A DNA stretch of 64,000 nucleotides from Rapana venosa. Its lineage: Eukaryota > Mollusca > Gastropoda > Neogastropoda > Muricidae. Below the pieces are notes generated by a model. The model saw nothing but the letters and a program-made list of their open reading frames with translations. It was not told where the DNA came from and made no database searches. The translations under genes were made by a program, and so were the position numbers. The stretch is taken from assembly GCA_028751875.1 (NCBI GenBank), contig CM054134.1:39680815-39744814 (forward strand). Direction: 5' to 3'. Positions 1 through 64,000 of the stretch are shown piece by piece; the stretch's first letter is position 1, and every line of letters starts with the position of its first letter.

Positions 1-1157
1 TGGTGATAAAGTTGAGCACAATTAGATTATCATAAATGATGCATGAATTGTACCCCAGAATTATCAAAAAGCTCTTTGGAAACTCATTAATAGCAATGTT
101 ACGTTTCTCACTGAAGTCTGTATACCCCCCCAAAAAAAAAAAAAAAATCCCCCCCCCCCCCCCCCCCTCTTAAAACCCCCCCAACAAACCCACAACACCC
201 CTCGCCCCCTACCCCACCCCCCAAACAAAACAAAAAAGAGGAAGAGAGAGAAAAGGAAATAACAGTGTTGATTCTTGGGTGCACCCTTGCGGGGTTTCTG
301 CCTTTTTTTTCCCTCGAAATTGCTGCGAAATGATGTGGGCGCCAAAAAAAAATCTGGGACAGCACGTTTTTGAACAAACAGTGCACCATCACAACTGCTG
401 TTGGTATAATCTCTAAAGTTGCGCTTCTTCTACCAAAGTTCTCCATTGATGCTTCTGTTTGGCTAAGTGCTTCACATTTGACCAATCACAGAAACTGTAG
501 TTCATCCTTGTCAGTTCCTGTGGCAGTCATTACGTTGTTAAGCTACCCCAGGGGCAGCAAGATTTTTTGATTCATGCCTACAAGTGATCATCGTAATAAA
601 GTGGGCTCATCCTGCTCTGTTGTCCTCTTCGTTTACATCATCTTCCAAGAAGTGCACTCCAGATATAAGTGACGTGATTGGGGCAGAAATTGCAGACGCT
701 GTGTCCCAGCAGGTTCAGAGCTCGTAGATCTGGTAAGACGAGTAGCCCTGGCTTGAGAACCGTCAACATGGCATGCAGCAGTAGGCTATCCCCTGTGTAT
801 CAAACATGGAAAGAACAATGCCTTCACTAAAGGAGGATGCGCTAATTACAGACAGCACTTAAGGCATCACGTAAAAACACTGCTGATCACCAGGAGGCTG
901 TATGACACGAAACTCTTTAGAAAGAATTCGATCAGTTAGACAACTCTCGAGGGGGGACTTTGACATCAGCTTTAACCAATTATCTAGATCTCTCTCTCTC
1001 TGAATATAGAAATACAAATTTAACACTCTCTCTCCCTTCCTCTATCTCTCTGTGTCTCTGATCTTTTTTTTTTGGGGGGGGGGGGGGGGCAGAGACATGA
1101 CTTTGATATGGCTTTACTTACGTAGATATGTTTCTCTGAATGTGGAAATACAAATTT

Positions 1158-1236
<79 letters not shown>

Positions 1237-1594
1237 TCTCTCAGATCTCTCTCTCACCCCACTCTCTTTTTTTCCCCTCTCTCCTCTGTCCCTCCTCTCT
1301 CTGCCCTCCACCCCATCTCTCTCTCTCTCATGTGTCAGGAGTGCTTACTACAGATTAACTACAACACCTAAGGTGAATATTTAATCCTTTCTGCCTAGTA
1401 TTTGCCTATTTGTTTTGTTTCTCCTCCTTGAGAAGACAGCAGAAACAGAGTACTGAAGGTACTGTAAACAAATACTACTTGTCCCCTTTTTAAAAGTTTT
1501 TTAGGGGGCCCTTGGACCCACCTTGTTTTTTTGAAATCCTAGAATCAACACTGCAACAAGAAGACTCCAACCATGATCATATATTCAATTTCAG
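1..1594 (+). other. Upstream CDK1 intron or flank, no gene seen
   Basis: This stretch contains poly-C and poly-A runs (130-176), the (CT)n tract, and a short unit 'gaaatacaaattt' repeated at 1008 and 1144. No PSTAIRE exon was found on reading the plus strand. Confidence 0.5.
1160..1233 (+). repeat. (CT)n microsatellite, ~37 units
   Basis: An uninterrupted CT dinucleotide tract, with more imperfect CT-rich sequence to about 1330. It lies about 360 bp upstream of the first visible CDK1 exon. Apparent Ser/Leu or Arg/Glu repeat reading frames here are artefacts of the repeat. Confidence 0.97.
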
Positions 1595-1718
1595 GTTGTT
1601 GGATGTGCTGATGCAAGATAACAAGCTGTATCTGGTATTTGAGTTCCTGAGCATGGATTTGAAAAAATATCTGGACAGTATTCCAAATGGACAGCAGATG
1701 GAAAAAGGATTGATCAAG
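1595..1718 (+). CDS. CDK1: CDK1 exon: hinge and start of C-lobe
   Basis: The acceptor is ttcaatttcag and the donor is gtaatg. The exon starts with the last base of a split codon (probably AG|G, Arg) and reads [20 protein letters not shown] and on to GLIK. The frame is open upstream of 1595 to an ATG at 1512, but that part matches no CDK1 sequence and is intron. Confidence 0.95.
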
Positions 1719-4700
1719 GTAATGTATTGAAAGAGTTGGGTTTTGATATGTTGACAGTATCATTTGTTATATCTCATTCAGTACAAACATTCAGGAAGTG
1801 TTCTGCTGTATAGCTTATTGTAAATATGTGTGTCATCTCCTTCATTTGTTTATTGGGATTCATATGTGGAGATGCATAGCATCCCTACCTGGAAATACTG
1901 CACTTGGAGTTCCAGCTTTTCTATCCCTCTCTTTGTTTCTTCCCTGTTCCTTCCATCACCTCCTTGGTCTGTTTTCTGCCTTCTTGGTCCATTCTCCTGC
2001 CTTTTTTCCAGAAAGACTTAAAAGATGACAGATCTCTCCCATGCTGAAGTCGGATGTGCTGGGCCTGACTTGTCAGGCTCTTAACGGCAGTGCAACACAT
2101 TTCCACTCATATAAGAGACAACAGTAGCTGCTGTCTGAGTGTTAGACGAAGTTCATTGGGATACTTTTCTATACTTTTTTTTAACTGCAAAAACTTGATG
2201 ACATGCAGCAGATTCATTAGTACATTTGTTTCATTTTCAATGGCGTTTTGCCAAACGTGTCTTTTAAAAAAAAAAAAAAAAAATTCAGTTGTGTGCATCT
2301 TTAATCTTTTGTAAAGAGCAGAATGGTGTGTGGGTGCAAACAGATCTAAATAAATGTCCATTATATTAATATAATTACTGTGTGTCTTGCACTAAGAACC
2401 ATTTGGAAAGCTCTCTCTCTCTCTCTCACTCTCTCTCTCTCTCTATATATATATATGTGTGTGTGGTGTGTGTGACCAAATATTACGAAAGGGCCGAAAA
2501 AATGGGCAGAATTAACTCCTGAAAGTCCTCTTTATTGAGGTTACTTACCTGAATGTAATGTACTTGAGTGGAAAGGAGAGAGAGATTGGCTTTTTAACTC
2601 TCTACTACCGTCGGCGGGTTGACCCGCCCTCTTACTACTTGGTCCGCGAAGCCGCGGGCGGGTGTGCCCGCTGAATACCTGGGGACACCTGGTGTCTCCC
2701 TTTGCGCTATTTATATACCATGGTCTCACACCCCTTATCGCTTTAGACATGCGCAGTGAGCTCCCAGATAGTGTAGCTGCCGCCATTTGCAATTTTTGCT
2801 TCAGTTGATCGATTTTGGTGCCGATTTTTTCGATTTTACAGCGATGTCATCGAGTAACAATTTTTGGAGGGAGCTGCATCAATATGGCGACTGCTTCAAC
2901 GAACTTTTTGGAGGATTTTCTGTGAAAATAATGGCAGAATCTGAACTTATGTGGACTGAAATGGACTTAGAAGCTGAACAGAGGATTCAAGAGTTGCAGA
3001 GTGGAATGGATGTGCTGTGTTTATTGGTGATTTGAGTGATGAAGATGACTATGACAGTGGTGTAAACAACGATCCTGCCGAGGGGGGCATATGACTGTGA
3101 CTGGCTTAAAATGAAAGAATTTCGTGAAAATTGTGGCTCCAGAAACTTGCAAAACGATGCTAGTGACTCGTGGGTAGTATGATGGGTTTTTTTCTTCTGT
3201 TTTTCACTGACGAAGTGCAAAATAAAATTGGAACAAACCCGTGACCTGATTTCAATGGCTGTCTGTTCGTCAGCCTGTATGCTTGTTTGTGAGTGTGATT
3301 GCATGTTATTCTAATATTATCTGAACATTATTACTTATTTTGCATGTTTGATTTTATTTCACTTCATCTTTACAATTCTTTACCTCTTGAAATAGTCATA
3401 TTTTAAAAATTATTGCATAACCACCGTAGCCAACAACAACCGCAACATCATTGCCATCAGCATTCCACAACAACAAGTCACACGAGTCAAACGAAGAAAT
3501 ATTGAATTTTTATTCACAACTTAACAAGTACAGAAAGTTTCATGTAGATCTGTCTTTATTTCGATTTTTTGTTATTTTTTAAAGTCAGTAGGTGTGAAAC
3601 TGAAAGACACTGCAGAAAATACTTGGTATACAGTGGTAAGTAAGAGAAACGGAACGCGGTAGTAGAAGAGTTAATTGTGTGTATCATGAAAGGTGGTTCA
3701 GGTTCTAGTCTTTGGGGTCAGATTATTAAATACAAATACTTTGTGTAGCATATCTTTAGTGAACATCAGTAAATTCATGGCAGTTGGAAAGATGTCCCGC
3801 CATTCTCATTGTAGCATTATGTTTTTGATTTCAGAGCTTCATGTACCAGATTGTGTCTGGTATCCTCTTCTGCCACAAGAGACGAGTACTGCATCGAGAT
3901 CTGAAGCCTCAAAATTTGCTGATTGACAACAAGGGGGGCATCAAGATTGCTGACTTTGGTCTTGCTCGGGCTTTTGGAATTCCAGTCAGAGTTTACACTC
4001 ATGAGGTTAGACTTGTGTACCTTTTATCAGATCCTTGTGCCATAACGTTTTGGCTGTAGTTTTATAAGTTGACCCACTTACACAACCATACATATAGTTC
4101 AGAAAAATCCTGTTTAGCATGGTTCCTGAAATATTCTGGGGCAATCTTGCAACGCACCATGGCAGATTCCAGGATGACATAGGTACTGCATGAATCACAC
4201 CTCTTTGAAGTTCCTTTTTAAAATAAAAAAAACCCACTGAAAACAAAAGTTGAAAAGTCTGAATTTTATACCGAGTCAGAGAGGTCTGCATAAACCCTGT
4301 ATATCTAATGGGGAAAATTTTTTCAGGCACATGCACACAATCCCACATATTTTGAATGACTTTACACTCAAGCTCACACAATTCTACCAGCACTTTTCGT
4401 TGTAACTGTTAGTCTTAGATGTCTTCATATGTAGGTTTCATTAAATTGGTTTTCATGTCAGGAGATTTTTTTTTTTTAATGCTTCAGCTTCAGGGGGCTG
4501 TACCCCCTAACCCCCTGCTTTTTTGGAGGGAGAGGGGTCACACCTCTCCCTTAAACTCAACTGATTTTTGACTCTCAGAGGCTGGTTGCTTTACTGTGTT
4601 ATTCCCGTAGTTTTGCATACTTGGCATACCTTAGCACTTAGGTGCTGGCTATGGTAACAACAAAAATCCAACAAAAATTTTAGCATTGGACATTTAAAAA

Positions 4701-7524
4701 AAAAAAAGAAAGAAAAAGACTTGTGAAGTTCACTATATCAGGAAAATGAAATATTGTCTTCTGTGTGCAGGTAGTGACACTTTGGTATCGTGCTCCTGAG
4801 ATCCTGCTGGGGTCATCACGATACTCCACTCCTGTGGATGTTTGGAGCATTGGCACTATGTTTGCTGAAATGGTCAACAGACGTCCACTCTTTCATGGAG
4901 ACTCTGAAATTGATCAGCTGTTCAGGATATTTAGGTAAGCTGCACTTTGTGCCTCTGTAAGGTTGACAAAAAAGACCTGCCATAATTATGACTAATGATC
5001 AGTGCATGCCATATTTTGTGTGCTGGATGGTGATTGCAGTGTTGATTCTAAGCTGCAGGATTCCGTGAAGTGGTGTGTGAGTCTGCCAGCCTTCTGAAGT
5101 TTGGAATAGTAGTTACTTGGTAAACAAGAAGGTAACAGTAGGGCTCCTTGGATGTGTGTGTGCGCATGTGTGAGAGGGAAAAAGAGTGATATGTGGTATA
5201 TGCACTCAAAAAGGGGTAGTCTTCAGTAGCTAAGATTATATAGTACTCCTGATGGTAATCACACAACCACTGAAAATAATTTTACGGATGAAAACATGCT
5301 AAAAGCCACCATGAGAGATTAGCCGGTCTGATTTTGCAGCAAGATTTCCTAAAGCAATACAATCATTACTGATATTTTGCAGGACCATGGGGACTCCTAC
5401 AGATGAAACCTGGCCTGGTGTAAGCGGACTGCCAGACTACAAAAGCTCCTTCCCCTGCTGGAAGGGTACACAGCTCTCATCTGTCGTAAAGAACCTGGAT
5501 GAAGATGGCATGGACCTCCTTCAGGTGCTCTTTCGTGTTAGATCTTTATAGACCGTACAAATGCATGCAGATATTTGCTAAAAATCTTGGTGGGTTTGTT
5601 TTTTCTATTTTGTTCTTGGGTTGAAAACAAGTGTCCTGAAAAGGTTAAAAAGCAAAACAAAACTCACAGAGCTCTAAACATATTTATACTTTGAGAGCCA
5701 AAAAGATGTAATGAATGGACAGGTGAGCTTTTGTGATCACTTAGTTTTAGTCTGTTTTCAGTGCTAATTGCATTCTTGAGTCAAATAAATACCACTTTAA
5801 GATGAACTGCAGCAATTTTTTGTTTATGAAGAAAATGACACAAAATAGCTGTAATCAGGCATGGTACGTCTCTGCGAATTCATGGAAATCCCCGAAAAGG
5901 AAAAATTAATAAAATAAAATAAAATAAAAATGAAAGAAGAAAACCGTCAAGGGATGTAACTTCCATGCGGATTACTTCCCTTCTCTTCTTGACATCACAA
6001 GTTATCACTAGGTAGCAAGTGGCCTGTCTCTGTTGAAAGAAGTGGGCCATGTGTATCAGTTTTCATGAAAGGGATGGACTAGAGGAGTGAAAGGGGATGG
6101 TAGGAAGGGGGAGAGTGGGTGGTGGTGGGGGGCTTTCACTGACTGTTCCACTTCAGCTGTGGGAGCAGTGAGAGAGCAGCACTGTTTACAAAACAATCAG
6201 CAGGCCAACCTGCCTCCCATTTCTTTTTCATGGAGAGAGCCCCCCCCCCCCCCCTCTCTCTCTCTCTCGCTCTCTCACACTCTCTCCCTGTCTGTCTCCT
6301 ACCCTCTCACACACTCTCTCTCTCTGCTCTCTCTCTTTTCTCTCTGTCTCTCTTACATAATACACACACACACACAGTTTCTCTCACACACATACTGCTT
6401 TTTTGGGGTATTATTCCATGTGTTTCTCACTATCCCCCCCCCCCCACCCTCTCTCTCTCTCTCTCTCTCTCCTTTCTTTCTTTCTCTCTCAATCCGTGTT
6501 AGTGCATATTTGTCTAGATATGCCCTTATTTTTGCTATGTGATTACTTTGGTATAAAGCCTCGTTTGGGTTGACTGATACAGGAGCGTTTATTTTAGGGC
6601 AGAGATTGCTTAGTATGAAGAACTGAAATTAATTCGAGGAGAGGCTTTTTTACAGCCCAGAATGACTAAAAAAGCTTCAGGGGCAGTTGCCCCATGACCC
6701 CGTTTTTTTTTCTTTTTCTTTTTCAAGCACCACCATCCCCTGTGCCCTTTTTTTCTTCTGTTTTCCAATTGCTATGTATGTTTTTCTCACCAAGTCATCT
6801 GTCTCTTTCACACACACACACACCCCCCCCCCCCCCACCACCTTTTTCCTTCCCCTTTGATAGCCTAATGGTTAGATGTTAAGCTCATGATCTCACAGCC
6901 TGGGTTGGAGCCACCACTGAGATGCCCATTTAAGGGATTTTACCCCAAGATTTATGGTAGAATTTATCTTGGTTTGGTAGAGATGAAATCATTTTCTACA
7001 CATAGTGCAAATACCTTCCAAGAGTCAAAGATTTATTTCATTTGTCGCACACTGTTGTCAAGTTATCAATAGCTTTACTGTGTATGATTTGGAATAAATC
7101 AAGGTGGAGATAAAAGTTTTCAGGGTTACTTCTGATGCATGTTAATGCCTTAAATTTTCCTGACTTTGCTGGGGACTCTTTGTGATTTGTGTTACCAGGT
7201 TTTTTTTAAAGAATAGTTATTAAAACTAATGTCAGTTTTAGGACTGTTAATATATTTTCGCTCAGATTTGAGATTTTCATCAGTTTTCCGAAGTGTTCCA
7301 TCAGTTGTGTTCTTTGGCTGGTAGCCCTTGTCAAGGAGAAAGTATATTTTGAGAATGTCATGTGGCTCTCTGTTTCCTTGTTGCAGAAAACGTTGTTGTA
7401 TGACCCAATCAAACGAATCTCATGCAAGGCCATGATGCACCACCCATACTTCACCAACATGGACAAGTCCGTGTTACCAGCCAGTCTGATTGCCTTTGAA
7501 AACTACGAGGAAAGGTGCGACTGA
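1595..7524 (+). CDS. CDK1: Cyclin-dependent kinase 1, partial (last five exons)
   Basis: Five exons (1595-1718, 3835-4005, 4771-4934, 5383-5524, 7387-7524) join in phase to encode about 245 residues ending in TGA. CDK1 is the cyclin B-dependent Ser/Thr kinase that drives entry into mitosis. Visible marks are [16 protein letters not shown] after the hinge, the catalytic loop HRDLKPQN, the DFG motif, the T-loop RVYTHEVVTLWY holding the activating Thr, the RAPE form of the APE motif, and [28 protein letters not shown] separates CDK1 from CDK2 and CDK3. Splice positions match those of vertebrate CDK1. The first ~60 residues (glycine loop, Thr14/Tyr15, PSTAIRE helix) are missing; no such exon was seen in bases 1-1594, so they probably lie upstream. 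The C-terminus, [16 protein letters not shown], is longer than in vertebrates. Introns hold an element B copy and SINE-like pieces. Confidence 0.95.
1873..2155 (+). repeat. Repeat family F, copy 1
   Basis: An interspersed repeat, also found at 11329, 37270 (inverted) and 49255 (inverted). Shared landmarks are 'tctttgtttct', 'ttggtccattctcctgcc', 'ccagaaagactta', 'gggcctgacttgtcaggc' and 'gttagacga' at the end. No class could be assigned. It lies in a CDK1 intron. Confidence 0.8.
2594..3674 (+). mobile_element. TTAA-flanked piggyBac-type element, family B copy 1
   Basis: The element is flanked by TTAA. Its ends are TTAACTCTCTACTACCG and CGGTAGTAGAAGAGTTAA, inverted repeats with a one-base difference. 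Just inside the left end is a perfect hairpin, GGCGGGT-tg-ACCCGCC. A short frame at 2841-3035 ([20 protein letters not shown]), followed in another frame by DEDDYDSG, looks like the acidic start of a transposase, cut off by frameshift and deletion. TTAA targeting is characteristic of piggyBac. The element is non-autonomous and lies in a CDK1 intron. Confidence 0.85.
3835..4005 (+). CDS. CDK1: CDK1 exon: catalytic loop and T-loop
   Basis: This 57-codon exon is phase 0 at both ends, with acceptor tttgatttcag and donor gttaga. It encodes [17 protein letters not shown], the catalytic [22 protein letters not shown] and YTHE. The Asp and Lys of HRDLK and the DFG Asp are intact, so an active kinase is expected. 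Confidence 0.96.
4484..4540 (+). repeat. Short hairpin-containing repeat
   Basis: The sequence 'gcttcagggggctgtacccc' followed by 'ctaaccccctgctttttt' is similar to 6674-6712 ('gcttcaggggcagttgcccc' then 'atgaccccgttttttt'). AGGGG...CCCCT can pair. It may be part of an old dispersed repeat; both copies are in CDK1 introns. Confidence 0.5.
4771..4934 (+). CDS. CDK1: CDK1 exon: P+1 loop and CMGC insert region
   Basis: Acceptor ctgtgtgcag, donor gtaagc. It encodes [20 protein letters not shown], then [14 protein letters not shown] and [14 protein letters not shown]. It ends two bases into an Arg codon that the next exon completes. Confidence 0.96.
5383..5524 (+). CDS. CDK1: CDK1 exon: C-lobe
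   Basis: Acceptor gatattttgcag, donor gtgctc. It completes the split Arg codon and encodes [20 protein letters not shown], then [14 protein letters not shown]. The pattern GTP..E.WPGV..LPDYK is typical of cell-cycle CDKs. Confidence 0.94.
6240..6500 (+). repeat. CT/CA-rich low-complexity tract
   Basis: A mixture of poly-C, (CT)n and (CA)n runs in the last CDK1 intron. The apparent 151-residue plus-strand frame (6087-6542) is an artefact of this composition. Confidence 0.9.
6850..6935 (+). repeat. tRNA-like SINE head (remnant)
   Basis: A box A-like 'tagcctaatggttaga' is followed about 35 bases later by a box B-like 'gggttggagcc', the spacing of a tRNA-derived Pol III promoter. No cloverleaf acceptor stem is evident, so this is scored as a SINE remnant and not a tRNA gene. 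Confidence 0.45.
7387..7524 (+). CDS. CDK1: CDK1 terminal exon
   Basis: The acceptor is ccttgttgcag. The exon encodes [31 protein letters not shown] and a 14-residue tail before TGA at 7522-7524. The L.YDP..RIS..A..HPYF block is the conserved kinase C-terminus. Confidence 0.95.
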
Positions 7525-9450
7525 AAGGCTGTGCCTTGGAGTCAAGTGCCCTGCCACAATACTTTCCTTTGCAACTACAATGTATTTTCACGTCTCGGTC
7601 TTGCCTGTTCAGACACATACTGTGTCAGGTATTGGAATAATCGAGAGACAGAGCAGGTTGGGTGAGTGTTGTCCAGGACATGGAAAACTCTTCTGGAGCC
7701 TGATAGGATAAGTAGAGTACCCAAACACCCAAGTTGAGAAATTGGATTAGGGTTGGTGGGGAACTAGCCTCCTGTGCTTTTGTTTTGTGATGAACTACCC
7801 AATGTATCCTGTTCATTTTCATCACTGTTTTGATTGAAAGGGTTGGTTTATTCCTATTCTCCTCAGATATAGTCAAAAGGAGGAGGAGGAGGAGGGTTTA
7901 TTGAATTGTCAGACCAGGACTTGAAGAAGACAAGTGTGTTTTCTATTTTTTTCTGTGTGTGAATTTTTTTTTTTTTGGGGGGGGGGGGGGGGGGTATGTT
8001 GCATGAGGGAGGATTAGACCAGGACTTGAAGAAGACAAGTGTGTTTTCTATTTTTTTCTGTGTGTGAATTTTTTTTTTTGGGGGGGGGGGGGATGTTGCA
8101 TGAGGGAGGATTAGAAGATATTTATTTTCTAGCCTTTTCACATACATCAGAAAAAGAGATGGGTGAGAAGTAGCTTATATTTAAATGATCAGAACTGGAT
8201 TTCGAGAAACTAATTTGTTTTCTCTGTTTATTTTATTTATTTATTTTATTATTATTATAGAGTGGGGAGTGGAAGAAAGAAAAGGACAGCATCTATATAA
8301 ATTTATTACAAGCAAGGTCACAGCCATATTTTTATATGTATTTTGTATTACTGTCCACTTTCAAAAAGAACTCTGTATTGGCCTCTGTTGTGCTCTATGC
8401 CGTGAAAAAGGAATTTTATATTATTTATACCAGTTTCGGTTTGTTAGTTCATTTCAAGCCTACATTTTCTGTTCTGCAAAAGTCATTTCTCTTTACATCT
8501 GTGACGGCGCTAAGTAGTGATAAAATACAGTTGTGGTTCATTACCAGTGATAGACCTGCAATTGTGGTTCATTAGGTTTAGAAAGGACCTCTGTTTATAT
8601 CTAATGTAATCAGGGAATTAAAATGTTTGACAATAAGAAGTTGATAGATTGGAAGATGCCAGCATTTGTTTGTAATTGGAAAATGTGCATGCTTGTGAAC
8701 AAGTCTGGAGTGAGCATATGAGTATTTTGTATGAACTAACCTCGTGTGTAAGAGAATTCAAGAAAGGGAATCATTTTTGTATGTCTTTTCTTTATTGCTT
8801 TGCAAGTACCACTCAAGTGTTCATGTATGTTTGGTCCAGCATTTGTGGTGTTCACGTAACTTTTCTGCCTGCCTCCAGTCTTTATGACTAGCATGTAGTC
8901 TTTGTGTGCACTATATTCAATCGATAACATATATATGTGTTGATTTGTGTTCAGTTGATTAAGTCGGACAATAGCTTTTGTGTTTTACTGGTTGTCTTCA
9001 AATCCTCTTTTGTTGTTGTTGAGTTTTCTTTGGTTTTGTTTTGTTTTGTTTTGTTAACCAGATATTTCTGGAAAGATTCAAACTTCTTGAGATGGGTAAC
9101 TGCAAATGCAGAAACTTTTCATAACACAACAAATTTTACAAAAATTTTTTATCGGGATTGCTATCCTAATGTGCTTTGAAAAAAACTTATTTCATACCAA
9201 ACAAGTTTGTTTTGATTTTAAAGTTAAATTCACATGTAAACTTGAATAGAAGCATGAAAAAAAATATTTAAAAATTAGGGATTTGGTCTTTTATGACTGT
9301 TAGGTAATTTTTCTCCTTTCTGATCCTGCATCTTGTAGACATATACCCCTGATGTATGGATGATCAAGCAGAACTGTTGCAATGAAAAATAATGACAAGG
9401 GCAGTTTGGTCATTCAGACTCTGAAATAAATTTCTGTTTTAGTCACTGGG
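7525..9450 (+). other. CDK1: Putative CDK1 3' untranslated region
   Basis: No coding similarity was seen after the stop. An AATAAA at 9425-9430 is one candidate polyadenylation signal, but its use cannot be shown from sequence. The stretch includes a 104-bp tandem duplication (7911-8117) and AU-rich sequence. Confidence 0.3.
7911..8117 (+). repeat. Tandem duplication of ~104 bp
   Basis: Two near-identical units each run from 'gaccaggacttgaagaagac' through a T-run and a G-run to 'gttgcatgagggaggatta'. They differ mainly in the lengths of the T and G runs, so the duplication is recent. They lie downstream of the CDK1 stop. Confidence 0.85.
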
Positions 9451-10196
9451 GCAGTTTTCATTTCACATTCCACTGCCATGCAGGTCAAGTACCAATTGTG
9501 CCTGTATTGATGTAATTTTGATTTATAGGAGACTGCAAACGATAGAATGGTACCAGACAGAAGCACAGGGACATATGGCAGCATTTACGCACTTGTCCTC
9601 ATAAGAAAACTATTGGTAATTCTGATTGTTGCTCACCATTTAGTGTTAACAAAGGTGTGTGGTGTGATACTAGACATCTTGGTGATGACCATTGTGGTTA
9701 GTTTTCTTAGAAACAACTTGCAGTAAGCTATCTTGATGGGTTGGTGCTCTGAGAAAGTACAGCTTTGAATTCTTTTCCTTTTTTATGTAATGTGTGTGCG
9801 AGAGAGAGAGAGAGAGAGTAATGGTCAGAAGCAAGCAGTGTAATCATGAAAAATGCTGTATTTGCTTGCAGTTCAATGCAGCAGTCATTGATTAAACTTG
9901 ATGACCACTGATACTTTTGCATTTGTCTTTCAGTCAAAGGAAGTGGAAATGTGTGGTGTGAAAGACATTGAAGCATCTTATGGCATGTGAAAGCCTACAT
10001 GTTTCATCAGATACTGTCAGATTTTTGTTTTATATGAAATACATTAAAGTGGGGAAAAAACCATATGGTAAGGAAACAAGTGCCGTCTTCTTTCTTGACA
10101 CTAGCAGAGCAGCACCAGCGACTTGCAGCTGGTCGTTTTCAATCATTATGTCACTGCCATTGAACAATCAGTCAGACTCATACTTGTAATGCAGAT

Positions 10197-10440
10197 GGTC
10201 AAAAGGTACCCCATAACCTATGGGGTCGTTAGGGAGCGAGATGTCGGAGACCTTGGCTTCTCTGTAGGCCAGCGTCTTGAGGAAAGTGCCCCATTTCTTC
10301 TCGCTGCTTTACCTTCCCTGTCCCTAAAAGGGGCAGGTATCCATTTACAGCTTGGAAGGGGGGCAGGGACTGCTGCATCGGTTTGGGGAGAGCAAGTGCT
10401 CTGACCACTGAGCTTGTCCCATCCCAATGCAGATGGTGCC
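10197..10440 (-). mobile_element. tRNA-like SINE (SINE-1), copy 1
   Basis: Read on the minus strand it begins 'gggatgggacaagctcagtg' (a box A-like segment). It continues through 'gctgtaaatggatacctgcc' and 'gggaaggtaaagcagcgag' to the tail 'ataggttatggggtaccttt'. The body matches 48150-48355 and 52106-52401. The head retains the tRNA-like part but lacks the 5S-like block of the copy at 52106. Confidence 0.8.
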
Positions 10441-11328
10441 ACTTTTAAATCTGAGCAAATTTCAAACACCTATGAAAATAACACTCCTTTTTACTGCTAT
10501 GTGACATAGACTATGACCTTACCAACTTTCAGCAAAGTCCAGAAATCAATATTCAGTGCTCTGGAATGTCCAACTTCTCCACAAGTTTTCTTATCCTTGT
10601 GATAGGGGTGGTAATCATTCTTGGGTGTTGTTCCTTATGTTTTCAGTAGCAGCGTCATTTAATGCATAGCTCTTAAATGAACAATAAGATTAGAAAAGAA
10701 AAGATCTACTGATTGGTCCATCAACAGCTGCAACAGGTTACCGACCGCACGTTGGTTTTCTTGTAGACATGCAAAGGCAGTGCTGATTCTAGACGGTGCC
10801 ATTGTGGGATTCTTAATCTCCTACCAGGGCTGCCTGTATTACAGTTGATCTTAGAGAAAGGGGCATAAATAAGGAGGTAGCTCAAAACAGAGAGATGGAG
10901 AAAGCTCATCTATGTCAAACCTCCCCTGGGAGAAACATGACAAAAAAGGAGTTATCTCCTAGGCGCAACAAAAATTGCGCATTGAGTGCAAAAAAAAGAA
11001 AACGAAGGAACCGGGAGGTGTATCACTGAATGATGGATGCACCATTGTGGCTGCTGCGTGTTCAGCCTGAATTTATTACAGTATATAAAACTAAATACTG
11101 TTTTCTGTCGATGTTTGTGATTGGCCAAGCGCTTCAGTTCTGACCAACCATTAGTTTAAACAGAATTGATTCAAGAAAAGTGTCACAAAAATATAAGCAC
11201 ACCTTGACAGAACAAGAAGTAAGCTTACAGTAGTCCTGTCATAATTTACATTTACACATTGTGATGGATGACCAACCATTGTATCCGTTTACTACCAATG
11301 CATCAGGCGGGGAGGGGTGGGGGTATAA

Positions 11329-11615
11329 AAAGCATCCCCACATTCTGGAAATATTTGTGCTGGAAAGGTCCTCTTTTCTATCAATCTCTTTGTTTCTGCC
11401 TTGTGGTTTTTTTCTTTCTGTCACCTCCTTGTCTATTTTCTGCCTCCTTGGTCCATTCTCCTGCACTTATTCCAGAAAAAAAATCAAAAGATATTCCCTT
11501 TTATGCTCAAGTTGGATGCACTGGGCCTGACTTGTCAGGCGCTTTATGGCAGTGTGATGCATTTTCGTTCATATAACAGACAACAATAGTTGCTGTTTTA
11601 GCGTTCAATGATGAA
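11329..11615 (+). repeat. Repeat family F, copy 2
   Basis: Matches the other three copies from 'gcatccccac' through 'tctttgtttctgcc', 'ccattctcctgc' and 'gggcctgacttgtcaggc' to 'gcgttcaatga'. It has no obvious terminal repeats. Confidence 0.8.
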
Positions 11616-12365
11616 GAAAGAAAACAAAATGGCAAGCAACGCAATTGTTTGGAGAAGCAGGATTTGTACAGGTCCTTGAAACCTTGAAAAGTCCTTGAAA
11701 AATGGAATGGCCTTTAAAAGGGCTTGAAAATCATCAAATTTTCTCAAGGCCAACAGCAATCTACTCTCAACACCAATAAAAATTGTTTTCAGAAAGATTG
11801 AACTTAAACACATGCCACACAACACGCACACAGTTCTCTCATTCCTCACATCCTACTGCTCCTTTAATCAATTAATGCTGCTTCCCTGAAATTTCATGAC
11901 TTTGTCAGAAAATCTGTCTATACATCCACAGAAATTGTTTTCAATTTAACTAAATAAAGGAAGTTCAGTACGTAAAGCGTGTGAGCACGCCCATTCTCCC
12001 ACACAATACAACTGATGCACCATACACTGTGGTAGTACAGCCACCCATGCTTTTTAGAATGAAGGCACTGTCCCATGAATATGCTCTTTACAGGGTGATT
12101 GCTTGGACACCCATCCTTGTGATGAAAAATCAATGCTCCCTGCTAAATCTTGGTGATATCGTCCATGCTAGTACATTTCACAGAGAGATCTGTTACTAGA
12201 GCATGCACTGCATACAGTGCAATGTATGGGGTCACAGTGTGTGTGTGTGTTAATGATACTGATGTTTACTACTTTTTGCCATTGTATAGACTGACCTGCG
12301 TAATGACAGTATGCTTCTGAGAAGTAAATACATCACATATGTACACACATACACATTATCTCTTT

Positions 12366-13779
12366 TTAACCATCTTGTCCCCGGTCCGGCCGCAGCCGAC
12401 AGTAACAGAGGCTGCCGCTAGATTCCAATACGACCGCAGCTGACAGTTGGTGCTGCCCACGTGGGCAGTACTTTTCCATCACACACAGATCTCGTGGTTT
12501 TCACACTATGTGTCTGAAAATTGGTGGGGCGATGCAGGGAGGGTGTCAGAGGGTTCCAGTGATAAATTTAGACCACTAACATGCGTGTAGTGTGGAGGGA
12601 AGGAAGAAATAACAGCCAGCGACCGGAATGCTTTTCAATGGTGCAGCGTGGTGAAAAAAATGGCGTTTTCTTTAGTAGCAGACGATTCATCTGATTAGCG
12701 AGACGATAAATTGAATGTTATTGTCTTGGAAGTAGAAACATTTGAATGAGAATTGTTAAGTGAGTCCAATATTAAACGCTTATGAGGAAGAAGAGGAAGG
12801 AAATGCAGTTAGGGAGTAGAGTGAGCCTGAAAATAACGTGCTACACAGCACATTCATGACCTGTGCTACACACACCAACTGTGGAGAAATTTGACCTCCC
12901 GGCCAGTCCGCGGCATAGACGCCTGAAAACGATGCCTGTTTACGTTTTCTCATTATTACCACACTTTTGCTTTGAAACTGCAATGGCAGAATAATGAAAA
13001 TAGCAAGAAGGAAAATAAAATAGGTCTCTGGTCTGCCAAGGTTCGACAGGTGACAGCAATGGGTACACCCCCCCACACATCCATAATTTGTGATGTGATG
13101 TGACCCTGAGCCACCACTACGACTACTTTAGAGACTACCAACATTAAAATTTTGTAGGGTTACAGAAGTTCTGTGTTGTTTCGAATTTGTCACACCTGTG
13201 CTGTGACAAAGGTGACAGTCATGTACAATAATACACTTCTGTACACTTAACAAACATGTGGTAGCACACACAGATATGAACTGCAGTATAAAGGTCACAT
13301 GTTGATTGAATATGACTTGTTTTCAAAAGAAAAAAATAGTTAAACAAAACTTCTGTCTCCTCGAGACATACCATAAAACAACAGGTGCTATGGGGACATT
13401 GTGTGACACATCCTTGAAGTACTATTGCGCATAACTATTGGTAAACATCAGCTGGGTATCAGTTCCTTATTCGACACTAACATGCTTGAACTATTGTCAA
13501 ATTCATTCAGGATTTGCTGTTTTATCATATATACCATACTTTTACCGGTGATTGGTGACAAATAAGGTGACAATGACACGACATCTGGTGACCAGACACA
13601 TAAACTTGCGTCTAAATGCAAGTACAAAGACATACCTAGCTTGTGACAAAATTTCAGCTTGATAACTTGTCATGCACACACACAATTGTCTTAGGAGTAA
13701 AGTAAGTCAGTTGTTGGTAGAAAACCTTCAAAATCTACAGGCAGTTTAGCTCTGTAGAATCCAACAACAAGGGGGTTAA
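12366..13779 (+). mobile_element. TTAA-flanked piggyBac-type element, family C copy 1
   Basis: Bounded by TTAA on both sides, with a short inverted end (left CCATCTTGTCCCCG, right AACAAGGGGG). A second copy lies inverted at 57653-59125. A perfect 16-bp palindrome, CTGCCCACGTGGGCAG, sits at 12453-12468. From the ATG at 12661 a degenerate frame reads [12 protein letters not shown], then after a stop [16 protein letters not shown], which resembles a decayed transposase start. It lies in the CDK1-RPTOR spacer. Confidence 0.82.
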
Positions 13780-13904
13780 ATCTACTTAAAATTATAGTTG
13801 CCATTATTAAATATAATCCCTATCCTAGGCATCACCCAACCATACACACACATGCATGGTGTGTCACAATGCCAAGCAATGTATCTTTCCTAATCGCACA
13901 CATA

Positions 13905-13995
13905 TCTCTAAAGTCAGAATGCGGCTACTTTCATGGTAGGCAAAAAGTCACATATGCAAAATCTCACCATTGGTGAACCTCAAGAGTTCTAGATG
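13905..13995 (-). repeat. SINE-2 alternative-tail fragment
   Basis: The minus strand reads 'agaactcttgaggttcaccaatggtgagat...', a segment also found at 17195-17285, 25590-25690 and 55305-55390. In 16290-16680 and 54385-54720 the same segment is attached to the SINE-2 core. Confidence 0.65.
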
Positions 13996-16289
13996 AACAG
14001 GGATGAAAAAAACAACAAAACCCCAACACACATACATGATAATGCCAAGTGAAGCATCTTTCCTGAGCTTGCTTTTCTTCATTTTTTTCCCATGTGAACA
14101 TACATCCCGTGCACTTGTCTAGCCCCCCTGTCTATTTAATGCACAGGCGTCTTGCTCACATCAACGGATTTGAAAATACTAATTTAAAAAGAGTGGGGAG
14201 CAGTGCTTTTACAAGGTGAGCTCATTTTGTTGTTGGGGGGAGGTGGCTATTTGGTTCTATTTCAGTGTCTAACATCTCCCAATACTGTGCACTTCTCCTA
14301 CCCATGTGCTACAAATCCCAAACCCACTACACCCCTAGCTTGTCACGTTCAATCAAAGGACAAGTATTAAATTCACAAGGGACTTTCCAGTGTTAGGACA
14401 TTATAAGACTGCAGACCTGAATAGGTTTTGCATTGTTCCTGTGCCTCTGTCTGTCTGTGGATTTCAGGGGTAACTTGTGATCTTTTTTAACATTTCAAAA
14501 GCAGGATACAATTGACTTGTTCCCCTTATATCTGTGACTAACACACAGCCACATAATTTAAGTAGCACACAACCACAGGGCCAAATGGATCAGAGGTAAA
14601 TTGTTTCACCTCCTTGGCAAATGGCTGTCATGCCTGCATCAACCAGGCACATCCTGTTTCTATTTTCATTTCTTGATAATTATATCAGACTGGTTTTTAA
14701 GATTTTTAACCTTTTCCCTACGGGTAACCTGCAACAGGGTAACCAACCATCTACTAGCCCTTCCCTCTGTATCACCCACTACTGGGTTACAGAAGCAAAC
14801 AAATGCGCACAGTGCACATGTACTGGGAAAGAGGAGTTCTCTCTTGTAACATAGGGTTAATGTTAAAAAGGAGTTAGCCATCATCTGAAGAGGGCAAGAG
14901 AGTGACATTATCTCTGTGTGTGAGTGTGTTGGGGTTTTTTGTTTGTTAACTGAACTCAAGACATATTTGTTACTCATTTCTTTATTCAGAAGACTGCAGG
15001 ACATGACATTTTCATGTGTTTTTGAAGTCAAGACAAACATTTGTTATCATATTTTATTAAGAACAACAGACGATCCATTGATTGACATGTGCACATCAAC
15101 ATTTTAATGAAGAAAATTCTGTAAACCTTTCATATGTGCACATTATAAAATCAAACAATTGCATTGATTATTTGCTCATACAAAAGCGGTTTCCACAGAA
15201 ACGAAATGCATGACTCACACTCAAGATCACATTAAAAAAAAAAAAAAGAAAGAAAAGAACTATCACTTTCTCACAACAAACAGCAGACTGAAGCCAAGTT
15301 TTGAAAATGGTCACATCATAAGTACTAGCTAACTGCCTGAAAAACGCAAAGACAAGAAAACATTTCTGGGACAATAAAACAACAAAACACTCGCCTGTGC
15401 TATAATACATACCTACACAGTTCATTAACAGAGACGGGTGCAATAAAGGTCAGCCCTGACTTTAGAGATCAGGTATGCAATAGAGCAGAGAGGTAACCTG
15501 AACTGAACACAAAATGCTGAAAGATCACACGACAATAATGCAAACACACACTGCCAACTAAATCACAGCTTAACATAACCTGTGCCTGATCAATAATAAA
15601 TTGCAATGGCTAGAGCCAACACTACACAAACAATTCAAGAATGGGTGTTCATGCAAAATGCCTTTCTTGAATGTCATGATTTCTTGTGATTTATTTCTTC
15701 AAGTCTGCTTCCACTTAACTCAATTTTCTATTTTATTTTGTACTGAGCAGATCCTTCATAAATGCAAGTATACAAGTCTTCCATACACAACCTATATTTT
15801 CATTCAGTGCAAAACCCCAATAACTTAATGGCTAGGTCTTATATTTTTGTTGTCGTTGTTGTCAGACGGAAACACGTAAATTGATAAAAGTTTTGATGAG
15901 AAAATCATCCCTTCACAATGTACTATAAACCATCCGCCACTGGCTTGAATATTATGTCTAGCAGAGCTTTCCTATCCCAACTAAGCAATTTACATATTGA
16001 AATAACGCTCTGTATGGGTTACATGGTAGACTACACTACATCCAACACTTTCGGCCCTCATCTTTACTTACCTGTTGAAGGTTTTTGTCTCAATTCAGGG
16101 GCAAGTTCTATGTTTGGTACACCAATTCCCTACTTTTCAATGGCTTTTCTTGACAAATGTATTTATGTAGGAGAAAAAAAAAAGGTGGGGTGGTTCTTGA
16201 TGTTTATGTCTTCTAAATATGCAGTAAAGGGGCTGGGGGAAGTCTTTTTGCTGATGTCTATGTCTGTTTTGTTGTTTTTATTCCTTGGC

Positions 16290-16680
16290 TAGAGCTCTGA
16301 GGTTACCAATGGGGAGATTTTTGCATATACGACCATCCCCCCCCCCCCCCCCAATCATTTAGGCAGCTACATTCCGACTTCAGGGATGGTGTCTAAACAT
16401 TGACACCTGTGTGCATGCATTAAAAATTTGTCATCCATTTCTACTAGCATGAAATGGCCTACTCTTCCAAAAGGTGGAACATGTTTTTAATGTCTGCGCA
16501 AAATGTTCTGCATGCATTTGCACACAGGGCCTTGGTTTATAATCTCATCTGAAGGACTTTAACATTCAGTTCGATTTTCTTGTCAAGATGGGAAGAAAGG
16601 GCAAAGACAGAAATGAACCCAGAACCTCATGGTTTACTTGATAGGCAGATGAATGCCTTTACTGTCCTGCCACCTTCGTT
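16290..16680 (-). mobile_element. tRNA-derived SINE-2, tail type H
   Basis: Read on the minus strand it has a tRNA-like head (from about 16680), the core 'gccatttcatgctagtagaa' and 'atggatgac', then a tail ending '...taacctcagagctctagcc'. A poly-C run interrupts the tail. The same core in 20040-20382 carries a different tail. Confidence 0.7.
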
Positions 16681-17194
16681 CTTTTGTCTTCTAAATATGC
16701 TGTTTAAAGGTTTGAGGTGGGGGGATGTTCTTGTTGATCTCTATCTTCTAAACATGCTGCTGGAAAACAACAGTTCTGAGGCCAAAATAAGGGGAAAGTC
16801 AGTATAATGTGAACATACTGAACAAAAGCCGTAATTCCCAGAGGAACCAATACTTGAAGTGATGCTACTGGTTCCAGCACCTCCCACCAGCATGATACTG
16901 GTAACATCTTGCTCAATGCTGGGTCTAGAAGGGTTTTAACTATCATACTTACCTCATATACACTTGTGCAACATTATACCCGTCATTCTATTCTAATCAA
17001 ACTTCTATCAAGATGTTCAGGAACAATTTACAAATGAAAACTTGAGCTGTGCACAACACAATACAAAAGAAAATAATGACACATAAGTTACAAAACACAC
17101 CCAAAATATTGTGAACTGTGATGAATACTGAAGCAAGTCCACCAAAATCAACACTATTAAGAGAGAGATCATCTTCCCCCGTGTCCTGTGAGTC

Positions 17195-17285
17195 AGAATG
17201 TGGATACCTCAGCGGTGGGCAGAGACAGTTGCATACACAAAAATCTCACCATTGGTGAACCTCAAGGCTCTAGCTGAGGAATGAA
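17195..17285 (-). repeat. SINE-2 H-type tail fragment
   Basis: Contains 'gagtcagaatgtggatacct' and 'ctcaccattggtgaacctca' on the plus strand, matching the H tail elsewhere. No core is attached. Confidence 0.65.
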
Positions 17286-18190
17286 CCCCCCCTCCCCCCG
17301 CAATCCCCTGGTGTCTTGTCAAGATTTATCACCTCAGCTACCCCTCTTTCAACTCCTCCCAGCTGCTATCCATTCCCTCCTGGCTGATGCTAATCATAGC
17401 AGCAACTGACCACACTTGGGCTTGGTAAAAGGAAGGGGCTAACTTTAGCACTGGGATCCTTGACTGAGTTATGCTTTTTATTTTTTACTTTATTTTTTTA
17501 TATCGAGGATAATGGAATTTGTGTGCTGTGTATTATGCTTTCCAACTTTTTAACCACCATAACAAGCAAACGAGTATTTTCCTAGGTCCTCCATCAAGCG
17601 CACAAACAGAAAATGTAAGAAGAAAATTTCACGTGAAAGGCCATAGCTATAATACAAATTATCAGTTTATACTTTTTTCAGGATGGTAATGGCCCACCCT
17701 CCATAGCTTATACAGAAGCTACAGAACATGACAGAACCAAAGCAATGAATGTTTCAATGTCTGTGGTCTCAGGCTTGCAAATCATGTTTGTTAGCAGGGG
17801 AGTTCTTCCGATGTACACAATAAAAACAACTCTTCTGAAATAGGCCATGACTTTTGTAATATCTAGAGAAATCAGTAGGAAGGTCCAATAGTGAGGAAAA
17901 ACTACATCTCATAAAGAAGGAAACCCCTTTTTCAGTCTTCATCAAAGTCAAATCACAGAAAAGAAAAAAAAATTAAACGTTATTTTTCCCTTTAAAATAA
18001 CCATTTGAATTCTTTTCTCTTTGATTTCACATTGCTAAGACAGAAAAAGGGTTGGTAATTGGTGATGATGACCACAAGAGACACTGCAGGAGCATGTCTT
18101 CTTTAACTTATATTTGGAAACGTTCTGTTTCTGTCCACACTGCATACACTTATTAAAGCTTATGTATGAAAAATACAGTATTCTAAGCAT

Positions 18191-18197
<7 letters not shown>

Positions 18198-18224
<27 letters not shown>

Positions 18225-18246
18225 CACACCACAACACACACACACA
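18198..18246 (+). repeat. (CA)n microsatellite
   Basis: A CA dinucleotide tract with short CACACCACAACA interruptions. Confidence 0.95.
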
Positions 18247-20039
18247 CTGTTGCACAAGTTTCAGTTAAAGCACCTTTAAATCAAAAGGTAATCGTCATAA
18301 AAACCAAGTCAATACAAATCTCGCAAGTACAGTTCACATACTTTGATTGTTTGACAAAACACTACCATCAATACTACAAACTAAAATCAACACATAACTA
18401 CAAAGTATGAACTATCATCTCTTAATCAACACACTTCCATAGATCCCTTTGATTTACCCTGGATGATGACACAGTCTCTTCTGTAAGGTGAACGAGTATC
18501 AATCTGTCATGAACTATCATGCACTGTTTCCTGTGACAGTACCAAGTGCAGTTCTAAGCTGCTGTAAGTTCTTTGATCACTAGCAGAACAAAATGAAAAT
18601 TCAAAAGAGAAGAATTGTAACATTCTTCCCCTACAAAGTTCATGCATATACACACCTAGATGGCAATTTTAAAAAATTCTGCATTTGCACACGGGGACTT
18701 GGTTTATAGTCTCATCCGAAGGACTCAACCTCCAATTGAATGTCATTTGATTTGAATTAATACATAGTACTAGCTGAGCATGTTGTCTGGTGACTTTTAA
18801 AGCAATGAACTCAAAACTCAAACTGCAGTGATCTGTTAATTTCAATACACACACTGGTTATTTTACTGGCTCTGCACTTGACTCACCTGACTAAACCAAA
18901 GCAATTTTCTCAATGATCTCAGATCTTATGTACTTTCATAAACAAATATATATGCAGTCCAAGCAAAGGATTTTCAGATATCAGATGCAATTTTATCTAA
19001 AGCAATTTCCTAAACTGAGACCAGATTGTTTTGTTTTTAAAAAAAAAAGTAATCTGCAGCCTAGAAGTTGATTAATTAAGATTACGTTAGACTTATGTAA
19101 TCTGGTTACTGATGATAGCAGTTAGTTGCTATTTACATTTTTTGTAATCTACTGCTTTACATACTTTAAAAAAAAAAACCCACACAAAACCACAACAACA
19201 AACAAACACAAAGCTAAAAAAAACAACCCAAAACCCCCCACCACTAGCAAGATTCTACGACAATACAGCAAGAGAGTGTACAAAACAATGAATTTATGAT
19301 ACTTTTATGTTTACTTGATACCAAGTACTACTGTCAATGTCTTTGTCACATGACAGGTATCTGTACAGTTCTCGTTTTTCTCATCACTTCTGTCTGCATG
19401 TAAATCTATCTTCCTATGACAGTAGATTTTTCTGAACAATTTTTGCAAGGGAGGTCTCTCCTGTTGCTTCAAATTTTGGTGTGTGGTTGTTGTTGTTGTT
19501 TTTTTGGGGGGAAGGGGGATTGTGTTGTTTTTTTCATGTGTATACTACAAAAAGGACATGGTTTGAATCAAAATAGAAAGAAAAAAAACAACTGGAATAT
19601 GCCAGATTGGAAGCAAATCCTGCTATTTTACACTGTAGTTTCTGATTCACATTTTTCAGAGATCTAAATTTCTCTTTAGCTTCGACCCCCCTCCCCCTCC
19701 CTACCCCACTCCTTTCCTACTCATTCTTGAATTATGCATCTTTGATTACTGTTTGAAAATTTCACATGATTTCAAATTTATGAAGAAAAAACAAAACAAA
19801 ATAAAAGTTACTACCGACATGTTCTAATTTATACAGCACAAGTTTAAATTAAAGAGCTCAAAATCAGCAAGTGTGTGAGCATCCTAAAAATTCACCAAAG
19901 TCAAGCAGATTCTTTAATTGATTTGAAATCTGATTTCATAAAAGGCAATAGCAGCTGTAGTTTTCAGTGAAAAATCCTATGATTTTCTTCCAGTTTATTA
20001 GACAAATCACTGGACTTCATTTTCTTTAATTATTTTATT

Positions 20040-20382
20040 ATTTCAAGGATAATGGAATAGCATTTGTGTGGTTTTTTTAAAATCCAGTCTACGTGTGTAT
20101 ACAGTTTTTTAAATTTTGTCATCCGTTCCCACTGGCACACAATGGCCTACTCTTCCGAAAAGCAGAACGGGTTTTAACATGTGTGCAAAATGTTGTGCGT
20201 GCGTTCCCACATGGGACCTCAGTTTATAGTCTCACCTGAAGGACTTTTAGGGAGAGTGTAGTCAGCACTGATGTTAACTCCAGAGCAAAAATCCTCTTTA
20301 ACGAGATTTGAACCCCAATAAGCAGATCATGAGCGCACTACACATTACTCTAACCACCTGGCTATCCTGTCCCTTAATGGAG
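20040..20382 (-). mobile_element. tRNA-derived SINE-2, tail type G, near full length
   Basis: The minus strand starts 'gggacaggatagccaggtgg' then 'ttagagtaatgtg' (box A-like). Box B 'ggggttcaaatc' follows, then 'actataaactgaggtcccat', the core 'ggccattgtgtgccagtggg', and a tail ending 'ctattccattatccttgaaa'. This is the most complete G-tailed copy; others are at 50790-50995 and, tail only, at 60605-60660. Confidence 0.8.
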
Positions 20383-23280
20383 CATGGATGAGTGTCATCT
20401 TGAAACGTTTCTAATAGTGGAAAGTTACACAGAAAAATGAATCATTAAACATATCATGATACCCTCCTTATACAAGGACAAAATCGTGGGAGAAAATATG
20501 ACATGTGCAAGTTTTTCACGATTTTTTAAAATTATCAAAACTTACATCACACAACCAATCTTAGGAAAGCAACCACTTGCCACATATTTACCAAATGCAC
20601 ATGAAAATAAATTATGCCCTTATAACACGGAATGATAAAACAACAGTGTATTCAAACAATGTGATTATTTAATTCTATAAGGTGCACAGCCATGTCAACT
20701 TCAAGAACAATTTTTAGTGTAGCCATAATACTTCTTACACTAATAATTATTCACCAAACCAACCACACACATACACATAATGAAAGAAGATGATAATACA
20801 GTTGGCAGCAAAAAAAGTACACAACATCCACTCACTCATACTAATTAAAAATGCATGCCCATCTGCATACTCAATACAAGAGCACACGGCATTCCTCTAA
20901 ATAATGTTCTTTCATAGCACACACAGTTACGAACACTTGACACATATAAGTCTGGATAATAACTCACAAAGACTCATATACAAGAGGCAACCCCCCCCTC
21001 CCCCCACCCCCAAACTTCAATGCTCATATGAATACAACAGCCCAGGATTTAATGCATGATTTTATCGAATACAAATGGATTTTTCAGACTTTTAACATCT
21101 GTGATACCATCGGAAACACATTCATGATAAAAAGACACCTGTAACTTAGCAATCATTTTATATAAAGGAATGGAGAATGTCTGATATACACATCATTGAA
21201 TAGCCACATGATTTTAGCGCACAATTGCGTGCACTGAAGGAGGAAACATGAAAATTCATTAAACATTTTTTACATTGCCTCTTCTCTACTGATATCTACA
21301 TACTTTCATTCACCATCAATACTTTTCCTGTTGTTTTACCTTCAGTCAATCTTCTACATGTTAATCATTCCACAATCTTTTTTTTTCAAAACCATTACAC
21401 TTCATCAACACAATGTTCACTAATTTACTCTACTCTTCACTTCTGTGAAACTTTTACAGTAGCAATTACATACAAGTAATGAATGAATTACTGGAGAAAA
21501 AAAAAATCACACCTGAAATTATTCACATGCACAACCATATTGTGTGACATCACTTCTGCAAAATGACATCAAATCTCATCTGTGTTTATATAATGGTGAC
21601 ACAAAATACAAATGGAGACATCCAAACCACAGACTGTCACAATGAGTGCTATATGAGAACTGGCTTTACATCTGAAGACTGGCTTTATAGCTGAAAAAAC
21701 TGATGGTGAAAGAGACTGACAGGACTAGTGATGTCAATATGACAATGAGTGCATACTGTTCCTAAGTTTCCAGACATCCCATAGCGATCCAGGCACTTAT
21801 TTCTGAATGCTACCACGACACTCTATCCCAGTTTGTCAACGTTATTGTTCAGTCAAGTGCATGCTCACATGATTAATTTGTCCAGACTGGGAAATGAGAG
21901 TTGTTGCGCAAATAATAACATTCACAAGTACAAGAGCCTCAGAAATCTCTAAACTGGTGGTTCATAAAACTAAAACCAACACTTGCTGTTTCAGATTAAA
22001 ACAAAAGGCATCACTATATATTAAGTCTCTCTTTTAAAAATCATTCTTACTAAGACTGTATCCTACAAGTGTGTTAGCACTAAACAGCAAAGAAAGGAGG
22101 CATGAAGCTAAGATAACATCAACACTCATTTCTAAACAAAAATCAGAGCTTAGTTGGTTTCTTTATAATCATCATTTGAAGTTGTGTTACTGACAGCATA
22201 TAGACCAGAATGTTCATCTGACAAATTGCAGCACATAAGTAACAATTTTCAGTTTCCCACTTATGACTGGATTAGATGATAACCACATAAAAAGTAAACA
22301 CCAATCTCCCCCCCCCCCCTTTCCTCCAAGAGCAAAACAAACATTCATACATACATGCTAAGTCAACAAGGAAATTGTGTACATGTTTTCCTTGACAAGT
22401 TAACATCTGCATATTATACTGGTTTCTTCAAAACAAAATGTGGACAGTCCAATGAATAAATATCAGTCACATACTCTAACTGGTGGGCAGAGACAGGCTA
22501 AAGAATTGCAAATACTGAGGACATCAAATACTTTCATGCTGTTTCAAGTTCAGTTTTTTTCAAAATACACAATTCACACATGTATACAAACAAGGTGGCA
22601 AGCAATAAGACTAGAAATGAAATCCATACATATGCGATACAGTTTAAAAACCCATTAAACACAAATATTGAAAAATCAAACAAACAAAAAGACCAGAGTA
22701 AAAGAACAGAAGCAAAAGCGGAGTGTAGGTTGTGACACACCAAGGTATCATGGCAACGTCCGTTTACACCTGAGAAACCTGAAGAAAGAGTAGTGTCCTT
22801 TCAAATAAATTTTGATTGCTACTGTCACTACAACCCACACGATGAAACACTGGTGTCAAAGTTTCACTCCGTAGATAAAACACATTAATAAAAATAAGGA
22901 TAAAAAAATGGTCTAAAAAAACCAAATACCAACCAAACAAAAACCTACACCTAGGCTTGTAATGAGTAAGAATCAAACACACAGGAAAAAGAGGACGCTG
23001 CCTAAAGTTTTGGTGCGTCCCAATTCGTCCACTCTCTCTCTCTCCTATCCATGGGTTGATAAACAATGATATTATGCACACTGTGGCAGTATACTTGCTG
23101 AAAGACTTTTTCTCACAGTCAGACGTGGCACACAGCAACCGAGTTCCAATCCACAGCAGCCAGCTGCTACCTCAACGCACAGGTGCACACTTACACAGGT
23201 GCCCAGGTGACACACTTGCCCTTATCACTTGTATACACACAAACACACACATCCTTGGCTGGTTGCGTCAGGGGATGGTT

Positions 23281-23352
23281 TCAGCTGCGTTTTGTGACCG
23301 GTGTAGAGTAGACAGACAGGAAAGTGTCTGTGCTCCCTGCTGCCAGTTTCAC
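23281..23352 (-). CDS. RPTOR: RPTOR terminal exon 27
   Basis: It encodes [20 protein letters not shown], then KRS and TGA. It matches vertebrate LAVGSNDYYISVYSVEKRVR. Acceptor ttgccacag. Confidence 0.93.
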   Translation of the reverse strand: MKLAAGSTDTFLSVYSTPVTKRS

Positions 23353-25276
23353 CTGTGGCAAAGGAAAACCAGTTAGTGATATCATAATGGGTCAATATTA
23401 CGCAACATCACATGTCACATATCATATGGACCAATCCCCACCCCCTCCCTCACCTCTACAACTCTGGTGATCTCTCACAAAGTGAAACAGAATCTTTCCG
23501 TCTGTGTCAAACACATACACACACACTCATCTTTTGCACACACAAAACCCAACTAACTCACAAAATCCACTGACCACCAATAGCCAGACCTGGATGAGAG
23601 GTCAAATAGAACAAAGTGCACAGGTACCTAAGCATTCTCATCTATCTCCCTTGTTACATACACAAGCGCCAAACTTCTATTTGTCAACAACAGCAACAGA
23701 CCAAATGCTAGCAGAAATCTAAACACACACACACACTGAAGACTTGTGAGTGTAATCTACTGACCAGATGTGGATGGAAGGCCATGCAGCTGATGGTGCC
23801 GATGCGCTGACCCAGGAAGCCCTCATGGTAGCGGATGGTGCTGAGGGTGTCCCCGCTCTCATTGTACACGTTCAGAGACTGACTCATTGTGCCACTGCCA
23901 TCACGCAACACACACATACATACATATATATCTGTACATGGTGGTCATGTCTCCACCGTAACATGTCAACATCTAACGTTAACATCATCGCAATACAGCT
24001 GCACTAAAAGCCTATTCAACTTCTTGATAAGCTATTCTGGTCTTCACTGTTGTATTACGAATTAACTTCATTAGTCTTCACTGATGTACTACTTACCTTC
24101 TTTATAGTCTTATTAATTGATGTACTACTTAACTTCTTTACAGCCTTCATCGTTGTACTACTTACACTTTGTCAGCTAATTTTGGTTTGCTGTGTCTAAG
24201 CACACACATGCATTTGAACCATTACTTATCAATTCTTTTCAACAAAAATATATCTTAAACAAATTATCCTCTTCAGAGAGCATTAGTTTTGCGGCTCTAA
24301 ATGCTTCATGTCTTGGTTGTGTCTTGGGAGATTTTTTTCCCACTACGGTTAAATGTGTGTCATTTTGCAAAGGGACAAAGCCTGAAGGTGGTGAGAAAAT
24401 TCAAAGCTATCAGAACGGGTAACCCGCATTAAGGCCTCTGCTCGAGACCAAACCTTTGATAGAGAATATTATGATAAAACCTTCATTCTAAGTAGAGGTT
24501 TAATTCCCCGAAATCATTTTCAAGGGATCAACCTTAACTTCTGTCAAACAAGAGTCAGAGTGTTACCCTGAAAAAACCCCCCAGAGCAACCGAATGATAC
24601 AATCTATGTAAACCAAAAAAGTTCATGTTGTTAACAACAAGAATACTAGCCAATCACCAAATTCCAAAAGCGTACGCATAAAACCTCAAAGACACGCTCC
24701 ATGTGGAAATGCATGTCTGACACAGTTGAGAAGGCCCTTACCATGCATACTGCCCTGGAATGCATGTCGACAGCTGTGAATCCTCGACAGTTGGTGTTGT
24801 GGACTCGCACTGACTCTGTAAAGCGTGGATCCCAAAACCTCAGGTCTCCCATGGCGCTGTACACACAATTATCAACTCAATTCAATTTCAGCCCCCCCTA
24901 GCTTAGTCATGGTGAGATACCTTTTTTTAAACATAGTACAAACAGGAAAGTGTAAAATGTAACACTTATTAACCAATATGACAAAAAACCATACCTGAAA
25001 ATCCCTGAATGAATTTCTGCGGGTTATTTCTACACACTCCCAATATCCCAATATACATTCCCAATAAGCTAATCAAAAATGATGTTCAATGATACATGAA
25101 GTTTTTTTTAGTGCTCTCTTACATAATGTCATCTTGTTAGACTGCTGACTACTCTTTCAGTTTGCTATTTTTCTTTTTTTTTTTTTTTTCCAGACTCTCA
25201 ACTAATAATTTGATTACTTTTTCAGCACCATTTCTCTTCACTTCTGCTTGCCTAAACTTTGTTCTCCCTCTCTTGG

Positions 25277-25319
<43 letters not shown>

Positions 25320-28300
25320 AAAGATCTGTTACTAGTACATGCAGGGTATCATCTCTTCAAATACTGATTTTGAAACTTATTTGGGAAGGTCCGGTAAACA
25401 AAAATCTGTTTGGTTAAACCTGTAAGAACTTAGCGAGGAGAGAGACACAAAGATCAGGAAAAAACGGTTGCAAAAAGTATTGGAAAAAACAATAACTGTA
25501 CCCACTGTGCTTAGTTCAACTTGTCGATTTTTTCTGTCATTTTAACCTATAGTTTTCAGCCAACACCTGCTACATATCATTATGTCAGTCAATCCCAATG
25601 TTGGAATGTGGCTACCTTAATAGAGGGTAAAAACAGTCGCATACGCAAAAACCCATGATCAGTAAACCTCAGAGCTCTAGCCAAGGAACAAAGAAACAAA
25701 AAAGAAGTCAGTCACAGTTCATACTGCACAATTTTACAAGATCTCGATGACTGAAACATCTGAAGCTAACTGGCTAAACAGCTAAATTCATGTTCAAAAC
25801 GGAAGAGTTCAATCAATCCTACATCCACGATGAAGAATGGCTGTCAACAATCGCTTTCACACTCAAGTCGCATTCAGACCTTACCTGGCGCTGACGATTT
25901 TGCCCTCACCGCCTCTCTGGAGGTGAACTTTGATCACACAACTCTGATGTTCTCGTAATGTCATCACACGGCTGCAACACACCACCAAGAAATGCATAAC
26001 AAGAATATTTTTTTGCAGGTAATGCTCTGTGTGTGTGTGTGAATAAACATCCATATAAAGTTCTCTATGGCTGTTCATCATTTTTTTTCTCATTGATCTT
26101 TAATACAGCCTACCCCTGCAGAGTGGGGTGTACGTAATCTCACACAGATGTAAGTCCACAGAACTTCTCCAGCTTAACCACTAGACTGCCCCACCCTGGA
26201 AATTTTCTGCGGCTAAATGTGCACTCTATATGCCTACAACCTGGAAAATTTCTGGGGTTTCGAACTGAAGTAAACAAGCCAGCTTCCTTGACTACAGTTA
26301 AAGGGAAAGAACTCCAAAAGTAGTGGAGATCACTCTCCTGTTACTTGGCAACATCCAGATGCAAAACCCATGGCAAAAATGATCGTGTTTTTTTAGCTCG
26401 TATTTTGTTATTATGCATGACGGCTTGGGCAGTTCTTGTTCAAAATGGCTGACACTTCTCATTGAAGGTATCAATAACTTTACACAGCTTAACCCTAGTG
26501 GCGCGGTTCCCGGAATATTCCGGGAAAGGCGGGTCTAGGCTGTGTGGCGGATCCCGGAATATTCCGGGATGACGTGGGTGGTCATAGTTGAAAGCTTACT
26601 TTCGCTTTCAAAGGTCAGCCAATGAATGTTAAGGCCGTTGTAGGCCCGCAGAAAGGGGTGAAGGTCGTTTGACACACACAAGCAACGAAGAATCTGATTG
26701 GTTAAGAGTGTATTTTAATTTTTTTTCGGACCAGCCGAGATCGTCTTCAACAAAAATGGCGGCCAGCGTTTGCACTAGAATTTCTTCAAGCGTTTTTCGA
26801 GCTTTTTTACAAAATTGACAGCGAGGAGGAGTTTTAGAGGCTGGATTTGGTTGAAATAAACAATGAGAGAGACGATGAGGTAAGGATTGTGGAATATTTT
26901 TGAAAAACTTGGTAAAAATCGATCGCGATCGAACTGAATCGAGCGGTGCTAGTTTTGCTGGATGGACTTTTTCGCTACTCGGCGATTTCGACGTCACAGA
27001 TTGTTTTACTTTATTTTGACGCAACGAGGCTTTGAAATAACTGTTGTTGAGTCAAATCGCTATGCTGCTGAGTACTTTGCATCACATGAAATCAAGCGAT
27101 CTTTGTATTTTTGTCATAGAAAGCCACCACTTCGCACATTCCGCCATGACGGTCGCGATGGCGTCGATCCTGTCGCTGAACTTTTCCGAGTATTTGGTGA
27201 CCGATAAAGTGATACAAACTCCTTATTTTTTGAAAACTAATGTCAAGAAATAGTGTTTACCTAATCATGACATTTATGCACCGCAAGAACTTTGCTTATC
27301 GTGTTAAAATCGATCGGGGGCCCTGACAGTGGAACAGTGATCGGTAGTGCGAACATGATTTTTTTTTTTGGATTTTTTTTTACATAATCATAAACACTAC
27401 ACACTATTATAAAATTATACTCATTTAAAAGCATATTATCTCTTCTTTCCAGTGATCTATAGCTTAACACATTTAATTCAGTTTTATATATCAATATCAA
27501 GGGTTGTTTGAGCCCACCATGCTCCAAAACAATGCTAGCCAATGTTAATTCAGCCAATAGAAGTGAGGCTTGTTGCTGTTTATTTAGCGCTACTAGGGTT
27601 AAAAAGTGGCAAATAAAACTTTAGATAATCCTGACAGTGATGAAAACGATCGTGTATTATTCAGGAGAGAGTGCATTAAAAAAAAAAAGAATGAGATTTT
27701 TCCTGGACTTATGTTTAACGTTTGAGATGGGGGGTACTCAGAACGACAGTGGTGATGAAGAAAGTGTATTTTTTATCGTTTTTTACATTTTAAATATATT
27801 TTCGTAAAGAAATATCATGCTAACTAATCTGAGCTTGCCTCAAAGCAATCTACGATATATATATACACTGTCATTAGGCAGACTATCAGGTTTATTAATT
27901 TAGCAATTTCTGAGTAGGAGGGACATGAACATAGCAAGTGGTACAAAAGAATTTTATTCCCCAGCATATAGGGTGCACTTGCACTCGGCAGTTAAGAGGT
28001 TAAAAGCAAAGCAATTAAGCACGATCAGCATGGCATGAACTTTGAAGCAATGTATTTCAACACGGGCACTTTTACTCTGAAGATGGCATTTTCCCTTTTT
28101 CTATTTCCAATTTCTTTTTCTCTTTCCCTAAAACGATTCATTTCTTGATACTTTTCTCCTGAAGACTACAAGTCACTTGTCTTCAGGAACAGAACACTAC
28201 TACAATATATCTATCACCACAGTGTGATCTGCAATATTACCATTCTGTTGGGGAGAGCCTGCGGTCGAAGAGGCGCACAGTGCCGTCTCCACAGCCAGCG

Positions 28301-31300
28301 ATGAGAAGAGATCGTCCTGAGGTGTCACTGGTCAGGCTGGTGACACAACTCTCCGCTCCTGTAGGAATGTCCTGTCACAACAAGACATCAAATCAAACTT
28401 TATATAGATCATGTACATCATGTTTTAGCCATTCATTACCAGTAGGAATGTCCTGTCGCAACAAGACATCAAATCAAACTTTATATAGATCATGTACATC
28501 ATGTTTTAGCCATTCATTACCAAACATAACCGAAAGAGTCACACACAAAAAATGCAAAACTTCAGCATTAAAATGTATATATTCCTTTTTTGTGTGTGTT
28601 TTCTTATAAGTTTTTGGCAACAGACAGTGCGCTGCTCAACACATGTATTTCTTTGGATGCTCTTTCTGTATAAAGTTATGTTGTACACGTGCGCATAATG
28701 TTTCATAGGGGATTGAAAACACTTGATCAGGGGGAAGATCCTGCACGAATGCTCTCTCATTCTCTCTTTTCCCTTTTCTTTCTTTCTTTTTTTTTTTTTT
28801 TAAAGACGAAGTCAGAAAATTATTTTTCTTTTAGGTGCTACATTATAGAAGAAAAAAAAACATCATCCCACCCCCCCAAAAACTTGTAGACACTGGCAGG
28901 TATGCAAGCAACATTTGTATATTTAATACAGGACAGACTGTCTAGGAATGCTGTTGTCAGACAAGGTACAGTCTATTACTACATGATGTTAGACATGTGT
29001 ACCACACATCCACATACATCCCTGCTGGACATGTACATTACACATTACCTACAAATATATCCATGCATGCATGCACACATGTAAAAATACTCATAGAGTC
29101 CAACAAAAAGAGAAACTGCATGTTCTAACATTATTCTTTTGTGACAATAGAATATGTCCAAATTGTGACTCTAGAACTGAACTCTTTAACAACTTAATCT
29201 AATACTCATAATTTATACATACATATATGCAGCACACATAGATAAACACACACACAAACACAGACCTGTTTCTTGGCTTCAGTATGCATGTCCCACAGTG
29301 TGATGTTGCGTACATCCCCTGAGCAGATGAGAGTGCCGTTTTCCTGTTCCCAGTGAGTCACCAACCCTGACCCTGCACAGTCAATAACATATCCTTCAGT
29401 ATCATTATGCACACTGGCTGCAGTTAAGGATTATTTTATCATGATTTTATCCTTCATTATCATTATGCACACAGGCTACAATTAAGGATTATTTTATCAT
29501 GATTTTATCCTTCAGTATCATTATGCACACAGGCTGCAATTAAGGATTATTTTATCATGATTTTATCCTTCAGTATCATTATGCACTCAGGCTGCAATTA
29601 AGGATTATTTTATCACGAGATGATTTTATCCTTCAGTATCATTATGCACACAGGCTGCAATTAGGATTATTTTATCATGAGATGATTTTATCCTTCATTA
29701 TCATTATCATTATGCCCACAGGCTGCAACTAAAGATGATTTTATCTTTTAAAAAGTCCTGACAAGTAATTTACATAATGGTGTGGTTTGGTCTTCTCACA
29801 TCAATTGGATTGGCTAAACTCTTGAGTATTCAAAACCTGAGAGAAAATGTTTTGATATATTTCAAAACACGTTAAACACCTCTTATATTCTGAATTTGAA
29901 TAAAGTTGAAAAAACCCAAACTACTTTTAGAAATAGGTCAGCTTTGCTCAATGTATTTTCTTAAGTCATGTAACTCACATCTAAAAACAAATCAAAACAC
30001 ACCAACTACAGAAAAACGGTAGCTAACTGATAAAACTGGGGAAAAAAAAAAATACTCAAATACTCATCTGCCTTTTCACATTATCTAAAATACTCCCCCC
30101 CCCCCCCCCTCCCTCAAAAGATAAGAACACATCTAGTTTGTTTCTATATATATTTCATATCATCAGCTTCACATTTACACATGAATTACTTCCAAGTATT
30201 TACATAAGTTGGGTTACCAATGCACTCATGTTATTGAATAAAAGAAAAAAGATTCTACATTCCATAAATTTACTGCTATTATTATTTTTTTTTATGGGGG
30301 GGGGGGATACAAGCACAGTTGTTGTTGTTTTTAAACCTTTCCAAACCTGAATCAACTCACCTTTTGTGACCGGTAACATGTCAGTGATAGCTACGAAAGA
30401 TGTCACCATTTCTGTTTCTAGATTTTCTTTCTCAAAGTTCCTCCATATACGAACTGCCCCGTCATCTGAAATGATATCAAAAGACTGTTAAGTAAAAACA
30501 ATTATACACTGTACTGTTAAAACAGTCTTTTATTCTGGCTACACAAGTGTGCAGACATATATGTACAACACACACACACACACTTCTCATTCCTTTAAGT
30601 GTCAATATGTGCAGGGTAAACTAAAATGAGTACAACATACCTGCAAAATTATGTGGAAGGTGTACTCAATATCAATGGAACACAACACATGTTCACAGCC
30701 CCTTTTCATTAATATACCCCCCACCCCCCTCCCAACACACACACCCCCTCTCCTCCAACTTCAAGCGTCATCTACTAGAACAGACACTGTCGGCCTACCT
30801 GTGCCACACATCAGGAGAGTGTCATCGTGGGGATTCATCAGCCCCAAGGAGGTGATCCTGGTGTGGCGGTGGTTACCATTGGACATGGAGCTGATGCGAG
30901 TGCCATTCTCCCAGTCCCATATACTGAAAATACAACGGTGTCAGTATTTCCCTACTCTCTCACCCAAGCATGCTGGAAACAGTTTAGCAGGTCGTAACGG
31001 TGATTATCATTCATTCTGTATGATGTTAACTTCTCTATCATTTAAAAACCCTGCTGCTGTTCTTGCGAGGGCTCGAGGATTCCCAGAACACACATGTGGT
31101 GTTTCCTTTCAGACTATTGCATTGGTGTGAACTCAACAAAGCCCACCCCCTCATCCTGTGTTAGCTCATGTTGAAGAAAAGTATGGTTCTTACAACCCTC
31201 AGGCCTCCCCACGTCTGAATGGGACCATGGTAGAGGAGATGACTCTAATTTCCCTATATGTCATTATAAGACACGATGGGATTTGATTGTTGTTTTTATC

Positions 31301-34300
31301 TTCTTCCTTACAAGTCATCAGCTCAGGAAGTTCACAATGTGTTTTACATGGAAAACAGTCTGCAGAGAAACAGGGAACTGATTTCTAAGTTCCAAGGTTT
31401 AGTTTTACTCTCAACTTCTCAAAGCATAATCTGATAGATGACCATACACTAGAGACTTGCTAAAATATCCAAGTGGGAAAAAAGGTGAACCAACCAATCC
31501 TGATACCAAATGTGTAAAATATGATAGTGCTTCTGTGAATGATATTCACATAATCCACAGAGGAAAGAGTAAAATCTCTCCTGCTTAAAATTTGAAAAAC
31601 AATCAATAACTAGAAAAACCCAACATGACTTTCCTGTTCAACTGTGACAACAGATTCATGGACAACAGATGCATTATCATGCCATCAATCTGGAAGAATT
31701 TGTTAGGTCAAAAAGAAAGCCTAAGTTCTGCTGTAACTGTGAACACTGGTCAACAGAGCTAGCACACAAGTCACAACACACACTACTTTGACATTGTTCA
31801 CAATTTGACATCTGACAGACAAAATAATTGTTGGTAATACACATGAATGTAAGTCTGTTCATGAAGGCAGTTCACAATATACAGACAACATAATTGTGGA
31901 TAATACACACGAATGCCTGCAACAATTGTTCACGAAGGCACAGAGCAGACAGACACTGTAAGAAAGACTTTCACCTGACGTTCTCCTTGTCAGCGGCAGC
32001 CAGGTAGTTGTCATAGGGGTGGAAGAGAATGTGCGTGGGAACAGCTGAGTTGCGGTTCACAAAAATCTGATCATCCAGTTGATTGAAGCCTGTATAAAAA
32101 CAAAGATACAACAACAAACTTGATAACACTAATCTTGTGAGAAAAAAAAGGCTAGTTAAATCCTTATAGAAAACAGACTTTCTAAACTAATTGAAGATTG
32201 AAAATAAAGAGTTTTGATCTGGAAAACAACGGAAAAGTCAAAGGTTTTTTTCCACAAGTGATATGGTGGAGGCAACTTTATAAAAATATCCAGTACATCC
32301 CAAACTACATCATAAAGCCATCATTAGACATCCTTGCTATGTTAGGCCCAAAGTACTCCACCCCCCCCTCCCCTTCACACACACACACACACTAAACTTA
32401 ATGTTTGCTACCAACCTGCTCTGTGCTGGTCATATCTGGCACGTGCCCGCACACGCGAGTTCCTGAGGTACCTGTACTGTCGCTGGTGGTAGGTCTCGCT
32501 CACTGGATCTTTGGCCTCGTCCAGCTGCATGACTGGGTGCAGGAACTGCCGACAGCTCCACTCAAACAGCTGGGTTGCGGCAGGCAGCTGACGAGGTGGC
32601 AAGTCATCCTCATCTGCTTCGTCACCCTAAGCACATTATGTTGAGAATGTTTAAACAAAACTTCATCATGCATGTACATGTATATATCTATCTGAAGCAC
32701 CATCATGAAAACAGTATAATGGCTAGCGCTACAAACAGCTCTCTTTACACAAAAAGAAGCACTGCAAATGTCTGCTTTGTTCATGAAGAATAATGAAGAG
32801 TAATATTTTAGAGGAGCAGAGCAAGTGAAAAAGAAAGGTTAAAACAAACATTTTGAGAATTAATCGCTATTTGGGACTTTTGTTACAGTAGCGGCTTGAA
32901 CTGTTAAGTTAACATGCATCGCGATCGTCGTCAAACAAAATGGCGACAGTCGGAATGTTTCATGTTTTCATGCATCATTCATAAAAAAACCCTGAAAAGC
33001 CAACAGTAGGTTGAAAACACTTCTGTAATTGTTTCTGAATGTTTTAATTTTTATTTTATCAAAATCCATGCATGCATTCCGAAGTTATTGCAACACTAAT
33101 TGTGACACACACAAACCGATCAATGACCTTGTTTGTTTATGCATTATAACTCTTTAAAAACAAAACAAAAATAATAACACACAATAGCAAATAGCAGTTT
33201 CTTTCTTCATTTCTGCATTTTGCTGTTTTTATTTCATTGAAATCCATTAAACCATTGAGGAGTTATTGCATGTTAAGTGGGTGTGTGTGTGTAGACTGAT
33301 ACAGGTAAGACAGAAACCAGAAGTTCATCACACTGTGCATTATCATTAATATTCCATTTTACAGTTAAAGAGGCACACAATGACCATAATAGACAATAAA
33401 GATGTGCAAAGGTGCACTGAGTAACTATAATATATAATACAAATCAGAGGCATAAGATTCAGAGAGCGAGAGCGAGAGAGAGAGAGAGAGAGAGAGAGGA
33501 GAGGTAGAAATGGGGAAGGTTTTAGTACAGAATGTGCAGGTGTTCATACTGATAAAGTTCCCAGTATCAGTAATCTAAACAGTGTCTTACCTAGCTCTAA
33601 TTGTATAACAAGATATCAGAGCAATAAAGTACAAAGACATATAATGAACCAGAGGCCATGGCTCAGTGGTTAGCATGTTAAGATTCATGGATGGAAGGTC
33701 ATAGGTTTGAATCCTGTAGGTCACAGTTTAAACAATTAAATTTTTTTTACAGACTTCTACTAACAGATAGCTTGCTATAGGTTTGAATGGGAAGGTTGGG
33801 ATTACACAGAGCATCACTGGCTTTACCAAAGCAATTTTGAGAGTACTGTCCAAATTACTTGACTAGTATTGCAGATGTCTGTATCTCTGGGGTCTGGCTG
33901 ATTGAAGCACAATGATAGGAAGGGAAGAGTATGGATTCTGTCAAGTAAACTCAAAGCTGGTGTACTTCCATAGTGCTATCATCATATCATCTTCATCCCC
34001 CTTGACCATCATGCAATAAGAGAAGATTTGTCACTTGACTTGGGGGGCCTCTGCTGCTCTGGTCTCAAAGTGACCACGTAACCACAGACCATCAAGCATT
34101 AAAAAACAAAACGTCTCTACTTCAATGGCCCCTGTTGCTCTGGTTTCACGGTGACCTTCCCCTGCCAGTGGCCAGTTCATGTCAATGTCTTCAGAGTATG
34201 GGGGATTCATGGAAGACAGCTGCTTGTGGGATGTTGCAAGGGCCATCACTCAAGTCACACTCAGTCTGGCTATGCGGCTAAGGCAAAGTGTGGTCAGTAA

Positions 34301-37300
34301 GGGGCAGGGCTTAGCCAGTGTTGCCTTGTGTTTGCTGGATCAGAACATACACCACAAGCCATCACCTAAGTGACACAGCAGCAGGGCAAGATCTTTGTGG
34401 CTGATGGCCTTGTGGCAGATTCCTGGGAATTTGGAGGATACAAGATTAAGTTTCAATATGGCTGGGGTGATTGAATCAGAATAAGCAACACAATGGAAAT
34501 AGCAGAACGGGTATGTCACAAAAATAGGCCAGTACATAAAATGGGGGGAAAATCAAAAGAAAAGACAGCTCTGTAGCAGCTAACATTTTTTCAGGTTTCT
34601 CAACATAATTAACACTGAAGCTTCTCAAAGCAGCACATTGACAATAAGAATTCAAATCTCATTTACATTTTTGTTAGGAAATTTTTTTTAAAATGTAGTT
34701 GCAAAATATAATATATTCCAACAAGCTTAACTGTCACCCATGTTGTAAAAAATACTCGGGGAAAAATATCAGATGATAAATAAATGAAAGGGTTAGTATA
34801 TGCATCTTTAACTCTCAGCATCAAACAAATGATGGACACTTACTAAAAGCCTCAAGAAAAAATAAGATCACAATTGAAAAAACAGGTTAAAAAAAAAGAT
34901 TACCAGATGTGAAAAACAGTGTTGGTGGAATCTGTTACTAAAATCCTGATCACAAGAAACTGAGTGCAGTGAATTGTAACAGAAGGCTCTCATGCATCGT
35001 AACTCAACATAAATGAAATGATCTGTCATTCTTAGATGGTGCTGGGGTGGTAAACTGACATGCTGGTTAAGCTGTAACTGCTGTAAATAAATCACTGACT
35101 GGCTTTTGGATCTCCCTGTCTGAAACTGCCGCCAATTTCTATAAAGTTAAACAGCATAAATTGTAATGTGGGTCACTGCTTTTCTTTAAGAAAACAAAAC
35201 AAACCACAGCATGCATCAAACAAAATAAAGACCCCCCCCCAAAAAAAAACCCAACAACAACAACACACAAAAAAACAAAGAAAAAAATTACTAAATGTCA
35301 ACGAAGAATAGTCCACAGTTTTTGACTGGTTCAGGATGTGAAAAAGGGAAAAGATCTTGGTAAGATAGAATGCACAACTTCATGTCTGCACTCCCATCTA
35401 AGGGGGAGAAGGGGGGGGAGGGGGGGCTATGCATACTCCCTTACTTCTCCCTCTCTTGTGCTCTTTTAAGTATTTAAACACATATTCACATCAGTTTTTA
35501 TGTTCTAAACTGTAACCATTACAGCCATGTCAGGGCACATCACTTTAGCATAACAACCTTCACTGAGCTTAATGCCCTGGGGTCACTTAGAATATGCATT
35601 CTGACTCACTCACTCATCCCACCTGAAAATTGCTGTGAGGAGAAAAGAAACCCTCTGAAATCAGAGTATGGCTGCCTATATGGTGAGGTCCTTGAAGACA
35701 GTCATACATGCAAACTTCTCTCATTCAGTGCGTACTTTCAATCTCACAGTGATTCCCAGGTGGGGCACGTTCTTGTTAACCCCAGGGTGTTAAGCTAGGA
35801 AACATACTACAAAAAACAACAACAACAAAACAAAAAAAACCCACCACAAAATGTTATGATGGACTCAAGAGTATTTTGTTTGTTTGTTGTTTTTTTGTAA
35901 TTAGACTTTTGGAATTACTATTGCTGAACTATAGCTAACTTTGAAAACCTACAACAAAGTTGAAAAGCCAAGCATTTGATTATCTAAACAATGATTCTAA
36001 AAGATATCTGTTTTTTACTGCATTTTCAGCTTGTAATTAACAACAGCAACAACAAAATCACCCCCTATTTAAAGTGAGCATAATTATATTGAGAATTTCA
36101 AACCCCCCCCCCAAAAATCACTGCTTGGAACATATACCAGAACAAGCCATACAAACGTTAAAACAGCACACCGACACACAATAACCCCCTGGTACACTTT
36201 TACTTCATGATGTCCATACCTGGGCAGGGCCCCTGTCGAAGAGCTTGCGGCTGCGAGGGAAGTACATGGTGTGCTGTGCCCCTGACGTTGGCGTGCTGGG
36301 GACGGTTGCATTGCGAGCTGGCGACTGGGCTTCAGCGTTGACTCCTGTTTGACTTGCCGTCATCTGGTTCCTCGGAGGAGGGGTCCTGTATAGAGAGGAA
36401 ACATACAAAATCTGACACACAGAAGAGGTCTATAAGCCTGTTTATTGTTAGCTTCACTTTAATTTTGTCAAAATTAAGTCCTCACCCTCCCCATCCCTTA
36501 CAAACAAAGAAGAAAGAAAAAAGAGACTAAATAAAATCTTCTTTTTTTTGTTAAAAAGGGCTTGTTCACAATCAGAATTAATTTCATATTTAGAAATAAG
36601 CAGTTTATGTAAACCCAAAGGTTTAACGAATGACTGACGCTTCATCCAGAACTATTAAAATTGTAGTCAGAAAGGCTACTTTATCCCCCCTAAAAATAAA
36701 AATTCATGTTAACTGCATTGTTCTAGCATGTATTCTGTTGAAATTAATTACTGCACTTTCGATGATAAGCATTTATTTTCATGTTGGTACCAAACAGGTT
36801 TTTTTCACATATGACGATCATTTGTGTATACTACTCCTCCGCACAGAGTACCTATCTCCATACTTGTACATCGCTCACTCCACCAGACAATGCTGCAGGC
36901 AATAAGCACATTTATAAACTGACCCCAGCGGCATGTTGGCAGGACGACCAGGACTGCCCGTCAAACACGCAGGGCTTGACACGTGCATTATGTTGGCGTT
37001 GTTGGCTGCAGGGAGTTGGCGATGGTGATGGATCTGACCACACACAAACAACATTTGGTTTTGTTACTAGAAAAATAAATCCTGAAATTTCTGTTCAGTG
37101 ATGCTGTCCAGTGATAAGGGAACGATAATAGTCTTATGCTGCAAATTATTCATTGCCTACCCCTGCCCCCCTTACTTGTGTCATCTGATTTGCTTTGATT
37201 TATTTTTACATGATATAGTGCTGCATAAATTCCTCTTATTATTACCATCATTATTATCTGACATATTCTTTATCGTCAAACGCTCAGACAGCAACTATTA

Positions 37301-40300
37301 TAGTCTGTCATATGAGCGAAAATGCGTTGCGCTGCCATTAAGCACCTGATAAGTCAGGCCCAATGCATCGGACTTTGGCGTGGAAGAGAATTGTTCTCTG
37401 TTAAATCTTTCTGGAAAAAAGGAAGGAGAAAGGACCAAGAAGGCAGAAATGGACAAGGAAGTGGCAGGAAGAAAAGGAACAAGACACAAACAAAGAGTGG
37501 GACAGAAAAGAGGGAATTCCTAGCACAGAATTTACAGAAGGTGGGGATGCTATCTATACTGTCAGGCCCCTGGTATCCCCATGGGGGATCTGTCATATCA
37601 AACAAAGGGCTTTCACAATCTCTGGAAGGTATCTAATTATGTTCTCATTTACTCCCATTTTTATATGTTTACTGCACTGCAAATTTTGCAACAAAACCTG
37701 AATACAAATTTTAAAAATCTCATTCACATGGTATTAAACAAAACAGTATATAACATTTGTTAATCCACACTAATTAGTTTTAAAGCCAGAATTTGCTTGT
37801 TTCAATTACCAGCTCTGTTTGGCAAAATTTTGCGAACGGTGTAAGGTTTAAAAGCAAGACCCGAATAGTTTTTATACAAAAAACACCAAAACAAAACAAA
37901 AACAAAATTACCTAAAGCTAACTCACTAGCTTAACTTCCTTTTAAATTTGTAGAAAAGACTCTGACCTGTATAGTTTGGATCTTACTTACAAAAAGGTTC
38001 TTTCAGTTGATGTTTGGATCTATCTATCTATCTATCTGTCCCGTAGTCTGACGACCGTGGGGGCACCCTCAAAGACTCAACAACCAGTTCCCTCCATTCC
38101 TCTCTCTGTTCTGCCTTTCTCAGGGTTTTGTTGAGTTCTAGGCCTGTCCATTCGCTGATGTTATCCTCCCAGCTCTTCCTTGGTCTGCCTCTTCTTCTTC
38201 CTCCTTGGACAGTGCCTTGTAAAACTGTCTTTGCAAGTCCTTTGGATCTTGTGACATGCCCATACCATTTAAGTTTACACTTTTTCACGATCGTTAGAAG
38301 GTTCTCATAGGGTCCAATGGTTTGCTGGATTCTGTTATGCACGCTTTCATTGCTTATGTGGTCTTTGTAGGAGATGCCAAGGAGTCTCCGAAAGCATCTC
38401 ATCTCCACCGCCTGTACTCTTCTCTCCAAATCTGCAGTCAGGGTCCATGATTCACAGGCATACAGAAATATGGATATGACAAGGGAGCGCATTAGTCTGA
38501 TCTTGGTGATAAGTGAGATATTTTTATCTCTCCAGATGGTGTTTAGTTTTGACAAAGCTGTTATTGTCTGTGCAGTCCTGCATACTACTTCTGGCTTGGA
38601 TCCCTAGTCTGATACAATGGCTCCCAGGTACTTGAAGCTTTGAACTGTTTCCAGCTTCTGGTCATTAACCCTGATATCAGTGCTAATGCCGTTGGTGTTA
38701 TTAGTCATCAGTTTGGTCTTCTCTGCACTGATTTCCATGCCGTATGTTTTGGAGGCCTTATTCAAGTGTTCTGTTAAGCTGGCAAGCTCTTTTTCTGATC
38801 CTGCTATTCCATCAATGTCATCTGCGAAGCAGAGGTTTGTGATCGTTCTGCCACCAATGCTGACTGATCCTTCATGATGTTCCAGTGCATCAGCCATGAT
38901 TCTCTCAAGGAAGATGTTGAAAAGAGTGGGTGAGAGTAGACAGCCCTGCCTTACTCCAACTGTTGTTCGAAACCATTCTCCAATGTTGTTGTTGTAGTAC
39001 ACTGCACTGGTGGCCTCACTGTACAGCTGTTTGATGACTCTGATCAGGTTTGCATTGATGCTGTACAAATTCATGGTTGCCCACAAAGCTGCATGCCACA
39101 CCCTGTCAAATGCCTTCTTAACCCTAGTGGCGCGGTTCCCGGAATATTCCGGGAAAGGCGGGTCTAGGCTGTGTGGCGGATCCCGGAATATTCCGGGATG
39201 ACGTGGGTGGTCATAGTTGAAAGCTTACTTTCGCTTTCAAAGGTCAGCCAATGAATGTTAAGGCCGTTGTAGGCCCGCAGAAAGGGGTGAAGGTCGTTTG
39301 ACACACACAAGCAACGAAGAATCTGATTGGTTAAGAGTGTATTTTAATTTTTTTTTCGGACCAGCCGAGATCGTCTTCAACAAAAATGGCGGCCAGCGTT
39401 TGCACTAGAATTTCTTCAAGCGTTTTTCGAGCTTTTTTACAAAATTGACAGCGAGGAGGAGTTTTAGAGGCTGGATTTGGTTGAAATAAACAATGAGAGA
39501 GACGATGAGGTAAGGATTGTGGAATATTTTTGAAAAACTTGGTAAAAATCGATCGCGATCGGACTGAATCGAGCGGTGCTAGTTTTGCTGGATGGACTTT
39601 TTCGCTACTCGGCGATTTCGACGTCACAGATTGTTTTACTTTATTTTGACGCAACGAGGCTTCGAAATAACTGTTGTTGAGTCAAATCGCTATGCTGCTG
39701 AGTACTTTGCATCACATGAAATCAAGCGATCTTTGTATTTTTGTCATAGAAAGCCACCACTTCGCACATTCCGCCATGATGGTCGCGATGGCGTCGATCC
39801 TGTCGAACTTTTCCGAGTATTTGGTGACCGATAAAGCGATACAAACTCCTTATTTTTTGAAAACTAATGTCAAGAAATAGTGTTTACCTAATCTTGACAT
39901 TTATGCACCGCAAGAACTTTGCTTATCGTGTTAAAATCGATCCGGGGCCCTGACAGTGGAACAGTGATCAGTAGTGCGAACATGATTTTTTTTTGTTGAT
40001 TTTTTTTTACATAATCATAAACACTACACACTATTATAAAATTATACTCATTTACAAGCATATTATCTCTTCTTTCCAGTGATCTATAGCTTAACACATT
40101 TAATTCAGTTTTATATATCAATATCAAGGGTTGTTTGAGCCCACCATGCTCCAAAACAATGCTAGCCAATGTTAATTCAGCCAATAGAAGTGAGGCTTGT
40201 TGCTGTTTATTTAGCGCTACTAGGGTTAAAATCGATAAATACGTGGTAAAGGTCTTGTTGATGTTGAAGGTACCGCTCACATAGTATTCTGAGGTTTAAT

Positions 40301-43300
40301 ATCTGTTCTGTTGTGCTGCGCCCTGCTCTGAAACCTGCTTGTTCCTCAGCAATGATGGTCTCTGCTTGTGGCTTCAGTCTATTCAATATTATCTGCAGCA
40401 TGACCTTGCTTGGGTGGCATATGAGGCTGATTGTGTGGTAATTATGGCATTGTTGTAGATTTCCTTTCTTGGGGAGGGTGATGATAAGTGACTGTGTCCA
40501 TGGTGATGGCCATTTTCCTGTCTGCCAGATCTTGTTGCAGATTCTTAGTAGGGCGCTGATCATGGCTTCCCCTCCAGCTTGAACCAACTCAGCTGGAATG
40601 TTGTCAGCCCCTGCTGACTTCCCCTTTTTCAGCGATCTGACTGCTGTTTCCACTTCTTCTCGGAGGATAGGGTGACTGTCTGTGTCTTTGCTTGCAGGTA
40701 CATTAAGGACTTCTGGATCTCAGAGGGACACACCACTGGTTCTCACCTTTTCTTTGATGAAGTTCACCACCTCTTTGGCCAGTTTGAGGATCTCAGGGTG
40801 TGGATCAGAAGCCAGCAACATCAGGGCACGCCAAATGGCGTAGTAGATGTTGTTGAAAGGCAGGGAGATGCTGGACGATCCTGCCAGGGAGGTGCCTGAC
40901 GAACATCGTCGCAACCCAAACTGATGATTCAAACTGGCATTGGGGTCATTGGGGTCCAGGCTGGTCGTGGAGACAGATGTGTGGAATCCTGGGAACTGTC
41001 CTGAGCTAGATGCTGAAGACACATAATAGATATACACAGTTTAAGAAAGAAAATATTTGATTTTATTAACTGAAACTGAAAGAAAACTGCCAAGTTCTGA
41101 ATATGGAAATTTTGTTGCAAACATTTAACAATTTAACACACAGTCAACATAAAAAAATAATTTCCACCCTGTCTAAGGTCAATCTCACTAACTGTCATTG
41201 TTAGATTAAAAAAATAAATTATATCATATTTCCAGCCCCACCAGCCACAAAGACCACACCTGGGCTGTCACCTCCTTCAGTACCCAAGTTCAAACTGAAC
41301 AGACATGGTTTGTATTAATTACTTCAAATTCCAATCACTGTCAACCTGAAAGAAAACAACAACACACATTGAATGACACAAAAATGGAACTGTTCTATTC
41401 CTTAAGGCAAATAAAACAGGCCATGTTGAGTGCACCAGCTATTCCTCTAAGTTGTGTAAATGTATAACTGATCTGACATACAGTGCCTTTATCTCTTTCA
41501 CCATTAGGTAAGGTTACACTTCTTGTTAATTACACATATGATAATTATGTGATGAACCATAACAAATATAATATATAATTTCATAAACATGCTCTCTCTC
41601 TCTCTCTCTTTTTCTGCAGTCACCATCATTTGAAGAGCAATACCTACACATCTAAGATATGACACAGCAAATTGATGCAAACCTCCCTTTCACAATATAA
41701 AAACCCAGAGACCACAATTAGACTTTAGGATTTCTTTACATAGATAAAAAAGATAAAAACTCTGCTAAACACAGAAAAATTGGGGGAACTGATAAAAAAT
41801 ACATACACACATGTATACCAAAAAGTTGAATACAATCAATGGGAACAAATCTCCCCACAAATATAAAATGCCATGAGCTTTTCTATGCATTGTATAGTAA
41901 TTCAGGAAAAATATCAGAACAAAAAAATCTTCTTATAAGTATGTTACCACTCTAGCCTTATGATATTGGGAATGTCTTTGTTTCCATTAGTACAAGAGAA
42001 AAATGGGACATGAATGTGATCAACTGAAAATGTCAGAAAGGTTCAAATCTCTCAAACACAAGGTCATTCCAAAGCAAAATTTTGCAAACTAAAAAATAGC
42101 AACCCTCACCCCAAAATCACAGTTGAACTCAAAGAGGGACCCAAAAAAAGAAAAATCATTGAGGAGGCATGCATCACTCACAGAGGGAGCATGCTCTTAG
42201 TATGGAACTGATATTGCAATCCATCCTTCAGCTTTCAATTTAAACATTATTCATGGCAAGCAAACTCACTTCAAAATATAAAGAATATGTTGCACAAGAC
42301 AAACATTTACAGACTGTGCCATGCATGGGAGACTTGCATAGGTTATACTGAATGAGTGAGCAAGACTTGTTTGCAGAACTTCATGATGAATTTTTCCATG
42401 TAGAATTTGGACAGTTTTCCTCAGATAAAGTATATTGCCAAAATATAGAAGTGGGTTTTTCTTTTCAATGTCCATGGTGAGTGACAATTCACCAATGATG
42501 AAAGATTTTTCCTTCTACAGAATATTTTTGTTAATGTTGTTGTGGCTTTTTTGGTTTTAATGCATGGTTCCAACAGAGAATTGCTTTAAATTTGCCCAAA
42601 TGAAACACAAGTATCTCTGGGCAGAAATTCAACCAAATGAATGGGGACTGGGGAAGGATTGGAGAAGGATGACTGTATGGTTAGGAGTCACATAGTCACC
42701 AATTTTCTGTGAAAGACAAACATGCATTTCCTTTCCAAAGGAAGGGATAGGGTGTGGGTGGGTGCCATGAAATGTGCACCATCTCAGTATTTTCGCACTT
42801 AATTATAAAATACATGAAACACCTTTTTCTCTTTTAAAAAAAATCCAGTTTCCTTCTCATCTCTTTGGTTTCAACATTCTAGTTTTACCAAGGTACCATC
42901 ACTGCAAGCCAAATATTCCACACAGTCTACTCTGTAAAGAATTTACAAACTGCATCACCCTGTGCTGAAAGAAAGTTCTATATTCTGCCCACTTTGACTG
43001 CACCAGCAACCGTTTCAAATTTCTGAGGACTTTTGGCAAACCTTGAACAAAGGAATTCTACGCCTCAGTGGAAATTTCTAAGCCTAAGAAAGTATTCTCC
43101 AACTAAAAGCCCAGCCAATCAATCTTGCCTTTCTAAGTTGAAACTGGAAGGAAGCCTGGAAACAAAATTAATATACAAACATATTCACTCCAACCAATAA
43201 ACCTTAGATAAAACCCTAGCATTATTTACAATTTTAAAAAACCACCCCAACTTGAGATGGAAAAAAACAAGTCATGAACATAAACAGTGACACAGGTGAT

Positions 43301-46300
43301 ACTTACAACATACGAATTTAAAGGCATATGATCATCAGCCTAACAAAGTTGTGTACATCTTCGCAATCTCAAACAATTTGCACTATTTTTCAAGGCTTCT
43401 GAAGATACTCATACAGCCAAAATTGCCAGTGAGAGATTCACATCCTGACTTCTTATGACATCAATGAACACTTACTGAGATCTCACTGATTTACCTTCTT
43501 CTGTTTACCACACATATTCATGGCCAATCCTTTTTAAACACAATAAAACTTCATTCTGCTCCTAAGCCTCCCTATAAAATTATACACTTTTGGTGGCTTT
43601 TTTTTTTAAAAACAGAAAATACTGGGGAGGGAGGGTTGGGGGGGGGGGGGGGGTCAGTTTTATGCCCCAATATCATAATCAAAAAGCTACCAATTTTGAT
43701 CAAGACCAAATCCAACATAATCAAGGCCAAATATTTGCACTACAAATTACGAAATTTCAGCACATAAAATACAAATTACTAAACATTTACAACTGTTTAT
43801 ACATACAGAAGTCTTTTTTTCTCCCCAGAATACATTACCTTAGAAAAAAAAAAGAAGGAGGAAAAGAAAGAGAGATATATATAGAAATAATGTTGGTCAA
43901 ATGCTACAAAACTAGCCTAAAGTATGATCTACACAAAGGACCGTGATGACAGACTGTTTAAAAAATGTTAGATATTGTAAATATCATTTAGATAGGTTCT
44001 TTCCATTCTTTGTTTATTTCCCCTTCTTCCCATGTTTTGTTTATTGCCTATCCACTGACCAATAACATTCAAGAAATAGTTTCACAAGTTAAAATGTGAT
44101 GCAATACTTCTCCATTTTTCACTGACTTAAACAAAATAATCATGCTGATCTGAATGCAAATGGCCACAAAGGCTACTTTATACTGAACAAAAGGCTTTTC
44201 TGTAAACTGCCTATATGTGACACTCCACCACCAAATGAATTGCTTTGCACCTGATCCCACTTTTCTGCTAGGAACCATTTTAAGCAGGTTGCTAATTTTG
44301 AGATTTTGATTGATTGTGAAAGTATGGCCATTACTCTACCTTGTACTGAAATATCAAGGCATAGCTTGTGTCCTTTTGCTTGAAAACATGTTTTAACCTA
44401 TTAACTGCAAGAGTGCAAGTGCACCTATATGCCAGGGAATTAAATTATCAAGTACCACTTGCTATGTTCATGTCCCTCTTACTCAGAAATTACTGAATGA
44501 ATAATCCTGATAGTCTGCCCAATGACAGTATATATATATCGTAGATTGCTCTGAGGCAAACTCAAATTAGTTAGCATGATATTTCACTACAAAATATATT
44601 TAAAATGTAAAAATTTGACCAAAAATACACTTTTTCATCACCACTGTCATTCTGAGTACCCCCTATCTCAATATCATCAAACATAAGTCCAGGCAAAATC
44701 TCAGTTTTGTTTTTTTAAATGCACTTTCTCCTGAATCATACACGATCATTTTCATCATCCAGGTTATCTAAAGTTTTATTTGCCACTTTTTCAGCTGTGT
44801 AAAGTTATTGATACCTTCAACAAGAAGTGTCAGCCATTTTGAACAAGAACATAATACTGCATACTAACACAAAATACGAGCTAAACAACAATCGTTTTTG
44901 CCACGGTTTTTGCAGTTGGATGTTGCCAAGCAACAGGAGAGTGATCTATAATTTTGGAGTTATTTCCCTTTAACTGTAGACAAAGAAGCTGGCTTGTTTA
45001 CTTTGGTTCGAAACCCCTGACATTTTCCGGGTTGTAGGCACATAGAGTGTACAATTAGCCCTGGAAAATTTCTGGGGTGGGGCAGTCTAGTGGCATTCTG
45101 ATCACCTGTTACCATGCAAAACTTGTCCATTTCTCATTTTGTCACCTCCTGCAGTCTAGCAATGTGTTCTTCCTTATCTTAAATAGAATAAGTTCATAAC
45201 ATTTCAGACAAAGCAACTTAAGTCAATGGTCACCTTTCATAACAATAATTTACAAAACAGTTTGTAACAAGAAAAATGTTCATCTGACAATGATGCTGGT
45301 TTTTGAATGTCCCCCCCCCCCCCCCCCCCCCCCCCCCCATCCCCCAAGTGTGGATGCAAGATTCCCCTCCCCACCCCAAAAAAAATGTAGAGATGCTTCT
45401 GGCATATGTTGAGATAATTCTTTGCAGAGGACAATGCAATGCTGTGACTTACTTTTGATTCTCTTACAAACTTAAATTTTTTTTTTTTAAACCACCCCCC
45501 CCAAAAAAAAAAAAACCCAACAACCCCAAACCCAACAACAAGCCAATGCCAAAACTAGTTGTTCTTAAATTCCTCCATTGTAAATTTTATTACCTAATTT
45601 CCCCCCCCCCCCCCCCCCCACCCACCCCCCCAAAAAAAAGGAGCAAAAACCAGCGCATGCGCACACACACACAGCCAGTTTAAAAAAGCTACATGGTTTC
45701 ATTCAATCCCCCAAAGCTCAGAAAGCTAAGGACTTGATTTCCAAGAAGATTATTGTCATAGAGTGCCCTTCACTTCAGTGAGGGCATTAGTGTGTCATCT
45801 CCTGTGTGTATTGGATCAGAACAGGCCCTAGTCTAGTGCAGGGCCTCTTCTACTTTGTGGCCAGGAAGAACAGCTCTGCAAGAGTGGCAGAAAAACCCTG
45901 GGAGAGGCTGTGTGAGGTGGAACTTAGTGTGTTACCGGTAGCCATGAAATATCATGGCCGGTGAAGCGCCAGTACAAAAGAAACAAAAAATCATAAGTAC
46001 ACTTATGCATGTACTGTCTGCTCTCCATTGAATAGAAAGTAGTGCATGCTGTGTATATAAACATAAATGCAATGGACTATGTGTCAGGTCATGTCAAGAA
46101 CATTAAGGCTTAGCCAACTGCATACTGACTGAGGTAAGATACTGTCAGCTGATAATGAAACGTATGCCTTTTGTTTTGTTGTTTTTGGTTACAAGACTCG
46201 AACATTAAAAAAACAACAACAACAAAGCTCTAACAAAAGTAATCCCTTGGCACTCAATGACGATGGTGACTGAGACAAGACTAAAGGACATTTTCCAGTG

Positions 46301-49300
46301 GGTGTTAACTGCCCAGTGAATGCTCAGTAGCTCAGGATACAACAGTTGCTGCTTGCACAGTGGGATATTTTTTTCTAGGTAAATGGAATCACAGAACAGC
46401 CAAGCAGAACAGATTCTGCTCACAGTGGACAGCTTTACAGACAGATTACCAAAAGGAACCATAATATTAAGACATGAGAAAGTGAAAGCTATGTATGCAT
46501 TGTTAATTGAGGATGGTTGAAACATAGAAGAGCAACCCGACGTTAATCACAGTTCAGAATATGGATAATAATTTCACAACTGGCACCAAGATGAATAAGA
46601 GCCACACCTGCTAGCACCATACCCATACATGAGAAGCAAATGATGCTACAATCTGACAGGTGTACACCACAGATGCAGTACAAAAGACAAAGCAAAACAG
46701 AAAAGCAGACAAAGGCCAAGCAAAACTGATTTGTACAAACACCAGCAGTAACAACAATATTCAGCAACAACACATTCACAGACCGGTATGCAGCACGATA
46801 AGAAATGACATGTAAATGATAAATACAGAAAGATATGCAGCATGAGATGTTAAAAGTAAAGACTGGAACAGTAACTGCAACAGCACTGGGAGGAGGAGCA
46901 TAAAGGATGGATGGAGACTGAAAAGAAAAAGGCTGGAAAGTTGTGTACTCATGCAGCTGAGCAACAAGCCGAGAAGTCAATGAAGAAGTGAAGGTCTTAC
47001 ATGAGACCAAGCTTTTGACACTGCTTCGTGAGGAACTGCGCCGCATCCCACCACTGCTGTTGATGCTGTTGCTGTCTGAAAGATGCAAACACAGCTTGTG
47101 CAAACGACGACAACACACAGACATGGCATAACAGCACCATGTTCCACCACTGCTTTTCAAGATTAAATAAAACATGGATCACACAAGATCACTTCGATAT
47201 GGCAGATGAAATGGTGATTAGTGTTACCTTTGAACCACAAACAAAGCAACCACTTTCAATTCCTGAATGCAGGATGCAACTGAACTCTGGATTATGATAC
47301 TTGAAAAACAACATGTTAGTGCAATAGACACTACCTTTTACTTCATTACTACATATTTTGAGATGGTTCCATCAATCAGTATTTTTTCTCTTCCTATTTG
47401 TCACATTATACCTACATTTGCTGCATCTGACATAAATTCTAAACACAACAAAGTCAAATATCTTCTGCACCATTGTTCTAGCATCCAGTAACATAAAATA
47501 TATGCTTTTTTCTGACTATATTGTAACAAATCTTTGTTCAAAGAGGAAAGACAGACATGCTCGCGCACGCACAGACACACACACGCACGCGCGAACACGC
47601 ACGCGTGAACACGCACGCGCGAACACACACGTGTGAACACACACACACACATACGCGCGAACACACATGTGTGAACACACACACACGTGAATACAAAAAC
47701 ATGCACACACACACACACACAAACATGAACACACACACACAGATATTCAGATACTGACAAGAAACAGATGCAGAGACAAAAACTTGTAAAATCAAAGGCA
47801 GACCGTTTTTCATCATTAACATTTGTTTTCAGATTCCATACGTTCACAGCGTTGATCAGAAGCAAAGAAAAATAGGAAAACAGATTGAAGAAATTAAAAG
47901 GAGATTTAATAAACAGAATAAATAATTTATCAATGAACCAACCATAAGAAAACTAGCATAACTGAAATGAATCAAATCAACTTCTACTAATGTATGCAAA
48001 CTCAAGCTAAAAGAAAAAAGTGCATTTTTCAAAAGCTTTGATTATTATTAACATTTGATTATCAAATGATTATGCCTAATTTATTTTTCAACGCCAAGCT
48101 ACAAAGCAAAACCATTCTTTTACCCCTTCCTAATCATCTAAATCACCTTGGGGATGAGATAGTGGTTTCAGTACAGTCCCCCAGTTCACCCAGCTGTAAA
48201 TGGATACCTGCCTCTCTAGGGTTGGGGAAGGTAAAGCAACGAGGGAGAGGAGATGGGCACTGCCCCCCTCAATATGCTGGCCCCTAGAGAAGTAAGGTTT
48301 CTGACACCTCGCTCCCCTATTACCTTATAGGTTATGGGACACCTTTACCTTTACTCATCTAAAAATATACATTTGCTGTGACATTACAAATATTTATCTT
48401 TTATCCATGGAAGCTGCTTCAGAGACATGTTCAGCACTGCTGTGCTCTCAAAATCATCATACTCCATCATACTTAACTCCATGTACTGCATCCCCAAAGC
48501 CAGCAGTCCAGATGACTATCTCTAACGTTAGGCTTAGGCTCTGGTTGGCATGAAGCCACTAAACGGAAGGAAGGATCATGGAGGTACTGATTTAATAATA
48601 ATAATAATAATGTATGGAATTTATATAGCGCTGAATCTTGTAAAGCAACAAATCAAAGCGCTCAGATTTCATTTCATACCACTTTAAGTCACGGCAGATT
48701 TCTCTCCGTGAAATTCGGGCTGCTCTCCCCGGGGAGAGCGGGAGAGCACGTCGCCACAAGCGCTGCGCCACCCTTTTTTTTTTTTTTCCATGTCTGCAAC
48801 TGTATTTGTTTCCCCCGTTTTGTACTTGGTCTTCCTGCCAAATCATCCCTTTTTCATACAGGGTTCTTGTTTGACAAAGATGTTTGTGCTGTTCTGAATG
48901 TAAACCCTTTATGGGGGAATTTGCCTCTAGCTGATGGCATTTTAGGTCAGACCTACCACACGTCATGTGCTCTTTTGTGAACATAATTAAAAATGACTCA
49001 TTAGTAAAAGCACATGCATTAATGTTTGTTTTGTTAATAACACATACACCATCACAGTCTTTTCACTTATGCTTTTCTGAAGAATGATTCTTTTAAAGAA
49101 ACACCTGAGCACTTTTGCTGAACATCTTTAACGATAAAGATAAAGATAAAGATAATTTCTTGAGATGCATCATCAGAAGTTTTACTTGACTCTACTGTCT
49201 ACACTAGCTCTTACACAAATTGATCATACAACCTTGCTAAAAGGTCTGAAAGCATCCATCCTGAACTTCCTCTTTGCCAAATGCTCAGATAGCAAATATT

Positions 49301-52300
49301 GCCGTCTGATGAGATTGATCATACGACCTTGCTAAAAGGTCTGAAAGCATCCATCCTGAACTTCCTCTTTGCCAAATGCTCAGATAGCAAATATTGCCGT
49401 CTGATGAGATTGAAAATGCTTTGCACTGACGTTAAGCTCTTGACCAGTCAGGTCCAGCATTTCTGACTTTGGCATAGGACAGAACTATTATAAGTCTTTC
49501 TGGAAAAGAGGCAGATGAATGGACGAAGAAGGCTGAAAAAAGACAAGAAGGAGATGACAGGAAGAAAAGGAACAAGGCAGAAACAAAGAGACGGACAGAA
49601 AATAGGGAACTCCCTAGCACAGAATTTCCACACAGTGGGTATGCTATTTATACTGACAGGCCCCTGGCACTCACTGGGAAAAAACATTCCGGAAAAAATA
49701 ATCAGCCATTATGTTTACACAACTATAATCGTGATTTAAAAACAACAACAACCCAAACAACTGATATAATTTGAAAACAAATAGTGAACTAAATCCCACC
49801 GAGGTAATTCAAATCCATTCGATAAACCTTTCAAATAAAGACAAAATGAAAAAAGTGTACAAACAATAGATGTACACACTATACAGAAAGCAAGGAACAA
49901 GCAAACAAAACTGAACCAAAATGCACAAATCAGGCACAGTCCAAAGTAACCAAATAAAAAAAAAATTAAAGAAAATATTTCGAAACCTTGCAAATCATTC
50001 AATAAAACTAAACTAAAAAAGAAAAAAAAAACTACAAATAAAAAAGCTAGCTAAAACAAAAGGTAAATAAAACAAAAATTCAACCTCTGCTTCACTAAAA
50101 GAAGGAAAATAACAAACAAGCAAAAAGACAAAATCAATAAATAAAGCTACAAATAACACATAAATCAGTCAAACAGATTGGAAAAAAATTCAAAAACAAA
50201 AACAACCAACATAAATGTACAAACAAAACATGCAAAAAAAAGAAAACAAAAGTATATAAAACTTTTTTTTCTCCAAATACAAAACACAAATTCAACAAAA
50301 GGAATGAGAGAAAATAAAAACAAAAAAGAAAACAAAACTGAAACAAACAACCAAACCAAACCAAAAAGACAGAAGCATTCAAGTTTCCAATTTGCACCCA
50401 ATACTCTGTACAAGGCAGTGGCATCATCAGACCAGTGCACAGTCACCACTATAGCACTGCATCCACATTCACTACACAGGCTACATGGCTATCAGTGGTA
50501 CTGGTAGCTACACCGCTAGCAGCAGACAGCAAAATGTGAGATGAAAAGACAGCCACAGGCTGCCCTAATGGTTATACCTATCCCAGGCTGCGATACAATT
50601 GACCACCCACCAGCCGCTTCTGCCACGATGACCGGGGACGAGCGGTCCTTGGCTTTCTCTTCATCGCTGATGCGGGCGGCCACCACCATGAACTGCTGTT
50701 CAAACTTCTCCACCAGGCCCGCCAAGGCCACCACCAGCTCCTGTCACACCATTCAAAGTGCAGGAAAGACGTACTGTAAGACTTTATCTATTCTTTTATA
50801 TCGAGGATAATGGAATAAGCACTCATGTGCTTTTTTACATCCAGTCCCCGTGTGTATGCGGTTTTGTAAATTTTGTCACCTGTACCACCGGCACACAATG
50901 GCCTACTCTTTCGAAAAGCGGAACAGGATTTAACGTGTGCGCAAGATGTTCTGCATGCGTTCGCACACGGGGCATCGGTTTATAGTCTCATCCTGAAATA
51001 TTGTACACACAAGACTGATATACATAATGAACTGTAGGATTTATATATACTGCACTGCAAAGTTCACTGATTATATCCAACATCCCTAATCTACACTAAA
51101 AATGAAAATCTCACTGGCAGCACCCAGCTGTGAATCAAACAAAACAAAACCAAAACAACTCACACACACCCTTACCTCAGTCAAGAGAAGGGTTACTGGA
51201 CAGTCATTGTTAACACCAAACAAACAAAAAAGGTTTTTTTCTGCAGTCTTGTGACCATTCTCACCTCTTGACAACTCCATTTCTGAGTCTAGCCTTATCA
51301 TGATTGTTATCGTCCTGCTCCATCAAAGATAAGAATAGAATAGTACAGCAGTAAGAAACTCTTCAGTTTATTAAAGACACTAGAAACACTTTACCTTACG
51401 GACAAGATGACTTCCGTCAGAAGCACACTGAACCAGAGTCATGCCCACTCCCAGCTCAATGTTGTTGGCATGGTCAGTCTGCTCTGTCCCATTGAAGATG
51501 AAAGTGCCCAGTGCAAACACAGCTGAAGCCCTGACCTGCACACAGTAATAGGTAACATTCTGTTATTTTGTTGTCCTGTAAAGCATTACAGTCAAACCAG
51601 ATACCAAGAAATTGAAGTAACTCTCTCTAGAAAGACATATCTTCAAACTATGATTCTGCTGATTTTCTTTGTAATTTCCTGTCTGCAGGTATATTTGTCT
51701 CCCATAAAAGGTTTTCTGCAGCATTTTATCAGGATCAATTTTCTTGTAGTTGTGGGGTACTTTTCTGTACACCAAATGTGCTGCACATGGATCTTTACGG
51801 ACTAATCCAAGAAACTAGTAGATGAGTGTGTTACCTCTAGACCTCCATATTTAAAGAGTCCTCACTTACCTTAAAGGAACAATGATACACAGACTAACAT
51901 GGAAATCACATGTTCCATTCATTCATGCTGTGATAATCTCACACAGTCTGTTACAGGTGCTGCATGGCATTCTATTATTATGATAAGCTTTGATACAATG
52001 TAACAGGATGATCTAAAAAAATGAAAATGTGTTTGTTGAGATCCCCCAAAATGCTAATAATGACAATTTTAACCCTTTCCCATTTTTACCCACCATAGCC
52101 CGCCGGGGACGGGATAGCTCAGTGGTCGGAGTACTCGCTTTCCCCCATACAAGTTAAGCAGCGTCGAGCGTGGTTACCAGTTGGATGGGTGACCGTTTGC
52201 GCGCCTTGGCTTCAGTACATTTCCCCCAGTTCACCCAGCTGTAAATGGGTACCTGCCCTCTTTAGGGTCAGGGAAGGTAAAGCAGCGAGGGAGAGGAGAT

Positions 52301-55244
52301 GGGCGCCGCCCTCAATATGCTGGCCCTAGAGAAGTGAGGTCTCTGACGCCTCGCTCCCCTACGACCTTATAGGTTATGGGACTCCTTTACCTTCCTTTAC
52401 CTAGCCCGTCGCTGCCCGCTTGCCCGCATATATTTATACCGGCCTCAGCCTGCCAGATGTCATTTCAGCCTAGTGGGGAATTTCCATCACGCACTAAGCT
52501 CTACCTAGTACACGCACACCATGAATGAACATTCCACTGAGGTCAGCATAAACTAAGGAAGGAATGGGTACCAAAATCAGTGCTACACAGCCTCCCATTC
52601 TCAAGAAATTGGCCAGTGACTGACTTTGTTTTTCCCACGCTTTCTTGTAGCTAAAAATGGCAGCAAAGATTGAGGGTACAATTTGGGAGGAATACACTGA
52701 TGTGGAAATTGAAGCTATTTTTGCTCAAGTGGAACAGTTTAAAAGAGAATAAAATGTTGAATCCGATGGTGAAGTAGATGTAGAAGAAAGAGATGAAATA
52801 GGAGAAGGTAGTGAGTCGGAAAGTGATGCTGAGGATAACATTCCGTTGGCTTCATAGTAGACGACATGGCGCGGCGCACAAGTGCCTTGCACAGTGCAAG
52901 ACTTCACGCTGCCGACTGGGCCGGCACAAACTCTCCCACTGAATGCCAAGCCCTTAGATTACTTTGTTTTGTTTGTGCCCCAACATTTTTTTCAAACTGC
53001 AGCGCATGAAACTAACAATTATGCCAGGCAAAAGATCGCTGTGAAAGGCTTAGTCATAGACCATTATGGACAGAAACAACACCTGAGGAAATTAGGGCTT
53101 ACCTGTCAGTTTTGATCATGATGGGGATCAAGCCTTTGCCAAGGCTTCATCTCTACTGGTAGACTGATTTGAGATTTTCTGAGTCATGGATCAGTAATAT
53201 TATGACGAAAACCAGATTTCTCAAAATTAATCAGTATTTTCACCTGAGAAACACGCCAACACACCTGGACGTGACACTGGGCTGTGACACCTGCACTGTG
53301 ACAGCCATGTAACTGGCTATTGGTGAAGGACACACTAGTGTTTTCGTAAATAGTAGGCGTGAGCATATATTTGTAAATAATGTATATATGCGCATTAGTC
53401 AACGTTGTTTTCAATATTTTTGAATACTTTCCACTCAGAAAATGTAGACTTGGTGACAGTAATTTTGTGACAGGTGTGAATGTTCGATTGGATTACCATG
53501 ACGGTGGATGCGATGGAGGACACATTCTGGCAGGACCAAACTTTTTTTTTTTAAATCACATATGTATATTACGCATGTTAGGGGTAGTTGTAGATTAACA
53601 GCATGATGTCACTGCAATTTTACCGTTATTTGGTGACAAAGAGGGGACAGCAGCACGACACATGTAGGTAGGACACACATCTTGGGATGCAGAAAAAAGT
53701 ATGACATCATATGAATAATTTGGCCAAATATGACTGCTCTGCGAACAGTAACTGTACAGCATTCTGTGTACTTGAGGTACCTTATTTTCTTAAAGAAACT
53801 GCATGAATTTTCGAATACTACAGAGAGTTTCTCTGTAAGATATGCGAATGGTAAAGGGTTAAAGAGACAGATAGCTACAAGTAGATGCCAAGGATGTTAG
53901 ATCTGTGTGAGAGAGAGCGAGAATGAGAGAGTGTGTGTGGGGTGGGCTGGGGTGTGTGGGGTGTATGTTATTATTAACACTTGCCTGTAACCTACATACA
54001 TTTCTATATTTGAGGTGATTAAGTATTCACATTCATTTAAGAAATACAATGATAAATCCATGGCCAGCAAAACTGCTAGTGAACAAACATTTCTGACCTC
54101 CGGTGAAGGGTCCTTGAGAAGCTTGTACACTTTCTCATGAGCACTGTCCCGAACCCCACACCAGCGAGCTTTGTTATAGATGCTCCAAATCTGAAATGAT
54201 AAATCAAATCATAAGAATATCCCTATCAACATGAAAATATAAAAGTTTTTAACTCATCAATGTCAACATTCTTTCTGTAATGTAAAATACAAACTCAATA
54301 AATCAAGTCCTTTGCTGATCACCCTTTTTTCTCATTGGCATTTCAAGTACAAAATAGAAAGCTATATCCAGTTATTTTCCTTCCTTGGACAGAGCTTTGA
54401 GGATGGTCAATGGTGTGATTTTGAATATGCAACCGGTTGCCCAACATTATGGTAGACTTCAGAGATGAGGTCTAACCATGACACCCGTGTACGTTTTTTA
54501 AAAATAAAATTTTGTCATCCGTTTCTACCAGCACAAAATAGCTCTTCTCTTCCGAAAGGCGGAATGGGTTTTCAATGTACTACGGTCTCATCCAAAGGAC
54601 TTTCCAGGGAAGGGAATCTGTACAGATATTTATTCCAAGGGACAAATCCCCTCAAACAGGCCTCTGATTGTGGCTCGAACCTGGGCCATTTCATCACAAA
54701 CTAAGCGCTCTAACCACCCCCTTATTATATAAATAAAATAACCTTTTTTTTATTTTTAAAAATAGTATATTTGGTAGTGATAGTGTGTATTAGAAGGTGG
54801 GGAATGAGTGGGTGGTTCTTTGGGGGGGAAGGGGGGTGTGCACACATGTCTGTATGAAAAACATGATAGCATCAATTCTATTTTTTGTGTTATAGTCACA
54901 TTTCATTACTTTTCCTTGATGAGTAAACATATCATTAACAATTCATCAATTATAAAACAAACAGCAATAACAAAAAAAGAAAAATTCTAGTTCTGAAACA
55001 TAAGAACAAATTTTCTGCTCAAACACAAATGACTACACTTTAAGCTTCGCCAGGAAAACAACACACATGAATCAGTAACAGCATTTCCATAAATGCTATA
55101 TCAGTCCCATTTTCTCTTCTGTTGACTCAAAAATGAGATCAGATGAAGTTTTAAGCTCACAGAACAATCATATCAGATTAAGCAGGAAGAATTTGTCCTC
55201 TTTCAAATATCTCTTTCTCTCCCCCCCCTTTTTTAAATAACATC

Positions 55245-55304
<60 letters not shown>

Positions 55305-58300
55305 CCTTAGCGAGAGTTCTGAGGTTCACCAATTTTGAGATTTTTGGCTTATGCAATCATTTTTGTTCACCCATTTAGGCAGCTGTATTTCGACTCCTTT
55401 TTTAACATCTGAAGCAGGAGATAAGAACAAAATCAATGATACATTAAGGGAAAGAAGAAGAGGCGAGCCCAAAAAGCAAGCCAAAGAGAAAGAGCAAGCC
55501 ACCAGACAAATGTACTATAAAAGAAAGTCCACTAAACTGGAAGAAACCGGGGAGGAAAGAGGAAAGCACAAGGGGAACCCACCTTTCCCAGGCAGATGGC
55601 CAGCCACTGACGCAGCTGTGCACAGCTGTCATTCAGCTGCTCCAGACAGGTTGATATCAGACTGTTCTGCATGCATGCCTCCTGCATTCACAATATTCAA
55701 GCATGTAAATGCATGTACATGCACACATACACACACAACACACACTCACAAAGTACTTGCATGCACACACACACACACTCCCATACAAACACACATGCTG
55801 AATTGATTTGTGAAACTTTTCACAAAGCACTAAAAAATCCAAACACACACACAAACACTGAATCAATTTGTGAAACTTTTCACAAAGCACTAAAAAATCC
55901 TCCTCTTTCCAAAGAATATATAACACAGAACAGCAACATTTTTTTTCTTATAAAAACATTCCTGAAAAAAGGCAATTCAACCTTTACTTATTTATTGATG
56001 TTTATATTGTAGCTAACTAAAAGAGTCATCAGCACTGAAGTCATGTATGGGATTGTAACTCATAAAAAAAAAGAAAACCATCAACCATAAAAAAAGAAGT
56101 AGCTTTCAATGAAAACGGATAATAAAAAGGAAAACATCTTTGAAAACTGAGAAGAGCCTGAACATAGCTTGCAAGAGTCATAGAGGCACAAGACAACATT
56201 TTTTTCACAGCCTTTAGTTTGTTGCTCATGAACTTTGACACATTTATGACAAACTCATTTAGGTACACCTTTATGGATGCTTACATCAAATGCATGGTAC
56301 CTGTGACAAATAACAATACAAACTGAGATCTATCTAATGTGTTTTTCATCCTGAAGGGAGCAAACTTTTTTCTTTTTCCATCTTGTTCTGCTTATGTACC
56401 CAGAACTGGAAAGAGGGCATGTCAGCTTTTCACCTTTTGCCAAATAAATATTCTTTCTCTGAATTTTTTCTTGCTTGTTCATTTGTCTCAATGGTAAGAT
56501 GGGAGGGAGGGGAAGTGGTAGAGGGGGTTGACGTATAAACTGTCATACCTATTACATCTCTGACTGACTCTCATATTCTTACCTGTCAACCGCAATTGCA
56601 ATCAACAAAAACAAAACTGGAGGACTGCTCTCTTCTCTGTTCTCTAGAAACAATTTTTAACTGTACAAGTGGTGGAACTAAAAATCGTGGACTACACAAG
56701 CAGCCAACAAGGTATGAATTGAAGGTCATCACTTACCTGACCAGGTCTGTATGAGCTCATGATGACAGACAGGATGAAGGCAGCCATTGTCCGATGTTCA
56801 GGCTGAAATATACATTACACCGCTTTTTCCAAATCTGATGTAAACTTCCAAATAACACAGTTCACTTTATTTTTCATCATATGCTTAAGCATCTTAAACA
56901 TAGAATACACTCTTGTCAACATTCTTCAACAATTCCAGTAAAAACAAAAAACAAACCCAAACTCTCAACTCAACTGTCTCCACCACCACTGTCAACGGCA
57001 GAAGCTCCATGCAATGCCACCAGGGTTTGCCATCTCTCTCTCTCTCCATAAAAACAACAAAGAACAACAAAAAACAAACAAACAAACAAAAATTTCACGA
57101 AACAGAAGCCAGAGAACATGTGATGTACTCACCGACATGCACTGATGATCATTCAAGACACCAAGGAAGTATTTGTGTCCCTGGTCCTTCACCAGCTCCA
57201 CCTGACAGCTCTGCCATCACACACACACACACACAGATACATTAAAAATTTTTTTTATCTGAACCCAATTAAAACAATCATTAAGAGTCCCCTCACCAGA
57301 ATTCACAGAGTATAAACCAACAATGAAATGTTTATCAAACACACAAACAATGAACGATATATGAAAAATGGGCCAATGCTTTCAACATGATCAACTTCTT
57401 AGTTAGGATGATTGACAACCAAAGAACAATGGGTGTAAGTCAGTCAAATTTTCACCATGGCAAAAGCTGCCTACTTGTTCTACTTTTCAACATCAACATA
57501 GCAAACCTCTCCTTTTGTAGTGCCTATACATTTAAATGTACTTGCAAATCCAATGCCACATAAGTATGACCCTATGTATTAATGCACTCCCACATACATA
57601 AGCAAAAAGCAACATTTTTCACAGGAGGTACATTGCTGCTTTTGCATACTGTTTAACCCTCTTGTTGTTGGATTCTACAGAGCTAAACTGCCTGTAGATT
57701 TTGAATTCTTTGCAGGTTTTCTACCTCCATCTGACTTACTTTACTCCTAAGGCAATTGTGTGTGTGCATGACAAGTTATCAAGCTGAAATTTTGTCACAA
57801 GCTAGGCATGTCTTTGTACTTGCATTTGGGCGCATGTTTATGTGTCTGGTCACCAGATGTTTGTCATTGTCATCTTATTTGTCACCAATCACAGGTAAAA
57901 ATATGGTATATATGATAAAACAGCAAATCCTGCATGGATTTGACAATAGTTCAAGCATATTAGTGTCGAATAAGGAAGTGATACCCAGCTGATGTGTTTA
58001 CCAATAGTTATGTGCAATAGTACTTCAAGGATGTGTCACACACAATGTCCCCATAGCACCTGTTATTTTATGGTATGTCTCGAGGAGACAGAAGTTTTGT
58101 TTAACTTTTTTTTCTTTTGAAAACAAGTCATATTCAATCGACATTTGACCTTTATACTGCAGTTCATATCTGCGTGTGCTACCACATGTTTGTTAAGTGT
58201 ACAGAAGTGTATTATTGTACATGACTGTCACACTGTCACCAGTGTCACAAATTCGAAACAACACAGAACGTCTGTAACCCTACAAAATTTTAATGTTGGT

Positions 58301-61300
58301 AGTCTCTAAAGTAGTCGTAGTGGTGGCACAGGGTCACATCACATCACAAAAAGCACAAATTATGGATGTGTGTGTGTGTGTGTGGGGGGGGGGGGGGGCG
58401 GTGTATCCATTGCTCTCACCTGTCGAACCTTGGCAGACGGAGACCTATTTTATTTTCCTTCTTGCTATTTTCATTATCAGCATATCTGTTCATTTCTGCC
58501 ATTGCAGTTTCAAAGCAAAAGTGTGATAATAATGAGAAAACAGTCAAAAGGCATCACGCTTTCAGGCGTCTATGCCACGGACCAGCCGGGAGGTCAAATT
58601 TCTCCACAGTTGGTGTGTGTAGCACAGGTCAGGAATGTGCCGTGTAGCACTTAGTTTCTGGCTCACTCTTCTCCCTAACTGCAGCATTTCCTTCCTCTTC
58701 TTCTTCGTAATCGTTTAATATTGGACTCACTTAGCAATTCTCGTTCAAATGTTTCTACTTCCAAGACAATAATATTCAATTTATCGTCTCGCTAATCAGA
58801 CGAATCGTCTGCTACTAAAGAAAATGCCATTTTTTTCCACCACGCTGCACCATTGAAAAGCGTTCCGGTCGCTGGCTGTTATTTCTTCCTTCCCTCCCCA
58901 CTACACGCATGTTAGTGGTCTAAATTTATCACTGGCATCCTCCGACACCCTCCCTGCATCGCCCCACCAATTTTCAGACACATAGTGTGAAAACCATGAG
59001 ATCTGTGTGTGATGGAAAAGTACTGCCCACGTGGGCAGCACCAACTGTCGGCTGCGGTCGTATTGGAATCTAGCGGCAGCCTCCGTTACTGTCGGCTGCG
59101 GCCGGATCGGGGACAAGAGGGTTAAAGGAACAGACTACCAACACAAAAATAAGCAAAGCAATGGTCCAATGATGGTTGACAAAAATGAAATAATGTGCAC
59201 CATGCTGCGTTTTTGTTTCTTTTGGGGGTTTCTGTCTTTCTTGATGTTTCTTTGGTTTGATTTGTTCTGCACTTCAGGTCCCCCCCCCCTCCCCTCCCCC
59301 CCTCATTATTATTTTTTTTTTGGGGGGGGGGGGGGCGGAAGTGGCTTAGCACTTTCCAACAATAACTCCAGGGGTCTATCAGTTCTAATCTCTGGTCTTT
59401 AGTCTAGGAAAAAAGGACGACACTTATTACAGCTAACACCTGTCCTTTTTTAAGTGCTTATCTTTTTGAACTAACCTTGATACATTTTTGAAACTTTTTA
59501 AAAAGTCAAGCTGGCTACTCACGGGATCCACAGCCATGATCTTGGCCCACAGAAACACCAACAGCGGCCGCAGTTCTTTGGCTGAACTCTGAAGAAGTTT
59601 CAACACGTATGGAAAAATCCCCACTGACAGTGCCTGAAAGAATATAAACATATAACTCTTTAAAATTAGCAGTTGTTGAAGACAGCTTATCATGCTGCTC
59701 ACACATTCTCTATAACTAGCATCTGTCATAGTTTTGAAATAAGGGTAGGGAGTAAGGCATAGAGATGGCCACAAAATCAACTTAAAATCAAAGAGAAGGA
59801 AAATTTAATGGTGAAATGTCAGAAATTCCAGAAGTCAAGGTGGAGATGCTACCAACTCTGAAAGTCTCCAGCATCATCACCAGTGCATTCCATTTCAAAG
59901 AATTTAGGGAAAGAAACAAAAGCTCACTCACCAAATTGACTGCCCAAGGTCCAAGATCCAGAAACTTCCCAAGAAGGTCCAAAGCCCGGAGACGATGAAC
60001 TTGACTCAACAGAACCTAATCAGAGAATCACATTTTTTAGCACCAGGCAGGCAAATGTTTCAATCTGAACAGCTGCATATTTTTTATACCTCCAAAGTGT
60101 TCATTTTTATCAAAAGCTTTCATAAACCAACTTATCGACACTGGCATTTAAGGGCGCAAAGAAAATTCATACTTGTACACATTTGCATAAAGCAAACATG
60201 CACACAGACAAACCTTACCTGCAGAACAATGGGGAGCTGTTGTGGAGTGGGTCTGTGCTCAAAGCCATACATAAGCCAGACTTGGAAGGCAGTGAGCTGT
60301 TCAGCAAAGAATGGACAGTGCCTGAAGTTCTCTCCATTTTCATCCAGAGGCAACTGTTGCAGGCACAAATCTAGCGCCATGTCCCATGCTTGCCTGTGCA
60401 CACACATCATAACATGGTTAAAAAAAATTTCCCCATTTATTTTCATTTACAAACATTTTTTCAAACCAAAAATAGAGCAGAAAAGGGATGGCTGGATACA
60501 GAAAGATAAGGGAGACACTGATTCGAAACTGACACTTCAATGTGTGTAAAAGCCAGTGCAGATGCGAGTGTCTGTGTATGAATGTGTGTGTGTGTGTTAA
60601 TTTTACTTTGAGGATAGTGGAATAAGCACTCAAGTGCTTATTTTTTTAACATCCAGTCTCAATGTGTGTGTATGTGTATGTATATATGCATGTATATGTA
60701 TATGTGTGTATGTGTATGCACATGTGTGTGCGTATACACATGCTGGATTCAGGCTACAGTAAGACAAACATCTCATGGGCACCTGCCCATTATTTTCATT
60801 ACTCCTCATTTCCTGCTCTGAATCATGTCTTAAATGTCACTTAAAAATTTAGTAACAAAATGTACAAATGACTTTATACAAAAATAAAAACAACCCCCCA
60901 ACCCCCCCCAAACTGACTCCTTAATACCCAGCTCCTCCAAATCACTTACCACATAGGATGCTGGTAAGTAGGAGGCAGCTTTGGTAAAGAAATGGGCTCA
61001 CAGTTGTAGGACCTCATGATTCTCTCTGCCAGCAAGTAGTTGCGAAACAAGCTGGCCACAAGAAGATCCTGCCGAAACAACTTGTGGAACAAATCTGTCA
61101 ACACACAAATTACACCGTTGCATATTAAGCGTGAAAATTCTTTAACAAAACACAACCATTTAACTGAGCTGCTTTCCAACCTAAACATGAGACAACACAA
61201 GCATGCCATTTAAATTTGGTGTCAAAACATGCCGTACAGCCCTCTAGCCATAAAAGAAAAATCTTCTGGGTAAAACAAAGCAAACAACCATCATCCTACC

Positions 61301-63852
61301 CCATCACCAAAATATACATTCAAGTCCATTTTCCCTCCACCAACATTAGTTACACAGACAGACTATCTGTCTTTCTTTTCTCCCTGAAGGATTGAAGATG
61401 AAACCTTTAAAATAATGTAAAAAATGAGATGGCAATTACGCTTGTAAACTCATAAACAAATCAGCACTATTAAATGGATAGCAAAAATCATTTCTATACA
61501 ATTTGTCACAAAAGAGCCTTCAAAATACAATAAACAATCCACAATGATATTCAACCTATCATATAACTATTAACATGATTCAACCATCTACTTCAAAATT
61601 TTGCTGGCAAAAGATTTATTGACTAAAAACCATGTTGTCTTTCATTTACTTATTTCAGGCACATGTGCATGTGCATGGGCACGTGCACACACACGCACAC
61701 ACACACACACTCACTCACTCTCACTCACTCACACTCTCACCTCTGGGCAGTGTGTTCCAAGCAATAGTGTCTGTGATGGCAGTGAAAATCCAGTTGAGTT
61801 CTCCCAGCATTGTCCGTCGGTCATTTAGCTGTCCAGGGATTCTGCACAACATTGCATGATTGACATGAAGATCAAAAAACAATGCTTAACATGCTTCAAC
61901 AAAACTGTGGTCTTCTAGATGGCACATGACTCAAAACTGAATAACCAGGTATTTGAGCTAATGGAAAGAGAGAAAGAGAGAGAGTATGTGTGTGCATGCG
62001 CATGTGTGTGCGCGCACATGTGTTGTATGCATGTACGGGCATACATACATTTTATATTGAAAGTCAGCTTCATTGACTTCAGTCACCTTACTTCCTAAAG
62101 GTTCAAGAACAAAAACCCCATCACTTTTAAAAAATAATTCCAAGTGACAAAGACACTAAGATTTCACTTACTACATTGTAAATTAACTCTTCTACTACCG
62201 TCGGCGGGTTGACCCGCCCTCTTACTACTTGATCCGCGAAGCCGCGGCCGGGTTTGCCTGCCGGATACCTGGGGACACCCTTTGCGCTATTTATATACCA
62301 TGGTCTCACACCCCTTATCGCTTTAGACATGCGCAGTGAGCTCCCAGATAGTGTAGCTGCCGCCATTTGCAATTTTCGCTTCAGTTGATCGATTTTTGTG
62401 CCGATTTTTTTTAATTTTACGGCGATGTCATCGAGTAACGATTTTTGGAGGGAGCTGCATCAATATGGTGACTGCTTCAACGAACTTTTTGGAGGATTTT
62501 CTTTGAAAATAATGGCAGAATCTGAACTTATGTGGACTGAAATGGACTTAGAAGCTGCACAGAGGATTCAAGAGTTGCAGAGTGGAATCGATGTGCTGTG
62601 TTTATTGGCGATTCAAGTGATGAAGATGACTATGACAGTGGTGTAAACAATGATCCTGCCGAGGGGGGCATATGACTGTGACTGGCTTAAAATGAAAGAA
62701 TTTCGTGAAAATTGTGGCTCCAGAAACTTGCAAAATGATGCTAGTGACTCGTGGGTAGTATGATGGGTTTTTTTCTCAGTTTTTCACTGATGAAGTGCAA
62801 AATAAAATTGGAACAAACCGTGACCTGATTTCAATGGCTGTTTGTTCGTCAGCCTGTATGCTTGTTTGTGAGTGTGATTGCATGTTATTCTAATATTATC
62901 TGAACATTATTACTTATTTTGCATGTTTGATTTTATTTTACTTCATCTTTACAATTCTTTACCTCTTGAAATAGTCATATTTTTTAAATTATTGCATAAC
63001 CACCGTAGCCAACAACAACCGCAACATCATCGCCATCAGCATTCCACAACAACAAGTCACACAAGAGTCAAATGAAGAAATATTGGATTTTTATTCACAA
63101 TTTAACAAGTACAGAAAGTTTCATGTAGATCTGTCTTTATTTCGATTTTTTATTATTTTTTAAAGTCAGTAGGTGTGAAACTGAAGGACACTGCAGAAAA
63201 TACTTGGTATACAGTGGTAAGTAAGAGAAATGGAACGCGGTAGTAGAAGAGTTAAAGATCTTATAAATCCAGAAAGAAGAAAATGAAACACAACCCACCC
63301 TCCCAAAAAAAACCCTGAAAACAGGTCTGTATATATCAGAGGAGGACGTCTTCAACTTACTTGTCCACCATGTCCAAGGTAAGACCAGTGATCAACTTGC
63401 CAGAACTCTGCAAAACATACCTGCAAAAAGAAAAGCACGAATGAAAAGGGCAGCTCTTTTACAAAATCTATAAAACACATCAACAGCATGAACAGGGACA
63501 CATACACACATGCGCACACACATGCATGCACACATGCACGTACACATACACTAACACAAGCACACACGCACACACACACACACACGCATGCACTCACTCA
63601 TTCACACATACACACTCACTCACACATACACCCACACTCACACACATATACACACACGCGCAAATACATGCAGTGAAGTACCCACCAGCGCAGCGCCATG
63701 CGGATGGGTGTAGTAAGGCAAGAGGTGAAGAGGTCAGCGGGCAGCTCAGGGTTCTGAGGGAGGAGCTCATTGTTGCCACAGGCACCCAACAAAATCGTGT
63801 TCTTGGAACTGGACGCCCCTTCCAGGGTGGATGTACTGCCTGTCATGCTCCT
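23281..63852 (-). CDS. RPTOR: Raptor (regulatory-associated protein of mTOR), partial, last 27 exons
   Basis: Twenty-seven exons join in phase to give about 1082 residues ending in TGA (23283-23281). Raptor is the mTORC1 scaffold: it binds TOR, recruits TOS-motif substrates such as S6K and 4E-BP, and docks on Rag GTPases at the lysosome. Exons from 63852 to 50611 (residues 1-483 of this part) hold the end of the N-terminal conserved region and the HEAT/armadillo array, with [40 protein letters not shown] and [19 protein letters not shown]. Exons 47075-36220 encode a Ser-rich linker. Exons 32626-23281 encode the WD40 propeller. Vertebrate Raptor is about 1335 residues, so the N-terminal caspase-like part (~250 residues) lies beyond the window. 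Introns carry elements A to E except C1 and B1. One acceptor (near 23878) is uncertain. Confidence 0.96.
23765..23878 (-). CDS. RPTOR: RPTOR exon 26, WD40 (acceptor uncertain)
   Basis: It encodes [20 protein letters not shown], then [18 protein letters not shown], close to vertebrate Raptor. The acceptor gagtcag at 23879 is the only one that keeps phase 0 after exon 25, but it omits about five to seven residues expected before SLNVYN. The intron side reads GSGTMSQ in the same frame, which resembles vertebrate CGSVNQ. An alternative acceptor at 23895 would shift phase relative to exon 25. The donor is GTCAGT. Confidence 0.82.
24742..24856 (-). CDS. RPTOR: RPTOR exon 25, WD40
   Basis: It encodes [20 protein letters not shown], then [18 protein letters not shown]. 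Acceptor gtgtgtacag, donor GTAAGG, ending in phase 0. Confidence 0.92.
25281..25316 (+). repeat. (GT)n microsatellite, 18 units
   Basis: A perfect GT dinucleotide run in an RPTOR intron. Confidence 0.97.
25590..25690 (-). repeat. SINE-2 H-type tail fragment
   Basis: The minus strand contains 'ccttggctagagctctgagg' and 'tgcgtatgcgactg', matching the H tail at 16290 and 55305. It lies in an RPTOR intron. Confidence 0.65.
25885..25971 (-). CDS. RPTOR: RPTOR exon 24, WD40
   Basis: It completes the split Cys and encodes [20 protein letters not shown], then GEGKIVSA. Vertebrate Raptor has ECRVMTYREHTAWVVKASLQ. The preceding intron holds elements D1 and A1. Confidence 0.94.
26174..28003 (+). mobile_element. 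TTAA-flanked piggyBac-type element, family D copy 1, interrupted by A1
   Basis: The ends are TTAACCACTAGACTGCC (left) and, as reverse complement, TTAACCTCTTAACTGCC (right). This is a diverged terminal inverted repeat that ends in ACTGCC, as in many piggyBac ends. Without the nested element A1 it is about 720 bp. A frame after the insert reads [20 protein letters not shown], an acidic stretch like a transposase N-terminus. The inverted copy D2 (44393-45093) confirms both arms. Confidence 0.82.
26489..27602 (+). mobile_element. TTAA-flanked piggyBac-type element, family A copy 1
   Basis: The element is bounded by TTAA duplications. Inside are CCCTAGTGGCGC and GCGCTACTAGGG, inverted with one mismatch; CCCTAG is the start of classical piggyBac ends. 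Two subterminal 20-bp palindromes lie at 26507-26526 (TTCCCGGAATATTCCGGGAA) and 26551-26570. A frame near 26962-27207 contains [15 protein letters not shown], resembling the ETNRYA region of piggyBac transposases, but it is short and broken, so the element is non-autonomous. It is about 99% identical to A2 and is inserted in element D1. Confidence 0.9.
28241..28371 (-). CDS. RPTOR: RPTOR exon 23, WD40
   Basis: It encodes [20 protein letters not shown], then [18 protein letters not shown]. It ends two bases into a Cys codon. The acceptor and first codons lie inside an 81-bp tandem duplication, so a second copy of this splice site stands 81 bp upstream in the intron. Confidence 0.94.
28361..28522 (-). 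repeat. 81-bp tandem duplication spanning an RPTOR splice acceptor
   Basis: Two units start at 28361 and 28442 and run from 'gtaggaatgtcctgtc' to 'gccattcattacca', nearly identical. The unit includes the acceptor and the first codons of RPTOR exon 23. Spliced at the upstream copy, the frame reaches an in-frame TGA within the duplicate. Confidence 0.95.
29266..29372 (-). CDS. RPTOR: RPTOR exon 22, WD40
   Basis: It encodes [20 protein letters not shown], then [16 protein letters not shown]. Acceptor gactgtgcag, donor GTCTGT. A 58-bp tandem repeat begins about 20 bp upstream of this acceptor in transcript order. Confidence 0.94.
29391..29750 (+). repeat. 58-bp tandem repeat, about six units
   Basis: Units begin 'atccttcagtatcattatgc' at 29391, 29449, 29507 and 29565, then with 62-63-bp spacing near 29628 and 29690. 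The last units carry a 'gagat' insertion and decay. It lies in the RPTOR intron next to the exon 22 acceptor. Confidence 0.92.
30361..30465 (-). CDS. RPTOR: RPTOR exon 21, WD40
   Basis: It encodes [20 protein letters not shown], then [15 protein letters not shown]. Acceptor tatcatttcag, donor GTGAGT. Confidence 0.94.
30799..30923 (-). CDS. RPTOR: RPTOR exon 20, WD40
   Basis: It encodes [20 protein letters not shown], then [25 protein letters not shown] is a WD40 d-strand. Acceptor tattttcag, donor GTAGGC. Confidence 0.93.
31790..31930 (+). repeat. Imperfect ~67-bp direct repeat
   Basis: The sequences 'cagacaaaataattgttgg' and 'cagacaacataattgtgg' are each followed by 'taatacac' and 'gaatg', and later by 'ttcacgaaggca' or 'ttcatgaaggca'. 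It lies in an RPTOR intron. Confidence 0.6.
31975..32089 (-). CDS. RPTOR: RPTOR exon 19, WD40 blade 1
   Basis: It encodes [20 protein letters not shown], then [17 protein letters not shown]. Acceptor tttatacag, donor GTGAAA. The motif LDDQIF.NRN marks the start of the propeller. Confidence 0.93.
32416..32626 (-). CDS. RPTOR: RPTOR exon 18, pre-propeller
   Basis: It encodes an acidic start (GDEADEDD), then [20 protein letters not shown] and [17 protein letters not shown]. It is the counterpart of vertebrate DWSARYFAQPVM and RFLRNSRVRRQA, just before the WD40 propeller. Confidence 0.93.
33459..33500 (+). repeat. (GA)n microsatellite
   Basis: A GA tract with early GCGA interruptions, in an RPTOR intron. 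Confidence 0.9.
33650..33725 (+). repeat. tRNA-like SINE head
   Basis: A box A-like 'tggctcagtggttagca' is followed 40 bases later by a box B-like 'ggtttgaatcc'. There is no matching acceptor stem or clear anticodon arm. A real tRNA gene is unlikely. Confidence 0.5.
36220..36385 (-). CDS. RPTOR: RPTOR exon 17, linker
   Basis: It encodes [14 protein letters not shown] and, near its end, [18 protein letters not shown], which matches vertebrate HQFPRTRKMFDKGPEQ. Acceptor ctatacag, donor GTATGG. Confidence 0.92.
36924..37033 (-). CDS. RPTOR: RPTOR exon 16, linker
   Basis: It encodes [20 protein letters not shown], then [16 protein letters not shown]. It is weakly conserved, but is supported by acceptor gtgtggtcag, donor GTCAGT, and phases (0 in, 2 out) that are needed to join exons 15 and 17 without a stop. 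Confidence 0.8.
37270..37590 (-). repeat. Repeat family F, copy 3
   Basis: The minus strand runs from 'gggcctgacagtatagatag' and 'gcatccccacc' to 'gggcctgacttatcaggtgc' and 'gtttgacgataaag'. It is the inverted counterpart of copies 1 and 2. Confidence 0.8.
38028..38555 (-). pseudogene. Retrotransposon RT C-terminal reading frame
   Basis: This frame of 175 codons carries [20 protein letters not shown], then [20 protein letters not shown] and [18 protein letters not shown], the usual region after the RT domain in endonuclease/RT proteins. It is separated from the RT core frame only by the TAG at 38604-38606; the frame is otherwise continuous. Confidence 0.85.
38604..39117 (-). pseudogene. Retrotransposon RT core reading frame
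   Basis: It holds the RT palm: [35 protein letters not shown], the FADD catalytic box and the YLGAIVSD thumb start. It is fragmentary because of the A2 insertion upstream and a nonsense codon downstream. Confidence 0.87.
39118..40229 (+). mobile_element. TTAA-flanked piggyBac-type element, family A copy 2
   Basis: About 1.1 kb between TTAA duplications and near-identical to A1, with roughly ten differences including a 3-bp deletion. It has the same CCCTAGTGGCGC / GCGCTACTAGGG ends and twin subterminal palindromes. It is inserted in a retrotransposon RT frame, and its excision with one TTAA would leave [14 protein letters not shown] uninterrupted. Confidence 0.93.
40230..40726 (-). pseudogene. 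Retrotransposon RT N-terminal fragment
   Basis: It reads [14 protein letters not shown] at the truncated start, then [33 protein letters not shown] and [15 protein letters not shown], ending VFIDF at the A2 junction. Upstream endonuclease sequence is absent; RPTOR intron sequence begins about 20 bases before the exon 15 donor. Confidence 0.85.
40747..41012 (-). CDS. RPTOR: RPTOR exon 15, linker and conserved helix
   Basis: A long exon: [20 protein letters not shown], a Ser/Gly-rich stretch, then [20 protein letters not shown] and [13 protein letters not shown]. The last part matches vertebrate NSVYTQIWRVLLHLAADPYP. Donor GTGAGA. A truncated retrotransposon begins about 20 bases into the following intron. 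Confidence 0.92.
44393..45093 (-). mobile_element. TTAA-type piggyBac-like element, family D copy 2 (empty of A)
   Basis: An inverted copy of D1 without the nested A element: left end TTAACCTATTAACTGC, right end GGGGCAGTCTAGTGG. The right TTAA is lost (catt). Its reverse complement reads 'ctttacacagctgaaaaagt' where D1 carries TTAA plus A1. That makes it the unoccupied site. Confidence 0.85.
45311..45348 (+). repeat. Poly-C tract of 38 bases
   Basis: An uninterrupted C homopolymer (G on the RPTOR transcript strand) in an RPTOR intron. Its length is likely to be inexact in the assembly. Confidence 0.9.
47001..47075 (-). CDS. RPTOR: RPTOR exon 14, serine-rich linker
   Basis: It encodes [20 protein letters not shown], then SLVS. 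Acceptor catctttcag, donor GTAAGA. The Arg/Ser-rich stretch corresponds to the phosphorylated linker of vertebrate Raptor, although individual sites cannot be matched. Flanking phases fit on both sides. Confidence 0.85.
47557..47750 (+). repeat. CA/CG-rich purine-pyrimidine minisatellite
   Basis: Imperfect units such as 'cgcacgcgcgaacacgcacg' pass into 'cacacacacatacgcgcgaa' and then (CA)n. It is almost wholly alternating pyrimidine-purine. Apparent Cys/Val or His/Thr frames here are repeat artefacts. Confidence 0.92.
48145..48355 (+). mobile_element. tRNA-like SINE-1, copy 2 (internally deleted)
   Basis: The body matches 52200-52400: 'cagttcacccagctgtaaat', 'gggaaggtaaagcaacgagg', 'cctcgctcccctattacc' and the tail 'ataggttatgggacaccttt'. 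The head is reduced to 'ggggatgagatagtgg' joined directly to 'tttcagtaca', so the tRNA/5S part is deleted. Confidence 0.82.
48595..48790 (+). repeat. SINE-like repeat with (AAT)n start
   Basis: Starts with (ATA)n, then 'tttatatagcgctgaatctt', 'aatcaaagcgctcagattt' and 'ctccgtgaaattcgggctgc', ending in a GC-rich inverted segment ('ctctccccggggagag') and poly-T. The 'tttatatagcgc' unit resembles widespread mollusc repeats (from general knowledge, not checked). Confidence 0.6.
49221..49410 (+). repeat. Tandem duplication of ~95 bp
   Basis: The segment 'tgatcatac-accttgctaaa' through 'gccgtctgatgagat' occurs twice, starting at 49221 and 49316, with near-perfect identity. It overlaps the start of family F copy 4. 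Confidence 0.9.
49255..49675 (-). repeat. Repeat family F, copy 4
   Basis: An inverted copy containing 'gggcctgtca', 'tctttgtttctgccttg', 'ttcttcctgtcat' and 'tctttccagaaagactta'-like landmarks on the minus strand. Its far end is lengthened by the local tandem duplication. Confidence 0.78.
50611..50740 (-). CDS. RPTOR: RPTOR exon 13, last HEAT repeat
   Basis: It encodes [20 protein letters not shown], then [17 protein letters not shown]. It ends one base into an Asp codon that the next exon completes (G|AC), which selects the donor GTGGGT. Confidence 0.93.
50790..50995 (-). mobile_element. tRNA-derived SINE-2, tail type G, head missing
   Basis: The plus strand reads 'tcgaggataatggaataagc', 'gtccccgtgtgtatgcgg', 'acacaatggcctactctttc' and 'cggtttatagtctcatcc', matching 20040-20290. 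It is truncated before the tRNA-like head. Confidence 0.75.
51395..51535 (-). CDS. RPTOR: RPTOR exon 12
   Basis: A 47-codon phase-0 exon: [20 protein letters not shown], then a HEAT helix ending SDGSHLVRK. The preceding intron carries element E with its nested SINE. Confidence 0.94.
52106..52401 (+). mobile_element. tRNA/5S-like SINE-1, copy 3, full head
   Basis: The head 'gggatagctcagtggtcgg' resembles a tRNA box A. It is followed by 'aagttaagcagcgtcgagcg' and 'ggttaccagttggatgggtg', close to the internal region of 5S rRNA. The body and the tail 'ataggttatgggactccttt' then follow. Target duplications flank it: 'tagcccgccg' (52096-52105) and 'tagcccgtcg' (52402-52411). It is inserted in element E. 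Confidence 0.85.
52658..53115 (+). pseudogene. piggyBac transposase N-terminal remnant
   Basis: A broken reading frame: [20 protein letters not shown], a nonsense codon, an acidic region ending DNIPLAS, another stop, then in the next frame the PLDYF...[10 protein letters not shown] segment. The acidic N-terminus followed by PLDYF and ETN.YA is the order in piggyBac transposases. The DDD catalytic core is not present. Confidence 0.85.
54098..54190 (-). CDS. RPTOR: RPTOR exon 11
   Basis: A 31-codon phase-0 exon: [20 protein letters not shown], then [11 protein letters not shown]. The [13 protein letters not shown] block is invariant in Raptor. Acceptor atcatttcag, donor GTCAGA. Confidence 0.95.
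54385..54720 (-). mobile_element. tRNA-derived SINE-2, tail type H
   Basis: The minus strand starts 'ggggtggttagagcgcttag', has the box B-like 'ggttcgagcc', then the core 'ctattttgtgctggtagaaa' and 'cggatgac', and an H tail ending 'ctcaaagctctgtcc'. The head and core match the G-tailed copies, while the tail differs. Confidence 0.75.
55247..55303 (+). repeat. (TG)n microsatellite, ~28 units
   Basis: A perfect TG run (CA on the RPTOR strand), directly followed by an H-type SINE tail fragment. Confidence 0.97.
55305..55390 (+). repeat. SINE-2 H-type tail fragment
   Basis: Reads 'ccttagcgagagttctgagg', 'ttcaccaattttgagat' and 'catttaggcagctgtatttc' as in the H tail at 16290-16400. Confidence 0.65.
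55583..55681 (-). CDS. RPTOR: RPTOR exon 10
   Basis: A 33-codon phase-0 exon: [20 protein letters not shown], then [13 protein letters not shown]. Acceptor gtgaatgcag, donor GTGGGT. Confidence 0.94.
55798..55905 (+). repeat. Tandem duplication of ~60 bp
   Basis: Two units containing 'tttgtgaaacttttcacaaa' and 'gcactaaaaaatcc' start near 55798 and 55858. The sequence ttgtgaaa-cttttcacaa is itself a near-perfect hairpin. It lies in an RPTOR intron. Confidence 0.9.
56737..56802 (-). CDS. RPTOR: RPTOR exon 9
   Basis: A short 22-codon phase-0 exon: [20 protein letters not shown], then GQ. Acceptor gtatatttcag, donor GTAAGT. The matching vertebrate segment begins AEHRTMTAFIL. Confidence 0.94.
57133..57210 (-). 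CDS. RPTOR: RPTOR exon 8
   Basis: A 26-codon phase-0 exon: [20 protein letters not shown], then DHQCMS. The intron between it and exon 7 carries element C copy 2 (57653-59125). Confidence 0.94.
57653..59125 (-). mobile_element. TTAA-flanked piggyBac-type element, family C copy 2
   Basis: TTAA at both ends, with TTAACCCTCTTGT inverted as ACAAGAGGGTTAA at the far end. It is an inverted near-identical copy of C1 over about 1.4 kb, including the palindrome CTGCCCACGTGGGCAG at 59023-59038. A poly-G run and GT repeat lengthen it near 58370. It lies in an RPTOR intron. Confidence 0.87.
59280..59335 (+). repeat. Poly-C / poly-T / poly-G tract
   Basis: Consecutive runs of C, T and G; the C and G runs can pair with each other. 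Low complexity in an RPTOR intron. Confidence 0.85.
59523..59633 (-). CDS. RPTOR: RPTOR exon 7
   Basis: A 37-codon phase-0 exon: [20 protein letters not shown], then [17 protein letters not shown]. Acceptor attctttcag, donor GTGAGT. Confidence 0.95.
59932..60015 (-). CDS. RPTOR: RPTOR exon 6
   Basis: A 28-codon exon, phase 0 at both ends: [20 protein letters not shown], then LGPWAVNL. Acceptor ctgattag, donor GTGAGT. The segment is a conserved armadillo helix pair. Confidence 0.95.
60219..60393 (-). CDS. RPTOR: RPTOR exon 5
   Basis: Acceptor tgtgcacag, donor GTAAGG. It encodes [15 protein letters not shown], a variable Asp/Glu/Asn segment, [15 protein letters not shown] and QQLPIVLQ, ending in phase 0. 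Confidence 0.95.
60605..60660 (-). repeat. SINE-2 G-type tail fragment
   Basis: Plus strand 'tgaggatagtggaataagca' and 'ttaacatccagtctcaatg', matching the tail of 50790-50995. A TG/TA-rich tract follows to 60740. Confidence 0.65.
60950..61094 (-). CDS. RPTOR: RPTOR exon 4
   Basis: Acceptor tgtgttgacag, donor GTAAGT. It encodes [20 protein letters not shown], then [16 protein letters not shown] and a proline-rich turn ending PTYQHPMW. Confidence 0.95.
61680..61740 (+). repeat. CA and TCAC microsatellite at an RPTOR donor
   Basis: (CA)n passing into (TCAC)n, ending directly at the donor of RPTOR exon 3. On the transcript, the intron begins GTGAGAGTGTGAGTGAGTGA, so the microsatellite forms the donor-proximal intron. 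Confidence 0.85.
61741..61841 (-). CDS. RPTOR: RPTOR exon 3
   Basis: Acceptor gttgtgcag, donor GTGAGA. It encodes [20 protein letters not shown], then [13 protein letters not shown]. This block is almost identical to vertebrate Raptor. The intron before it carries element B copy 2. Confidence 0.95.
62183..63255 (+). mobile_element. TTAA-flanked piggyBac-type element, family B copy 2
   Basis: The ends TTAACTCTTCTACTACCG and CGGTAGTAGAAGAGTTAA are perfect 18-bp inverted repeats. It is about 95% or more identical to B1, with the same hairpin GGCGGGT-tg-ACCCGCC and the same broken acidic frame. It lies in the intron between RPTOR exons 2 and 3. Confidence 0.9.
63361..63420 (-). CDS. RPTOR: RPTOR exon 2
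   Basis: Acceptor ctttttgcag, donor GTAAGT. It encodes [19 protein letters not shown] and starts by completing the split Trp codon, which confirms the donor chosen for the previous exon. Confidence 0.92.
63500..63662 (+). repeat. (CA)n-rich tract with CATG and TCAC variants
   Basis: A CA-dominated imperfect repeat in the short intron between the first two RPTOR exons of the window. Confidence 0.92.
63686..63852 (-). CDS. RPTOR: RPTOR exon 1 of window
   Basis: Acceptor ttatctcag, donor GTGGGT. It encodes [20 protein letters not shown] after a less conserved Ser/Thr-rich start ([16 protein letters not shown]), and ends two bases into a Trp codon. The motif [14 protein letters not shown] is nearly invariant in Raptor and marks the end of the caspase-like conserved region. 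Confidence 0.94.
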
Positions 63853-64000
63853 CTGAGATAAAAGCCAATGACATTGAGCAATTCTCAGACAAAATGTTGC
63901 TTATAAAACAGTATGGTAACAAACTGGATCACTGACCAAGTCTGACCATTAAAAGGCCACCAGCATATGCATTTGTGACACTGCACATGAAAATTATGGA

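What the first reader, a model, noticed from the sequence alone, without database searches (positions are those of the whole stretch)
2594..63255. Five unrelated TTAA-flanked non-autonomous piggyBac-like families in one 64-kb window
Families A to E differ in internal sequence, but all end in TTAA. A starts CCCTAG, C CCCTCTTGT, D CC-CT--ACTGCC, E CCCTTT and B CTCTTCTACTACCG. Most keep a broken acidic transposase start (for example DEDDYDSG in B, NPDSDENDR in D, SESESDAED in E), and two keep an E(S/T)N-YA motif. Eight or nine insertions in 64 kb suggests strong, repeated piggyBac activity in this lineage. The shared structure, a transposase N-terminus kept while the catalytic core is deleted, is unusual for short MITEs.
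Basis: partly seen in the sequence, partly recalled or inferred. Interest (0 to 1): 0.75.

Follow-up and report, generated by a model that had tools for sequence, protein, structure and literature searches.

The report
Deleted piggyBac transposons crowding snail window
This stretch of what is probably snail DNA holds nine copies of five kinds of crippled piggyBac jumping genes that kept their ends but lost the enzyme core; that kind of element is well known, but two of the young kinds, with distantly related ancestors, also tend to sit near each other on the other chromosomes looked at.

Summary
Confirmed, with additions. The window (Rapana venosa, inferred from assembly size) holds nine TTAA-ended insertions of five families, 15.9% of 64 kb. 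Held copies end in TTAA: A 30/30, B 30/30 (one each is the window's), C 10/10 ends, D 10/10 ends, E 7/8 right ends. Two window insertions have readable empty sites; removing A2 with one TTAA restores a 335-aa reverse-transcriptase frame. The genome gives 121 PF13843 matches. For A, B, D and E a transposase-bearing locus shares both flanks with the short element (65-90% identity) and has 1-2 kb more in the middle: the catalytic core. These four are internal-deletion derivatives; C is piggyBac-like by its ends and a weak N-terminal match, partner not found. Partner transposases are only 28-31% identical, so the deletions arose in parallel. The kept N-terminus is not a kept protein in A and B, whose consensus frames are broken, and the architecture is not unusual. 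C joins them on C1+C2 but not clearly on C3/C4. Known kind; possible shared insertion islands deserve follow-up.

The parts
2594..3674 (+). B1, non-autonomous piggyBac family B, TTAA both ends
   Evidence: 95.4% to B2
62183..63255 (+). B2, family B, TTAA and perfect 14-base inverted ends CTCTTCTACTACCG
   Evidence: 42 genome matches listed, 40 of 463 candidates scored
12366..13779 (+). C1, family C, TTAA both ends
   Evidence: 90.6% to C2
57653..59125 (-). C2, family C, TTAA CCCTCTTGT ends
   Evidence: 822 left ends genome-wide
26174..28003 (+). D1, family D, interrupted by A1
44393..45097 (-). D2, family D, not interrupted by A; one end CATT instead of TTAA
26489..27602 (+). A1, family A, inserted at a TTAA of D1; D2 shows the unoccupied site (one base of the four differs)
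39118..40229 (+). A2, family A, inserted in a reverse-transcriptase frame; removal with one TTAA restores 335 aa
52069..53862 (+). E1, family E; keeps the start of DDE_Tnp_1_7 (profile 29-96 of 349, E 4.8e-12, frame from 52071; 2-30 in frame from 52069 at E 0.17)
52105..52402 (+). SINE-like insertion inside E1 (approximate edges, AGCCCG on both sides)
38028..40719 (-). non-LTR-type reverse transcriptase (RVT_1) that A2 interrupts

Best explanation
Families A, B, D and E are internal-deletion derivatives of four separate piggyBac lineages in this genome. Each kept about 470-930 bases at the 5' side (inverted end, leader, transposase start) and about 235-590 at the 3' side and lost the catalytic core (shown by alignment). 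They were spread by transposase supplied in trans, by cut-and-paste at TTAA sites (TTAA sites shown; trans mobilisation inferred). C is most likely a fifth such family. The kept N-terminal DNA travels as passenger or end-adjacent cis sequence, not as a protein (shown for A and B only). The waves differ in age: sampled A and B copies lie 0.1-0.8% and 0.4-2.7% from consensus, C and E relatives mostly 4-8% from the window copy, D 11-13%.
For: TTAA at both ends: A 30/30 and B 30/30 held copies, one each being the window's (B: 29 by script, one shifted 2 bases by the alignment); C 10/10 and D 10/10 ends in 5 copies each, E 7/8 right ends, the next-ranked copies after the window's own. Empty sites for A1 and A2. 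Same-family nesting listed for A, B, C; A (L046) and B (L012) at the same TTAA of B copies. Partners: A with L007, 1-794 and 866-1114 of 1114 at 65% and 73%, element 2649 bp with TTAA and matching ends; B with C12:49374200-49377440, 1-574 and 666-1082 of 1082 at 75% and 79%; D with L006, 71% and 69%, the two stretches meeting at 470/471; E with C21:17878420-17881640, 90% on both sides, 585-aa frame without stops. L007 transposase matches piggyBat 9c0f at 3.1e-77 and PF13843 at 3.3e-84. Broken N-terminal frames: A consensus stops after 20 aa from the shared ATG, 6 of 6 indels against L007 not multiples of 3; B stops after 73 aa, 3 of 4 indels not multiples of 3.
Against: Partners found for A, B and D are cousins (65-79%), not immediate parents. 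Each partner copy that I held has a flaw: L007 has a stop between the shared ATG and the rest of the frame, B's is frame-broken near the third Asp, L006 has Ala at the first catalytic Asp and no TTAA, E's lacks the first ~13 bases of its left end; one search lists other copies with stop-free frames above 600 aa. No partner for C among 22 transposase loci, 14 of them held only as ~1-kb 5' pieces. Forward frames of A, B, C and D hit no transposase model in Pfam. One of 8 E right ends lacks TTAA. No activity assay.
Confidence: 0.93

Rival explanations
1. The transposase N-terminus is kept because a short acidic N-terminal protein made by the short elements does something, such as blocking the full transposase.
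For: All five families keep N-terminal coding DNA; C's case rests on a weak match.
Against: In the consensus of 30 copies each, A's frame stops after 20 aa and B's after 73 aa, and 9 of 10 indels against the partners are not multiples of 3. Consensus frames of C, D and E were not made.
Confidence: 0.04
2. The kept 5' stretch is needed in cis for efficient transposition, so only deletions that spare it amplified.
For: The four resolved families keep far more than the short inverted ends on both sides; A has two perfect palindromes TCCCGGAATATTCCGGGA at 20-37 and 64-81 that the partner shares. [quoted passage not shown] paper not read).
Against: Kept lengths vary, and coding-part identity to partners is not above the leader's (A 0.67 leader, 0.57-0.69 by codon position; B 0.83 leader, 0.62-0.83; for D and E the script did not find the start codon and those rows were not used). 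Simple passenger retention fits as well.
Confidence: 0.4
3. The crowding is local hopping or segmental duplication, not shared target regions.
For: A-A close pairs are 17 against 1.5 expected, and DNA transposons hop locally (stated in PMC5333637, passages). B-C pairs on C3+C4 are 0 against 0.56 expected, so not every family pair co-clusters.
Against: A and B, different families, co-cluster (14 against 1.1 on C1+C2, 5 against 0.4 on C3), which local hopping of one family does not give; among 1.5-kb flanks of 58 loci five pairs were over 90% alike over more than 500 bases, and the loci in those pairs all have a family copy in a flank. The A-B clusters themselves were not read end to end.
Confidence: 0.3

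Closest known systems
mPok1/mPok2, MITEs derived from the piggyBac element Pokey in Daphnia (PMC3849761, passages seen)
   Same: Deletion derivatives of autonomous piggyBac elements, TTAA targets, large for MITEs (about 750 bp), some copies inserted at the TTAA beside another copy.
   Different: mPok share 160 bp (5') and 350 bp (3') with Pokey and have a centre without observed similarity; here longer stretches with transposase N-terminal DNA are kept, from four or five lineages in one genome.
CMITE families of Acropora with piggyBac-like AmiPB elements (PMC2872659, abstract and one results section read)
   Same: TTAA duplications, CC[C/T]T ends, several piggyBac lineages in one host genome.
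   Different: The internal region of CMITEs is conserved between families and of unknown origin; here the interiors of A, B, D and E are largely pieces of each partner.
piggyBat transposase (PDB 9c0f) and PGBD4-like proteins of molluscs
   Same: L007 transposase aligns with 9c0f over 524 residues, with Asp opposite Asp at the three motifs (catalytic role recalled and from PMC8151067 passages on T. ni piggyBac); nearest protein listed is 67% identical, PGBD4-like of Littorina saxatilis.
   Different: The window's elements lack this core.

Membership tests
piggyBac superfamily | TTAA target duplication with single TTAA in the empty site | tested here: met
   exceptions: one D2 end, one of eight E right ends
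piggyBac superfamily | Inverted ends starting CC[C/T]T (definition as in PMC2872659) | tested here: inconclusive
   A, C2 and E (CCCT) meet it; C1's left end reads CCAT; D has CCAC on one end and CCTC or CCTA on the other; B starts CTCT
piggyBac superfamily | Partner with same ends encoding DDE_Tnp_1_7 (PF13843) | tested here: met
   A, B, D, E; C: none found among 22 loci, so not met yet for C
piggyBac superfamily | Catalytic Asp triad in partner | tested here: inconclusive
   three motifs present in A partner L007 and in E partner; B partner has two in one frame and GGVD in another frame; D partner L006 has Ala at the first
piggyBac superfamily | C-terminal cysteine-rich finger in partner | tested here: inconclusive
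   PF13842 E 0.0049 in L007, 17.8 bits against a cut-off of 24; cysteine pattern visible in the translation
piggyBac superfamily | Footprint-free excision and mobilisation by partner transposase | not testable with these tools
   needs an assay
MITE | Short, inverted ends, no coding capacity, many copies | tested here: inconclusive
   0.7-1.5 kb without inserts, longer than classical MITEs; A and B consensus frames broken; 304-1236 left ends for A, B, C. 'Deletion derivative' fits better.

The most novel reading that the evidence does not exclude
This genome has insertion islands: neighbourhoods of some tens of kilobases where short elements of piggyBac lineages whose transposases are only about 30% identical land again and again, so target choice is set by a shared host chromatin feature rather than by each transposase. 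The present window, which holds a Raptor exon, would be one such island.
Probability: 0.35. Interest if true: 0.55.

Novelty: new member of a known kind. Interest (0 to 1): 0.35.

Why it matters
It shows four piggyBac lineages giving rise to the same kind of deletion derivative in one genome, with near-identical copies that suggest recent spread, and transposase genes with stop-free frames still present. If the islands hold, the genome is a natural record of where piggyBac elements inserted and stayed in a germ line, to set beside insertion maps made in cultured cells such as the mouse ES cell study PMC5333637.

Tried and rejected
Rejected: 'not piggyBac' for A, B, D, E (partners); 'N-terminus conserved as a protein' for A and B; L079 as an intact element (left end cut); L006 as an active donor (first Asp changed). 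Pfam on stop-masked forward frames of A, B, C, D gave only weak unrelated hits, below their curated cut-offs and taken as chance, the lowest Herpes_UL31 at 0.0069 on D2; reverse frames were not scanned. C against the 22 transposase loci gave no blastn match over 60 bases and mostly simple-repeat tblastx matches; C peptide pieces picked by eye and stitched matched the E-type N-terminus at 30%, E 2e-4 with composition correction off, weak. tRNA and Rfam scans of the window were empty. Left-end counts for D (asked) and E (asked once) never came back. Literature: in the rows listed by searches (capped lists, open-licence papers only) I saw no report of these families in Rapana; in PMC10432487 the word piggyBac has 0 occurrences. 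The related dog whelk paper PMC12506669 lists 4689 PiggyBac elements, 0.27% of the genome (passage).

Limits: A and B divergence comes from the 30 best-ranked of 40 scored copies out of 1583 and 463 candidates, so it leans young. Close-pair counts use exact 22-mer left ends on C1 and C2 (A 47+25, B 19+8, C 38+20); pairs inside one cluster are counted separately, and by my own count A-B pairs fall in six clusters. Window copies were included there for A and C (without them A-C is 7, A-A 16). C3 is not a blind replicate: I saw its close A-B sites by eye in the list before testing, and its A list may be cut at 90.7 Mb. The nulls do not model gene, AT or TTAA density.

Full report
Where it is. The window is G000:C1:39680815-39744814 of a 2.276-Gb assembly. 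Contig C1 is 129,259,876 bases; the Rapana venosa paper reports 2.30 Gb and 35 chromosomes of 35.91 to 129.26 Mb (PMC10432487, passages). I infer Rapana venosa, a marine snail. A Raptor exon lies within 59433-59804 on the minus strand.

The observation. Self-comparison and end inspection give nine insertions of five families: A twice (98.7% alike), B twice (95.4%), C twice (90.6%), D twice (85-87%) and E once. They occupy 10,180 of 64,000 bases without the SINE-like insert. 17 of 18 ends have TTAA. A TTAA-pair scan gives 7 hits, 4 of them these elements, against 0-2 for five other AT 4-mers.

Insertion at TTAA. A1 interrupts D1, and D2 is the version without it. A2 interrupts a reverse-transcriptase frame; taking A2 and one TTAA out gives an unbroken 335-aa frame. 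TTAA stands at both ends in 30 of 30 held A copies and 30 of 30 held B copies, one each being the window's own (one B end shifted two bases by the alignment), at 10 of 10 C ends and 10 of 10 D ends in the five next-ranked copies each, and at 7 of 8 E right ends. Same-family nesting appears in the match lists of A, B and C.

Partners. The genome gives 121 DDE_Tnp_1_7 matches, best E 4.4e-95, at least 20 of them with a stop-free open frame above 500 aa; 116 of 1178 candidates were scored. I held 22 such loci, 8 with 1.5-kb flanks and 14 first as ~1-kb 5' pieces, two of which I then extended. A shares 1-794 and 866-1114 with L007 (65%, 73%), a 2649-bp element with TTAA and near-identical ends. 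B shares 1-574 and 666-1082 with a locus on C12 (75%, 79%). D shares both sides with L006, the two stretches meeting at position 470/471. E shares both sides with a locus on C21 at 90%, with TGACA common to both sides of the deletion. In these four cases what is missing is the middle of the transposase gene. The partner transposases are 28 to 31% identical to one another, so four lineages lost the same part independently. C has the EMNRYA motif, an acidic stretch and a weak match of stitched pieces to the E-type N-terminus; no partner was found.

Flaws in the partners are told too: L007 has a stop after the shared start codon, the B partner is frame-broken near the third Asp, L006 has Ala at the first catalytic Asp and no TTAA, and the E partner lacks its first bases. 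One search lists other copies with longer open frames, for example 619 aa at C21:46051351, the locus of L070, whose 5' part is 96% like L007.

The kept N-terminus. In the consensus of 30 copies, A stops 20 codons after the shared start and 6 of 6 indels against L007 break the frame; B stops after 73 codons and 3 of 4 indels break it. These two do not carry a kept protein. The simplest reading is that deletion left what deletion leaves; a cis need for end-adjacent DNA is possible. Large piggyBac deletion derivatives are known (mPok, about 750 bp, PMC3849761, passages), so the architecture is not novel.

Age. Sampled A copies are 0.09-0.81% from consensus and B copies 0.37-2.71%; these are top-ranked copies and lean young. 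Scored C, E and D matches are mostly 93-96%, 92-95% and 87-89% identical to the window copy, 40 scored of 1862, 946 and 3054 candidates. So activity came in several waves.

Crowding. Left-end counts are 1236 (A), 304 (B) and 822 (C), about 0.066 per 64 kb together, yet this window holds six copies of A, B and C; the window was picked for them, so this alone proves little. On C1 and C2, exact-end A-B pairs within 64 kb number 14 against 1.13 for uniform placement (0 of 2000 simulations) and 0.92 when B is shifted by 0.3-3 Mb (0 of 2000); within 5 kb 5 against 0.10. A-A is 17 against 1.47. A-C is 9 against 2.39 uniform and 2.36 shifted (17 of 2000), B-C 5 against 0.90 and 0.92 (12 of 2000), and C-C 3 against 0.92, within reach of chance (136 of 2000). 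On C3, A-B pairs are 5 against 0.42 (1 of 5000), or 4 of 11 B sites with an A site nearby against 0.39 (1 of 5000); I had seen these sites by eye before testing, so this is no blind replicate. A-C on C3 is 3 against 0.74 (312 of 5000) and B-C on C3+C4 is 0 against 0.56. So the A-B link is strong and C's part in it is doubtful. The nulls ignore gene, AT and TTAA density. In mouse ES cells piggyBac prefers highly expressed genes and shows hotspots (PMC5333637, passages), which is a plausible parallel, not a test.

Verdict. The finding is real and correctly read as piggyBac, of a known kind. The novel part is the possible islands shared by A and B.

Noticed in passing
G000 C1, C2, C3: Exact-end copies of A and B lie near each other far more often than uniform placement gives; C joins on C1+C2 but not clearly on C3/C4.
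   Followed up: partly
10202-10355, 48163-48351, 52207-52393: A SINE-like repeat family, one copy inside E1; related sequence also in L006 and L076.
   Followed up: partly
1876-2149, 11323-11618, 37266-37573, 49361-49667: A ~300-bp repeat family of four copies (72-78% alike), matches not ending in TTAA.
   Followed up: no
59433-59804: Exon of Raptor (mTORC1 subunit) on the minus strand.
   Followed up: partly
29390-29707: 58-bp tandem array, 5.3 copies.
   Followed up: no
A2 39118-40229, element positions 20-37 and 64-81: Two perfect 18-base palindromes near the 5' end of family A, shared with the partner L007.
   Followed up: partly
L001-L004: Four transposase loci 94-97% alike over long stretches; the scan of the held 4.1 kb found no TTAA inverted ends around the gene.
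   Followed up: no
G000:C32:22348486-22349793: A 73%-identical relative of family A directly beside an A copy.
   Followed up: no
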